A stretch of 64,000 bases of DNA from Pyronema omphalodes (lineage: Eukaryota > Ascomycota > Pezizomycetes > Pezizales > Pyronemataceae). Numbering within the stretch: position 1 is the stretch's first letter; each line of letters opens with the position of its first letter. Shown here piece by piece: positions 1 to 64,000 of the stretch. The stretch is taken from the NCBI GenBank assembly GCA_024516155.1, contig JAJJXM010000014.1, forward strand, positions 434,001 to 498,000. Direction: 5' to 3'. The notes beneath the pieces were generated by a model. It did no database searches, was not told the origin of the DNA, and saw only the letters and a list, made by a program, of their open reading frames with translations. The position numbers and the translations under genes are program-made.

Positions 1-2608
1 ATTCCAAAGGTTGAAGTAATCCATACTTCAGGTGCCGCGCCTTTTTGTCCCTTTGACATTCCATACAACTCTTAACATAATTGATTATTTCTTCTTCCAT
101 CTTCGGCCACCAGAAGTTCCTTCGAATTAATTCAATAGTTTTGTCTTGTCCAAAGTGACCTGCAATCTTAGAGTCATGTTCGGATTCAAGAACTGTATTT
201 ACCAAATCCCTTGGTACCCATAGTTTTCCTTTTCGATAGAGAATGCCATCTTCTATCGTCAGTGGTTCTTTAATTTTCTTTGTTGCCTCCACGTAAATCT
301 GATCCAGTTTTCCAGCTTCCTTAACCATCTTCAAAAATCCTGCCGACCATTTAACTAAGGGAATAGAGGAAAGACGTGCTGAAGAAATAATGAAAGATGT
401 CCCTTCTCCAGCAGTGCTGATTGACGAAATCGATGCAAAATGACTTTGATGCAGGATCGTCGTAATCGGCTGATCTTCACCTCCCCCCTTTTCAGGGCGG
501 AACTCCGGACGCCTAGATAAAGCATCAGGTTTCCCATTCTTTACCCCAGGTCTGTAATAAATTTTGAAGTCAACGCCAGCAAGCTCTTGAGCCCATCTAG
601 CTTGACGTCGATTGAGTACTTTTGTTGTTGTGAAGTACTCCAGGTTTTGGTGGTCGCTGTAAACTTCCACAGTAAACATTGCTCCTTCAAGATATCTTCT
701 CCATACTTTGAATGAGTCAACAATAGCTAATAGCTCTTTGTCGTGAATCTCATAGTTGATCTCAGCAGGAGTAAATTTTCTTGAATGGAAAGCAATTGGA
801 TGCAACTTCCCATCATCCCCTTTCTGGGATAGAACTGCGCCTAAAGCAAAATCAGAAGCATCAGTTTCAACAATACAGACCTTTCTTGGATCAAAATGAT
901 GCAGGATTGGTGCTGTAGTGAATCGTCTCTTTAGCTCGTCAAATGCTAGTTCCATTGCAACAGTCCATTCCCATTTCTTTGGATCGCCTTTCGTAGATTC
1001 TGTTAGAGGACGACATATTCTTGAGAAGTCCTTAATGAATCTCCGATAGAAGTTAGCGAATCCAAGAAAGCCTTGTACTTCCTTCAAGGACTTTGGGGCT
1101 TCCCATATAAGGACAGTTTCCACCTTGTCCTTAGCCATTTCAATCCCATTTTCACTTATTATATATCCCAGAAATTCCACTTTCCTTTGTCCCCAGACAC
1201 ATTTTTCCGGTGATATAACCAACCCATTTTCTTCCAACCTTTTTAATACTTCTTTAACCAACTCATCATGCTTTTCTTCCGTCTCCGCATAGATGAGTAC
1301 ATCATCAATATATGCAATAACTCCTTGGTCCAACATATCCCTAAAGATATGATTCATCATATCTTGGAATGTGGCCGGAGCATTGCTCAACCCAAAAGGC
1401 ATAACCAAAAATTCATATAGTCCATATCGGCACCTAAAAGCCGTTTTCCACTCATCTCCTTCCTTTATTCTTATTAGATGGTATCCATTCTTCAGATCCA
1501 TCTTCGTAAATATTTTAGCTCCTCTAACTCTGTCTTGTAATTCTGACATGAGTGGGAGCGGGTATCGGTTGGCAATTGTTATTTTGTTTATGCCCCGATA
1601 GTCAACACATAACCTCAGTCCTCTGCCATGGGCCTTTGGGACGAAGAGAATTGGAGCTGCTGCTGGTGACTTGGAGGGTCGGATTTTTCCAGTACGCAGC
1701 ATATCTTTCAACCATTCTCTGAGTGTCTCAAGCTCAACTTCGTTAAGGGCATAGACAGGTCCCCAAGGAGGAGTCTCTCCTTCTTTCAGGTCAATGGCAT
1801 GGTCGTATGGTTTGTGTTCTGGAAGCCTATCTGCTGCTTCCTTTGTCATAATATTGATCCAACCACGAAATTTCTCAGGGACTTGTTGAAGTGCCTCTGA
1901 TAGTTCTTCCGTGGTGGATACTGATGAGATATGGCCTAAAACTAAGGCTTCTGGATGGTCGAGTACATGTCTGTCGACCTGGAGGGAGAAGGCACTGGCT
2001 TGCGCCTTAGTGCACTTCTCTTTGCAACGTGCGGAAGTGAATGAGATCTGGTTCTGATCTCCCCAGAGGTTGCAAGGCTGATGTTGAGCCATCCACCAAT
2101 ATGGAAGGATAGCATCGCAGTCGCTATCTAGTGGAGCGACTTCAAATGACTCTGCAGCAAAGTGGTTCTTATGCTGCAACATGAATGGAACCGTAAAGAA
2201 TACTCCTGCTCCAGCAACTATTTCATTGTTAAAGTTGCGAATCTGGAGGGGGGTGTCTCGTTTGACGGTTGGAATTCTGAATTTGTGGACAAAGGTTTTG
2301 TCCAGGAGAGCAGCAGTAGAGCCTGTGTCTAAGAGGACTCTAACTGTGCGTTGTTGATTCTTGGACCAATTGAGAACCATATTGATTATTGGTCTCGGTC
2401 CATGGTGAGGAGGAGTTGGAGCTGATTCCCTAGTTCCTGGAATAGCATCTCCATTATCTGATCGTCGACTCTTAGTCCTGGTCGACTCAAGGCTGTCCAT
2501 TGTTTTTCTTTTTGTTCCTGCGCATTTCCCAACCATTGCGTCTTCATATATTTCCTCCTCGGGTGACGCCCCCCTAGAGGACTTTAAAAATCCGAATGCA
2601 TATTCTCC
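1..2608 (-). CDS. pol: Retrotransposon Pol (PR-RT-RNaseH-IN), partial
   Basis: This frame is open from a TGA at 2609-2611 to the window edge, about 869 codons with no stop by my translation. Landmarks in order: retropepsin motif DTGSTA near 2330; reverse-transcriptase catalytic box YIDDV near 1300; RNase H segment TDASDFALGAVLS near 860; integrase HHCC zinc finger (H-x6-H, later C-M-E-C) at roughly 30-180. It encodes the enzymes that mature, copy and integrate the element. It has no obvious own start: it overlaps the end of gag by 25 nt in the -1 frame, so it is probably made by -1 ribosomal frameshifting. Re-initiation at an internal ATG (for example near 2537) is the alternative. The integrase continues beyond base 1. 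Confidence 0.93.
2584..2608 (-). promoter_or_regulatory. Probable -1 gag-pol frameshift window
   Basis: The pol frame is closed by TGA at 2609-2611 and the gag frame by TAA at 2584-2586, so any -1 shift must occur in these 25 nt. The window ends GAT TTT TAA, with a run of five T's on which the P-site tRNA could re-pair one base back next to the stop. This is not a perfect X-XXY-YYZ heptamer. I could not assess a downstream RNA structure. Confidence 0.6.
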
Positions 2609-4734
2609 TCATCCTCCAATTCCCAAATCCTTGGTTGCGCATCAGACATATGAGTGTCCTCCTCTTCTTGTCTTACTGCCGCAGTCTTTGCCTTCTTGGC
2701 CTCCTTTGGCTTTTCCTGTTCTTGCCCTTCTTCATTATCATCGTCACGCTTCCTCTTCCCTGAAGAAGCTACCTTCCCATCCTTTGCCAATTCAGTTCCC
2801 CCAACTGTCTTCTTAGCGTAGCAATCGTACATTCTATGTCCAGAACGACCACAACGCCAACAGTCTGCCTTGTCCTTCTTATGCTTGTCAATTTCCGCTT
2901 GGGGAACTCCCTGCAAAGCCTCTCTTCCTGAGGCGTATACCGCAGGTTTCTCAGATTTCTTATCCTTTTTCCCCACAAATTCCTTTCTTGGTCCCTTATC
3001 CTTCACTTTCTGATTCTTCTGCTGCACTTCACGTGGATGCGCAGTTTCTTTCTCCTTTCCCTTATCCTTGCGTTCCCCACGCACTTCCAAAGTTCTCTTC
3101 TTGGTATATCCCAATTCCTCATTCAAACCCTCAATAACATGCGCAGCATCCTTTACTGCATCAATTAGGGTACTGTCCTCATTAGGAATTCCACCATATC
3201 TCTGATAAACCATTTTCTTAATAGCTGGGGTCATAGCCTCCCATATGACATTTCTGTACATAGGTCCCAATGCCCCAACTCGCATATTTAAATCCTCCAA
3301 CTTAGTGATATAGTCATCGATATCACCATCGTATTGAAGCTCTGTGATACGCTTCACATCCTTCTGAGCTTCTCTCTTATCCTCAAAGCGTGTTTCAATG
3401 GCACTAGAAAATGCCGCCCAATTATCCTTCAAGTTTTGTTTCTGAATGGATTTTCTTCGTTCCTGGTGCCATGCCAAAGCCTTGTGGGTGAAAAGACTTG
3501 CAACCCACTTAACCTGAGCATCCTCATCAGGCCAGGAAGTAGCATACGTTGATACATAATCCTGAACTGACATCCACCAGGCCCTAAACAGGGTCTTGTC
3601 CTTCCCTGAAAAATATTGGGGTGCCTTTAATTCAGGCATCTTGGGCCGTTTTGGTGCGTCCCTGGGTCCCTGAATCTTTTCAATGAGGGTGGTGAGGAAT
3701 CGAGTTGCCTCAGCCTCAGATTCCAATTCATCCCTTGATTGTTGGTGAGGGGGTCTCCTTGGCTGTTCCCCTCCTTCGGAGGGCTCCGGAGCAGGAATGG
3801 TAACCCTACCCCTGGGAGGTCCGTTTCCTCGTCCTCCATTGCCTGCTGCTGGGCGTGGTGTACTCATACCAGAGGCAGGCAAGGCTGTTTCCATTGCCAT
3901 TTGAAAAAGACTGGGGGAAACTGTTCGTCGCCGTGGCTCTTCTTGTACCGCGTCGGCGAGTGACTGTGCATCGATAGGTTGGTTTTTTGCATTCATATCC
4001 ATAACCCTTTGAATAACCTTATCGATAATCTCCTTCTTCTCTTGTTCCCTTTGTGTCTCATACTCCAGGAGTCTCCGTTGTTGTTGCTGTTCTGCTAGGG
4101 CCAGGAGACGGATTTGTTCATCCCTCTGTTGGTCAGTCTGATTTTTGGTTGCTGCCCATCCTTCAACACCCATGTTCCATCCTTGTTGATAATTGGAAAA
4201 GTTTTGTAAGTAATCATTGATGATTTTTACACCAATGTTAAGCCGTTCAGCAGCCTGATTGTGCGCTGCTTGTTTTTGTTGAATATCTGTGGCCAATTCT
4301 CCAATGGCATTCCAAACCTGAGAACTAAACTCATTGCTAGACTGGATAAGTCGTACAATGCTGGTCTGACTTAGTTCCCTATCAATATTCCCTTGTCGCA
4401 ACACCACATCGTACGCTTGTTGCATTGTTCTTGTCATTTCTTGGTACAGGCCCTTCATTTGTTGGATGTCTGCCTGTACCGTGGCTCCTCCGGCTTGCAG
4501 GGCTGCAATCAATCCCTGTACATCCCTTTCTGTCATTTCCATCCTTTCTACCATTTTAATGAACCATTCTGGGAGCTGGTCCCTGTTGATAGTAGTGCCC
4601 TGGCGCACTGCCTTGCCAATTCCTGAAAGTTCGTCCCAAGTCTGGGGGCGATGGATCTCAACCATATTGCCCATAGGAACGTCATCGTCATCGTGGGGTG
4701 CCGGAGAGGCAGTGATTCTCGGGATGGATGACAT
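2584..4734 (-). CDS. gag: Retrotransposon Gag with CCHC zinc knuckle
   Basis: A 716-residue capsid/nucleocapsid protein starting at an ATG 30 nt inside the putative LTR. The N-terminal half is glutamine-rich and likely helical. A region around residues 370-535 (APQYFSG, then FRAWW, then WHQERR) has the look of a retrotransposon gag capsid domain. A lysine/glutamate-rich linker leads to a CCHC knuckle at residues 625-638 (CWRCGRSGHRMYDC, spacing C-x2-C-x4-H-x4-C) that would bind element RNA. The C-terminus is acidic. The frame ends in five T's and TAA where pol overlaps in -1. It is longer than many gypsy Gags but intact. Confidence 0.92.
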   Translation of the reverse strand: MSSIPRITASPAPHDDDDVPMGNMVEIHRPQTWDELSGIGKAVRQGTTINRDQLPEWFIKMVERMEMTERDVQGLIAALQAGGATVQADIQQMKGLYQEMTRTMQQAYDVVLRQGNIDRELSQTSIVRLIQSSNEFSSQVWNAIGELATDIQQKQAAHNQAAERLNIGVKIINDYLQNFSNYQQGWNMGVEGWAATKNQTDQQRDEQIRLLALAEQQQQRRLLEYETQREQEKKEIIDKVIQRVMDMNAKNQPIDAQSLADAVQEEPRRRTVSPSLFQMAMETALPASGMSTPRPAAGNGGRGNGPPRGRVTIPAPEPSEGGEQPRRPPHQQSRDELESEAEATRFLTTLIEKIQGPRDAPKRPKMPELKAPQYFSGKDKTLFRAWWMSVQDYVSTYATSWPDEDAQVKWVASLFTHKALAWHQERRKSIQKQNLKDNWAAFSSAIETRFEDKREAQKDVKRITELQYDGDIDDYITKLEDLNMRVGALGPMYRNVIWEAMTPAIKKMVYQRYGGIPNEDSTLIDAVKDAAHVIEGLNEELGYTKKRTLEVRGERKDKGKEKETAHPREVQQKNQKVKDKGPRKEFVGKKDKKSEKPAVYASGREALQGVPQAEIDKHKKDKADCWRCGRSGHRMYDCYAKKTVGGTELAKDGKVASSGKRKRDDDNEEGQEQEKPKEAKKAKTAAVRQEEEDTHMSDAQPRIWELEDEENMHSDF

Positions 4735-4764
4735 TGCTGAATAGAAGGTACTGTCGGAAATTGA

Positions 4765-6254
4765 TGTTGCTTGCCCTAGAAGAGGGTCTTTTCGTATTCG
4801 TATCGATTAATAAACTTGGTAGCTTGTAGCCTTAAGTTTATAGTGTGAACCTGGGCACAGTCCTGACTATGCAGAGGCTTTTCGATTGTAACTCGAGTGC
4901 TTCGTCCTGGATATAGACAAACACTTCGTTCCCAAGAACTAACAGACACTTCGTTCCCAAGAACTAATAGAGCTTGTTCCAAAGATAAAGCTAGGAAGTA
5001 AATCAATCGATCACAGGCCGAATAAACTTAAGGGTTGTCTTCGGAGGTATTCGTTGGTGATAATCGGTATCGTCGCGTAGAGGATCAAATGGTTGATGAT
5101 GGAGGAGACAGAGGGAAGTCATAGGGTCTTTTATAGACTTTCGTCTACAAATTCGCCCAGCCTTCCTTGGGGAACCAACTGCCAAACTGAGCTTAGGAGA
5201 TAAGACATGAGTCAAGGCTGTGACGCATCTGCTGAGGCTTGCATCATGCTAAGCGCGCAATTAAATTAATTGCTCACTTGCATAATGCTCGCCCTGGTCA
5301 GATTAATCCTTGAAATCGCTCACCGTACTACCACACCTTCCAATGAGGTGCTGGGGTTATGAGTCACACCGGAGGGCAATTCCGTCTGACTGCATCATGC
5401 ATGAACTCTTGTGATAATGACGCATGAGTCATTTATCGTATGAGTCGCGCCATCATAGATCTCCCTAGAGAATCTCGATTGCAAGTAGAGGTCACTGACA
5501 TCATAAGGCATCCTGATGCCCTACCGGAGTGGATCACTCCGTCACATTCCTGTGTGATGTCATATGTGCCCCACCTGCGCGCACTTGCGCGCAGCCACAC
5601 CCTGGTGTGGATGCAAACGCCGTCTTGTTCCAAGTTGGCAGCTCTAGGCCCAAGGACGCGTCATATCAGTTCCATCAAACAGGTTTCCTGAGTGGAGTTC
5701 CCTGCTGGACGTTGTCTCATGCCAATGCACTGTTGACCCTTGTCCTGCATTCCACTCCTGTTTGCTGACTAGACTCTGCCTTATCTCTCGCCCCACTGTT
5801 CACCCAACTAGTAACACCGGATGATATCCTTGCGCCGCATCTGCATCCTCTTGGAATCTTCTGTTCCTATGCAGCCCCTATCGTAGCCGTGTATTGCCGA
5901 ACACTCCTCAGGTATAAGGAGGTGACCTTTCGTCGTCTTCCTCGTTCTCCATCAGCGTCGTTCGTAGTTGTCTCAAGGGTAAGTTGACACCCTTGAGGTA
6001 AGTGTTCCTTTCCCCTTCTCCGTCCTGAGTCCTCTCAAACTGACAGCGAATAATAGTTTCGACGCCTCGGGCCGGGATCCTGGTGAGGTCCTATCGGAAA
6101 GTCACGAATCACGTGACGTGGCTAGCCGGAGCTCCTCTGGGGGTTCCGGCCCGGGATACTAACTTAATTATTCATTCTCCTGTCGAGTTTGCCATATTCT
6201 CCATAGCGTTATATATGATACCAATTCTATCTTCACACATTATAGGGTGTGACA
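4765..6254 (-). repeat. Putative 5' LTR of the gypsy element
   Basis: The segment starts TGTTGC and ends GTGACA on the plus strand, giving the usual TG...CA ends with a TGT/ACA inverted terminus. The right end is well supported: base 6255 is the first base that matches Helitron copy 2 (at 17703). The left end is inferred from a TG 30 nt before the gag ATG. A length of about 1,490 bp is large for an LTR, and the partner LTR is outside the window, so the size is unverified. No TGG-type tRNA primer-binding site is visible in the 30 nt next to it; self-priming is possible. No reading frame inside is supported. Confidence 0.65.
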
Positions 6255-8428
6255 ATACACGGTTTCAGAGCATGACATATACTGAGTTCTCAGTCAATAC
6301 CGGCACGAAGCTATAGTGAATGCCTCCCGAAGGTCAAGACATGGAGAGGAATGGTTGGAGCGGCCCTTGCCAGGTGAAGTATCCTCTAGGAGAAGAATAA
6401 TCCGGAGGACTGCTGGTGATATCGTGACCCGCATAGATACCATACCACCGCGCCTCGGAGAACTTTTTTATCTACGGGCCCTGCTTCTGCACCGGAGTGC
6501 CTATTCCTTCACCGAATTGAAGACTGTTGATGGAGTCGAATACCCCACTTTTCAGCAGGCTGCCCAAGCACTTGGTCTGTTTGATAATAACAACGAGGGA
6601 GAATTCGTGATGAGAGAGGCTATTGCAAGCTATTACAGACCAGGCCAGCTGCGATTCCTCTTTGCCCACCTACTGGCCGACTTAGCTACCCCAGCAATAG
6701 ATCTATGGAGTACTTTCAAAGAACATCTCATCATGGATTATGCCTTACATATGGATCAAAGAGCTGCAGAAAGGCAAGCTTTACGGCAGATTGAAACCTA
6801 TCTAGCAGCCAGGGGATGTTCATTGTCCGAATTTGGCCTCAGTGCTGGTGAATGGCGGCCCCGAGAGATTGAGATGGAGATACAAGCTTTTGAATCGAGG
6901 TTTGATATTCTTTGGTCACAAGCCCAACATGATGTCTCCCGAATGAATGCAGAGCAAGCCTCGATGTACCATATGATTTTACAAGATTGTTGGTCAGATG
7001 GTCCCCATCAAATGTATTTTATTGATGGAAAAGCGGGACGAGGCAAAACATTTCTCGTGAAAGCCATATGCAATACCATCCGAAGTCAAGCTGAGATTGT
7101 CATTATTTCTGGCACCACTGCTCTGAGTGCTACCCTCTATGAAAGGGGTAGAACTGCCCATTCTGTTTTCGGAATCCCAGTGCAAGAGGTAGGTTTTTAA
7201 CTTTTTGACCCTCCAGTTACAAGATTCTGAATTCTAATGGTATAATAACAAGAACAATACCAATTTGTCTTCCAATATCTCAGTAAGATCAGGTCGAGCT
7301 CAGTTAATTCGGGAAGCGAAACTCATTGTGTGGGAAGAATTCCCTATGGCTAACAAGGCAGCCATAGAATGTGTCGACCAATTGCTGCAGCTCCTGATGG
7401 AAAATTCATTGCCCTTCGGAGGAAAGGTTTTCTTGGGTTTAGGAGACTTTCGGCAGGTTGCACCAGTGGTCCGAGGATCACTGGGTGATGTTGCAGCATT
7501 CCAGAGTTCGGTTAGATCTTCATATCTGTGGCCAAGATTTAAGATTCTGCGCCTCACAGCGCCTATCCGAACTGCATCCGACCCAGATTACTCGGACTGG
7601 ATTGACAATATCGGGGAAGGCATTGAACATACAGTGTCTCTCACAATGCTAAACCGTATCCAGTCAATCGACGAGGCAATTACATTTCTATTCCCCCCCG
7701 AAATCCTCACAGATCCACATGCAGCTGTTCATAGATCATTCCTCAGCCCTCTGAATAAATTTGTTGATGAATTCAACGATCTGATGCTTGATCGGTTACC
7801 AGGCGAAGAGAGTCAGTTCTATAATCCTGTGCACCATGAATGTACTGCTAACTCGCTGATCATAGGGGTTTATTTCTCATATGATTCAATTAAGGAGGAC
7901 GAGGAAAATATACAGTCGGATGCACTTCTGGAGTACATGGGTTTATTGAGATCACCAGGGATTCCTGACCATGTTCTGCGGCTGAAAGTTGGGACGATCT
8001 GTAGCTTATGCCGGAATTTATCAGTTGAAAAGGGCCTGGTGAAAAATTCACGGGTTATCGTGCGGAGGTTACTCCCGATGATGGTAGAGGTTGAATTACT
8101 GGACGATTCCTTTCACCGCGAGGAAACAGTATTCTGCTTACCTAGAATCAATTTCGAGTTTCAACCTGCATTTGCTCCATGGAGTGTACAGAGAAGGCAA
8201 ATCCCACTCCGTCCAGCATATGCTACAACATTCAACAGCTGCCAAGGTTTAACCCTCGACCGCATAATTATTGATTTGCGAACACCAGTTTTCGCACATG
8301 GCCAACTCTATACGAGTCTCTCTCGGGTGAGGCAGAGGGACCATGCCAGGATTTTGCTTGCGGAGGATAATGTTGATGCTACCACAGTGAATGTCGTTTA
8401 TAGTCGTTTGTTGCTGCCCAGAACATAG
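6255..8428 (+). pseudogene. Helitron Rep-helicase, 3' part (copy 1)
   Basis: This is the C-terminal half of the Rep-helicase, equal to copy 2 residues from about 723 onward. Exons are 6255-7188 and 7253-8428, with a 64-nt intron at 7189-7252. The helicase motifs are intact, including GKAGRGKT near 7027 and GDFRQVAP. The Rep nuclease half is missing because a retrotransposon sits at 6254. A single-base deletion near 6288 also puts the first 30 bases out of frame. It is therefore a broken gene, although the helicase portion is still open. Confidence 0.9.
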
Positions 8429-8805
8429 TGATCGTATTACCATCATTGTGTTCTGCCATGTAAATAAATGGTTATAATATTGGATTGCTTGATACCAACA
8501 ATGGAAAAACAACCTGTTACGAGGAAGGTTCTAACCGGCTTCTGGCAATTGAATCACTTATGGGTGGGAGAGATTTGGTGTAGCTTATAGTATTTCTGAT
8601 ATAGAATGATTCCCAGCATTGCCCATAACTGGCTGGTATATACCTTGGCCGAGTGATACCATATGTACCATATACACAAGCCATCATTCATGAAGCTGAA
8701 AATTCAAACAGCACAGTAGCTATAGAACTTGGTATCGTATCATATAACATTTATCTATATTACAATTCATCCAATTTGCACCATCAAGTCCCACCATATA
8801 GCTTC
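8429..8805. other. 3' intergenic gap in Helitron copy 1
   Basis: The 377 bases between the converging helicase and dioxygenase-like genes hold an AATAAA-like signal (TAAATAAATGG near 8460) and no supported gene. The same gap occurs at 19878-20254. Confidence 0.6.
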
Positions 8806-10194
8806 TCATTCCTCCTCTTCCGAATGGTTATCTCCCAACTGTTGTAGTTGGACAACCATATCTGATTCAGAAATGTCGCCTGCATGGACCGAACCGAGAA
8901 CCTTTAGAAGCCTTCTTCCTGTTGCGAACCCAATACTGATCTGTTGAAAATCTGCATCCAATCTACTGGGCTCTACATTTGCCAAAGTCGTTCCATGGTA
9001 CATTTCACCCCTAAAGGCAAAAAAAGTATCGGTCGCCGATTCCACCTTGATACCATGGCTTGATAAATAGAAGTTCCCATGAGCTGACTGTCCTTCTCTT
9101 CGATCTGTGGTCCAGATTGTTACAAACTCATGGGCATTCTTCTCATGGTGTGTAAATCGGGCATAATTCTTAGCATAATTCCCCTGTGGGGGTGCTAATT
9201 CGGCAGAATGGAATTCAAAATAGCCACTGGCCAGTTCAATACCATAGTAACCACCCATTGTCCCATGGCCATCCATCACAGCACGTGATCCATCCTTCCC
9301 CGAAAAAGTATGCATATCAGAAAGGATTGCTGGTGGAAGCTGCGATCGCATCATGTTCCAGAATAATGCATAAGTGGAGCTAACCCGAAAGTCAAAATCG
9401 CAGAGTTCCTTTGGTGATTCGAATTCCTTTGTTGATGACCGAAGTAGATTCTTTGCCCACATAACACATGGAGCACTTCGGGCACCAGGAGTATATCCAT
9501 TGAGAACAATCTTGCCTGGATCGTCCAAACGAATGCTCTTCTTTATCCCCACAGCATGTGCAGCAATGCTATTGATCCACTTGAGTACTTCGGAATCGCC
9601 ACAGAACCTTCGGATAACCACCAGAATGATCTCCCCTGATTTTTCGTCAAAGACAATGGTACTCTCATCTGCTCTCACAACCTTCGCCCAGCCCTCATCA
9701 CCAGCAATCACCAGAACATCCTTTCGCTTTCCCCTATTATCGTGCAGTTTCACACTTTGGAGATGGTCTTTCCAAAGAGGTCCAGTTGCTGGTGACTCGG
9801 AGACCCAGACATCCTTTGGAGGCCATGGGGTTTCCAATTGGGGTAGATACAATTCGTCCAGATGTGAAAGAAATTCATCCCTAGCACTGGCATTGCAGTT
9901 CAGCTTCAAGCTGCGAATAAGTGCTTGCTTTCGCCGGCGGTGGTTGATCTTTGCTGTGTTACGATCCCTAATGATAGCACTTGCTCTGGGAAATTGTTCT
10001 GGATTGCGGCTCAGGATTTGGAGAAAGAAATTCCATATTGCCTTTGGCAATTGTGCATCCGAGCCCATAGCTATAGCCAGGAACATCTCGGAGAGATTCT
10101 TTTCGAGATCACGTCTGTGCTGGGGGTTATCGGATATAGCAAGCATGGCAAGCAGGTCCCCAGATTGTTCAACCTCCCCAGTAACTGCTTTCAT
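8806..10194 (-). CDS. Probable 2OG-Fe(II) dioxygenase, Helitron copy 1
   Basis: A 462-residue protein identical in translation to the one at 20255-21643; see that entry for motifs. It runs antisense to the helicase and converges on it. Although this Helitron copy is disrupted on its left, this gene is whole, so it could still be expressed from here. Confidence 0.7.
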   Translation of the reverse strand: MKAVTGEVEQSGDLLAMLAISDNPQHRRDLEKNLSEMFLAIAMGSDAQLPKAIWNFFLQILSRNPEQFPRASAIIRDRNTAKINHRRRKQALIRSLKLNCNASARDEFLSHLDELYLPQLETPWPPKDVWVSESPATGPLWKDHLQSVKLHDNRGKRKDVLVIAGDEGWAKVVRADESTIVFDEKSGEIILVVIRRFCGDSEVLKWINSIAAHAVGIKKSIRLDDPGKIVLNGYTPGARSAPCVMWAKNLLRSSTKEFESPKELCDFDFRVSSTYALFWNMMRSQLPPAILSDMHTFSGKDGSRAVMDGHGTMGGYYGIELASGYFEFHSAELAPPQGNYAKNYARFTHHEKNAHEFVTIWTTDRREGQSAHGNFYLSSHGIKVESATDTFFAFRGEMYHGTTLANVEPSRLDADFQQISIGFATGRRLLKVLGSVHAGDISESDMVVQLQQLGDNHSEEEE

Positions 10195-11177
10195 TATTTC
10201 TCTACTTATATATTAGTTTACCTTTTTCTACAATGTCTACAAATCCAACAGCTATATACAGGCCTCGCAGCATATCTAGGAGAGGTCCACCAGGTGTAGC
10301 AGCACCAGGAGCACACTACAAATAGGCAAGCCAAACATTTACATGTACCATACCCTCCATGCAGCAAGACAAAACAATAGGCAGAGTTCACAATAGCAGC
10401 AAATTATGGGAGGCAGAAGGACCAATACATTGTCCTAGGAAGCAGTTTCGGATACATTGTAGAAGCTAGACATTGCCCTGCACTATCCATCGTAGACAAG
10501 ATAGTAGGCTTCTGTAAAGCTGGTCTCTCCAAAGAACCCTCTGCTGCAACCTAGAGGCAAAGTGTAGAGGTATTGCCAAGTAGCTGGGATGGGCTTACAT
10601 CTGGGATTGGGGTTTGTCTGCTGGTGTAGACTGGATTGGGGGAGAGGGGAGAGGGGCCTTTGGTTTTGCTGGCTTTGGTGCTCGGGGCATGGTGCAGGGC
10701 TGTAATACAGTGGACGAAGGAGGGGGTTGTTGGTGGGTAGGTATCGGGTAGGGGCTCTAAAGTACAGCAATGTATTAGACCACAACTGGGAAACAAGCCT
10801 CACAAGCAAATGAGGGACAAATAGGATAGGGATTTACTGTTTTGATGTGTAGGACTGTGCAGAAACTGGTGCTGCAGGGAGCAAAAGCTGCTGTTGCTGT
10901 GCTGGATTGTCGCTGTTGTGGTGGTTGTTGGAGGTAGAGGGGAAAAAGAGATTTTTCTTCGGCTATAGGACATGGGCCGAAACTGCTAGGTAGGGGGCTT
11001 GGCATTAGGTTCTTGCCGAAGCAGCACCAGCAGCAACCCCGGCAACAGCAACCCCGGCAACAGCAACCCCGGCAGCAGCAACCCCGGCAACAGCAACCCC
11101 GGCAACAGCAACCCCGGCAACAGCAACCCCGGCAACAGCAGCAACCCACAATGGCCATTACAACAACAGGTTGTAAA
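10195..11177. other. Helitron copy 1, 3' non-coding arm
   Basis: The arm is identical to 21644-22626. It contains a 15-bp minisatellite (11027-11141) and a possible short minus-strand proline/lysine-rich ORF (10595-10690). No larger gene is supported. The long ORFs crossing the minisatellite exist because a 15-bp unit keeps every frame open. Confidence 0.6.
11027..11141. repeat. 15-bp minisatellite, Helitron copy 1
   Basis: About seven tandem copies of a 15-base unit, GGCAACAGCAACCCC, with one G-for-A variant in the middle. The same array with the same variant occurs in copy 2, so the array predates duplication of the element. Confidence 0.9.
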
Positions 11178-11196
11178 GGCCGGCCGAAGGCCGGCC
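11178..11196 (+). other. Helitron 3' hairpin, copy 1
   Basis: GGCCGGCC, loop GAA, GGCCGGCC, 20 nt before the CTCTTG terminus at 11216. Helitrons characteristically carry a GC-rich hairpin just inside the 3' end that acts as the termination signal. Confidence 0.85.
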
Positions 11197-11225
11197 ACAT
11201 GCCACACAATCTCTTGTAATTATAA

Positions 11226-11300
11226 TCTCCAGTTCTGTGTAACAACCTGTAATGGAAAAGATCTGCGAACCAGGGTGTGATGGCCAATGGTGGTTTTGTA
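11226..11300 (+). repeat. Helitron 5' terminal sequence, diverged second copy at 12284
   Basis: TCTCCAGTTCTGTGTAAC at 11226 and TCTGTAGTTCTGTGTAAC at 12284 begin two segments of about 75 bp that share blocks such as GATCTGCGAAC and GTGGTT. Both are preceded by A, as expected for a Helitron 5' end. The inner copy may be the 5' end of an older, decayed family member, or a sub-terminal repeat. Confidence 0.6.
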
Positions 11301-11619
11301 CCGCGAACGAAAACCTGGCACTAGAAGCACCTCTGATGCATCTCTGATGCATCTCGGCAACCTTCGCAACCACACCAGGTTACCCGGATCGTGCAGTAGC
11401 CAATCGGCATTGCAACCAAGCGAGGTGGGAACTGCGCAGTCGCCGAAAACCTGTTTTTGAGGTCGATGGCATTCTAAATGTTTCTAGCACTTACAGACGT
11501 CGCAATTCTGCTTGGGAAACTAGCAGGGCGCTCGCATTGCAGTTGGCATCTATAAAATGAGACGATTCCACCGTCCATTTTGAATCCTGTAGCCACTGCT
11601 TGATGCGACTGCCATATTA

Positions 11620-11850
11620 AAAAAAAAGGTGAGTTTTTACCTATGGTAACATGCTTTCCCCAATGCTTCCCCCGAAAACCAAAGAACTGACGAGCAGAAG
11701 CAGGCACAATTGGAGCAGCAGACCAGTTATAGGTGAAAAAAAAAGGTGAGTTGTTTTACCCATGTTACCACACTTTCCCCGATGCTTCCCCCGAAAAACA
11801 ATGAACTGACAAGCAGAAGCAGATGTAACTGTGACCAGTAACAGGTATGA
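11620..11850. repeat. Tandem duplication, 117-bp unit, x2
   Basis: Two imperfect tandem units share A-runs followed by GGTGAGTT, then CTTTCCCC, ATGCTTCCCCCGAAAA, GAACTGAC and AGCAGAAGCAG. The offset is 117 bp. Confidence 0.75.
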
Positions 11851-13946
11851 ACAGTGAGTGCTACCTCTATAACAATACACTTGCCTCAGTAATTCTCTTT
11901 CGACGAAATCAATCGGTAAGCCACAATTCTCCAAATCCTCCAAGAAATATTGACCTCGATCTATGATGTTATTTCTAACTCAGACGACTTAGGGGTTCCA
12001 TTACCACTGCAATTGTATGTATCTTTGGGGCTGTAAGCCCTGCAGGTAAGGAATTGAGGGTAGCTCATGAAGGAAACCTTCTCGGAGGGTTTGTATCGTT
12101 GTTAATTGTTTCTTTTCTGTTACTAAAAATGTAAATATATTTATCCAATAAATCAATTTTGACATTATATAAAGCATATTCATGTCTTCCGAGATATCTT
12201 GAGGAAATTCCATCTTGAATGTGTACCGAACATTTTTCTAAATCTATCTGATCTAAATCCAATGTGATCCGAATAATGGTTATCTGTAGTTCTGTGTAAC
12301 TATTTTCAATGCAACGATCTGCGAACATGTCTGTGATCGCTCAAATAGTGGTTGCATACCTGGCCTCTGCCTTCCCCATGTTTATTGTTCACAATGCAAC
12401 ACGAATTCCAAGTGGCTGAATGTTACCACAAGAGCTAGCCGACAACCTGGCAGATGCAGCAGTGATTAATGCCAGAAACCATGTTCCTGCATAAATGCGG
12501 CTATTGCCGATGTGTACATGCATATATGCCAAGATGAGATCGGCAGTGGTGATGTCGCTAAGGGAGCTGCGCATATCCCTGCATGACTGCAGCCGATAAC
12601 ATCACCCATAAGATTCCAGATTCTTCGATAACTTTCGGTGAATGACAAACAACCTCTTTGGTGCCTGTAGCATTGAATTGCTTCACGGATTCATAACGAT
12701 GCAGATCAATGGAAATTTCTACAGGTTTCGATATATAAAGTATTCCTTTACAAATAGACACACATTCAGTTCTCATGGAACTTTCTAAAGATTTCGATGA
12801 AGATGACCAACAATAATGCATATGGTTCTCGCAAATAATGTTGATAATATGTGGTAGAATCTGTACTAACCAATAAACACCAGAGGAATGGATTGACACC
12901 TACGATGACCAATGGTATTCTGTTGTCTGTACTTAGAACTTGGATATGCAGGTTAGCTAGAGGTTTCTAATGGTTCCGAGAATGATCGGTATACCCTCCA
13001 ATGGTGTGCGAGTGATTGGATTGCTTTCCGATAAGATCTAGACCGATACATCTAGAAGATTCCCCTAAATCTCGGGGATGGCAATTCAAATCCTGGTTCT
13101 CAAAGTCATGTGAATTTTGTTTTGTACTCACATTCCTTAGAAATGCAAGTTCGTCAGAAGTTTACGATGGTCCCCTGTGGAATCGCTGTTTCCGAAAATG
13201 CTGCCAAAGTGCTTCCATCAGCTTCCAACACAATCTGGACCAATACAATGCATAGATTTCAGGAAGCTTCTGGCGATGTAAACCTGAATCATGGTGCATG
13301 CAGTGCCCTTAAGATTTACTTCGGCATATGGAAGTTGACCATCAGTTTCTATCATATTCGTAAGACACCACTACTGTTTGAAATGCTTTCGCAATGCAAA
13401 CTCTTGCTTGATAGAAGCAGCCAGGACTATGGCATCGTCGGGATCCTATTGGTTGAAGCAATAGTAGCCAACATGATGTGTTTCTTTTTGTCTTCAAATC
13501 TGCAACCACTCGGGATTTTCCTGCTTCTTCCAGGGAAATTAGCCATTTCTGGAGGTTTCGGCACACATTGGGAGGTATTCTCCATGATTCTTGAGCGTTC
13601 AAGATAACGATGCATATGGAACATTGCATCATTTTGTAGTTATCGACAAGAGCAAGCAATATCTTCTGTGAAGATATTCATGTGCCATTCAGTGGTCCAT
13701 TCAGGATATATAAGGTGTTGGTTTACACCCTGAAGTGCAACAAACCAGCTGCGATTCCCACCCTGAATAGTTTTACCTCCCTAGCAACCACTATCTTATC
13801 AAATCTACAGTCCATTTTCTCTCTACCTCTCTTATCTTCTTGAACATTTCATCTTCCTTACCACTATATACGAATCCCTCTTCGATACTCTCTGAATCCT
13901 CAGCCAATCATTGATTACCTTTCGAATAGCTATATTATCGGTATCA

Positions 13947-14843
13947 ATGGTGAACCATAGTGTTGTTTTTCATGGCCCATTGATGCTTGGTGATGCTATA
14001 CCTACCACCACCAATGCCACAGCCTTTAGCCCCCTACAGAAACTGGGTGCTCGTGTTTACATTGACGACGATCGTGTTATCGATGGTGTATCTACAATGC
14101 CGATGGAGGGAACCCTCATCCATTGGTCCCAGGACCTACAGGACCTACTGCTAGAGAATAGCCTATGCTCAGTGCATGGGCATTTCATTTCGTATAATGC
14201 CACAGACAGCAATGGAACTGATGCCGAGTGGAAGGTGACATCTTTCTTGTGTTTTCCGTAAGTTCCCCCATGACATTCTCAGTTCCCCTGGCTAACAAGA
14301 GGTTTTAGTTTTCCAGGAAATCCTGACGATGAAGAGTATTTGTCGAAACTCCCAAACCCACAACCAGCAGTTCTCCAGGGGACTGGCATTTGTGTTAAAA
14401 CGTTCCCGATAACCCGCCCCGACGATACCCATTTGCGAAGCTTCGAGCTGAAAACCACTGTGTACGACCGATCAAACAAAGACAATCATTCGGCGACTTT
14501 TTCCATTCGATGTTACTTCCCTACTAGGGGAAGATTCACTGCCACTCCTTTACCCGATAGAAATGCGATCGTTGCGGTGTGTGGTGAAATTGTCGGCACT
14601 CATATAGAGTCTGGAACAGTTGCGATCCTTCTCAGTGATATGACTTTCCTTTCCCCAAGGAACACTATGACTCGTGGTAGTGACACCAGTCCCACAGGGT
14701 CCCCAGGGAAAAAGAGGGCATGGGAGGCATGGGGATCCAGGTCCTCACGAAACAACAGACCAAGAATCTCTGGGCCATCTTCTTCGCCAGTGCAGACCAC
14801 CAGCAGTTCCCAAGACACAATCAACGATGACATTGGTGAGTGA
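13947..14843 (+). CDS. Helitron-encoded OB-fold/RPA-like protein
   Basis: A two-exon gene: 13947-14257, intron 14258-14308 (GTAAGT...CTAAC...TTTTAG, 51 nt), then 14309-14843, giving 281 residues. The first in-frame ATG is used. The central segment (IVAVCGEIVGTH, then TVAILLSDMTFL) reads like the strands of an OB fold. Fungal and plant Helitrons often carry single-strand-binding RPA-like genes next to Rep-helicase, so a role in protecting or presenting single-stranded transposon DNA is likely but inferred. The C-terminus is a Ser/Pro-rich basic tail. A good donor (GTGAGT at 14836) may extend it by splicing. No close family is named with certainty. Confidence 0.65.
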
Positions 14844-15465
14844 AAGTGGATTTTTTTTATTGTTTTCGGGTTGAGTTTTGCTTTGTTTGATTTTTCGGCA
14901 AGTTTATTAGGTGTTGTGGGGGCCAATGTTTTCCCTTTTGATGTCATACTTCGTTTATTCCCTTGGTATTTCTTCTTCCATTTGCGGTTTTTTTTTTGTT
15001 TTTTTTTTCTTTTTCTGGATTTCTTTTGTAAGGAAACGAAAGATATTATTTCGTATTCAATGGTAGTTCGGGGATCTGGGATAATGTTGTCTGGTTTCTA
15101 TGTTGTGTTTGTTTTGTGAGTCGGTTTTATGGTTTTGTGATGGGGGTTCTTTATGCTCTTATGTTCAATGAGGAATGATGTTGGTTTCTCTTCAACGATA
15201 TTTTATTTGTAATGTTTTAGTCATTTTGGATAGGGAATGTTTCATGATTTTATGTTCAACGATGCATAGTGTTGGTTCTTTTTCGAAGGTATTTCTTTTT
15301 TATTGTTTTGGTCATTTTGGATAGGGAGTTTTTCATGATGTTATGTTCAACGATGAATGATGTTGGTTGTTCTTCAATGATATTTGATTTTCATTGTTTT
15401 CGTGATTATGGCAGTGAGGTTGGTGTGGTGGAAATCGACATTCGCCATGTATTGTTAGCAATAAC
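14844..15465. other. T-rich gap before Rep-helicase
   Basis: About 620 bases, very T-rich on the plus strand, with three loose repeats of a motif around TTCATGATxTTATGTTCAACGA (15170-15370). This is likely the promoter and leader of the Rep-helicase gene; no coding signal is seen. Confidence 0.5.
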
Positions 15466-18400
15466 ATGAATGATGAACTATTTTCTCGCCTGACGAATGC
15501 TTACAATAAGTGCCATGTTCAAGGTGAATTGCTAGCTTTCGATCCTGCCTGTGATGTCTTCTGGAAATATTTCGGCCTCCCATCGTTCAATACTCTTAAG
15601 TTCACCCAATCCATAATCGTGTTTCCGACATTCGTTCATACATTCATGAATGGAAATTTGGAACTTGTGGATATGGTGGATGATACTACATCAAGTGGAT
15701 GTAGGCAACCAGCTGCACGAAGATCACAGTTACAATGGTGGGACCGTTTAGCACACACTAATATCCGGGTTAACCGCTTTACCTGGAATCACCATTGTTC
15801 CTGGTGTAATACCATTCTGCTCTCTGAAGAAAAAAATGGATGGTGCTGTGTAGAGGGAAAATACCGAAGGCCCCCTCTGCCACCATACCCCCCAATGTTC
15901 ATCATGGATGTGCAGAGGCATAGCCATCTCTATGCTGCTCTTTCCAGGAGGTTGAATTCGCTTTTTGCATTCACAGCTATTGGAACCACAGGTGAATTTG
16001 TGCGGCTCGATCAGCCAAGTAGTGTGGTTGTCACTGGCCGAACATACCACCGAATCTTACATCTCGATCAGGGACAACACTCACTTCGTTGGTTTTTGTA
16101 TGACGAAGCATCAAGGAGCTGTGTGGCCCAACAACAAGGCGTACCAGCTACCATGCTGATGGGCACACGATACATGCTGGAGAGCGAAAGCCCCTATCTA
16201 CGAGAGCTTCGGAGAGCAATAACAACAGTCAGGGATGGTCCCCTTGCCATTCAGCTTGATCAAGATGTAGCAGGTGGTGAAGTGGCTGCTATTATCGATG
16301 CTCAAAATCTACAACGAGTGAATCCCCGAACAATTGTATTTTTCCGTCAAGTTGATCGGCAACCTACTTTCCTTAATATTTTCTCACATATGTATGAACC
16401 ACTACAATATCCTCTATTGTTTCCACGAGGTACGCCAGGATGGTCATACGACAACCCCTATGGTTTAACCCAGATCCAATGGTACCGGTACAATTTGCTC
16501 TCGGAACCACGGTTCATGCAGTTCAGCCGATTAGCATGTGAGTACTGTGTTGACATGTATTCTCGGGTCGAGGAGGAAAGGTTGTATTACCTTCGACAGG
16601 GAAGGCACAGGCAAATGAATCAACAGTCTCAACCAAGGAATGACAATCTCGACAATTCCAGTTTGACCCTTGCTAATCTCGGGGGAATGCTACCTGCATC
16701 CTTTTTGGGATCCCGAGCATGGGCATCACACCAGGTTGCAGATGCACTAGCCCTTTGCCGGAAATATGGGAAACCAAGCTTCTTCGTCACGATGACAACG
16801 AATCCTAATTGGCCAGAGATTACCTCTCAGTGCAGACCTGGTCAGACAGCAGCAGATATCCCAGCGGTGACATGCCGGGTATTTCATCGTAAAGTACAGG
16901 TTCTCATGAAGTTCATTCGGAAGCATTTCGGCAACATTCTCTATGAGGTCAGTGTGATCGAATTCCAGAAGAGAGGTCTTCCCCACATGCATCTGCTATT
17001 CAAGGTACTGCTATTTCATGTTATTTTCATTCCCAGAGGCTTTGATATGTTACTAATACAGTGTATTCGTGCAGTGTGACCCCGAACTACCAATTGACAA
17101 GATCGATACCTTGATCTCAGCCGAGCTTCCGCCAGCTGGGGAAGATAGTGAACTCCGGAATCTGGTGATGAGGTTCAATATGCATCCCGAAACTCATTTG
17201 GAAAATCCTTCGAGCCGTTGTAATAAGCAGGGAGTATGCCAGTATGGTTTCCCGAAACCAATCACTCCCATGACCATGGTCGATGAGCGTTATGGACGGG
17301 TGGAATACCGGAGGCGAAAAGAAGAAGATGCATGGGTCGTCCCCTATATGCCATGCTTAACCAAGTTGCTTCAATGCCATATCAATGTTGATGTGTGCTT
17401 TACAGTCAATGTTTTTATGTATCTGTATAAATATCTTTTCAAGGGTCCAGATCAGACACGGTTTCAGGTGGAAAGCAATGATCTCAATGATGTCAATGAG
17501 TTCGAGGAATATGTCAAAGCCCGGTATCTATCAAGTGCCGAGGCAGTATGGAGGATTTTGAATTTCGATATCACTCGGAAAAAGCCTGCTGTCGAGTCAT
17601 TGTCTGTGCATTTACCGAACCGAAATCTCCACCAGATGCATAGGGTAAATGGAGCAGCTTCACAGAGTTCCCAGCTTCTTCAATATTTTGCGAGACCCCT
17701 CGATACACGGTTTCAGAGCATGACATATACTGAGTTCTTCAGTCAATACCGGCACGAAGCTATAGTGAATGCCTCCCGAAGGTCAAGACATGGAGAGGAA
17801 TGGTTGGAGCGGCCCTTGCCAGGTGAAGTATCCTCTAGGAGAAGAATAATCCGGAGGACTGCTGGTGATATCGTGACCCGCATAGATACCATACCACCGC
17901 GCCTCGGAGAACTTTTTTATCTACGGGCCCTGCTTCTGCACCGGAGTGCCTATTCCTTCACCGAATTGAAGACTGTTGATGGAGTCGAATACCCCACTTT
18001 TCAGCAGGCTGCCCAAGCACTTGGTCTGTTTGATAATAACAACGAGGGAGAATTCGTGATGAGAGAGGCTATTGCAAGCTATTACAGACCAGGCCAGCTG
18101 CGATTCCTCTTTGCCCACCTACTGGCCGACTTAGCTACCCCAGCAATAGATCTATGGAGTACTTTCAAAGAACATCTCATCATGGATTATGCCTTACATA
18201 TGGATCAAAGAGCTGCAGAAAGGCAAGCTTTACGGCAGATTGAAACCTATCTAGCAGCCAGGGGATGTTCATTGTCCGAATTTGGCCTCAGTGCTGGTGA
18301 ATGGCGGCCCCGAGAGATTGAGATGGAGATACAAGCTTTTGAATCGAGGTTTGATATTCTTTGGTCACAAGCCCAACATGATGTCTCCCGAATGAATGCA

Positions 18401-19877
18401 GAGCAAGCCTCGATGTACCATATGATTTTACAAGATTGTTGGTCAGATGGTCCCCATCAAATGTATTTTATTGATGGAAAAGCGGGACGAGGCAAAACAT
18501 TTCTCGTGAAAGCCATATGCAATACCATCCGAAGTCAAGCTGAGATTGTCATTATTTCTGGCACCACTGCTCTGAGTGCTACCCTCTATGAAAGGGGTAG
18601 AACTGCCCATTCTGTTTTCGGAATCCCAGTGCAAGAGGTAGGTTTTTAACTTTTTGACCCTCCAGTTACAAGATTCTGAATTCTAATGGTATAATAACAA
18701 GAACAATACCAATTTGTCTTCCAATATCTCAGTAAGATCAGGTCGAGCTCAGTTAATTCGGGAAGCGAAACTCATTGTGTGGGAAGAATTCCCTATGGCT
18801 AACAAGGCAGCCATAGAATGTGTCGACCAATTGCTGCAGCTCCTGATGGAAAATTCATTGCCCTTCGGAGGAAAGGTTTTCTTGGGTTTAGGAGACTTTC
18901 GGCAGGTTGCACCAGTGGTCCGAGGATCACTGGGTGATGTTGCAGCATTCCAGAGTTCGGTTAGATCTTCATATCTGTGGCCAAGATTTAAGATTCTGCG
19001 CCTCACAGCGCCTATCCGAACTGCATCCGACCCAGATTACTCGGACTGGATTGACAATATCGGGGAAGGCATTGAACATACAGTGTCTCTCACAATGCTA
19101 AACCGTATCCAGTCAATCGACGAGGCAATTACATTTCTATTCCCCCCCGAAATCCTCACAGATCCACATGCAGCTGTTCATAGATCATTCCTCAGCCCTC
19201 TGAATAAATTTGTTGATGAATTCAACGATCTGATGCTTGATCGGTTACCAGGCGAAGAGAGTCAGTTCTATAATCCTGTGCACCATGAATGTACTGCTAA
19301 CTCGCTGATCATAGGGGTTTATTTCTCATATGATTCAATTAAGGAGGACGAGGAAAATATACAGTCGGATGCACTTCTGGAGTACATGGGTTTATTGAGA
19401 TCACCAGGGATTCCTGACCATGTTCTGCGGCTGAAAGTTGGGACGATCTGTAGCTTATGCCGGAATTTATCAGTTGAAAAGGGCCTGGTGAAAAATTCAC
19501 GGGTTATCGTGCGGAGGTTACTCCCGATGATGGTAGAGGTTGAATTACTGGACGATTCCTTTCACCGCGAGGAAACAGTATTCTGCTTACCTAGAATCAA
19601 TTTCGAGTTTCAACCTGCATTTGCTCCATGGAGTGTACAGAGAAGGCAAATCCCACTCCGTCCAGCATATGCTACAACATTCAACAGCTGCCAAGGTTTA
19701 ACCCTCGACCGCATAATTATTGATTTGCGAACACCAGTTTTCGCACATGGCCAACTCTATACGAGTCTCTCTCGGGTGAGGCAGAGGGACCATGCCAGGA
19801 TTTTGCTTGCGGAGGATAATGTTGATGCTACCACAGTGAATGTCGTTTATAGTCGTTTGTTGCTGCCCAGAACATAG
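15466..19877 (+). CDS. Helitron Rep-helicase transposase (RepHel)
   Basis: Three exons, 15466-17004, 17075-18637 and 18702-19877, give about 1,425 residues; both introns are phase 0 (70 and 64 nt). Order: a cysteine/histidine cluster (HHCSWC, then WCC) and PPLPPYPP near residue 130; Helitron-like N domain (YPLLFPRG); HUH nuclease motif LPHMHLLF with H507-x-H509; catalytic tyrosine region YLYKYLFK at about 629-636; a Pif1-family helicase with Walker A GKAGRGKT at about 981-988, motif II WEEFPM, motif [11 protein letters not shown] and C-terminal motifs NSCQGLTL and YTSLSRV. It nicks, unwinds and transfers the element. The acceptor at 18701 was chosen because it restores [10 protein letters not shown], which fits the family. 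Motif II has E where D is usual. Confidence 0.93.
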
Positions 19878-20254
19878 TGATCGTATTACCATCATTGTGT
19901 TCTGCCATGTAAATAAATGGTTATAATATTGGATTGCTTGATACCAACAATGGAAAAACAACCTGTTACGAGGAAGGTTCTAACCGGCTTCTGGCAATTG
20001 AATCACTTATGGGTGGGAGAGATTTGGTGTAGCTTATAGTATTTCTGATATAGAATGATTCCCAGCATTGCCCATAACTGGCTGGTATATACCTTGGCCG
20101 AGTGATACCATATGTACCATATACACAAGCCATCATTCATGAAGCTGAAAATTCAAACAGCACAGTAGCTATAGAACTTGGTATCGTATCATATAACATT
20201 TATCTATATTACAATTCATCCAATTTGCACCATCAAGTCCCACCATATAGCTTC
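19878..20254. other. 3' intergenic gap in Helitron copy 2
   Basis: The 377 bases between convergent genes contain a TAAATAAATGG polyadenylation-like signal near 19909. Nothing else is recognised. Confidence 0.6.
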
Positions 20255-21643
20255 TCATTCCTCCTCTTCCGAATGGTTATCTCCCAACTGTTGTAGTTGG
20301 ACAACCATATCTGATTCAGAAATGTCGCCTGCATGGACCGAACCGAGAACCTTTAGAAGCCTTCTTCCTGTTGCGAACCCAATACTGATCTGTTGAAAAT
20401 CTGCATCCAATCTACTGGGCTCTACATTTGCCAAAGTCGTTCCATGGTACATTTCACCCCTAAAGGCAAAAAAAGTATCGGTCGCCGATTCCACCTTGAT
20501 ACCATGGCTTGATAAATAGAAGTTCCCATGAGCTGACTGTCCTTCTCTTCGATCTGTGGTCCAGATTGTTACAAACTCATGGGCATTCTTCTCATGGTGT
20601 GTAAATCGGGCATAATTCTTAGCATAATTCCCCTGTGGGGGTGCTAATTCGGCAGAATGGAATTCAAAATAGCCACTGGCCAGTTCAATACCATAGTAAC
20701 CACCCATTGTCCCATGGCCATCCATCACAGCACGTGATCCATCCTTCCCCGAAAAAGTATGCATATCAGAAAGGATTGCTGGTGGAAGCTGCGATCGCAT
20801 CATGTTCCAGAATAATGCATAAGTGGAGCTAACCCGAAAGTCAAAATCGCAGAGTTCCTTTGGTGATTCGAATTCCTTTGTTGATGACCGAAGTAGATTC
20901 TTTGCCCACATAACACATGGAGCACTTCGGGCACCAGGAGTATATCCATTGAGAACAATCTTGCCTGGATCGTCCAAACGAATGCTCTTCTTTATCCCCA
21001 CAGCATGTGCAGCAATGCTATTGATCCACTTGAGTACTTCGGAATCGCCACAGAACCTTCGGATAACCACCAGAATGATCTCCCCTGATTTTTCGTCAAA
21101 GACAATGGTACTCTCATCTGCTCTCACAACCTTCGCCCAGCCCTCATCACCAGCAATCACCAGAACATCCTTTCGCTTTCCCCTATTATCGTGCAGTTTC
21201 ACACTTTGGAGATGGTCTTTCCAAAGAGGTCCAGTTGCTGGTGACTCGGAGACCCAGACATCCTTTGGAGGCCATGGGGTTTCCAATTGGGGTAGATACA
21301 ATTCGTCCAGATGTGAAAGAAATTCATCCCTAGCACTGGCATTGCAGTTCAGCTTCAAGCTGCGAATAAGTGCTTGCTTTCGCCGGCGGTGGTTGATCTT
21401 TGCTGTGTTACGATCCCTAATGATAGCACTTGCTCTGGGAAATTGTTCTGGATTGCGGCTCAGGATTTGGAGAAAGAAATTCCATATTGCCTTTGGCAAT
21501 TGTGCATCCGAGCCCATAGCTATAGCCAGGAACATCTCGGAGAGATTCTTTTCGAGATCACGTCTGTGCTGGGGGTTATCGGATATAGCAAGCATGGCAA
21601 GCAGGTCCCCAGATTGTTCAACCTCCCCAGTAACTGCTTTCAT
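20255..21643 (-). CDS. Probable 2OG-Fe(II) dioxygenase (TET/JBP-like)
   Basis: A 462-residue cargo protein, antisense to Rep-helicase. The last 160 residues look like a double-stranded beta-helix dioxygenase. They contain an H-x-E at 349-351 (in FTHHEKN) as candidate iron ligands, then GNFYLSSHGIKV and FFAFRGEMYHGTT with the distal His at 400, then an Arg at 427-428 (ATGRR) that could hold 2-oxoglutarate. This spacing and the G-x-F-x-L...G-x-x-x-H-G-T pattern resemble TET/JBP-type enzymes, which in fungi are known to travel with DNA transposons. The usual HxD is HxE here, so activity is uncertain. The C-terminus is acidic (SEEEE). A role in oxidising methylated bases, to evade silencing, is inference only. 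Confidence 0.6.
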   Translation of the reverse strand: MKAVTGEVEQSGDLLAMLAISDNPQHRRDLEKNLSEMFLAIAMGSDAQLPKAIWNFFLQILSRNPEQFPRASAIIRDRNTAKINHRRRKQALIRSLKLNCNASARDEFLSHLDELYLPQLETPWPPKDVWVSESPATGPLWKDHLQSVKLHDNRGKRKDVLVIAGDEGWAKVVRADESTIVFDEKSGEIILVVIRRFCGDSEVLKWINSIAAHAVGIKKSIRLDDPGKIVLNGYTPGARSAPCVMWAKNLLRSSTKEFESPKELCDFDFRVSSTYALFWNMMRSQLPPAILSDMHTFSGKDGSRAVMDGHGTMGGYYGIELASGYFEFHSAELAPPQGNYAKNYARFTHHEKNAHEFVTIWTTDRREGQSAHGNFYLSSHGIKVESATDTFFAFRGEMYHGTTLANVEPSRLDADFQQISIGFATGRRLLKVLGSVHAGDISESDMVVQLQQLGDNHSEEEE

Positions 21644-22043
21644 TATTTCTCTACTTATATATTAGTTTACCTTTTTCTACAATGTCTACAAATCCAACAG
21701 CTATATACAGGCCTCGCAGCATATCTAGGAGAGGTCCACCAGGTGTAGCAGCACCAGGAGCACACTACAAATAGGCAAGCCAAACATTTACATGTACCAT
21801 ACCCTCCATGCAGCAAGACAAAACAATAGGCAGAGTTCACAATAGCAGCAAATTATGGGAGGCAGAAGGACCAATACATTGTCCTAGGAAGCAGTTTCGG
21901 ATACATTGTAGAAGCTAGACATTGCCCTGCACTATCCATCGTAGACAAGATAGTAGGCTTCTGTAAAGCTGGTCTCTCCAAAGAACCCTCTGCTGCAACC
22001 TAGAGGCAAAGTGTAGAGGTATTGCCAAGTAGCTGGGATGGGC

Positions 22044-22139
22044 TTACATCTGGGATTGGGGTTTGTCTGCTGGTGTAGACTGGATTGGGGGAGAGGGGAG
22101 AGGGGCCTTTGGTTTTGCTGGCTTTGGTGCTCGGGGCAT
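22044..22139 (-). CDS. Possible small Pro/Lys-rich peptide or first exon
   Basis: A 31-residue ORF beginning MPRAPKPAKPKAPLPSPP and ending just after a good splice donor (AT/GTAAGC). It may therefore be the first exon of a longer minus-strand gene; candidate acceptors lie near 22000. An identical copy is at 10595-10690. No family is recognised, and it may be spurious. Confidence 0.25.
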   Translation of the reverse strand: MPRAPKPAKPKAPLPSPPIQSTPADKPQSQM

Positions 22140-22475
22140 GGTGCAGGGCTGTAATACAGTGGACGAAGGAGGGGGTTGTTGGTGGGTAGGTATCGGGTAG
22201 GGGCTCTAAAGTACAGCAATGTATTAGACCACAACTGGGAAACAAGCCTCACAAGCAAATGAGGGACAAATAGGATAGGGATTTACTGTTTTGATGTGTA
22301 GGACTGTGCAGAAACTGGTGCTGCAGGGAGCAAAAGCTGCTGTTGCTGTGCTGGATTGTCGCTGTTGTGGTGGTTGTTGGAGGTAGAGGGGAAAAAGAGA
22401 TTTTTCTTCGGCTATAGGACATGGGCCGAAACTGCTAGGTAGGGGGCTTGGCATTAGGTTCTTGCCGAAGCAGCA

Positions 22476-22590
22476 CCAGCAGCAACCCCGGCAACAGCAA
22501 CCCCGGCAACAGCAACCCCGGCAGCAGCAACCCCGGCAACAGCAACCCCGGCAACAGCAACCCCGGCAACAGCAACCCCGGCAACAGCAG
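22476..22590. repeat. 15-bp minisatellite, Helitron copy 2
   Basis: About seven tandem GGCAACAGCAACCCC units, the same array as in copy 1. Read on the plus strand it encodes PRQQQ repeats and on the minus strand Cys- or Leu-rich repeats; none of these need be a real protein. Confidence 0.9.
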
Positions 22591-22626
22591 CAACCCACAA
22601 TGGCCATTACAACAACAGGTTGTAAA

Positions 22627-22645
22627 GGCCGGCCGAAGGCCGGCC
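22627..22645 (+). other. Helitron 3' hairpin, copy 2
   Basis: A perfect 8-bp GGCCGGCC stem with a GAA loop, 20 nt before the CTCTTG terminus at 22665. Confidence 0.85.
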
Positions 22646-22665
22646 ACATGCCACACAATCTCTTG

Positions 22666-23978
22666 TATTTCATATTATTCACCCCAAGACGCGGCGCAAG
22701 AACTGATAACCCTAAGATTGCTTCAACATAACAAGTGCCTTTTTGATCACTCTGCAAATTATATTACGCTAGGCACTAAAACTAATACTTTTACGGTATA
22801 AATTGCATTTAGTGGAACTGGGTCGAGAGCAGGCTGGAGAGTTCAGAGTAATCATTGCATGAAAGAAACCTGGTGTCGTAAAACTGAATCTTTAAGCGAA
22901 GAATGCACTTGCAAGAGGAATGCCAACAGTTTCAAATTCAATTTTTTGGATAGCATAACGCGTTTTCACTCAACGCCGAGGCCTGAGGGCCTACATATGA
23001 AGACCACATCCCGGGTGTATATTGATCCAACCTCCGACAGAAACCTACGAACATACTGAATTTTTTCCACAATATTTATCAGTAGGGGGACTTTACGCTG
23101 AAGTTATAGGCATTATTGCGTGGTGATAAATTACACAAACGACCTAGACGAGCCATTCATGCCTGGCCTCCGAAGCCCATCAAAACAAATCATCACCATC
23201 CGTAGAGTCGATCCTTGCAAGGCGGATCTCCATATGAGCATAACCGGACGCTAGCTGAAGCAAACTGCGACTTTCTGCGTGAGGTATTCTGAAGTTCCCG
23301 TTACTTCGATATATTCCTCATTCCTCCCGCGGGTGGGATTAGCCAGTTAAGTGATTGGTCTAAATCTATTTTGTTGTGATCCTAGACTATATTTCGATGG
23401 CAAGGCAGTTTAGGTAGGCTAAGAATACCCGCTGGCTGTTATTGACGACCGATGTACCCACACTTCTTGTCACAGTGGCGAGAAGCTGTTCTTCGCGCGG
23501 CAGAATCTGCAGCCTGATTGCCGGGGATGCCAATGTGGGGCTGAAAATTGATTGGAGTTCTATGTCAACCCTGCAACTCAGAATTCAGTCTCCGGTGTGG
23601 TAGGACAAACAAGTGAACTATCAACTGGATCTTTCATAATCATTCCCTATCGGCCAGCGCGGCCTGGACGTGTGAGAAAATAGTCACTTTTGAGAATATC
23701 CTACCACTTTCAAGCAGGTCATAGGCGCTAAGAAAAGAGCGCTATGGATGGCGTATAGTTTGGCGCCACAAACGTCGTTGTTTATTCTAAGGGGTTCCTC
23801 GGACGTACATTGTGCCTCAACGTGTCGACCACCTCTGTTCAGGGCTAGGGGTCAGAAAGTTGGGACACATCTGTCCAAAAACGTTCAAAATCAAGGTCTT
23901 TCAACTGCCCTGACGAATTATTTCTCACATATGTGTAAGGCTGAGCGGAAATATAAGTGTATCGGTAACAGGGTCGCC

Positions 23979-24009
<31 letters not shown>

Positions 24010-27000
24010 GGGGGTTGGCAAAGTTATGTTCAAATTCAGGAATATAAAATCGAGTTGAATCAACTCAAGATATCGCCCAACTATGATAGGGTATTCACGC
24101 TGGCACAACTTAATAGGAAGGACCATCTGCAATCGGACCGCATAATTGATCTCTAATCCGGCCCGTTAAGTAAAGCGTGTCGCGCGTGTATGTATATCGT
24201 ATCATCCTAGCCTCCGATTAAATGAATATGCGTATTTTTATGGCAAATAAAGTCAGATGACAATACTACTTTCAGCAACCGGAATGTTTTAGCTTTTATT
24301 CAATATTCACTAGCAAGTTACTATCTTTGAAGTACGGTAATAGTTCGATAATCTGTGTCGGTGCAGAGATGAGCCATGGCATCCGGAGCAATCTTTCGAT
24401 GGATAATTAAGTTTAATCACGCCTGACATGTAAGGGACTGTAAATCACGCGCGCAATGAGCGAGAGTATGCAGGGGCTGGTTGATGATGGATCTACAATC
24501 TCAGAGCAACCACATCAATTGGAGCAAGGAAACATACTGGAGGACAACGCTTAGCATATTGGACCACCGGTATTGAATGATCGACATTCACAAGCCATAA
24601 TTATCAAAAGTTTGTAAGCTTGCGACTAGAAACCTTTCAAGTCTTATGCAAGATCAGTTTCTATTTTTCTGATATAATTACATATAAGTAGAGGTTTCGT
24701 TGCAGCAGCCCATATGGGGCTGTAACGAGGGGAGAGGAGAGAAATTATGGGCGTGTGGGTGTGGTTTATTTATTTGTTTCTCATCCTCGCATGTAACCTT
24801 GAGGTTATGGCGGGTGCTACAGTTCTAATACATTGCTGGAATACTGGAGATACTCCGCATCCACTGTGTACGCAACTTACTTGTGTCGGGATGTAGCCTT
24901 TCCTCGTGTGTGGGTGTGGGCGTGAGTGCATGCACTGGGTGTGTGTGTGAGGGTGGGTGTGAGTGTGTGTGTGCCCAATTAAATGCATGCAGTAGCAGCA
25001 CACTGACGGAAGTTTGTACTTGTTGTGCAAAACATCAGCAAAATGCAGGTATTTCGAGCGCGATACCAAAAGAGCCCTCTACAGCTAGCCCAAGTAGTCT
25101 TTGCGGTTTCGTCACATAGAGTGGAGGACTTCGCATCGTTATATTCAGGGAGAATAGAACAACCCCAACTTCAGCTATGTAATAGCAATAGACAATCGAA
25201 ATAGACAGGGGGTAGGGACCCCCCTGTCTATCCGAGTGCTTTATTCGCGTTCTATAGAAAATATGTTTTTGTGGTGAAAAGGGCTCTCCAGTCTGTCGCT
25301 ATATAGCGATGTGAAGTCCTCCAGTATACCTTGGATGTGTTGAATGTATCATCAACGGGCATGCGACGCAGCCAAACAAACTCAAAGGAACTTCAGATGC
25401 ACCACCGGATAGTTCTCGAAACCGAGAGACAACCAACGACAAGGGAATACAAGTGCTGACTCAAGTCACTTAATGGGGTGACGGTGGTAGTGCCAGATCT
25501 TGTTCCTCTCTGGCAAGAACCTTGTGGGGAATATGGTTGGATGAAAGTTTAACGGAGGACGGGGCACCGCAGCAGAAGAGATATTCCATGCAATACCAGG
25601 AATTGAATGGGACGGTTACCATTCAACCGACTCTTTGTTCCCCAGATCCCCACTTAATAAACGCTGCTTGGTTAGATATAGAGACACAACCGGGTAGACC
25701 TGACCAAGAAGGGCAGGAGGTGTTACACAGGTAACTTTGAAGCTTTTCAATTCAGAAAAACTTGTGCTGAGGAGCGCTAGAGCTTGATCGGTAGAATGTA
25801 GCCGCTAAATCACAATCTGCAATAGCTCCGTATCAATTCAATCGGTCGTCACCTCCGCTGATGTGCCGTACCTTTAGGTCCACTCATGCAGTCTGATCAC
25901 AACCTATCACTCCAATTTCCGTATATATGCTAGCCGTCTCGTCACCAAACACCATTTTTGGGGTGTGCGACTGATGAACCACACCCTCCAAGTTAGGCTA
26001 TCTTGCCAAGGCTCCATGAGTTAGTCTTACACACCTTTGGTGATCAGCGGTGCGTTAGACTTGTTACACTATATGCCACTCAGCGCAAACTGATTCAATC
26101 CAGGATGATTCAAGATGCCTTCTGTAAATACATGTTGACTTGATAGTAAAGTGCGCTACAGCTAGCTCTGAAATGCCGATTCATTATCAACTCACTTGCA
26201 ACCGTAGGTTTATGGAAGAGGACCTGGATTTCACCTCAGGTTCCCAATGGAATCCCTGAGTATTTTTCGCATATGCAGTTGTAGTCCCCCAATTCTCGCC
26301 CTTAATCCCCGTATCATATATGGCATAAACAATTCGCTTAATTTGTACTATACGGTGAAAGTCCCATCGAAGATGAGCTATGTCGTGTGGGACTTGATGC
26401 CCAGAAATAAGCTGCTTTGCGATGAGATTTTTCTGTGCAGAGCCAACGGCATGCATGCAAGGTGATGTCGAGCCGTGCAGCATATAACCCGAGTGTTCCA
26501 CATGACAGCCGGAAGCTCACACAGCATCGCGCGCACAATCAAAGAAATCCAGAGGAGTCCCTATAAACGTTTAGCTGTGTCAACGCGGTAAATATCTTAT
26601 ACCCCCTAATGTTACTGGTCTAGAATATTTCTTTTTTTTGCACTTTTGGTACTACCGGAGCTGGTAATAGCCGCACATCAAACGCATCACGGAATCCGTA
26701 CGCTACGCGTCCTAAATCATAGTTTCTTTTCCTCATCTCCAAGACGAACTTCCAATTCAGGAAACTAGTTACAATATCGATGAGACAGCTAGTTCACGGT
26801 AAGTATAGTCCTGCTTTTCAGCCCCTAATATCTGTACGACCTCTCAAACGCATAGGATGCAGTGCTCCGATTACTGGCTGCGGTGACTATGTACTAACGG
26901 AGAGGCAAAGAAATAAATCAAAACGCATGTTTTTCAGAATATGGCAGCTGGTAGAAATCTACGGCCATACATTTACTGAAAATTTCACAGATATATTCCC

Positions 27001-27336
27001 AAATATCCATAATACCAGTGGGTTGTTACCGACTCCGACATCTCCTGATGAAGAATCTCACAATGTTCTACCGGCGGTCAGTCGAATCAACCACCTGAGC
27101 TCGGCGGCCGCACGTATCCAAATTCAGACTAAGCTCGACAGATCTACCTCGATGAATTCCGCTCCCTTATCTCTATCTGGTCGGGTGCCGTAGCCCTGGT
27201 TATCTCTCATATCCTGGTTGATGAGTTTGCATCGAAACACCATCTCCAATGTGTCCATTTTGAGCATTTGCCACCAATCCCAGGTTCGTCGTTGGAATCT
27301 ATGGTGTCGCCATTAGAATTACCCCTGAGAATCCTT
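22666..27336. other. Intergenic, 4.7 kb, no supported gene
   Basis: No gene stands out. The stretch contains a poly-G tract of about 22 nt (23992-24014) preceded by GT repeats, and a degenerate GT-rich microsatellite at 24890-24975. A 137-codon open stretch at 26780-27193 has no recognisable domain. A weak match to the small-gene family lies at 25660-25734 (see findings). Confidence 0.5.
23981..24014. repeat. GT repeat followed by ~22-nt poly-G
   Basis: GTGTGTGTGTGTG runs directly into an uninterrupted run of about 22 G residues. Such tracts are prone to length error and to G-quadruplex formation. Confidence 0.9.
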
Positions 27337-27342
27337 TATAAA
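27337..27342 (+). promoter_or_regulatory. TATA box of GW-family gene 1
   Basis: TATAAA lies 331 nt before the ATG at 27673. No ATG occurs in between, and the leader is C/T-rich, as in many fungal promoters. Confidence 0.6.
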
Positions 27343-27360
27343 CGCTGTGATTTTCCACAC

Positions 27361-27610
27361 TACCGACTATCCACCAGTCAACACTCCACTGCCTCTATAC
27401 AACTGCGCATTGGGTACACCGCGAGCAACAGAACTCTTAACCCTCATCCTCAAACAACCTTCACATCCCTTCGTCAACGCCTTCCTACCGACTATCCACC
27501 AGTCAACACTCCACTGCCTCTATACAACTGCGCATTGGGTACACCGCGAGCAACATAATCTTTAGCCCTCATTTTCAAACAACCTTCACATCCCTCCTTC
27601 AACGCTTTCT
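27361..27610. repeat. Tandem duplication, 125 bp x2, in leader of gene 1
   Basis: 27361-27485 is repeated at 27486-27610. The first 70 bases (TACCGACTATCCACCAGTCA...) are almost identical; the remainder differs by scattered C/T changes. It lies between the TATA box and start codon, so it lengthens the 5' leader. Confidence 0.9.
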
Positions 27611-27672
27611 GTCCAAACCCCAACAACCCTCAAATATTCACCGGTTTCAACAGTTGTTTTACCATATCCATC

Positions 27673-28052
27673 ATGTCCTCAGTGTGCGTTACCCTTCCTA
27701 TCCCTCAACCCAAACTGTAGACTGACAATTATGGAACAGACCCTCTAAGAACGAAACGCCATCGCCATCGTCGTTGTCATCGATACCGTCACCGTCATCG
27801 CAAGCACAACCGCGACCGCAACTGCAACTGCAACTGCAGTCGCCGGAACAAGAAGAACCAGTGGAACAAGAAGAACCACTGGAACAAAAAGAGCCACTGG
27901 AGCAAGAAGAACCACCGGCACAAGAAAACCCGCCTGCGCGTGGTCCCAACCTTACTGGATGGATGGAAAGGGTATATGTGCCTGGAGATGGGGCGTTGAC
28001 GAACGGAAGAGATTTTGCCATCCACAAGGTGGATAAGCTTTTTCCCTCGTAG
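27673..28052 (+). CDS. GW-family small protein 1
   Basis: Exon 1 is only 11 nt (27673-27683); the intron is 27684-27739 (GTGCGT...CTGAC...ACAG, 56 nt) and exon 2 is 27740-28052, giving 107 residues. The splice restores MSSVPSKNETPS in frame with the long exon, which otherwise has no ATG. The middle is disordered: Ser/Pro-rich, then Gln-Leu repeats, then five EQEEP/EQKEP-type pentapeptides. The last 33 residues hold the conserved core GWMERVYVPGDG and end IHKVDKLFPS. No signal peptide or membrane segment is seen. Function unknown; the family is defined by comparison with five other genes in this window. Confidence 0.72.
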
Positions 28053-29497
28053 AGGGTGTTGCAATATCTGGTATAGTTTAAAACGTGTGAAAGTCTAAGG
28101 TGTGTGACAGTATAAGATTATTATTATTGAATCATACGCTGACCGAAGCCCAGAAGGCTCATGCAGGACTAAGATAGTATAAGATATTTGATAGCATAAG
28201 GTATGGTACAGGATAAGCTATGGGATCGGATGGTATACGTATTGGACAGTATAACATATCGGATAGCATAAGGTATGGAGTAGCATAAGGTATGGAGTAG
28301 CATAAGGTATGGAGTAGCATAAGGTATGGAATAGAATAAGGTATGGAAAAGCATAAGGTAATATGGGATACCATGAGTGCCGTCGATATTGGTAGTATCT
28401 CAAAGATACTAACACTGGATACACGAATTATGCAGTCTGTGTTATGCATTCAGGTTCGATGTATTTATTTGGGCGTTTTGCGGATCGATTTTTTTTGTTA
28501 TATTTTGATACGGGAATATTGGTAATATTAAGAATAGATAACGTTGTTGTTTTGTAATACGGGAATATGGGTCATACTGTTTTTCTTTGTGTATTAGGAG
28601 GTAAATAATAATTTATTGGTGGGACTGGCATATATACGAACCCCTGAGACCATTGATATCGTATATACATGTTTCCCGCTACCCGTGAACAATGTAACCT
28701 TGGTGCTGCGCAAATTACTGGCTGCTGTATTTAATGTGCTCGTGCCAACACACCTCAAAAGCCAATAATTGATTTTGAAACAACTTCGCCTAGTAAGAAG
28801 TCTTGGACACTGCAGAGGCGAGGGTATCCCGTATCATAAGCGATATGTTAACACCCGTGAGACCAACGGGCTGGTCAGATGCGGTTTCTGATACCGTGCG
28901 GGATGTGTGCAACGGAAGGTGGTAGAACAAGTTGGTATGAGACGTATGGTATCCGATATTGTGCTACATTATTAAATCAAACGTCATGGCTTCAGCACAA
29001 TAAGCTTGCTTTTTATTGAGGATTAGTTGGATCCAATCAAACAAAAGACTGTCCTGCTAATACTGTAACAAAATCTGAATTCATAGGGTACCATCCGAGT
29101 CGGTGTTCTTGAGGCTGTAATTTTGCGATTGTCGGCGGTGCTGTGGTGTTTCGGGATTTGAAGATGAATCGTGGCTTTTTAGAAGGCTGGTTTGTGTAGC
29201 TTGACGTGTTTTCGTACATTTTTTCAATTTGAGGAAGCTTCGTCAGAGTTATAGTGGATGATGGTACTATTGGAAAAACTGATGCACCAACTCGTGGTGC
29301 GTAAAAACGCCCGAATATATGCACCCCCACCATTTTCTCGTAAATAAGCATTAAGAACGAGGATTGTTTTCAATTGAGTACCATAGTTATCCCCGGACTC
29401 CATTTGAACGTCAACAAAGGGATACATGTCATGAATATTCCATGGCCGTGGTGAGTAAATTAGTTGATGATGGCAATATTTTTAGTTGCCGTCGAGC
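28053..29497. other. Intergenic, 1.4 kb
   Basis: Contains the 17-bp minisatellite at 28190-28360. I see no supported gene in the rest. Confidence 0.5.
28190..28360. repeat. Minisatellite, 17-bp unit
   Basis: Tandem copies of ATAAGGTATGGAGTAGC, almost perfect at 28265-28325 and degenerate on both sides. Confidence 0.88.
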
Positions 29498-29578
29498 GGT
29501 CTATTAGCTCAGTTGGTTAGAGCGTGGTGCTAATATCTTGTCAACGCCAAGGTCACAGGTTCGAGCCTATATGGATCA
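29498..29578 (+). pseudogene. tRNA-Ile(AAT) with 8-nt intron, degenerate T-arm
   Basis: The acceptor and D-arm match the intact copy at 47121-47206. The anticodon loop is CTAATA, then intron TCTTGTCA after position 37, then ACGCC. The T-arm lacks one base relative to the intact gene and its stem pairs poorly (CACAGG...CCTAT), and the acceptor stem has two G-T pairs. I therefore call it a likely pseudogene, although transcription from its A and B boxes is still possible. Confidence 0.75.
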
Positions 29579-30903
29579 TTCTTTTGCTCTGATTTTGCTG
29601 GCTCGAGAAGAACAATTCATGGGCGTGTGTATGTGAGTATAAGATTTTTGCTAAGCGTAGATGCAGTACAACCCATACTGATAAGCAATCGTGGCAGACT
29701 TTTGACGAATTTTGCGGTACAATGTACAGTTACTGTATTCAAAATCTTTAGTGATCCCTGCAGACTATTTATGCCATTTGGCAGGCACACTGAAGCTCGA
29801 ATGTGCCTGAGTTATATTCCGAGACGCGGATTGAAAGTTCAACTGTAGATTCGCCGTGCAAAAAAACACACGCACAGAAATGTGGATCTTTGGAATTTCT
29901 GCTGTGTTCTGGACCACTACTAATGTAACCAGGCACAACACCCGGATAAGTGGTGAAGCCATTTCATCTTCCAATAACAGTAAGTGAGTTACCCGTGTTG
30001 TCGGAATAAGATTATGAATTCGGATTATGATCGCCGCTAAATTGGTAACTCATCACTAGCCGAGGCTAGAGTGCGCTCGCGCACTTCTTAACAACATTGG
30101 ATCCATTCAGCGGCTCGTTATTTTCTACTTCGATGATGGCGTAATCGAGTAAAATCGTTGAAAATTTTGTATTCCAAAAAGAAAGAAAAAACTGCCGACG
30201 AATTCATGTTTCCGGGTATAAAAGTATATTTATTAATCTTTCGCATGTGAATGCGATGTGTATAGTATGAAGCGACAATTGCCCAACTCATAATGGCCCT
30301 GTTTGAGGTGCACATTTCCAGGCCAGAAACTTCCAAGATCTCAGAATTGTGTAGTTTTTTTGATTGCGCGCCATGATTCCTTCATGGGTCATCTGAGGTG
30401 CAATTTTATGTGTAGGGGAGCTGCATTGCTTAATGTTGCGGCCAATAACCAATGTGATTGCAAGATGAGGCGATGCGAAATCTGTAGCCATGCCGAGTCC
30501 ATTGCAAAGGGGAGCGATTACTGCATATTGCCTAATTTTCATACATCTGCAGCAGTTCATCACATCCCTGCACAGTTATATGCAATGCTAAATATCCGAA
30601 ACCAAAGGCAGAGGACCTATAATTTAAACTGGAAAATGTCAGCCAATGGAATAAAATTTTCACCCAGGAGGAATAAAAATAATTCCTAACTTTCCCGGTT
30701 TCTTCAGTTTGTAGAAAATTGTTTCGGAATGTTCTGGACGATTTGGAAGCATTTATGCAGGTACAGGTTCTACCTAGACAATGGAGATTAATGGGCTCTG
30801 CGAGAAATTTCTAATTTTTGGCCTCCTTTCTTAATTGAGAATGCATGTCCTAGATGGGCAGAACTAAACCTCCTTTTGCTTGCCATTGCAGGCATTCGTG
30901 GTC
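29579..30903. other. Intergenic, 1.3 kb
   Basis: A 128-codon open stretch at 30303-30689 with clustered cysteines (CDCKMRRCEIC) has no ATG near its start and no known domain. I do not call it a gene. Confidence 0.45.
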
Positions 30904-30909
30904 TATAAA
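30904..30909 (+). promoter_or_regulatory. TATA box of GW-family gene 2
   Basis: TATAAA followed by a C/T-rich leader without any ATG up to the start at 31260. Confidence 0.6.
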
Positions 30910-31084
30910 GCGCAAATTCAATCTGTCCTTCCCACAATATCGAACTGATAGACTTCTCGCCGGAGAATCCTCCTTTATAGCCTCGCCTTGTCAGCTGCGT
31001 TATATCCCGAGTCTGATACCTTCGTCTTTGCTGTGTCTGCGAGAATCAAAGCGCACTCCTCATCAAAACCCACCATCCTTCGAA

Positions 31085-31215
31085 GTCATCTCTCCAGCGG
31101 TTGAACCGCCGCTGTCTTTTGACACCATTTATCTCTCCAGTAGTTGGAACGTCACCGTTCTTTGACGTCATTCATCTTTCTAGTACTTGGACCATCGCCG
31201 TTTTTCAGTACGGTT
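31085..31215 (+). repeat. Three imperfect leader repeats, ~45-50 bp
   Basis: The motif TCATCTCTCCAG-x-GGTTGAACC...CCGCTGTCTTTTGAC recurs three times, each beginning near ATCTxTCxAG and ending CCGTT/TCTTT. It lies in the transcribed leader of gene 2. Confidence 0.6.
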
Positions 31216-31259
31216 TTTCTCTCCACAGAACTAGATATAAACCCCCAGGTACGATCACT

Positions 31260-31748
31260 ATGGACCAGAATTCATCCTTAGGTTTTGCTCCTCATTCGGG
31301 TCAACCCCCAAATGCTGCATCGCATCGCCTTTCGGGTCCATGCATTCCTGGTTGGTTGGGACGGGTTCCTTATGTTGGCTTCGGTAACAATAATAACGTC
31401 TCTGGTGTTTTGGGCGAAGTTGATGCTGCCTTTAACACTGCCACCACTCCCGTCTCTGGTTTAAACGCCCCTGGAAATATTTTGGAGTCGATTAGGACCG
31501 ATAAAGAGCCACCAAATACCCCAAAGGCCACCGCAAAGCCCGCAAAGCCCGCAAAGCCCGCAAAGCCCGCGAAGCCCGTCTCAAATAATAATGCCACCTC
31601 CACCGACCATATTTCCGATTCTAATGCTACCGGAAAAGTTTCAGGGTCCACCATGGGCGATACAGAGTCACCAAACTCCCGAAATGTCTCCAAAGTCCAT
31701 CTCCAAGGAGATGGACTACAGCGCGCCGCCACCCGCACCCAAGAATAA
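31260..31748 (+). CDS. GW-family small protein 2
   Basis: A single-exon, 162-residue protein. The start is the first ATG after the TATA box. Residues 1-27 are disordered, then the core IPGWLGRVPYVGFG (about 31-44) is followed by VSGVLGEVDAAF, matching the helix of the other members. The C-terminal hundred residues are disordered: five AKP repeats (AKPAKPAKPAKPAKP) and Ser/Asn/Thr-rich stretches. Here the low-complexity tail follows the core, whereas in gene 1 it precedes it, so the core is the conserved unit. No targeting signal is visible; function unknown. Confidence 0.72.
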   Translation: MDQNSSLGFAPHSGQPPNAASHRLSGPCIPGWLGRVPYVGFGNNNNVSGVLGEVDAAFNTATTPVSGLNAPGNILESIRTDKEPPNTPKATAKPAKPAKPAKPAKPVSNNNATSTDHISDSNATGKVSGSTMGDTESPNSRNVSKVHLQGDGLQRAATRTQE

Positions 31749-32953
31749 ATGTTTGATGGTTGAATAGACTAGAATTGGTTCAAAAATCTCATGTGCTGCC
31801 TGAAGGAAAGCATGGCTCGGCTAGGAATACCATGCGGTATATGTGGAATTGTTGGGGCTTTCCTTCGCTTGTGGTTTCATGAGCTGTTTCCTTATTTGTG
31901 CTTTTAATTTTCATTTAATATTTAATCTCGTTTGAATATCTCTGCGCTATGTAATCCAGTCGTTACTCGTTTTATGGTCCTTGTGCTCGTGTATATGCTG
32001 TGTAACTTGCCACGTCACCGTGGTCGGGGGTAGGGTCCTTCTCTGTTTTCGCGAAAGATACAACCTACTATTCCTCATAGCATTTGCAGCACATTCCCAC
32101 ACAATATCCCCATTCGATCCTCGGTTTCATCACCAGCGAGACGCGTTCCACATCGACCGTTATCGGGCTACTCGCTGCGACAAGACCGACAGAACGACAG
32201 TAGATTCTCCAACGACCACACCCTCGCCAGGTGCTTAGACCTTCTCGCCCTCCTCAAAATTGCTGCCATTTCAAAGTCCCTGTACATAAGCCAGTCAGGC
32301 ATAAGCATACACCCTCCAATAACGCCTCCTGTTTTATCGGCGGTTGTCGTGTGGTAGTATTGGTCAATTCGTAATTAAAGGCGTGTCATAGGGGATATTC
32401 AACTGCAGGAACATGCTGATATGCATTGGATATGATGCCAGCCCTGGCCAGAATACCGAAGATCATCTCTATTCCATCGACATCGTCGCCATCTAGACCA
32501 TAGAAATAAAGATTCAATCTCGTATTGTTTCAGTCCGGAACAGACACTAAGACTACTCGCGCTTGACGCGTATTTTGAATTGTCGTTTTAGCTGCAGGAA
32601 TGATGGCGTTTTTCGTCGCGCGTCGAAACTTGAATGCTGGGTTCATTCTCAATTGACTGTCCTTATTTAGGATCCACAACCGATAACATGGCATGTGACT
32701 ATAATATCAGTAGGCTCACCATGTCCTCTCATCGTATCGTTTGAATTGGTGGCTAATAAAGGTCTCATCCGCAGACAGATTCCGCACCAAGTTCCTTGGC
32801 AACCGCATGCCCACTATTCCTTTCTAGCTCGAATCGAATGTATTTAAATTGTTGAGGAAGGTGCTAATTGATGGTCTATGCCGATTCGAGTATGAGCAGT
32901 CCTCCCATTGCAGAGAATCACAGTATTGCACTCGTTTCTCTCCAAGGGTAAAG
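31749..32953. other. Intergenic, 1.2 kb
   Basis: Contains an ATG-poor stretch (32040-32412) leading to a 27-residue ORF at 32413-32496 whose GYDASPGQ faintly resembles the GW-family core. Otherwise nothing is recognised. Confidence 0.4.
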
Positions 32954-33039
32954 GTATGTCGGTTTCTTGCCTCCAAGCATCCCAACTCTCTATTACATTT
33001 CATTCAGAGAGTACCATACTAACTTTTCTCCTGTTATAG
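32954..33039 (+). other. Leader intron of GW-family gene 3
   Basis: GTATGT donor, TACTAAC branch site and TTATAG acceptor, 86 nt, 49 nt before the chosen ATG. The exon upstream carries a 19-codon ORF (from ATG at 32892, MSSPPIAENH...) that stops before or out of frame with the main ORF, so it is treated as an upstream ORF. Confidence 0.65.
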
Positions 33040-33087
33040 GGTATTTGTCGCCGGTTATCGTCCATCATTATTTTCGATCCATCCCAA

Positions 33088-33312
33088 ATGCCTCAACAAG
33101 GAAGCGAGCCTGCCAGTGGACCTAGTGTTCCGGGCTGGATAGAGACAGTTACTGTTCATGGTGTCGGTAGGAGGAGTACTACACTAGTAGAAATCAGTGC
33201 TATTGAGAAAGCTTTTTCCAACGAAGAAAAGCCAAATGCCCCTGCCCCTACAGGAGATCATCGTATGTATCATCTCCAAGATTGTCCGTTGCGTCTTCTG
33301 ATAATGAGATAG
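33088..33312 (+). CDS. GW-family small protein 3
   Basis: The ORF has 74 codons if unspliced. A GTATGT donor at 33263, TGATAAT branch and ATAG acceptor at 33312 define a 50-nt intron; splicing would end the protein just after GDH with a stop in the next codon, giving about 60 residues. Gene 4 has a donor at the same place after its DDHD. The core is SVPGWIETVTVHGVGRR followed by LVEISAIEKAF. The N-terminus is short and polar (MPQQGSEPASGP). No targeting signal; function unknown. Confidence 0.68.
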   Translation: MPQQGSEPASGPSVPGWIETVTVHGVGRRSTTLVEISAIEKAFSNEEKPNAPAPTGDHRMYHLQDCPLRLLIMR

Positions 33313-33826
33313 AATAATCCTTCTCCATTGCGCTATATCCTATTGACTGGTTCTTGAAAGTCTCTCGACTACTATATTTAGAGCGAGGGAAGTGGTATTG
33401 TCGTTACCAGATACTGTGTTTCGGGACCTCAAAGGCTTTCTATGACGAGTGCTGATCTATGATTCGGGATCATATTACCTAATTATTTTTCCTTTTTCTT
33501 TCTTTGGCTATTTGGTGTAACAATCTACAAGTTTCTCGGTCAGCCAGGCTGAGTAATCGATGGGTAATATAACCTACTTTGATACTTTGTAAGAACTTTG
33601 GTCCACGCGTTTGAACAGGAACCGAGGAAACCAACCCCTGGAAGTCAATGACAATCTGTACTCATGCCAGCTTTCGCTCTTAATAACGGTGTCGAGTGCC
33701 CCTTTTCTATCGTTCTTCGTATGTCTCGGACAGACGGTTCCTTGCAGCGATGAAGGGACATAGTCGTAAGTGACCACTGTTATATCACCGATATGTTTGC
33801 TGATTTGTAAATAGCTGCCTCGTGCG
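33313..33826. other. Intergenic, ~0.5 kb
   Basis: No feature recognised; this is the 3' flank of gene 3. Confidence 0.5.
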
Positions 33827-34576
33827 TCAAACATGCATATTTCGTAACCGCCCGAATGAAATGCATAAATTTGCCAAGCCAAAGTAGGAGTAGGTTACGC
33901 TACACTCAACGCCGGTTAGAGCCGTCTCCTTATCCTCTGACGTAGCGACCACTTCTTCCGCCGACAACGCAGAACGCGACTTGATCCAAGATAGTTCTCT
34001 TTCTCTGGTATCTTGAGACTTTGCTTTGTGTGTACCAGTTGCGTGCTTCGCTTGATGTTCACTGCTAATACTGGGTGCAGAAAAATCTTGCTCGTCATAA
34101 GGGCGACCCCACGCCAACTTCAAATGACTCCGTCGCGTGGCCGCCTCGCACAGAGTTTCGCCATATTGAACGCCGAATGCTTCGAGCTTGGGTTTTGAAC
34201 GTTCGGAATATCTTGTTTCCCCAGCGGCGCTTTCCAGTACCCACCACTCGATGGTTCGAGTTTTATTACAGTCTAGTTTAGCCTGAGTCTGGGATGCCGC
34301 TACGTCTTCTGTAATCGCACGCTCTGCAAACGGCGAGGCGTTTTCTATCTCATGCAACGCAGAAGTCAACAGGCGGTTTTTGTCGGTCTGCATAGTTGCC
34401 AATTCTATTGATCGGTGAAGGATTTCGATACCGCTTCTGGATATCCAACTGTCGTCGGTGAATACTGTGGGAACGATAAGCCAGAGCCGCCGTATCGTGA
34501 TTCGTATATCCGTGTATTTTTTCGGGTTAGCGTCCCGCAGTTTTCTGTGTCGAAACGGCCAATTAATAATGCACAA
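33827..34576 (-). CDS. Hypothetical protein, possibly an internal exon
   Basis: A 249-codon open frame, too long to be likely by chance in this AT-moderate sequence. The first ATG in it is at 34393 (188 residues from there). An acceptor-like CCCACAG near 34470 suggests a spliced 5' exon. The protein is hydrophilic and Glu/Lys-rich towards the C-terminus (SQDTRERELSWIKSRSALS), with no recognised domain, signal or membrane segment. It could be the remains of a gene or a real one with introns I cannot place. Confidence 0.4.
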   Translation of the reverse strand: MCIINWPFRHRKLRDANPKKYTDIRITIRRLWLIVPTVFTDDSWISRSGIEILHRSIELATMQTDKNRLLTSALHEIENASPFAERAITEDVAASQTQAKLDCNKTRTIEWWVLESAAGETRYSERSKPKLEAFGVQYGETLCEAATRRSHLKLAWGRPYDEQDFSAPSISSEHQAKHATGTHKAKSQDTRERELSWIKSRSALSAEEVVATSEDKETALTGVECSVTYSYFGLANLCISFGRLRNMHV

Positions 34577-37221
34577 AAGTGTATCAAAGAGAGCGGGGCC
34601 TTAGGTACTTAAGTTTTTTTCCACCTTCTTATTAGTTTTTTGTTAATAACCCAAGGAAATAAATTACATGAGGGCCAGGAGCTGCTCGGGGAAACTTGAC
34701 CACAACCGAAGCAATTATCCGAGGGTGTACGTACCCAGTCCTTGCATGAGACAATGGACCGATACACAGCTGTTAAATATCCACGCATACTTCACTTTCA
34801 GGCTCTCGTATAATGCTACGCTCTTCATTGGGATTCATTGGGATTCATTGGGATCCCCGTGAAGTGCACCTCGATAGTCTTAGCCAATGACAGTCCTGCA
34901 AGTTATCATGAGCAGGATATTGAATCAACTAACTCGGCTGATTTGGGGACATTATAACCGTAATTTTCCGACCGCCGGATATTAATCCAGATATTCCACC
35001 CCCATGGTAATTATTCTTGCCGTCGAGGTCGCGTTCATTTGCGCGTGGACTACGGTAAGAGGGGTGGCGAAAAGAGCGTCCGGATTCTTCGATGTGATCC
35101 GCCCAAAATGGGATTTATCGCAACAATGCGCAGCGTGGCAAATGATGTGCAATTTTCCTTTCACCTCCTTACAGGGCTTTAACACCGACTATCAGTAAGT
35201 TAGCTCTGCCAGGTCCCGATGAATTACCTCTCATTAGAATTTTAGGGAATAGGATATTACGCACATCGCCACTTTCATAAATTTCGAGCGGTGTATTCCC
35301 AGGACCTTTTCACCAAGTTGGCTTGCTATATGAGTGATTAGAATACTCAGTTCAATCACTGAAGGGTTAAAGCTGTCATTCCTTTTGATCTGTACTGTTA
35401 GCCTGGGTAAATGTGTTAGGTATCAGACAGGTCGAAGAATAAGGTAGACATTTACGCAATTGGTTTCGTATTGACACTGGAATTTCGGAATTTCTGGTGT
35501 TTGGATAAGGACTATATAGAGTACAGTCATAGAGGATGCCTAAATATCAGGCTGTGCACCGAGCCTATTCAGCTCGCACGAAGTTTGGTAGGGTATCCAC
35601 TGAAGTCATTTGGGGGCCCCATCTGCAAAACGCTGATAAGGTTCGAGTTGCCTGCACACTCTCGTTGTCAACTGCCAGATCGAAAATTAAGTTTCAATAT
35701 TAGCTTAAATTCTGATTGGTATATTGGATATTTCAGAAGTCAAATTGCATGGGAAGGGGATGTTTACCTCTGTTCTCTTCAGAAACTGGGTACAAATGTT
35801 GGTGCCCGTACTTTTGAGTCAGAGAACAGTGGTTGGGTTCTTAATGCAATATGGGGTGTGGGAAAAATCTCGCTGTAGTTGGGAATCCAGGGGGGAAAGG
35901 GAGATGGCTGTAGGGGCAAGTGTGAGAGGATATTCTGCAGGGGCGAAGGGTGGAGGTGCATGGACTTCGGTGCCCCAGCCCTCATGATTCCCATGGCAAC
36001 TTCCTCTAGCAGTGGTCGACAGTCTCATCTGAATTCTGTTCAGGCGAGCTGCTTTGGTCTGTGAGAGTGGTATGTAGCGAGGAACTGCCCGGATGGTGGT
36101 TTTGTCTAACTTGGGGGGGGGGGGGGGTAATCCATAGTTGCAGTCCATTCATAAAGTGGTCTATTACTCCGTCTCGTTGCCAGATCCCCTTAGATTTACC
36201 TTGTATTCAAGTACATCATTCTACACCCTTGGCACATTGGCTAATGAATATCACAAGTACTGATATGAATTGTCCGGATTTATTCATTTATTTATGCTGG
36301 TGATACCGATTTATTATTCCTTTTTGGACCATTGTAATCCAGAGATGTATCACAACACGAACACAGATCAAACACCCAAATTTTTATTTCAACCTATCAT
36401 ATCGGTTTGGCCAACTCTCATCGTTGGGTGCCACAAAAGTTCTATCAATTCAGCGACCAGGATTGTCTGAGTCGCCGCTGTGTTAGTCTTTGCTCACTTT
36501 TGATCGCCTCTCCATATATGAACGATGATTCCAACCTTTCGTTTATTTGAGAACAAGATTTGGCCATATTGTGAATCATAACATATCAGCTGCCGTCAGA
36601 AGGTTTGATATTGAAATTAATCTACGTACCAATGGGCGATTTCCCCTCGAGATGACGGCCTTTCTTCCTTGTAATCGAAATGTTACACAACAGTGCGTGT
36701 CACAACATTCGTTGACATCTCAGGAAGACTACCCAATTTGCATGTCTCAAAACAGCACGAGTACGCCAACTTTTGCAGGGCATCGGGTACTTGGCCGCAA
36801 AAATATGTGACAGCTCGGATATAGTGTGATCAATCGAGCACATTTGATGGTAAGCATGTTTAACCAAACGCGTCCAGGGTTGCATTAAACTGCACCTTTC
36901 TTGACGTCGCGCTTGATACATATGTATCCAAAAGCAATGGCCAGTCAATTCAATTTTTTCTACGCGATGGTCGAAGGATATTAGAAGCCAACACAAAAGA
37001 TACACGTTGTACATAGTTCATGTCCCGCTCGCAGTGCATATAATATGCATCTGATAGGAGAACCCCTGTACAACAAGCTGCGGCATGCATGGGACAGGTT
37101 ACGTCTGAAAGGGGTTTCACAAATACTGTTGGACTACTTTCAATCCGTTGGAAATACAATCTTCTTTATATCAATGGGAGTTCAAATTCGCCGCCTCAAC
37201 CAACTCCATAGGGTTGCAGCG
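34577..37221. other. Intergenic, 2.6 kb
   Basis: Includes a threefold ATTGGGATTC microrepeat (34828-34856) and a poly-G run at 36112-36127. ORFs of 60-135 codons occur but none shows domain or promoter evidence. Confidence 0.45.
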
Positions 37222-37271
37222 TACTCGTGCCTAAAGGTGGTGGCTAGCGCCACCACCTTTAGGCACGAGTA
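37222..37271. repeat. 50-bp palindromic repeat, copy A
   Basis: Perfect 23-bp inverted arms (TACTCGTGCCTAAAGG...) around a 4-nt centre TAGC. Related copies are at 47837 and 55498. Confidence 0.95.
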
Positions 37272-40200
37272 TCTACCAAGACGTTTTCCCAACAATGCAT
37301 ATCTTCCAAATAAGATCTCAATTCTTCGCAAAATGGGTATCCTATGCGAATCGCTGTAGCATACATCGCATACATAATCAGGAGTGCACAAATGCAACGT
37401 GCTTGTTAGCTTATCATTGGAGCTAACGTAAGTTAGTCTAGCGTAAGATTTCGCTCTGGTTTTGTGATCTTCAGGGTTTCGATGAACATCTCCACATCGC
37501 CGGAAAATACACACTTCAGTTCTACATTTTGCTCCCTACGATGTTCGGTCAAAAGTATATACAGATGGATCGGTCTACAGGATTATGTCTGAACGGGGGT
37601 GGGGGGGGGGGCGTACTTTACGTTGATGGAAGCTTGGCGCGAGTGATTACTTGGGATGCGCAGCGTAATGGGGGGCGAAGTGTGCACTGTGCACATATGC
37701 GCTCCTCAACGGTTCTTTATCGCCCAATTAACTCCAAAAGTGCACTTTCAGCCGTATTGTTTTGCCAGGGTGCTCGCGCCATACACAGTTTTGGTATTTG
37801 CTTAAGAATATTCTTGTGCGCAGAGAAAGCCTTTGAACGTACGTACATATCCCATATGTATAAAACCCGCCAAAATCGCAGCCGCTATACTTAACATAGG
37901 TTACCCTTATGTCAAGTATCCCTAGCCTAACAGATTCTCCTATACATATGGCGTCGCAACGCTGAAACCAACCACCTTTTACATCGCTTTCAACACAGCC
38001 AAGCGAAAAGCTTGACTCTCTAGATCTGTGGATAAGGAGAATTTGATTCTTCGTCTAAAACTAAGAAAAATTTAACGTAGAAGGAGCAGTAGCGAGCGCC
38101 GTTCAATATTTTGCGGTGGGTTAGGGTTTACACAGGTTTCTGGACCACGCTCGGTAAATATCGAGTGATGTTACGTGTACACTTAACTGCTTTAGGAATG
38201 GTGCGATACTCAGTGAAACGCTGCCCATCCATCCTCTGCCTCTCACCTTTCTCGTCGCTTGTGGTCCCATAATTTATCACTCGATCATTCCAAAATGGGC
38301 TTAGTCGATCAGCGGGAGTGGGACCGCACAGTGGATTTCGGCCTTCCGCCGCCATATGTATGTGAACTCTCGTTGTCCCTGAAACCTGAAACATGCACCT
38401 TGAAGCCATATCCAGTCGGATCATCCCGCATGCTCCCTGTCGAATCCTAGTTGAACACATGCAAAGCATCTAGAAGCATGTGCAGATGTCCTTTACAAAC
38501 TGTGAAGATGACACTGCATTGTTTAATATATCCGGATATAGTTACACGGCATAAAGAAAACTTCGGCTTCGAGAACGATTGCTGGGCTGCCGTGATAGAT
38601 GTTCGCCCAATGATTCTACAGGGCTTAGACTTTTGATTGCAGAATCGCAAAATATGTGGATGACTATATATCCTATGACGTAAACGTATAGCGTTGTTCC
38701 ATACGTTGAAGTATTTAGAGTAAACTTTAATGATATCCATCTTATCTTCAATTCAAAGGAACATGCAAGATTATGACAGGTCACATATGCGATGCATCCA
38801 GATAAGGGCCGAATGCAGGAACCTCGTGTCAACACGCGAGTTGATAAAACGTGTCTTCGAAGTATTGTTCAAAGCTTCCCGTACTCTACTTCGGTACTTC
38901 CAACCATGTATACTTAGCACAAAAGAGCCGTTTGTATGAGTCGCTAGTCCAATTACTTTTACAAGAGGATGGAGTGAGGTCTCCTGAGATCTCGTACTTA
39001 TCGGATGTTCCGGATTGAAGCACTGGTTAAAATATGTACAAGGGGAAGTTCTATAATACTGTCTCCGATATATATACTTATATCCCAGGGGAAAGTACTC
39101 CTCTCGCTTCGAATTGGTTTTTACAGTAGGTGTTGTCGATTGATTCTCACCGGCCGTAAGCAGTACGTACGACAAACTCTTGGCTCGGAAACTCTAGCTC
39201 GCTTTGAATCCAACATGTTGCTTTTTAACCCCCACTCTCGTTCTTGAATGTTGGAACTTGGAAGTATAAGTGTACGGCTTGGGTATAACAATACTGCCAG
39301 TTCTCTTTGACCATCCACTGCAACCTTTTGACCGAAACCCCGATTTTATTTGACACGCACTCGCTCTTAACCAAACCATTAGCTTTTTATGTTGTCGGAG
39401 TTGAAATTTCTTGGCAAGTTGTTCAGTCTTGATTGAATACCTGAGCTTTCGGTAGCTGCAGAATGTTTATCTATATTGATGAATGCATAGTAGAGTAAAC
39501 CGCACAGTGCATCAATTCCTTTGGCAACGCACTCAGGTACAAGGGTAAGTCCAGAGCTCTATTGTATCACTGCGTTCGATTGTATATTTTGCTACACATG
39601 CCAGGTCAACCTCCTTCTATGTAGCACTATGTATTTGTTTGATGACTATGGTTAAAATTAGCTATCAAAGGGCTCTTTAACCCTCGCAACTTCTCGCGAA
39701 AGATCTGGAATTGAGGTTGTTCTGTTTCTACGTCCGAGTTACATGGCGTGCACCGTACCTAAGGCATCCTCCGAGTATATTTGGAAAAGCCAAGCGATGT
39801 TGCAACTATCATGATCTAGGATAGACTAGACCTAAATTTAGTGGTAGCGTCTACGCTAATTATTGAGTTACGCTATCCAGAAAGTAGAGGTCATTAACGT
39901 CGTTATCACAAAATGGATCAATCACGGACTTAAGTGAACACAGAACATATATGGCACGCAGCGACCGGGGGCTGAGGATAGGGTAAGGGATTCGGAGTCT
40001 GAGAGTTAATCACCCGGGGAATATCAAGTTGCTTTGTTTGGGTATTGATTTTTGAATATTGTGAAGAATTATATCTTCCAGTAATTTGTAAGGCACAGAA
40101 ACTGAAAGTAGAAACCCATATATGATACCCGCAAGGGTAGTGCATAGGAAACTAATTAGAGCAGGAGGAGCGTCTTCATATCATGCAATGAGTGTTCAAG

Positions 40201-41427
40201 TTAAGGATAAGAGAATTCAAAGCAAAACAAATCTACATCCCGATGGATTCCCACGGGCCGAGGAAATCTTTAACAAAATCATTGATATGGATCAACGGTG
40301 GAGCATGTAATCAAGGAACTAGGTAGTACCGATTATTCAGCGTCATGATTTATCAATACAGAGCCGGCATCCGCTCTATTTCCGATCCTAACATAAAGAA
40401 CTGCAGATTTGAAATCTGTCATCTCAAAGGATTGTTTCTCGGATCTAACTAAGTGGGATTAACGAAAAAAAAACATCCGAACACTCCAAGTTACATGCGG
40501 TGTCGTATCCAATAACTGACACATAATATAATTAGGCACTTATTATGTACTGGAATAATGAAATCAGTAAAAATATTATTTTGCTTTACTTCTTCTTAAT
40601 TATCTCAAACTGCTCTTGAAAGTATCTAAGTTTCGCGGTACCTGAAGGGAGAAGTAACTGTGTTGCCAGTGGCGGCAGCCAGCTAGCTAGCCATGGTAGA
40701 GGCACACCAGCTTATATAATGAGGAAGAATAATAATCAACGCCACGCAGCCGAGGCTCAATATTATCATGGTATCTATGTATGTAACTACATGTATGTAC
40801 CTCTCAGCTTCTTTCAGCGCTTAAACTTAGACGCGGCCAAAGCGGGTGATGCTGCCTCGCTTATTAGATGTGGCTGAAAACCAAGCTAAACCGTACTTGC
40901 ATATGGCTCCTCCAAGGATTACCTTCTTTAAGATGCAAATACCGGCTGTTTCATTCTGGATCAGAAGAAGCATTGTGAGTCTTGTGACAAAATAAAATAT
41001 AGGTTGAACTACTATCATTTATTGGAAAAGAATGTACGGTAAGTTCTAGATCACCCCTAATAAATAATTCCATTTTAGATTTTAGATTTTATATGCACTC
41101 GAGCCTCTATAATTTTAGAACTCTAAACCACCCTTAATCCTCAAATTCTACAACTCTAACCTTTCCTTCCAGCATCTCACCCACATGATCCCCTTTATCC
41201 CCTCCCTCCCCCCCGTATTTCCCCCAGTTGTTACAAAACATCACCAACCGTCATCCTCCATAATTCTACCAACCTTTCTAGCCACTTACCCTATCAAAAT
41301 CCAGATCTCTAGCCATTTCTCCTCTATCCCCAAAATCTCTTCCAGAATTCTATTATCCATTAGCGATGCTACAAGCAGCGAGAAAAATCTACACACTTAA
41401 GATCCGCCACTGTGTTAAACCCAATTC
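37272..41427. other. Intergenic, 4.2 kb
   Basis: Contains a G-rich run at 37596-37610 and many short ORFs without support. A CT-rich segment at 41105-41400 follows a TATA-like CTATAAT and holds a 71-codon ORF from ATG 41185 that I regard as composition-driven. A 62-codon ORF at 40122-40310 starts with ATG but has no recognised feature. Confidence 0.45.
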
Positions 41428-41686
41428 TTATTTTCCCTGTTGATTGGCAGATTGGCCAGAGGGAAAGAGACGCTCCGCATCCTGCAACACTTTCTTAACA
41501 TGGGCGTCGGAATGTCCGGCCCCTGGAGTGTAAACTGTCTGGTTGTAACCAGGAATGCTGACTTTGGCTTGACCGGTGGCTGGGAGCTGGCCGTAGGTGT
41601 TGGTGGAAGAACTTTAGGGTTGAGGTGTTAGTTGACTTTTGTAAATCTGATTGAGGGGAAATTTTGACTAACCCAGAGGAAGGCAT
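41428..41686 (-). CDS. GW-family small protein 6 (spliced)
   Basis: Exon 1 is 14 nt (41686-41673). The intron is 41672-41612 (GTTAGT, branch ACTAAC, end TAAAG; 61 nt). Exon 2 is 41611-41428. The protein has 65 residues and starts MPSSGSSTNTYGQL. The core is SIPGYNQTVYTPGAGHS, then VKKVLQDAERLFPSG, with Tyr in place of the usual Trp. Without splicing the start codon reads into an unrelated 63-codon frame, which is why simple ORF calling misses this gene. A TATATAAA at 41844-41851 and a 157-nt ATG-free leader precede it. This is the most compact member and best shows the minimal domain. Function unknown. Confidence 0.75.
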
Positions 41687-41843
41687 TTTGATAAATTTTC
41701 TAGAGAGCTGTCTTTGAGCAAGGAGTTGATTGAGTGGATTGGGAGTGATCAGATGGTGGATCGAGTGATGTCCAAGAACTGAATATCAAAATTGATAAAC
41801 AGAAGAAGATTGTAGGTAAAGTAGAAGATGGTGTTTGGATCCG

Positions 41844-41851
41844 TTTATATA
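41844..41851 (-). promoter_or_regulatory. TATA box of GW-family gene 6
   Basis: TATATAAA on the minus strand, 157 nt before the ATG; the leader between has no ATG. Confidence 0.6.
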
Positions 41852-44800
41852 ACGAAAAGCTGCTGGCTGCTAATTTGCAGTAAGGTATAATACCTAAGGC
41901 GAGAGGATGATGATGATGAAGGAAGTTGTTGGGCTGATGAGGAAAACAACAGCGGAAGAGGTGGTGGTTTATATACATCACTTTCAACGTAGGGAGTACC
42001 AGCCCTGAAGACAAATATGCCCAGAGGATTGGGATGAAACGGCGGAATCTCATCGGCTATGGCACACGAAGCTGAATTGATTGTGTCAATGGGCTGTGCC
42101 CGGCATGACGATGGTTAGGCCTGTCTGTTGGAAAGGCTGTGGAACTCTGATAGCCGATGATGGCGATGACGGAGACAAGAAAAACTTTGCAATGTTTTCT
42201 CACCGCTGATCAATCCTGATGCAACTACAATTCAGTGAAGACAACGCATATGCGGTGTGCATCCGGAGGTTCGGGGTGCTGAATTTCTACGCTATAATTA
42301 CGTGTGTTACGATCATTTTTCTCCATCTCGTAACAAATTTAGTTACTCTGCCTTGCTAGTCCATAACGGCACAGTTATTCAGTAGCTAGGGTTGCAACGA
42401 GGTTCTCCTGGCATCTAACGGTATGGTATTCCGTAACACAAAGTGTGACTTTTGTTTCCCGTTACACACATTGAAATTTCTCAAAATAGACAGAAGAGCC
42501 TAGCAGATACAATTTGTGAAACCCACCTGACAACAAATACATCCAATCTCCAAGGTCCCGCCGCTGTCGAATGCTGTCTCTTCAGATCACATCATATAGG
42601 TCGCCGAGACAACTATACTCTTGTACGCCGTTTCTAGGTGATTTTTAGGATGAAACATGATCATCAGTATCATAGGTAACTTAGCCCAATATCGCAAGAT
42701 GCCCGTTTGGTGCCTGCTTTCGTGCCTAATCGATATGCTGTGTACATGCGACCCGAAGGGCTGGTAGCGCGATACAGTGCGTTTTGTCTCATGGTATCGG
42801 TGTGAATTGGTTTCAATATCGGACTCTCTTTCCGCAGCTTCTGTATGAAGTCCGGTTGTACCAACCATATTCGATGGTTTTACTCCTCACGCGATATGTC
42901 AAAAGAGCGATTACTAGTAGAAAAATCAGGAGGAATATGCATACTTGGCTGTGGCGTCTATTACGGATATTTCCGCAAAACGCTATGTCGAAAGCTACAG
43001 TACAAGGCTGGCTAATATTTGCTTACTTGCGTGGGTGGCAAAACATAAAATAAGTCTTATTTAGTGATTATTTTCCGTAGTAAAGTCTAGAAAACACTCT
43101 TCTGGCCTTCATGGGATTGTCATTAAAGCCCTAAATACAACTCAATTACCCTATGTCTCACTATCGAGGCTCTTATTTAGGATAGATATGACTGGCTGAG
43201 AATGTTTCGGAATGACATCATGAGCCATGCCTTCCTGTGCAGGAACAAAGGAAATTTCTTTTCACGAAGGCTGGCCTTCCCCATGATTGTAGGCAAGCCG
43301 CAAAAGCACCCATTGCGTTTAAGGAAAAATTATAAAAGTGTTTTCTATAAACCAACATGGACAAACCTTGCCACTTCATCAATGAGCCTCCCCGAGATAC
43401 AGCATACGCAAGGGCCTGATAATCAAGTTACACGCGTGCCGACCGAGCCTGCTTATGATGTCGCTGTTATGTATGTTTAACGATAATGGACGACTTGAAT
43501 TATCACTCTTACCAGTTCACGGGTTCCATTGATGTACCTCGTACACGAGAAAACCAGGTTCTACTGCTCGCACACAGGGACAATGAACCTCAGCTCAATC
43601 GTGTGCCATCTCATGAGAACATATTCCGTTAAGAATCGCGGCATTATCTTACAGTGAAAATTCTGCTTTCAGCAGTAAGCCTGGGAGGAATGGAAGAGGA
43701 GGAGGATGTTGGAGGTCAGAAGAACCACAGTGGTGGGTGGAAACCATTCCGTTGTGGGAAATCTTGAAGCATTGGCTTATGCACAACCCGATCCAACTAA
43801 ACCAAGAGCCGTAAAGCGGCGGGCGGCACCGCAATTCTTCGATTCACACTAGGGAATGACGCGCCGTTGGGTCCACCCCGCATCCCAGGACCATGGCCAA
43901 AAATCCCAGGTGGCGCGAAAAAACGCTGTCAACTACTCCACAAAGCGGTATCGATTTCCATCCTGATCGAGTGCATAAACCGCGAGAGGTCTTCCGGCAT
44001 GCATACTTTGTTCACCGAATTCAAAACAAGGCTTAAATGTAACGTAATTTCAGAACGTATTCATCGCACAGCCACCAACCAACCCATTCTTTAGGTTTTC
44101 CCCACTGAGGATTCTACGCCTATATTGGAAGTACAACTTCATATTCTCATTTCCAATACAGGAATGAGCAGCCAAGCCCGCGGTTCCGCATGGTCCAGCT
44201 TAACGCCAGGCACGCGACCAACTATTCATGTTGACCGAAAACCCCATGTATGTACTCCATCCATTTTAGTACCAAAGGGTCTTTGATTTTGTCTATCGGC
44301 ACGGCCCGATATGAAGCTAAGATTCTCCAATCGATGATACGTCAACGTTTTGCCACTCATGCACTGCTTAGCTGGAATAATTTTGAGCATATTAATAGCA
44401 TATTAATAGCAGATTCAACGCCAAGATCTCGGAGACGCTCAGGAACAAATAATCATTCAGCCCCCTGCGGGGTGCATGAGGAATGCCAAGATCATTGGAA
44501 AAGCCGTTTTTGGTGCATATGCTGACGATTTACAACAGCATCGTCACTTACCGAGTTCCGTTCCATTGAGACATTAAAGCTACCACTCAAGTACTGTACA
44601 CTCTGTCTCGGCTCTTTTTATGGGTAGGTGCAGGCACGTTATTTTATGTTTTGGTACTTACAGCTTCTGTACTCCGGAGGTCTGCGTGTGTCGGATCATC
44701 AATCAGGATTGTCATCATGGTTACGTCCTACAGCTCACGCAATTGGTCGTCTGTATAATAATAAAAGGTCTGGCCGTGTCCAGTTGTTTTGGTTCCACTC

Positions 44801-46560
44801 AGGGAACACAACGGGATTTGCCGGTAGGTACTGAGACGATAGTGTGACAAATCAGATAACCATATCGAACGAGAGATACTTTCTACATATAATGCTCAAT
44901 TAGGCGCTCAATATTTATTAGTCTAGGATCCAAATCCATGGATAACTCGCGTATCAGACTTTTGCAATTAATACTCGAGATTTTATCAGTGGTACCGAAC
45001 GTAACTCGAGGGTTCCAGGCCGGGCTGAACGGAAATTTGACGCTCCCATGTGTCATGGTCAAGCTTGCGCTTGCGCCTTGCAAATCCCATTGGTAATAAT
45101 AAGACCACAAAAGTATCATATATATATGTCCAAGGTAAGGCTAACTGGTACTTTATTCTGGAGATCAAGTCCATGGTTGAGGCATACCAATAAACTTTAC
45201 CGCTCTGATTGGTACAACACGGCAAAGTACTGAACAACCTGTACAAAGCCGTTTTCCTCTGTACAATTTCATACGGTGTTTAAAAATCGGAATATCTAAA
45301 TATATTACATCTGTATCATCGTTTCTGCTCTAGTTTTTAGTAATTGATCATCTGAATATTTTCACTGCGAATTCCTCGAATAGTTGAGATTTTATGTGCG
45401 ACGACAGTCCTTGCACCATTGTGTAACCGCCCCGAAAGATTGAGCTTGGAGCTGAGTTTCCGATGATCTTCATGCAAAATACCATCGAGATAGTTATTTG
45501 CCGACATGAGATATGCAGCCTTGAACACTACATTCACCGTTGACAGTTCGACCCTAAAGCGGCTCAACAGCTACTGTGCGAAAGTGATACGGAAAGATTT
45601 TCAGTAACGCATCATGACTTTGTACATTCACAATAGTATCCCTATACTGATATCCGTAAATATCCGTCTTAGAGAGTCTATGAGAGTACAATGTTCTAGG
45701 AATCGTAATTTTATAGCATGCGCGCTTGAGTACCGCAAATCATCTCGTCAATAGTGAACGCAATTTTGACCTGGAAAACTTGGCGGTGTGTAGCCAACCT
45801 GAGACTTTGACAGTGTGTAGCAGGATCATCAATGGAACTATAGCTCCAATGTTCAAATTCATCTTACTATTTTAGGTAGTCCCGCTCACTAACTAATTAT
45901 AAGTATATAATCAAGATATCTAATGAATTATCGGTCAAATATCAATCATTTGTCAGTCAATAATCCATTGTAACATCGCAATCCACAACTCCTGTTTCAG
46001 TCAGAGATTTAAATGCTAATCCCACAGCTCCGTCTGATGATCATCACGTTTCGACAACATGTACAAGAAACCCCTAACGCACGTTCCCGCCTACGGTGTT
46101 TTCAATACCGGACGTAACATGTAATCATGAAGAAACCAATGGTTCGTACCACATTTGGGAAACTTTCTACTATCTTCCTGCTATACTTTTAGAATTTTCG
46201 AACCGTACATCTGAGGATAAGGGGGTTCTATTACTCTCGCTTGATTAAGATCAAATATCGAGGTTAAAAACAAGTTTTTGCACGTGCAGCGTGAAACTAC
46301 GACGTGAATGTATCTTCTAGAACTTGTTAATCGGAGCGATGGGTTTTTTGAATCTATCAAGCTTTATATGTACTACGGTATCGAGACGATTTGCTTTAAT
46401 ACAAGGCGCGGAATAACACAGGTGCGAAAAGAACTTCTGGCGAGTGATTATATATGAAGCCATGTGGACGGTCTTTTTGATAGGAATCTATAAATGTAAA
46501 TAGAAATGCAGTTGTAGATGAAATTCAATTCCTGATTCCAATCCTCATTTTTTACTCGCC
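41852..46560. other. Intergenic, 4.7 kb
   Basis: No supported gene. A 41-residue ORF from ATG 44164 (MSSQARGSAWSSLTPG) is only faintly like the GW family. Confidence 0.45.
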
Positions 46561-46889
46561 TATATACCCATTTGCCTCTTTCGTCGTTCTCAAAATCCAT
46601 CTTCCTCCACCTCCATATCCACTCACCTTAATCTCCATCCTCCTCCATCTCTACACTCCTCAATCTCCACACTTCTCTATTATCATATTCCATATTAACC
46701 TTCCTCTACCTCATCAACCTCTCCCCACCCTTACCACAGTCCATCTCCACGTCCCCTATACAACCCAGGAGAATTGGCTAGAAGATGACCGTATGCCCCT
46801 GCTATAAATCCCAAGACCCTTTTCGCTGCGTAAATACTGGAAGCAGCCTTGTTACAGGCCCCATGGATATCGATGTTTTTTCTATTTAG
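46561..46889 (+). CDS. Possible small transcription unit, 34-residue ORF
   Basis: TATATA at 46561, then about 215 nt of strongly C/T-rich, ATG-free leader, then an ORF at 46785-46889 (MTVCPCYKSQDPFRCVN...). The layout copies the promoters of the GW-family genes, but the short peptide lacks the core. A different spliced product is possible. Included because the promoter-like composition is distinctive. Confidence 0.25.
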
Positions 46890-47120
46890 TGTGTTATGAA
46901 CTACTTCCGTGCACTCCATTAACCGAGTCTAGTCATTCTACCAAAAGAACAAGCGAAAAAGGTCATATATATCCCGCTTGAGAGGATCAGTTGTAGCACT
47001 ATAACAGATGATTATATTAGCCCGTATAGAGCATCACCATCTCAGAGAGTCCTGATGGAAAAAAATCAAGTACTACAAAAATGGTTTAAAAGCCTTGAAA
47101 AAAATCTATCAAAGTCAAAA
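46890..47120. other. Spacer before tRNA
   Basis: No feature seen. Confidence 0.5.
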
Positions 47121-47206
47121 TGATCCATGCAGGGGTCGAACCTGCGACCTTGGCGTTAACTACTTGCGTATTAGCACCACGCTCTAACCAACTGAGCTAA
47201 TAGACC
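47121..47206 (-). tRNA. tRNA-Ile(AAT) with 12-nt intron
   Basis: All arms pair: acceptor GGTCTAT/ATGGATC with discriminator A; D-arm GCTC...GAGC; anticodon stem TGGTG/CGCCA with loop CTAATAA; T-arm GCAGG TTCGACC CCTGC. A 12-nt intron CGCAAGTAGTTA sits at the standard position one base 3' of the anticodon. It decodes ATT/ATC after A34-to-inosine editing. Confidence 0.93.
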
Positions 47207-47836
47207 TTCTGATTGACGAGAGCAAGCAAATACAATTTTATAATTTTAACAGCAAGAAGGGAAAACACAACCAGAAACATATAGTCACACCCAGCATCAT
47301 AGAAAATCATTCGTATCACCTTGCGGCTTCGCCATCACCTGATGTTGTCGTACAAGCACCCCCCATCGTTGTGCCAAAACTAAAAATATAGAATAATCCC
47401 TTTGACCCATGAAAGCTAGGAGATTTCTTGGATTTTCCATGTCGCTGACTAGATACATATTTCCCGTGATATTATGCAAATGGCGATGCAGGCGCAGCAC
47501 TGTCAGCAACGGTGGCAAATCCCAGCCACATGAAACGGATCCATGCAATACCTACATCATTTCAGGGGTTGGTTTTGTTTTGTGTATCTTAAAAATGGCT
47601 CCCTTTTTCCCAGACAAAAACTCGATCACTTGTAAGCATGTTTCTTGTAAGCATGTTTTTGGACTAGTTAATCATCATCTAGAGTGGCAAGTCGGCGTTT
47701 CTCTAACTCAAGAACATTTAAGAACACGGCAAATGACATGGAGTTGTATAGGCGGTGTCTAATTTTGTAATAACTTGCCAAGAGGTACAATAAACCTGAT
47801 GAGATAGATTTGTTGAGGATGGTTTTTTTCCCGAAA
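47207..47836. other. Intergenic
   Basis: No supported gene. Confidence 0.5.
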
Positions 47837-47884
47837 ACTCGTGCCTAAAGATGGTGGTGCTAGCCACCGCCTCTAGGCACGAGT
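47837..47884. repeat. 48-bp palindromic repeat, copy B (diverged)
   Basis: ACTCGTGCCTAAAG...CTCTAGGCACGAGT with centre GCTAGC. Its arms carry a few mismatches relative to copy A. Confidence 0.9.
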
Positions 47885-49837
47885 AGAGCTTAAGCAGATA
47901 TTATTGTCAGAAATCAGGCTTTCTTCTAACCTGAAGTCGTAACAGTACTAGTCTCGGGGTTTGTCAAATACATATCATGACCGCGTCTAAGTATGCAAAT
48001 CTGCAAGTATTTTTTTTTTTTTTTTTTTTTTTTTTGAAAATAAGGCTTTGCAGATGCAGCTAGGTACAGTCAATTAAAGCAAGGAACAAACGGCCAAATT
48101 CCATTAAATATCCTGATCTGGCATGACAGAAGACGGTATGCACCGCCGATGATCTTCCATAATAAATTACGTGGAGCGAAACGGTGAAATTGTAAGTATG
48201 GTTTCAAGACCTTAATTATTTTCGAATATCCATGTCAGTGAGTGTCACCAACAAAATTTGTCGGACGGTTTCAACGAAAACATACAATACACATCTGAGC
48301 CATAGTTAGTACACAAAGGTCCCAGCCGAGGCGTAGACGATGAGGCCCAGATTTGACGTAGGAGTTGACAGTTTATCTTCTGTGCTTGCAAAGTCTTTGC
48401 GAAAATTTGCCATGTTATTCAATTTTTTAACTTTATTGAAATCGGAGCAGCTTTATATGGTCTGAGTCCAATGGTCAATTCATAATTTCTTTCTAAGATA
48501 ACCAAGAAAAATTCAAGAAATGAAACGTGACTTATTTGTAGGCTTTGAAATGGGTATGTTACACCACATACAGAGATGTTTGGAATTTTATCGCTACTTG
48601 TACCAGCGTAAGGATCCTCTGCTTTCCGGCGTAAAGATTCTCTGCTCCACCAGTCATCGCCACAGCCAGAACATACCCAAGGACCAGCCATGCTTCGCAT
48701 CGTTTTTCAGAGAAGGTCCCGGAAACACAATGCAAAATCATCCAATTTCCCACCATGCGCTCATCAGGGGGGTTTGAATGACGATAGTAATAGTCATTAG
48801 CAGGCGGGGAGGGGAAGCCAGATTGGGGGAGACAAGCAGAACGCCAAGACAGCAACCGTCAACGATCGGCGAGGAGAAGCAGTTCAGTAACACCGGCCCT
48901 ACATCGATATGCCTCGCTCCTCAGGTCCCCATATGGATATAATAGGGCTGGCATACGCTATAATCTCCAGAGAAATCAAGGATGAGCCGTAAACATGAAA
49001 CCATACGGCCTATCGGACTCCGTGAAGCACATCCACTATACGAAAACTCTGCCATATCCTCGAAGCTCCAAACTTTGCACCGCGTCACGGTGCTCTATGG
49101 CGTCTCATATGGCCCATCATTCAAGAACATCTGGCTAAAGCACCTTTTATTAACTAACTTCCAGTTACTCGTGTACCAGACGTCCGTTCGTTATTACTGA
49201 AGATCCTATTCACTATAGTCAGTTGGACCCAGGCATTGCCCTCTACTCGAAGAAAAGTTTTTATCGATGTCGTTCTGGTTGTGTCCATGGCTGTCATTAT
49301 TACAAAAAACTAGCATTCAAAGGCGAAAGACATAACGAATGCCAGTAATTTCGAACTCCAGCCTAACCCTTGGGTCATCAGACACAGAAGCCCAATAATA
49401 GGACCAAGAAACGATTATCCTTCCATTTCCAAACTATAGTAATGGCTCCAGAATAGGTTGTGTAGAGCCGAAACTGATATGCCATTTGTTGAAACATCGA
49501 ATGATGACCGGGGACCACTCAAACTCCGGGAATATTCAACAGAGGAAATAATAGCAAGAATATTATGGACCCGATTTGGAACGTTTTTCTTCTTTTTGAG
49601 GACCGTGTTACAACAGGAGAAGCATCACCACCGCCACAGCCTGCGCCTCTTTAGAAAACCAGGTCACAGCACGGAACAGAAGTGGAAATATACGTTGTCC
49701 AAAAGGGCCTGGTATTGGGTGGCAGGTCTTGTTGTAATCTGGAACTGCTGTTAATTTGCCGAATCAACCATCCCTTCGTAATCATGCCTGCAGTGTTACA
49801 CAAATATTTGAGGCTCCATCCTCCCCCCCCCCCCCCC
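47885..49837. other. Intergenic, 2 kb
   Basis: Has a poly-T run of about 27 nt (48009-48035) and a poly-C run at 49822-49836. No supported gene. Confidence 0.5.
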
Positions 49838-50154
49838 TCTTCAATCTCTGAGAATCGCCTAACAACGACTGAACTTACCAGCATCGCAAACCAAACGCCG
49901 CTTTCGTTTCCCCCATTAGCTCGATTTCCCAAGCGGTCCAATATTCACAGCAAACGATACGCACCATCAACAGGGATGAGGGCAGGAAAGTAAGCGAAGG
50001 CGCGGCGGTCTTGGGCGGCTGCGATGAGGAGTTCAACAGCCAGCACCTCATTCCGGGAATCGACTCATCAGAGATATCGTCGGTACGCCGTCTCCCGCCG
50101 TTTCTGGTCAAGGTTATTGGAGAGAAGGTCAAGTTTTGAGGCCCTGTGAACCTC
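49838..50154 (-). pseudogene. Decayed coding segment, unknown protein
   Basis: One minus-strand frame reads as plausible protein for about 105 codons: KLDLLSNNLDQKRRETAYR, then EVLAVELLIAAAQDRRAF, then ILDRLGNRANGG. It is broken by TGA TGA (50065-50070) and TGA (49945-49947). All three could be CGA codons with one C-to-T change. GC is locally higher than in the flanks. I do not recognise the protein. Confidence 0.4.
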
Positions 50155-50434
50155 AGGTTATGCGGAAGCGTGACCCGATCGAGAGAGGCGGAGGGGCGGG
50201 AGAGGGAGGAGAAATAGTGAAGAAAGACCGTGGTATGGACTTGCGAGTGAAGGCGCACATTTGGAATAAAACCAAATATGGAAGTCTGGTATTGGGTTTA
50301 GCTCGGATTTGTACGTTGATCCTCACTTTCACTTAGCTTCTCGCCCACACCCTCCACTCCTAAGAACCTCCCCATAGCCACACTCCCTTTGATCTCCCTC
50401 AGTCTCTAATAATCTGGTTAGCAAGAAGCCGACT

Positions 50435-50440
50435 TATAAG
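50435..50440 (+). promoter_or_regulatory. TATA box of GW-family gene 4
   Basis: TATAAG followed by about 490 nt of leader, C/T-rich in its first half and without a single ATG up to 50929. Confidence 0.55.
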
Positions 50441-50773
50441 CAACTGCACTTCGTCCTCGACATATCTTCTATCGGTATCCTGCTACTTCCCGTGGCTGCA
50501 TCTGCCACCATCCTTCCTCATTACACAGCCCTGCTCCTCTGCTCTCTGCTACTCTCTTTACGGTTCCAAAATCTCCAAAACGGCCCCAACTTTTGTCGCA
50601 GTATTTTCTCCGGACACTTCGCTTCTCGTTTGTAGCAGCAGCAAATCCTTCGGACCCTGTTCTTCTTTCAGGACCTCTTACCATCATCAACAGAGATACG
50701 ACTCGCACCACAACTTTTCTCCCATTTCATATCGCCATCGTATCTTGTCGTATCGAAACGAGTGACAATATTT

Positions 50774-51227
50774 GAAGGCGGTCCTTCTCCCTCAGCTCCA
50801 GAGTGCGTCAACCGCGGAACCTCAAGCCATCACGTTCCTGGTAACAACTGGTCAAACAAAGCCTTCAGTCTTGGTTTTACCAAATATCAGACGCTTCCCG
50901 TGGCTACCAAACACCGGTGCCTGAAAAAATGACCTCGGACAAAATGAATAGTCCGAAGACACAAGATGTGTAAGTTGTGTGCTGTAGAACGTGAAAGATA
51001 AAACTGACTGTTCCCAGTACTGGAGACATGACCACCCTTACGGAGGCGTCACGGGTTACGGCATCTGAAGGCGATCCTTCTCCCTCAACCCAAATGACAG
51101 ACGCCTCCCGTGGCCATCAAACACCTGAGCCCGAAAACGGAGCCAGAGGAAAAATGGATAATAAAACGACACGAGATGTGTAAGTTGTTTACTGTAGGAC
51201 TTGAATGATAAAACTGACTGTTTGCAG
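50774..51227 (+). repeat. Duplicated exon-intron unit in gene 4
   Basis: GAAGGCG-x-TCCTTCTCCCTCA, CAGACGC-T/C-TCCCGTGGC, CCAAACACC and the exon end ACxAGATGT/GTAAGTTG occur twice, at 50774-51017 and 51067-51227. The two 48-nt introns are near-identical (both contain ATAAAACTGACTGTT). Unit 1 has about 83 extra bases that look like a further intron or an insertion. Confidence 0.85.
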
Positions 51228-51432
51228 ACGGAATTCGGCCATTCGAGGCCCCTCCGTTAATGGATGGCTACAGACGGTCACCACCCCGGGACGACATCGG
51301 CGTTCCATTGTCGCAGAAGTGCTGAATAATTTCGACGCATCATTTCCTGATGATCATGACTGTAAGACCCCCCAATATTGGTGCACGTATATTGAATTTA
51401 CTAATGTTTCGGTAGCAAAACTTTTAGAATGA
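50929..51432 (+). CDS. GW-family small protein 4, duplicated exons
   Basis: Exons 50929-50969, 51018-51179 and 51228-51361, with introns of 48, 48 and probably 54 nt (51362-51415: GTAAGA, TACTAAT, GGTAG), then 51416-51432. The first two introns are phase 2 and the joined frame is open: MTSDKMNSPKTQDVT..., then MTDASRGHQTPEPE..., then the core SVNGWLQTVTTPGRHRRS and EVLNNFDASFPDDHD. The last intron is a multiple of three, so retention also stays in frame; spliced, the protein ends SKLLE. The start is the first ATG after a 490-nt ATG-free leader. Exons 1 and 2 are a tandem duplicate. No targeting signal; function unknown. Confidence 0.72.
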
Positions 51433-52526
51433 CGTGTTTTTCGGATTGCGAGCATGGTAGTTGGATGGTCCGAGACGAAAAACAAGAATGGTATTGTGGG
51501 CAGAAGGACGATATATCCAAATTGTTTTAATGGTTTGATAGCTTGAACGTGGTTGTATACTTCGGTGATAATTCGATGGCTTGGTTGGTATTTTTTTTAA
51601 TGTATTATCATGTGTTCTAAGATTCCTAATAGTTAAGTGTACTTTCTAGAATAAATTGATAAAGTACTTACTTGAAGAACTCCCTGGAAAAGTAGATCGC
51701 CCAAGATTGCGGAAAGTGTCAGTATATACTCTTTTTTTTGTTGGTACCTGACGCGAAGCCAGTTGATATAACTCCTTGTGACAGTCCTTAAATTCTCTCA
51801 TTCGGTCGGCAGTGGAAACATATACACCAACATCCATCCAGTCAAATGACCCCTATAGAGCCTCTACCCCCCAAAGCGGTGAAAGACGCACTCAGTATGT
51901 AGCAAACGAGATTTGCATGTTTGAACATGACTTGACCCCGAACATCTCAAATTACCGGCATATGAAGCTTCTTCCACGAGCCGGTTTTCGTGGGCTGTAA
52001 TACCAAGGCGAAAGTTCTGTTACAAGGAACCCCACCTCACAGCGCCGCAAGCGTTGTTATCCATGCAGGCATCCCCTCAATAACGAAACTGCAGCTTTAT
52101 ATGGCGACACATCGCGATTGATACTGAGTATCCTTATGATATCCCCTCATAATATAATCGCTCACTAACGATGGTTTCTGTGCAGCGGTTTGCTACGACA
52201 TGTGCATCCATACACCATTCGCCGTTCCAGTACCCCACGGGTGTCGCACCCCGTACCATTGGCCATAGGCTCCAAAAATAATGGTTCCCTATTTTCCCAC
52301 GCCGGCCGATATAGATCACTGAAGAGCTCGCATCGGATACAAGCTATCCGATTAATCTTCAGTCAATGAGGCCACATTTGAAACATAGTAAGTATTCGAG
52401 ATTGATCATTCGTGTTAACGGCGTACGGTGGTTCCGAGACGTTGTATCACCATAGCGGAAGGAACGGTTCGGTAGGAATGTCGAAGCGCGGTGGATTTAA
52501 GCGGTCGGCAGGATGAGTGCATCTTG
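51433..52526. other. Flank of gene 4 with weak GW-family relics
   Basis: Two short matches to the GW core, at 51463-51530 (+) and 51798-51849 (-), lie here; see findings. No intact gene. Confidence 0.35.
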
Positions 52527-52620
52527 CACGGCTATCCAGAAACTGTGATTACGCCGAGCACGGTTAGTCGCCGTACATCCCGTGGTAGACGAACTTCTAT
52601 AATACGGCATTCGAGCATGT
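52527..52620 (+). pseudogene. Likely relic of a GW-family gene
   Basis: The frame reads HGYPETVITPSTVSRRTS, matching the core pattern G-W/Y-x-x-T-V-x-T-P, with Ser for the Gly of PG. There is no in-frame ATG upstream; the nearest ATG (52478) is in another frame, so the gene is broken or has an unseen intron. It lies 1.1 kb beyond gene 4 on the same strand, suggesting an old tandem copy. Confidence 0.4.
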
Positions 52621-52727
52621 TGGGTCTCCGAATTGATGATGTGGTGATGTGTCGAGCTGGTGGCGCTGTCTGTTCAGATGGGGATTGCGCGGTGGAGCTC
52701 CAAAAACCATCTTCCATGATGAACTAG

Positions 52728-55497
52728 CTCTGTTGAGTTAACTCCCTTGAGGTCCCGTAGTGTAAACGCTAATTGATTAGAGGAAAAGCCAAAGTGGATT
52801 TATGGGGAAAGATATCAGAAAATTGACTGCACTGAGCCTTGAAGACTTTTTGTTTTCTAAATTTGCGTCGAATACCCCCGATATTAAGTTACTTTGTCCA
52901 AGAATGATTTTTTCTGCGGTTAACATATTGGCCGCTAGCCGTGGATATCCGCCACCAAACGTTACTCATTGCGCCACCAGGCCGCAGCGCAAAATCCACT
53001 TATTAACTCATCCGTCTAACATAAGGCATTACATTGTTGTGTGCAATTATTATCAAAATAGAACGATTCTGTGCACAATCTAACGCCGAATATCTCCGTG
53101 GCCATAATGGCAAAAGATTCCGGGCAACTTATTCTAGTCGATGTTTGATCAAGTAGGGGTTTAATCAACTTCATTGTGACATAATCAAATAAAAAGGTGC
53201 CAGGTAATGCGCAGATGATGCTAATTTATTGATCAGTCATTTATAAACATAAGTTCGAAAATTCGTCCGATTGTCTTACCTCTACGACTTGAATGCTGTA
53301 GATTTTAAGGCTCAGAATGGGAGCCAGGGTTTCTGGATCAACACTTGATCGATATTATTTAAGAACTGGCGTCCACTTCTCCAGAACAATGCACCAAAGT
53401 TGTACTAAGTAACGGTGTTAGGAGAACCGGTGAACTGGCTAAGACAGCCGTCCCGCGTGTCACGTATCCGCCGTGCATCTACCCGTCGATTGTCGATTAA
53501 ATCTTCCGGGCTTGCCAAAGTAAATCAACTTCGAAGTCTTTAACGGTAACTTATAAGTCCGCTCAGAAGGATGTAAGTAAAGAAGGCTGTAGATACCAGC
53601 TGTGTTTGTGGGAAGTGCGCGCGTATAAGTAACACCCCAGGTAGCTGCATTGCAAATGTTGTGTCGTTCGCTTAGGTAGGTTTCACCCGAATTTTTACTC
53701 GGGGTCGCTGGCTAAAACTGTTGGTCGTCAGGATATCAGCTCCTCGGGTCGCATATCGTTGGTGGAAGGTGCAGCATTATCGATGAGTCCGAGGCATACA
53801 GCAGTATCTATACGATAGATGTGAGGCAGCCTGTATTACTAAGAGGTAGAAGGGCGTTCATTGATCAGCCCTTACAATTCCAAATAGCGGATGACCGGCT
53901 TCGTGTATGTTCTCTCAAATACATGCAGCATCTCGATTTAGATATCTGTACGTTAATGTCCCACGATCATTTGTCAGGAAACGGGCATGAGATCCACTGG
54001 ATTTTAACGAGGTATGTACGGACAAGTTTCGTTATTCCTTGTTAGTCCGGTAAAAATTTATACTGTGAGGGAACGCAGGTGGGATGAGCAATTTCTCCCA
54101 CATATGTAGTCAATAATCTCCTCATTCAAATGGAACTTCCTTTGTGGATATGCGCTAATCAAATAGACTACGATCATGTACCTGGCAATTTTTGAAGCCG
54201 TACGTGCTATCCCACATAGAAGGCTAGAGGATTGTTCCAAGTGTACTCTCTGAAATTATCACCACCTATGATTGGTATGAATCTCCCTAGAATCCTTGTT
54301 GTTTTCTCATGTATTTTTGTTTTGGAAATTGGCGAGCATTATTGGAATTGAGGGAAAATGTGCGAATGGCTTTTGAGTCACCATAACGGCTCGCGGAGAT
54401 CCGAGTGGCTTATGAAGAATGGCTGGTCCTTGGAGGGCTGAAGTTACCTGATGTATCTACGAATGCTTGGGCAGAAAGTTACAGGGTTTGAAGACTTTCT
54501 AGAATGTACTGCAACCCTCTCATCGACCGTTAACGTCATTGTACGTGAATAGAAATTATCCGCATTATTATTTTGCACAGTTGTACTGCGTTGCTGTTCC
54601 CTACTGTCATCAGAAGTGTCAGTTGTAGATATCAGATGAGGTCTGAAACTCAGCGTTTGTAAGGATCGAGATGCAGTGCGTCACTATGTATGGGGCTTGC
54701 GAGCTCTGCGGAGAATTAACATGACTGAAACTCTAGCATCCAGTTCGGAACTTTTATGTATCAGCTTCGAATTCGATGTTTCATACATACATGGTCATCA
54801 CGCTAAACTCTGGCTTGGCTGTTTGCATCCTCTCTTTAAAATCCATCCGACCGGCACTGAGCTTAACTCAACAACCAGTATTTACGCGACATCTATGTAC
54901 TCGGAGTAAACGCAACGGTTGACAATTTCAATCTCACAATGCGACCTCGGTCTCTAACATTGAACTATTTTTATCGAAGGATGGTTGACAGATATCTCCA
55001 AAACTTTTCTGGAGTGGCCGCGAGGGTGGCGATCGTACACATTCATCACACACAAGCACTGCCCCTGCGCACAACATTCTGAGGACTATTCCGCGATTTT
55101 CCACCGGCATACAGCATTCATGTCCATCCCAGAATGTTTCTTGGCGATGGTTGCAGTTATATATATCAGTACTCTAGAAAGATATTGACATGGCACCCGA
55201 TATATACGATGAACCAACGGCGACTAAACAGACTTGGGCGAGCTCTTATCAGCTTTCCAACTACGGATCACCGATAATATGAGCCGTAGATGGTGCTTAG
55301 ATATACATATCTGGTACCTTGTTAGCCATGAAAGTATTTAGATACAAAATTGATGAATTATTTGTCAAGCTCACAATGCATCGCATAAAGATCCTTGTCT
55401 ATGGCTGAGTTTCCATTCACCGGCGAGCTGCCACGCATGTTCTGCATCTGTATATATTTTTCGCTATAAAATTTTCCGATGTGCACATTATATACAG
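52728..55497. other. Intergenic, 2.8 kb
   Basis: No supported gene or notable repeat. Confidence 0.5.
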
Positions 55498-55547
55498 TAC
55501 TCGTGCCTAAAGGTGGTGGCTAGCGCCACCACCTTTAGGCACGAATA
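55498..55547. repeat. 50-bp palindromic repeat, copy C
   Basis: Same as copy A except for one base near the right end (ACGAATA for ACGAGTA). Confidence 0.95.
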
Positions 55548-57026
55548 GCAAAAAACTTTATATAGAAGGACTGAATTTGCATAGAACTTTTCCATCAGTA
55601 AGAATTTTGAACCTAGAACGTGTGGGATGCATTCCTCGACCCACGTCGCAGACGTGGTACGAATTCGCCGCCGATGAAACGCAGTTGAATCTAGTGAAAG
55701 CTGGGGGCTAATAATCCATTATAGCACTAACCCGATATGGTAATCCGAGTAACTCTAATAGACAGATGCCGGAACTATCATGTACTTGTAAATATGTAAC
55801 TTCGTCAGAACTTGACCATTGTTACATAGATGTTTTAGATGTCATCACCGTTAATAAAGCTTCGGTGTTACTTGATGATATGTGCTATGCTTGACCACAG
55901 GTTACTTTTAATACTATGAGTATGTGCTTAAGGACATATGTAAAAAGTACGCAGTTTCTTCCACAATAAAATGTGGTCTATTAGGGTTCCACAATTGTAA
56001 CTCTTGCAGCTTTCAGGCAGTACAAGAACTTCAAAGCTTTAAAACGCCGACAGCTCGAACCGGCGACCACGGAATCAGGACATATATACAGAGCCAATAA
56101 CTGAAAGAAGGAAGCCACCGATAGGTTCCATGCAGTCGAATTTTGGATGTCTTCCTGGTTGCTTGAGGAATTCGGTCATTTGTATGTTCATTGGCATATT
56201 AAAAGATTCACTATTTGACCGGGAAAGAAATTGGGTAAAACGAAGCAGGGGGCCATTACATATGCGTTTCGTAAAAACTGCTATTTCTCTTGAGTCTATT
56301 TGACCGGTCGACTAGAAAGTTTGTGCTGCTGAAATTCTAAGACACATGCGTACCTCTCTTGACTCGCGGATGTCAGATGATCCGGTCTAATGTGAGTCAC
56401 CCGCAATGGAAACGTATCGAAGATATTTTTTAAATAGCCCCGCAAATTTAAGACGATACAAGTATGGATTCGAGATCATATGGGTGCCGGTTTGGTTTCA
56501 GTGCCCCTAACCTGGGGTTGAAGAGATGCTTGGGGCAAAACCCGACATGATTGCCTCCAGCCCTTAACCTTAGATCACTGATGATTTTGTGTAGGGCAGA
56601 CTAAAATTTAGTGCGGAAGGCCCAGATTTATGCTAACGGATGGCGTTTACGTAGCTAGCTTTGAAACTCGGTTTCCATCCTTTACTTTTGACATCCACCT
56701 ACATCCTCCACCAACACGCCTCGCATCTAAAAAAGGTATTTCATCACGACAAACGAAATCGGTATCTGTTTTCAAGCACTCGGAGATCTATATCAACGAT
56801 AAAGCCGTTTCTAGCCTAAGATCAGGATATTGTAGAAAAGAGAGCCTAGGATTACTGCTTATGTCCATACTCCACCTACTCTTCTCAGACCCGACTTTGG
56901 ATCTGGTGCCGTTTCGACAATGATACAAAGGCGAATGTAAGCCACTGTTTATGAAACTCTCATTAAGCGAAACATGGGCCGTGCTGATTAGTTACAGGAC
57001 TTCTTTCCAAAATCCATACTGGAGAC
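55548..57026. other. Intergenic, 1.5 kb
   Basis: No supported gene. A B-box-like GGTTCGAGC on the minus strand near 56065 does not fold into a tRNA. Confidence 0.45.
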
Positions 57027-57129
57027 CATAAAAGCAGCCACAGGCCAAATACAACAATTCACCCCAACTCTTCGCACTCAAAACCTCTATCACTCATACT
57101 TTGACTAGACTCGGTATCTCAACCAGCGA

Positions 57130-57276
57130 ATGGCCACTATACGATTGATAGCATGCAATGTTGTATCAGCTGTTTTCACATGCAATATCAACATCCGCTA
57201 CTCCTGTTACTTACGGATCAATCTTCCGTTTCTCCCCATCCCTCTGCATACTATCTCCAGACTTATAGTTATCTAG
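57130..57276 (+). CDS. Possible 48-residue protein with hydrophobic N-terminus
   Basis: A CATAAAAG TATA-like box at 57027 and about 95 nt of ATG-free leader precede ATG 57130. The peptide starts MATIRLIACNVVSAVFTC, which could be a signal peptide, and ends with another hydrophobic stretch. No family recognised; it may be spurious or spliced. Confidence 0.22.
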   Translation: MATIRLIACNVVSAVFTCNINIRYSCYLRINLPFLPIPLHTISRLIVI

Positions 57277-58492
57277 CCATTTCCGGATATCATAATAGGA
57301 AGTTTATGAACCAGAAGCGATACCGACTCTTCCAACTTGAACCACCATCATTAAAAACCCCCAAAGCACAGGAACAGCCTAAACTCTACGTACAAATTTG
57401 ATCCAAAGATCATAATGCAATACTCTTAGGAGCCACACAAAGCAAATATATTTACAAGCAGAAGGATTTTGCAAATAGTTGCAGATTGGGGGGGGGGGGG
57501 GGGGGGGGTTGCAGTAATAGGGACGGAGTATCTCGATCGAAAATGGTAGTTTCAGGTTCCAGTGTGGCAATGTCGACCTCAAGCCACTTTCGGGCCTCCG
57601 CCCCCGATACCGAATTTAGTGGTTGTGCCTAGACCACTTCGAATGACTAAAGCTCTTCCCGACCGCATGGGTTTGGAGACCGCATTGGCCTTCAGGACAT
57701 TAGCTGATTCTTCCGCTGTGCGCTCTCAATTATCAGTAATTTCTTCGGCTATGGCAATAAAGGAATGCTTTCGGCATATCTTGGTAATCTGGGTCGATTT
57801 ATAAACATCAGACGCGCTGTGAAAACAGCATGCGAGACGTATAACCGGTTTGCAATTTATCCTGCCTCAATCTTTATTTATGAAAACTGAAAAGTATGAT
57901 AAAGACATAGCAGGGCTCAAGTTACGATATTCTCAGAACCTTGTGGAACCAAAAGGCTGAATTTGGAATACAGAAAATCAGGCAACTTTAACGGAACAAC
58001 GAGCGATACGGTAAATCACGATTATTATATTAGTTTCCCATGGTCTGCATACGATTACATTTCGAAAGCAAGGAGACACGACGCGTTTTGCAAGGCGTGT
58101 CGATAGACACCGGTGATTCGCGTGTGTTTCACCAATTCAGACGGACAGGCAATCCTCCTGCATTGGGAGGAATTCTTTCCGAACTTTGATCGGTTCCTGA
58201 TGTTCAGCCTTATTGCGTAACGCCACTCAAGCATCGAGTACGGCAAAATTCTCCACCATGACGTCATATCTAAACCAGAACTCCGGCTACAAAAAGGGGA
58301 TAAAGTGCAAATAAATCTATCCACAAGACCATCCCTTTACAACTTTATGATCCAGCAAAGATAAAATAAATTAAGACGGAAATAACATGGATATTTCCAC
58401 GATATCTTATTCAATGTTAGCGAACTGTCTCAATGCCAGACCAAGGGTCAATATACATACAGCAGAAGGTATACCGGGAGTTCCAACATCTG
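57277..58492. other. Intergenic, 1.2 kb
   Basis: Contains an uninterrupted poly-G tract of about 20 nt (57488-57508). No supported gene. Confidence 0.5.
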
Positions 58493-58794
58493 TCATTTCG
58501 ACCCGATCTGTGATGATGCGGCTGTCTTATCGGAGGGCTTTCCTTTGGAGGCTTGATTTGGTTTGACCGGAGAGTCCACCTGCTTTATGGTGTTCCCAGC
58601 CGTTTCTCCAAAGTGATGATCAGCAGCGGCTATGTCTTGGTCGCGGGAGCTTTCCACCTGACCATGACCTGGGGTATAAACACCGCTGCGCCACTCATCG
58701 ATACTTTTATTTGGAGCCTGTACACTCTGGGAATACATCGATGGAGTATGAGGGATGGCTTTGGCGGATGGCGAGGCAGCAAGCTTTTTGGTTA
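58493..58794 (-). CDS. GW-family small protein 5 (5' exon unresolved)
   Basis: The last exon encodes about 100 residues after a TTTCAG acceptor at 58800-58795. The reading frame needs one base from an upstream exon; one candidate starts ATGCTTCTGC near 58910 with a GTATGC donor, but this is not secure. An internal Met (about residue 25, MYSQSV) could also serve. The core is NKSIDEWRSGVYTPGHGQ then QDIAAADHHF, with Glu before the Trp. The tail is Lys/Ser/Pro-rich and disordered. Function unknown. Confidence 0.6.
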
Positions 58795-58854
58795 CTGAAA
58801 TATCGGACAATTGTTTTTTTTTGTTTAGGGGAAGGTGTGGAGGGAAGAGGTTGA

Positions 58855-59784
58855 CTATACGGTACCGACAATATCAGTACTGATGCATACACCCAAAATA
58901 AAGCAGAAGCATAAAGATCCAGTTGTACAGCAAGAAATTATGGAAAACCTACAGAATATACAGAGCCTCTGCTACCAGAGGATCGTGCAGGCTATGCAGC
59001 AGCAGAATTGACGAGTCAACACTAGTTATCGACCGCCTCCTATTTTAAAAATGAAAGACGGCAGTATAATCCGATGGAGCAAGCTGTTGCGAAAGCTTGT
59101 GCTAAGTAGTTCTGCGAAAGGCAACTACGGGCGATGTTTAAGTTGGCTTTGGTGGACGTACGATAAGAAGTCGTAGCCCGTGTAAGGAAACAAATGTGGT
59201 GCGATTAGTGGTAGATACTGTAGTGGAGGAAGATCGAACTCGATGTTATTGAGACGACGATGGTAAAAGATCAAGTTGGAAAGGCAGTGCGAAACAACAG
59301 CGAAGCTTGTGGAGGAGTAACAGAAGAGCTACAGTGAGTGTACCGAAGATGATGAGCTAATATAAAGGGATGGATGCTACTAGAAGGACTGGAAGGAGGA
59401 CCGGGAAGAGGACTGGGAGGAGGACTGGGAGGAGGACTGGGAGGAGGAAACAACGGGGCTTTAAGTCTTTATGGAGTGAGCTCTTTGCGACATGCTTTGA
59501 CAAGCAACAGGTGGAAGGCACAAGGACAGGCAGGACAACTTACGGGGACTGAAACTAGCCGGCTGCGACATGCCTTCGCCCAAGGCTGCCTACCAACGGG
59601 TACGGCAGTGAGCAGTATCGGTGCTCAGTGGGAGCTGCTGAATACCGCTGAGCTGTTGTTTCTGGGCTATAGCTGCAAACATCGCGGTGGAGCTCTCTAC
59701 GCCGTCACGTCCAACGAGGAAACCCTGCAGAAGCACTGGGAAGGAATTGTCCAGGACCACCCCTGTGTATTTTGGGGGGACTGA
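58855..59784 (+). pseudogene. Decayed coding segment with transition-type stops
   Basis: A single plus-strand frame reads as protein over about 900 nt: YFKNERRQYNPMEQAVAK, FCERQLRAMFKLALVDVR, EVVARVRKQMW, WRKIELDVIETTMV. It is interrupted by TAA at 58912 and 59164, TAG at 59023, 59107, 59206, 59212 and 59221, and TGA at 59335, 59350 and 59353. Seven of ten stops are explicable as CAA/CAG turned to TAA/TAG. From ATG 59374 the frame is open for 136 codons with a glycine-rich start. I do not recognise the protein; transposon origin is plausible. Confidence 0.45.
59392..59448. repeat. 12-bp G-rich tandem repeat
   Basis: Tandem GGACTGGGAGGA units, four to five copies, within the decayed coding segment. 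They encode GGGL repeats. Confidence 0.85.
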
Positions 59785-62268
59785 TAATCTGTGACGTTGC
59801 TGCTGTTGTAGTTCGCGAAGGTAGTGTGGGGTCTTATTCGCGGGCTGTTGCACGCGCGAGTAGAGTCGTTGCAACTTGCAACCCACCCCATCAACCTAAT
59901 CAGATCATCCGCTCTCATTATCCATTACATGGAACCGTCTTGCTGCCCAAACACTACTTACGGTATTCTCTGATTCCAGAGTACATTCTATCAACAACCA
60001 AATTATCTGAGTAGGTCCAATCATATGTTTCACGACATTATTTTCGATGGAAAACAGCGCAGCGGACTGACAAGAAGTCTCCTACAAGACCCAAGGTCAT
60101 GCTCTAAATCGAGCCACAGCAGGCAAGCATACAGTAGGCTGTGAGATGCCTCAGGTGCGAGACACTCCGTCACTTCGATACCAGAGTGGCACCATCAAAA
60201 CGCTGGATTATAATCGGCTTCATTGATGGAAGAAAGTGCACTTCTTATCGTCCGCCTTCGTCTTGGTGAAAGTGACCAAGGCGCTAAAACGATCTTCAGT
60301 CGCGTCGAGGAGACACGCCTCTCAGTGATGTCTACTCTAGAGTATCCCCAGTTTTTTTCCGTATCAACGATGGCATGAGATTGCAGGTGTCGTCATATTA
60401 CCACTTTGAAAGATACTTCTCTAACTAAGAACCCTCGACCTATAACCTCGTTCTACAGATATGTCACTTGAGGCTACTTCTACAGGTGAATCACTCTCCT
60501 CGTAGAGTACGTTAGGTACCTATTACATAGGGACTAGGGATGGATAATTCACTAAAGTGCAAATATCCAATTCCTTTCCGCGAACATGAGATGGGGGATC
60601 TAGATGAATTTCTTAGAGCCTCCCCTCGATTTTTTTCCCCGCCCTGCAGGTAGAAGTACACCCCTCCAGTCCCAGCGCACTCTTATAGAGAGGTTCGACT
60701 GTACACAATACCGCCTTCCATCGCTTGCCACGAGAAGACCATTGTCAGCCATTTGAAATTTTCATCTCCCTCAAAATTACTCGCCGGTTACAACGCTTCT
60801 TAAAGGTTCCACGTTTTCTTGAGGTCTCAGGATGCCTTCTTATGACGAAATTCAAAACCTCGAAATATTTTCTTTTCTCGTACGAGGTTTGGCCAGTTAT
60901 CTACGCCACAACACGGTACAACACGATTTGTACTATTGTTCGTGACTCTCGCACTCTTGTACCTTCAATATTTTCCCTGCATTTGGCAGCTTCTTTTTGA
61001 CAGCCAGCGAGCAATCGTCTGCAGGATCACTGTGTCGTACCATAAATCGTGTACGCTCGAATTTCGAACTGGTGGAACCCCCACTTCTGAAGCTTTCCGC
61101 ATTACTGTATGTAAAGGGCGGAGCCCCAGAGCCATGGTTAAATTTTCCTTCCATCACATTTGTGACCCAGACAACTTTGAGTATCTTTTCACCGCATAGC
61201 TTCGTTGATTCATCAAAAATGAAATATGCGCGGTGCACCCTCGTTTTCAGAATCACGTCGCTACGCACATGACTTTTATTGCTGTATAATCGTGGTGATA
61301 TACTCTAAGAACCATACATATTACACCCTAGGATCCATTAAATCCGTATGTATGCAAAGGAACGCCTCAGCCTTAGGCGGCACTCGACATACGGACGGCA
61401 ACCGCTCTGCCCCTTCGGAAGCCAGGAAGCACCATGCATGTAACAAACGCTGTGACAGCTGTGGAAGCGGACAACGACAATTGCATTTCTTTATTTATTT
61501 CTTTACATGTTTTGATACCATTCCTACCATCATTAACGTGTAGCTATTTGAAATCAATTCAATATTGTATTTAGTTATGAAACAGAGTTATCTCAAAGGT
61601 ATCAATCACGACGCGATAGACGGGATATGGCGCCACATATTCTTCTTCCCTGCCCCCCTCCCACCTGACCCAATCGAGATTCTCTGCATCATTACCTCAT
61701 CGCATCATAGCATCAAAGCATCATAGCATCATCGCATCACAGTATCATCCCCTTTTCTTCATTACGCTTGGGCGATGCATTCCTTCTGTTCCGCTTGTGA
61801 TTCCTCCTGTCTCCTCCAAATTCCGTTTGGCTCGCATTTGAGGCTCCACAAAACCTCTGCATCCTTCGTACCATACTGTTTTCCCTCTCAAGTGGCAAAT
61901 CAGCGTTTTCAAGAATTGATGGAAGTATGATTATCACACTGAGATTAAATTCAAAAAATAGACATGGGATTATCCAGCATTCTACTGGGGGCGCTTTGCT
62001 CTTGTGTACAGGACGAGCCCGGTAAATCATGGAACTCGTACATCCTACAAAGTTACAACGAATTTCTCGTTGTTTTCTAAAGCATTGGTGTAATATTCAT
62101 ATGTGTAACTTCACGAGAAACTTTAGATGTGTTGACGAGCTCAAGTCCGGTTGGAATATCGAAGGAATTGATTTTACTCGTTCCAAGGTTAACTAGCGCC
62201 ACTCGCGGTCGCTCGTAAGCAGCACCTGCCATCCTAATAATTAATGACTACATGCCTATCGTACCATA
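59785..62268. other. Intergenic, 2.5 kb
   Basis: A CATCATAG-type microsatellite lies at 61686-61748. No supported gene. Confidence 0.5.
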
Positions 62269-62811
62269 TTATAACCATAATTCATATCGGCAGCCTTCTT
62301 TGCTTGCTCTTCGCCAACCTCTGTTATTTCCAAACAAAATTCCTTCGTAATCCTCTTGCCAAGACGTTTCGGCGGCTCTTATGGCGGTGAGATCGGTAAT
62401 ACAGTATACTGTAGCCTGTTCCCTAGCTTGCACCTACTCAAACCATCCTTTAAGTGAAACCTCAAGATGATCCTAGAAACATAGAGAGAGCTCATGAGTT
62501 ACAGCCTCAAGTATGGTATCCTTAGCTTGACGCTATAAGGACAGAATAATAAAGTGGTGTATTTGGCATCCCTGGCTCAGTATCCTGTACCCTCGGAAGA
62601 GCAGATCAGCAGGCATCTTCTCCATTTCCGCCAGCACTACATTGTACAGAACTGACAGCTATGCACCAGTGTCGCGAAGTGCCAAGTAGATTTTAGAAAG
62701 CTTGAAGCCTAATGACCGGATGTCAACGATTCCGGTTCCTGAATAGATAAACTAGATAGACACTAAAAACCACACTACATAATAAACACATCTAATTCTT
62801 AGAAGCACAGC
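62269..62811 (-). pseudogene. Decayed ORF interrupted only by TAG, retropepsin-like
   Basis: The minus-strand frame between TAG 62812-62814 and TAA 62269-62271 runs 180 codons with five TAG stops (62752, 62659, 62533, 62473 and 62434) and no TAA or TGA. The text reads as protein: IVDIRSLGFKLSKIYLALRDTGA, LSVLYNVVLAEMEK, RQAKDTILEAVTHEL, VQAREQATVYCITDL. LALRDTGA followed by LSVL resembles a retropepsin active site, so it may be a retrotransposon relic. All five TAGs could derive from CAG. Confidence 0.45.
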
Positions 62812-62814
62812 CTA

Positions 62815-64000
62815 TGTCAGCTCGCTAACGTCCCACGTATAAAAAAGTCCAAACAATACCGTATGACACATGTACGACATGCCGATGATCCCGATTTCCA
62901 TCAACAGTCATCATCAAAATATCATGAAACTCTCACCGGGGCACCGTTCAGGCGTGGGAAAGTAAGATGCATAAACTTGGACTATTGAATTCAGTGAATT
63001 CGTGATCGTACTGTGGTTCGGCAAGAAGTTCGGCAGGAAGCTGCAGGGTTAGAAGGGTCATCGTGAATTAGGAGGTGGAGATTACGCCTTGACAATCTTG
63101 TGAATTCGTATCAGTGGGATGAATTTTAGAGCGGCAAAAATACGGGTATTATTATTGCATTGGTTGATTTGTTTTGATAAGCTACGTGTTGAATATGTAT
63201 AACATTAATGATAAAAAATAGAAAGCCATATCCCTAGCAACTTGATTATCATGATCGCCATTGTGGAGAGTATGACAAGGGTCATGGATCTGATCGCTCT
63301 GTCCTACCAGGATCTGAGAGTGAGAGAATAATCGCAAGTATTACTCTATTGGCTACATTGTTTTGACAAAATACGTGTTAAATATGGATTTATATTTCTT
63401 TAAAAATCAAACCCCGTATCCCTAGCTAGCAGCATGATTACCATTTTCATTGTGGAGAGTATGACAAGGTTCATAAGTAAGAAGTTCTCGATCGATTATC
63501 TCATCGCCTTTACATTTCAATTACAGAGTGAACGGGTAGAGCCTGTTTAAAATTGATACAGATAACTTCTTAGCATTGAAAAGGACTTGCCCCGGATGAT
63601 TGAATAGATTGCTCGGTTTCAGGTTGATAGTTTTTCCATACCAGGCACCACGGACCTTTCTCACCGCACCTGTACTACCAAGATTCAGAAGTTCGGATGA
63701 AAGTCAAAGTATCACCCGTCATGTTTACCTTGCAACGCTTTTATTTTAAACCTAAGACAAGTCGGAATATGCTTAAAGCAGCCACCGTACTACATCGTGT
63801 TGCACTGGTGTATCAAGGGCCTTTTGTTGTACTGTATGCTGCCGTGGTAATGGGTCGATTGTTCTCTATTCTGTTGTTCAAACTTCTTACATTTCACCGC
63901 TATCGCAATTTATCGGATGATTCCTTGGTCTGCTCAGGAGATTCTTCGAGTAGTACCCCACAAAATCTGATGATGTGATGATCTTCGCATGAAATGCAAA
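62815..64000. other. Intergenic, 1.2 kb, with diverged duplication
   Basis: A diverged direct duplication with 189-bp offset: TTTTGATAAGCTACGTGTTG...TGTGGAGAGTATGACAAGG (63170-63290) recurs at 63360-63480. No supported gene; a 93-codon open stretch at 63697-63978 has no recognised feature. Confidence 0.5.

Follow-up and report, generated by a model that had tools for sequence, protein, structure and literature searches.

Seven or more small protein-coding genes of a pezizomycete fungus form an uncharacterised family with one conserved core

Closest described systems

Tandemly duplicated, fast-diverging families of small proteins occur in fungi, and the familiar cases are secreted and cysteine-rich. 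The locus described here resembles them in the local cluster, in the conserved core and in the variable tails, but its proteins contain hardly any cysteine and lack an evident signal peptide. Another likeness is offered by the partner-docking motifs of disordered proteins, a kind and not a single family, in which an extended segment is combined with an amphipathic helix. The present core is similar to these in the shape of its conservation, in the surrounding disorder and in the predicted helix, although its binding is putative and the searches linked its sequence to no Pfam family and to no solved structure.

Short orphan genes of unexplained origin number in the thousands in cup fungi: 5,737 were predicted in Pyronema confluens, where their median length was the shortest among the compared groups and over 20% of them were raised during sexual development (PMC3778014). 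Our family is like that set in fungal class, in its short proteins and in having no recognised relatives; however, the orphan set is defined by absent relatives, and the present family by a common motif.

The family and its core

It was clearly demonstrated that at least seven small protein-coding genes of this fungus form a real family, which is genuine but uncharacterised. An earlier note had described six short genes with one common core in the window (the whole 64-kb stretch of DNA that was analysed), and six-frame translation located all six cores (genes 1-6, g1-g6; Table 1). The spacing W/Y-x3-V-x2-P/V/H-G and the downstream acidic-x-x-F are kept in every one. Written as a regular expression, the complete motif matched six times in the window and never in 50 dinucleotide shuffles of it; as the expression was composed after viewing the six cores, this is a check and not an unbiased test. 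In leave-one-out profiles (five training members, one held out) the held-out core was the top non-training match in six of six cases, with E values of 1.5e-9 (g4), 5.1e-8 (g3), 1.4e-7 (g1) and 1.6e-7 (g6) for the stronger four and of 0.0013 (g5) and 0.0018 (g2) for the weaker two, and the most significant non-member reached E 0.96. The six-sequence profile gave its training members 65.9-74.3 bits, and 16.9 bits to the top match among the 50 shuffled windows. Taken singly, g2 and g5 are the weakest members, since this shuffle score is above what they obtained when held out (14.8 and 15.3 bits, respectively); the core of g2 has V in place of P, and that of g5 has E in place of G and is without GP.

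Table 1. Window coordinates of the predicted genes, their exons, introns and cores
Feature	Position	Strand	Remarks
Gene 1	27673..28052	+	107 aa; core at residues 72-106
Gene 1 exon 1	27673-27683	+	11 nt
Gene 1 intron	27684-27739	+	56 nt, phase 2; donor GTGCGT, branch-like CTGAC, AG
Gene 1 exon 2	27740-28052	+	includes stop; frame open from 27726
Gene 1 core	27942..28046	+	six-frame hit 27957
Gene 2	31260..31748	+	162 aa in a single open frame; core at residues 26-59
Gene 2 core	31335..31436	+	six-frame hit 31350
Gene 3	33088..33317	+	59 aa
Gene 3 first exon	33088-33262	+	
Gene 3 intron	33263-33312	+	50 nt, phase 1; donor GTATGT, branch-like CTGAT, AG
Gene 3 last exon	33313-33317	+	Q + stop
Gene 3 core	33118..33219	+	six-frame hit 33133
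Gene 4	50929..51432	+	5' end uncertain; shortest model from 51028, 100 aa
Gene 4 exon A	50929-50969	+	possible
Gene 4 exon B	51018-51179	+	
Gene 4 core exon	51228-51361	+	
Gene 4 last exon	51416-51432	+	SKLLE stop
Gene 4 tandem duplication	50941-51017 / 51151-51227	+	exon plus intron, 82% identical
Gene 4 core	51247..51348	+	six-frame hit 51262
Gene 5	58493..58738	-	from ATG 58738, 81 aa; frame still open to 58873
Gene 5 core	58607..58711	-	six-frame hit 58696
Gene 6	41428..41686	-	65 aa
Gene 6 exon 1	41686-41673	-	14 nt
Gene 6 intron	41672-41612	-	61 nt, phase 2; donor GTTAGT, branch-like CTAAC, AG
Gene 6 exon 2	41611-41428	-	includes stop
Gene 6 core	41461..41565	-	six-frame hit 41550

The seventh member, absent from profile building, lies on another contig (C163:375142, hereafter C163) and scored 37.2 bits, which corresponds to E 3e-10 in the scanned 93 kb and would be about 2e-7 in the whole genome. 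It was reached via a DNA pattern fixing only GW...V..PG, and its unfixed second half fits too. As sole query of the whole genome the C163 protein matched only itself, g3 (8.3e-5), g4 (2.4e-4) and g1 (0.43), and g4 found C163 and g3; g1, g2, g5 and g6 each matched only themselves. Two consensus probes also returned nothing but family members, the first missing g5 and the second g2, g3 and C163, and every match at E 10 in all these protein searches belonged to the family. Seven members are a lower bound, the searches of the 60.8-Mb genome being non-exhaustive and the protein search tool scoring best candidates only.

Short patterns were also run against the genome. GP.[x]..GW...V gave 15 matches (control 3), of which four are g1-g4, six belong to a pair of repeat strings located on C8, C52 and C206, and the remaining five (L018-L021, L024) are non-family judging by their translations. 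GW...V..PG gave 114 (control 21); among the 100 listed, most are variants of two repeat strings, and g1 and g4 are included. Eight further places were translated (L025, L026, L027, L028, L030, L037, C163 and C124), of which C163 is the sole member; C158, C171 and the rest, plus the 14 places beyond those 100, stood outside this screen. VYTPGxG gave 8 matches (control 6), namely g5, g6, a repeat string matched five times, and C151, which was rejected as it lies in an alternative frame within a Rit1-like gene. By Rit1, at 59% identity, the host is placed near Pyronema. The 10 kb on each side of the window held no extra member and no match better than E 12.

Core identity at codon positions 1, 2 and 3 is 0.46, 0.50 and 0.34, against a baseline of 0.285, 0.249 and 0.270 (codons shuffled within genes, 1000 shuffles). 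Since the first two positions are conserved far above the baseline and the third much less, the core is a coding sequence on which purifying selection acts.

The earlier note knew of no family with this signature, and Pfam-A gave nothing above cut-off: at E up to 10, six frames of the window produced just two matches, to Bflower (14.5 bits against a cut-off of 25) and to Ketoacyl-synt_C (13.9 bits against 20.8), and the seven members of alignment A2 had one, at 14.7 bits. Searches of the PDB with the A1 and A2 profiles and with C163 alone yielded no significant match to a solved-structure family. The A1 profile had no match at E 10; CG8781/RNA-binding protein 8A (A2 profile, E 1.2, two pieces in swapped order) and upstream stimulatory factor (C163 alone, best E 0.5) are at chance level. 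In a protein database which includes Pyronema, Wilcoxina, Morchella and Tuber proteins, g6 had no candidate and A2 had 131, none at E 10, in a search that needs shared five-residue words and is nearly blind at such divergence, because three such words are shared by none of the 21 pairs of paralogues. A literature search at topic level, in which the motif letters were not used as query, revealed nothing naming the family.

Protein character and possible function

The encoded proteins are short (about 59-162 aa) and the core occupies 34-35 residues. Bulky hydrophobic and aromatic residues account for 20-37% of positions in the core and for 4-15% in the flanks, which are disorder-like; gene 2 has a long low-complexity tail with PAK repeats. 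Profiles, alignment and residue composition bear out the fixed core described in the earlier note and show flanks that are unalignable and hydrophobic-poor. In the seven models no 19-residue stretch exceeded a mean Kyte-Doolittle hydropathy of 0.68, and the top ten-residue mean at the N-termini was 0.93 in a scan made without a signal-peptide predictor. Each model has 0 or 1 cysteine, hence no pair, and wherever the core tryptophan is present (six of seven members) it is the sole W of the protein. Modelling of the core had been proposed as well. AlphaFold2, applied to two members with an input alignment of six sequences only, gave low-confidence models with one helix of 12-14 residues at the expected place and no strands; the helix was moderately supported (pLDDT 77 and 81 in the ten-residue blocks that cover its second half, 61 and 66 in those that include its start), and a confident fold was not obtained (pTM 0.26-0.27, mean pLDDT 60-63). 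The g4 model has an extra four-residue helix at the GW piece.

We consider it about evenly balanced that the core is a bipartite docking motif, kept in an old local cluster, which recognizes one common partner and leaves the differences to the tails. The proteins would be mostly disordered, without evident signal peptide or membrane segment, and probably non-secreted. The first piece might be the extended, proline/glycine-bounded G-P-S-V-x-G-W-x2-T-V-x2-P-G, placing W, V and the turn, and the second a short variable loop followed by an amphipathic helix ending acidic-x-x-F/L; together they could bind one partner surface common to the members, and the unconstrained tails, varying by member, may determine the timing, the location or a second partner. 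The putative binding role is read from the pattern in which the core is conserved. That the genes act in fruiting-body development would be a guess by analogy with the behaviour of orphan genes in Pyronema.

The core could instead be a very small folded domain or a homo-oligomerisation unit, for example with intermolecular strand pairing and a packing helix. Some 35 conserved residues, with W, V, G and F among them, would suffice for this, a helix is predicted and the earlier note also thought of an oligomer, but neither monomer model, from the six-row alignment, shows strands or confident tertiary contacts, and we regard this as clearly less probable than docking. That the proteins are secreted effectors, or else RiPP-like or Kex2-processed peptide precursors, variable outside a conserved block, would agree with small, fast-diverging genes adjoining young mobile elements; nevertheless the N-termini lack a strongly hydrophobic stretch, cysteines are nearly missing, a scan of 20 neighbouring open frames showed no processing-enzyme domain, and the conserved part stands at the middle or the end, unlike a leader, which makes this improbable.

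Argonaute hooks contain several GW/WG dipeptides, repeated and loosely placed. That the family consists of single-GW hooks, disordered proteins binding the RNA-silencing protein, might be suggested by the GW that five of the seven members (g1-g4 and C163) carry in their cores, each with the sole tryptophan of a mostly disordered protein; but g5 has EW, g6 has GY and no W, WG is absent from all seven models and GW never occurs more than once, and the W stands in fixed register with V, PG and the helix, so we judge such hooks very improbable. Least credible is chance resemblance between unrelated reading frames. The flanks are indeed unrelated and low-complexity, held-out g2 and g5 fall below the best of the shuffled windows, and four members find only themselves as queries, yet the complete leave-one-out recovery, the seventh member found from half the motif, the codon-position bias and the family-only genome protein matches speak against it, as do the held-out scores of g1, g3, g4, g6 and C163.

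Returning to the docking motif, its widest form is doubtful: that GPSVxGWxxTVxxPG with a helix ending acidic-x-x-F is an undescribed bipartite motif, through which clustered and otherwise unrelated disordered proteins compete for, or pass differing signals to, one conserved partner, and that many apparent pezizomycete orphan genes would be a single diverged family. The cluster itself suggests that some cup-fungus orphans are old, selected families, which would escape ordinary similarity searches through short length, micro-exons and saturated divergence, and the motif gives a concrete handle for finding further such genes.

Gene structure, clustering and divergence

The first exons of 11 and 14 nt proposed for genes 1 and 6 hold up in the predicted models, where they supply the start, exon 2 having no ATG ahead of the core in either gene. 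A phase-2 intron upstream of the core recurs in the predicted models of g1, g4 and g6, and a phase-1 intron right before the stop in g3, g4 and C163; the last exon adds one residue in g3, five in g4 and none in C163. The donor that genes 3 and 4 were said to share is in both cases phase-1 and soon after the core, as in C163, but it follows D-H in g3 and D-H-D in g4. The acceptor of gene 3 was picked by eye among alternatives; the introns of gene 4 are two of 48 nt (phase 2) and one of 54 nt (phase 1). The ends of g2, g4, g5 and C163 are uncertain, and gene 5 may have an upstream exon.

The paralogues had been called dispersed and expanding, and neither word is supported. Six of the seven detected members lie within one 31-kb stretch, and the non-exhaustive genome searches add C163 alone. 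The family is not visibly expanding, because the cores are only 21-47% identical in pairs, synonymous codons are randomised and the neighbourhoods have no common DNA. Identical residue pairs, excluding W and M, use the same codon in 68 of 211 cases, against 66.3 (SD 6.4) with synonymous codons dealt randomly, i.e. synonymous codon choice is fully randomised between members. Blastn of the seven 2-kb neighbourhoods yielded nothing beyond the overlap between g2 and g3 and some matches 13-19 bases long (E 0.28 or worse). An old local cluster fits better than an expanding, dispersed family. Among the neighbouring open frames are those of a CDC28-like kinase and of mobile elements. As for a common promoter motif, no 9-mer recurs in at least four of the seven upstream stretches of 600 bp.

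Reality and extent of the family

The earlier note had aligned six cores (a GW...V..PG piece followed by a helix ending acidic-x-x-F; 34-35 residues in the present analysis), and this alignment proved to be both right and valuable. Six-frame translation of the window (bases 434001-498000 of the 959,751-base contig C46) located all six, four on the plus strand (genes 1-4) and two on the minus strand (genes 5 and 6). In leave-one-out tests of the six-core profile each of the six held-out cores was the best match outside the training set (E values between 1.5e-9 and 0.0018); no non-member reached an E value below 0.96. The shuffling check suggested in the same note pointed the same way: the full motif had six matches in the window and none in 50 dinucleotide shuffles. 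The top match in a shuffled window (16.9 bits) exceeded the held-out scores of genes 2 and 5, therefore the membership of these two leans on the remaining evidence. The family of small proteins is genuine and so far uncharacterised.

The assembly searched comprised 60.8 Mb. A seventh member on another contig (C163:375142) was reached via a DNA pattern in which only GW...V..PG was fixed; its second half, unconstrained by the pattern, fits the profile with 37.2 bits (E 3e-10 in the 93 kb scanned). As sole query against the whole genome, the protein of this member found genes 3, 4 and 1 and nothing more, gene 4 found the C163 member and gene 3, and genes 6, 5, 1 and 2 each found only themselves. 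One consensus probe recovered six members (gene 5 was missed) and another four (genes 6, 1, 4 and 5); the probes were derived from the members, so such recovery proves little, and the informative part is that no non-member appeared among the best candidates scored. The family thus has at least seven members, and the description of the genes as dispersed had to be given up: six lie in one local cluster, and the genome searches, scoring the best candidates only, added the C163 member alone.

The protein collection does contain Pyronema, Wilcoxina and other Pezizomycetes, as indicated by a Rit1-like protein from elsewhere in the genome, whose top match was from Pyronema domesticum (59% identity, 81% query coverage), followed by Wilcoxina and then other Pezizomycetes. 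This order of matches makes the host a probable pezizomycete close to Pyronema. The family had no match there, an absence that says little, because candidates were screened by five-residue words in common with the query, and not one of the 21 member pairs has three such words in common.

Coding constraint and age

Pairwise comparison of the seven aligned cores gave identities of 0.46, 0.50 and 0.34 at codon positions 1, 2 and 3, against 0.285, 0.249 and 0.270 (SD 0.016) in 1000 shuffles of codons within genes, the observed position-3 value being equal to the maximum of the shuffles. Conservation is thus strong at the first two positions and much weaker at the third, the pattern that purifying selection on a coding sequence should leave. 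Synonymous codon choice among the cores is fully randomised: identical residues (W and M excluded) formed 211 pairs, 68 of them with the same codon, and random dealing of synonymous codons gave 66.3 (SD 6.4), with 68 or more in 396 of 1000 deals. The cores are 21-47% identical to one another at the protein level, and comparison of the seven 2-kb gene neighbourhoods revealed no shared DNA besides the overlap of genes 2 and 3. These three features speak against the proposed expanding family and suggest an old local cluster with no recent burst, where age, in one genome, is indistinguishable from fast divergence by another route.

Gene structures and a possible mode of action

Gene structures were read from sequence alone and splice sites were chosen by eye. 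The core exon of genes 1 and 6 has no ATG ahead of the core; in the models the start codon comes from an upstream exon of 11 nt in gene 1 and 14 nt in gene 6, separated from the core exon by a phase-2 intron of 56 and 61 nt, respectively. Gene 4 also has phase-2 introns upstream of the core, one of them within a tandem exon-plus-intron repeat, an instance of exon duplication inside a gene. Genes 3 and 4 and the C163 member have in common a phase-1 intron that follows the core, the modelled last exon contributing one, five and no residues, respectively. In the C163 gene a start codon is present, with a TATA-like site at -204; a last intron is plausible, but the frame remains open even if it is left unspliced.

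The seven protein models span 59 to 162 residues, contain at most one cysteine each and show neither a strongly hydrophobic N terminus nor a membrane stretch. Bulky hydrophobic or aromatic residues account for 20-37% of core positions versus 4-15% of flank positions, and the core tryptophan, found in six of the seven members, is the sole tryptophan of each such protein. With the six window sequences as input alignment, AlphaFold2 models of two members had a 12-14-residue helix in the latter part of the core and no strands, the block pLDDT being 61-66 where the helix starts and 77-81 in its second half; in gene 4 an extra four-residue helix was placed at the GW piece. Conservation, disorder and the predicted helix suggest that the core may consist of an extended segment and a helix which would fold upon a partner. 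The AlphaFold2 output agrees with such folding, and its overall weakness (mean pLDDT 60-63, pTM 0.26-0.27) leaves room for the core being a mini-domain instead. A developmental role of the family is conceivable by analogy: for Pyronema confluens 5,737 orphan genes are predicted, their median length is the shortest of any group in that comparison, and over 20% of them are reported as raised in sexual development (PMC3778014).

Genomic surroundings of the cluster

About 14 kb past gene 5, to the right of the cluster, there is a kinase gene, CDC28/CDK1-like as judged by eye, which is a useful anchor for gene-order comparison. None of 20 other open frames scanned in the cluster region, where many more shorter frames occur, reached a Pfam cut-off. 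ARAGORN detects only the second of the two tRNA genes, without anticodon. The repeat downstream of gene 1 also occurs on many contigs, at 39 other places with 85-95% identity among 40 matches scored.

Features in and around the gene cluster (window positions unless stated otherwise)
Feature	Position	Strand	Remarks
Protein-kinase gene	L056 (C46 DNA right of the window) 8794-9963; C46 about 506.8-508.0 kb		Pkinase 145.5 bits
257-codon open frame	33827-34600	-	just downstream of gene 3, opposite strand; no Pfam match at E 1
Tandem duplication	27360-27609		125 bp, 92% identical; ends 64 bases ahead of gene 1 start codon
Short repeat	28117-28180		directly downstream of gene 1
tRNA gene	29498-29578	+	Rfam
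tRNA gene	47121-47206	-	Rfam
Gene 4 internal duplication	50941-51227		exon + 48-nt intron, tandem; 77 bases at 82%
Helitron-like copies, first compared pair	6290-11218 / 17739-22667		4,929 bases, zero mismatches
Helitron-like copies, second compared pair	C46 424820-431310 / window 11217-17707		6,491 bases, zero mismatches
468-codon open frames	8806-10212; 20255-21661	-	one in each Helitron-like copy
Interrupting stretch	C46 about 431311 to window 6289		8.98 kb
Gag-like frame	2584-4806	-	Ty3_capsid, Retrotrans_gag, 22.3 bits, both just below cut-off

Left of the cluster there are two tandem Helitron-like copies (Helitron_like_N 145 bits, PIF1 61 and 77 bits), either a very young duplication or an assembly effect. 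Each carries an open frame on the opposite strand, for which no Pfam match was obtained at E 0.001 in the second copy, the one scanned. The first copy is interrupted by a stretch whose ends carry direct repeats of 1,411 bp, identical to each other and 7.5 kb apart, and which contains a gag-like frame; this stretch has the appearance of a recent LTR-element insertion.
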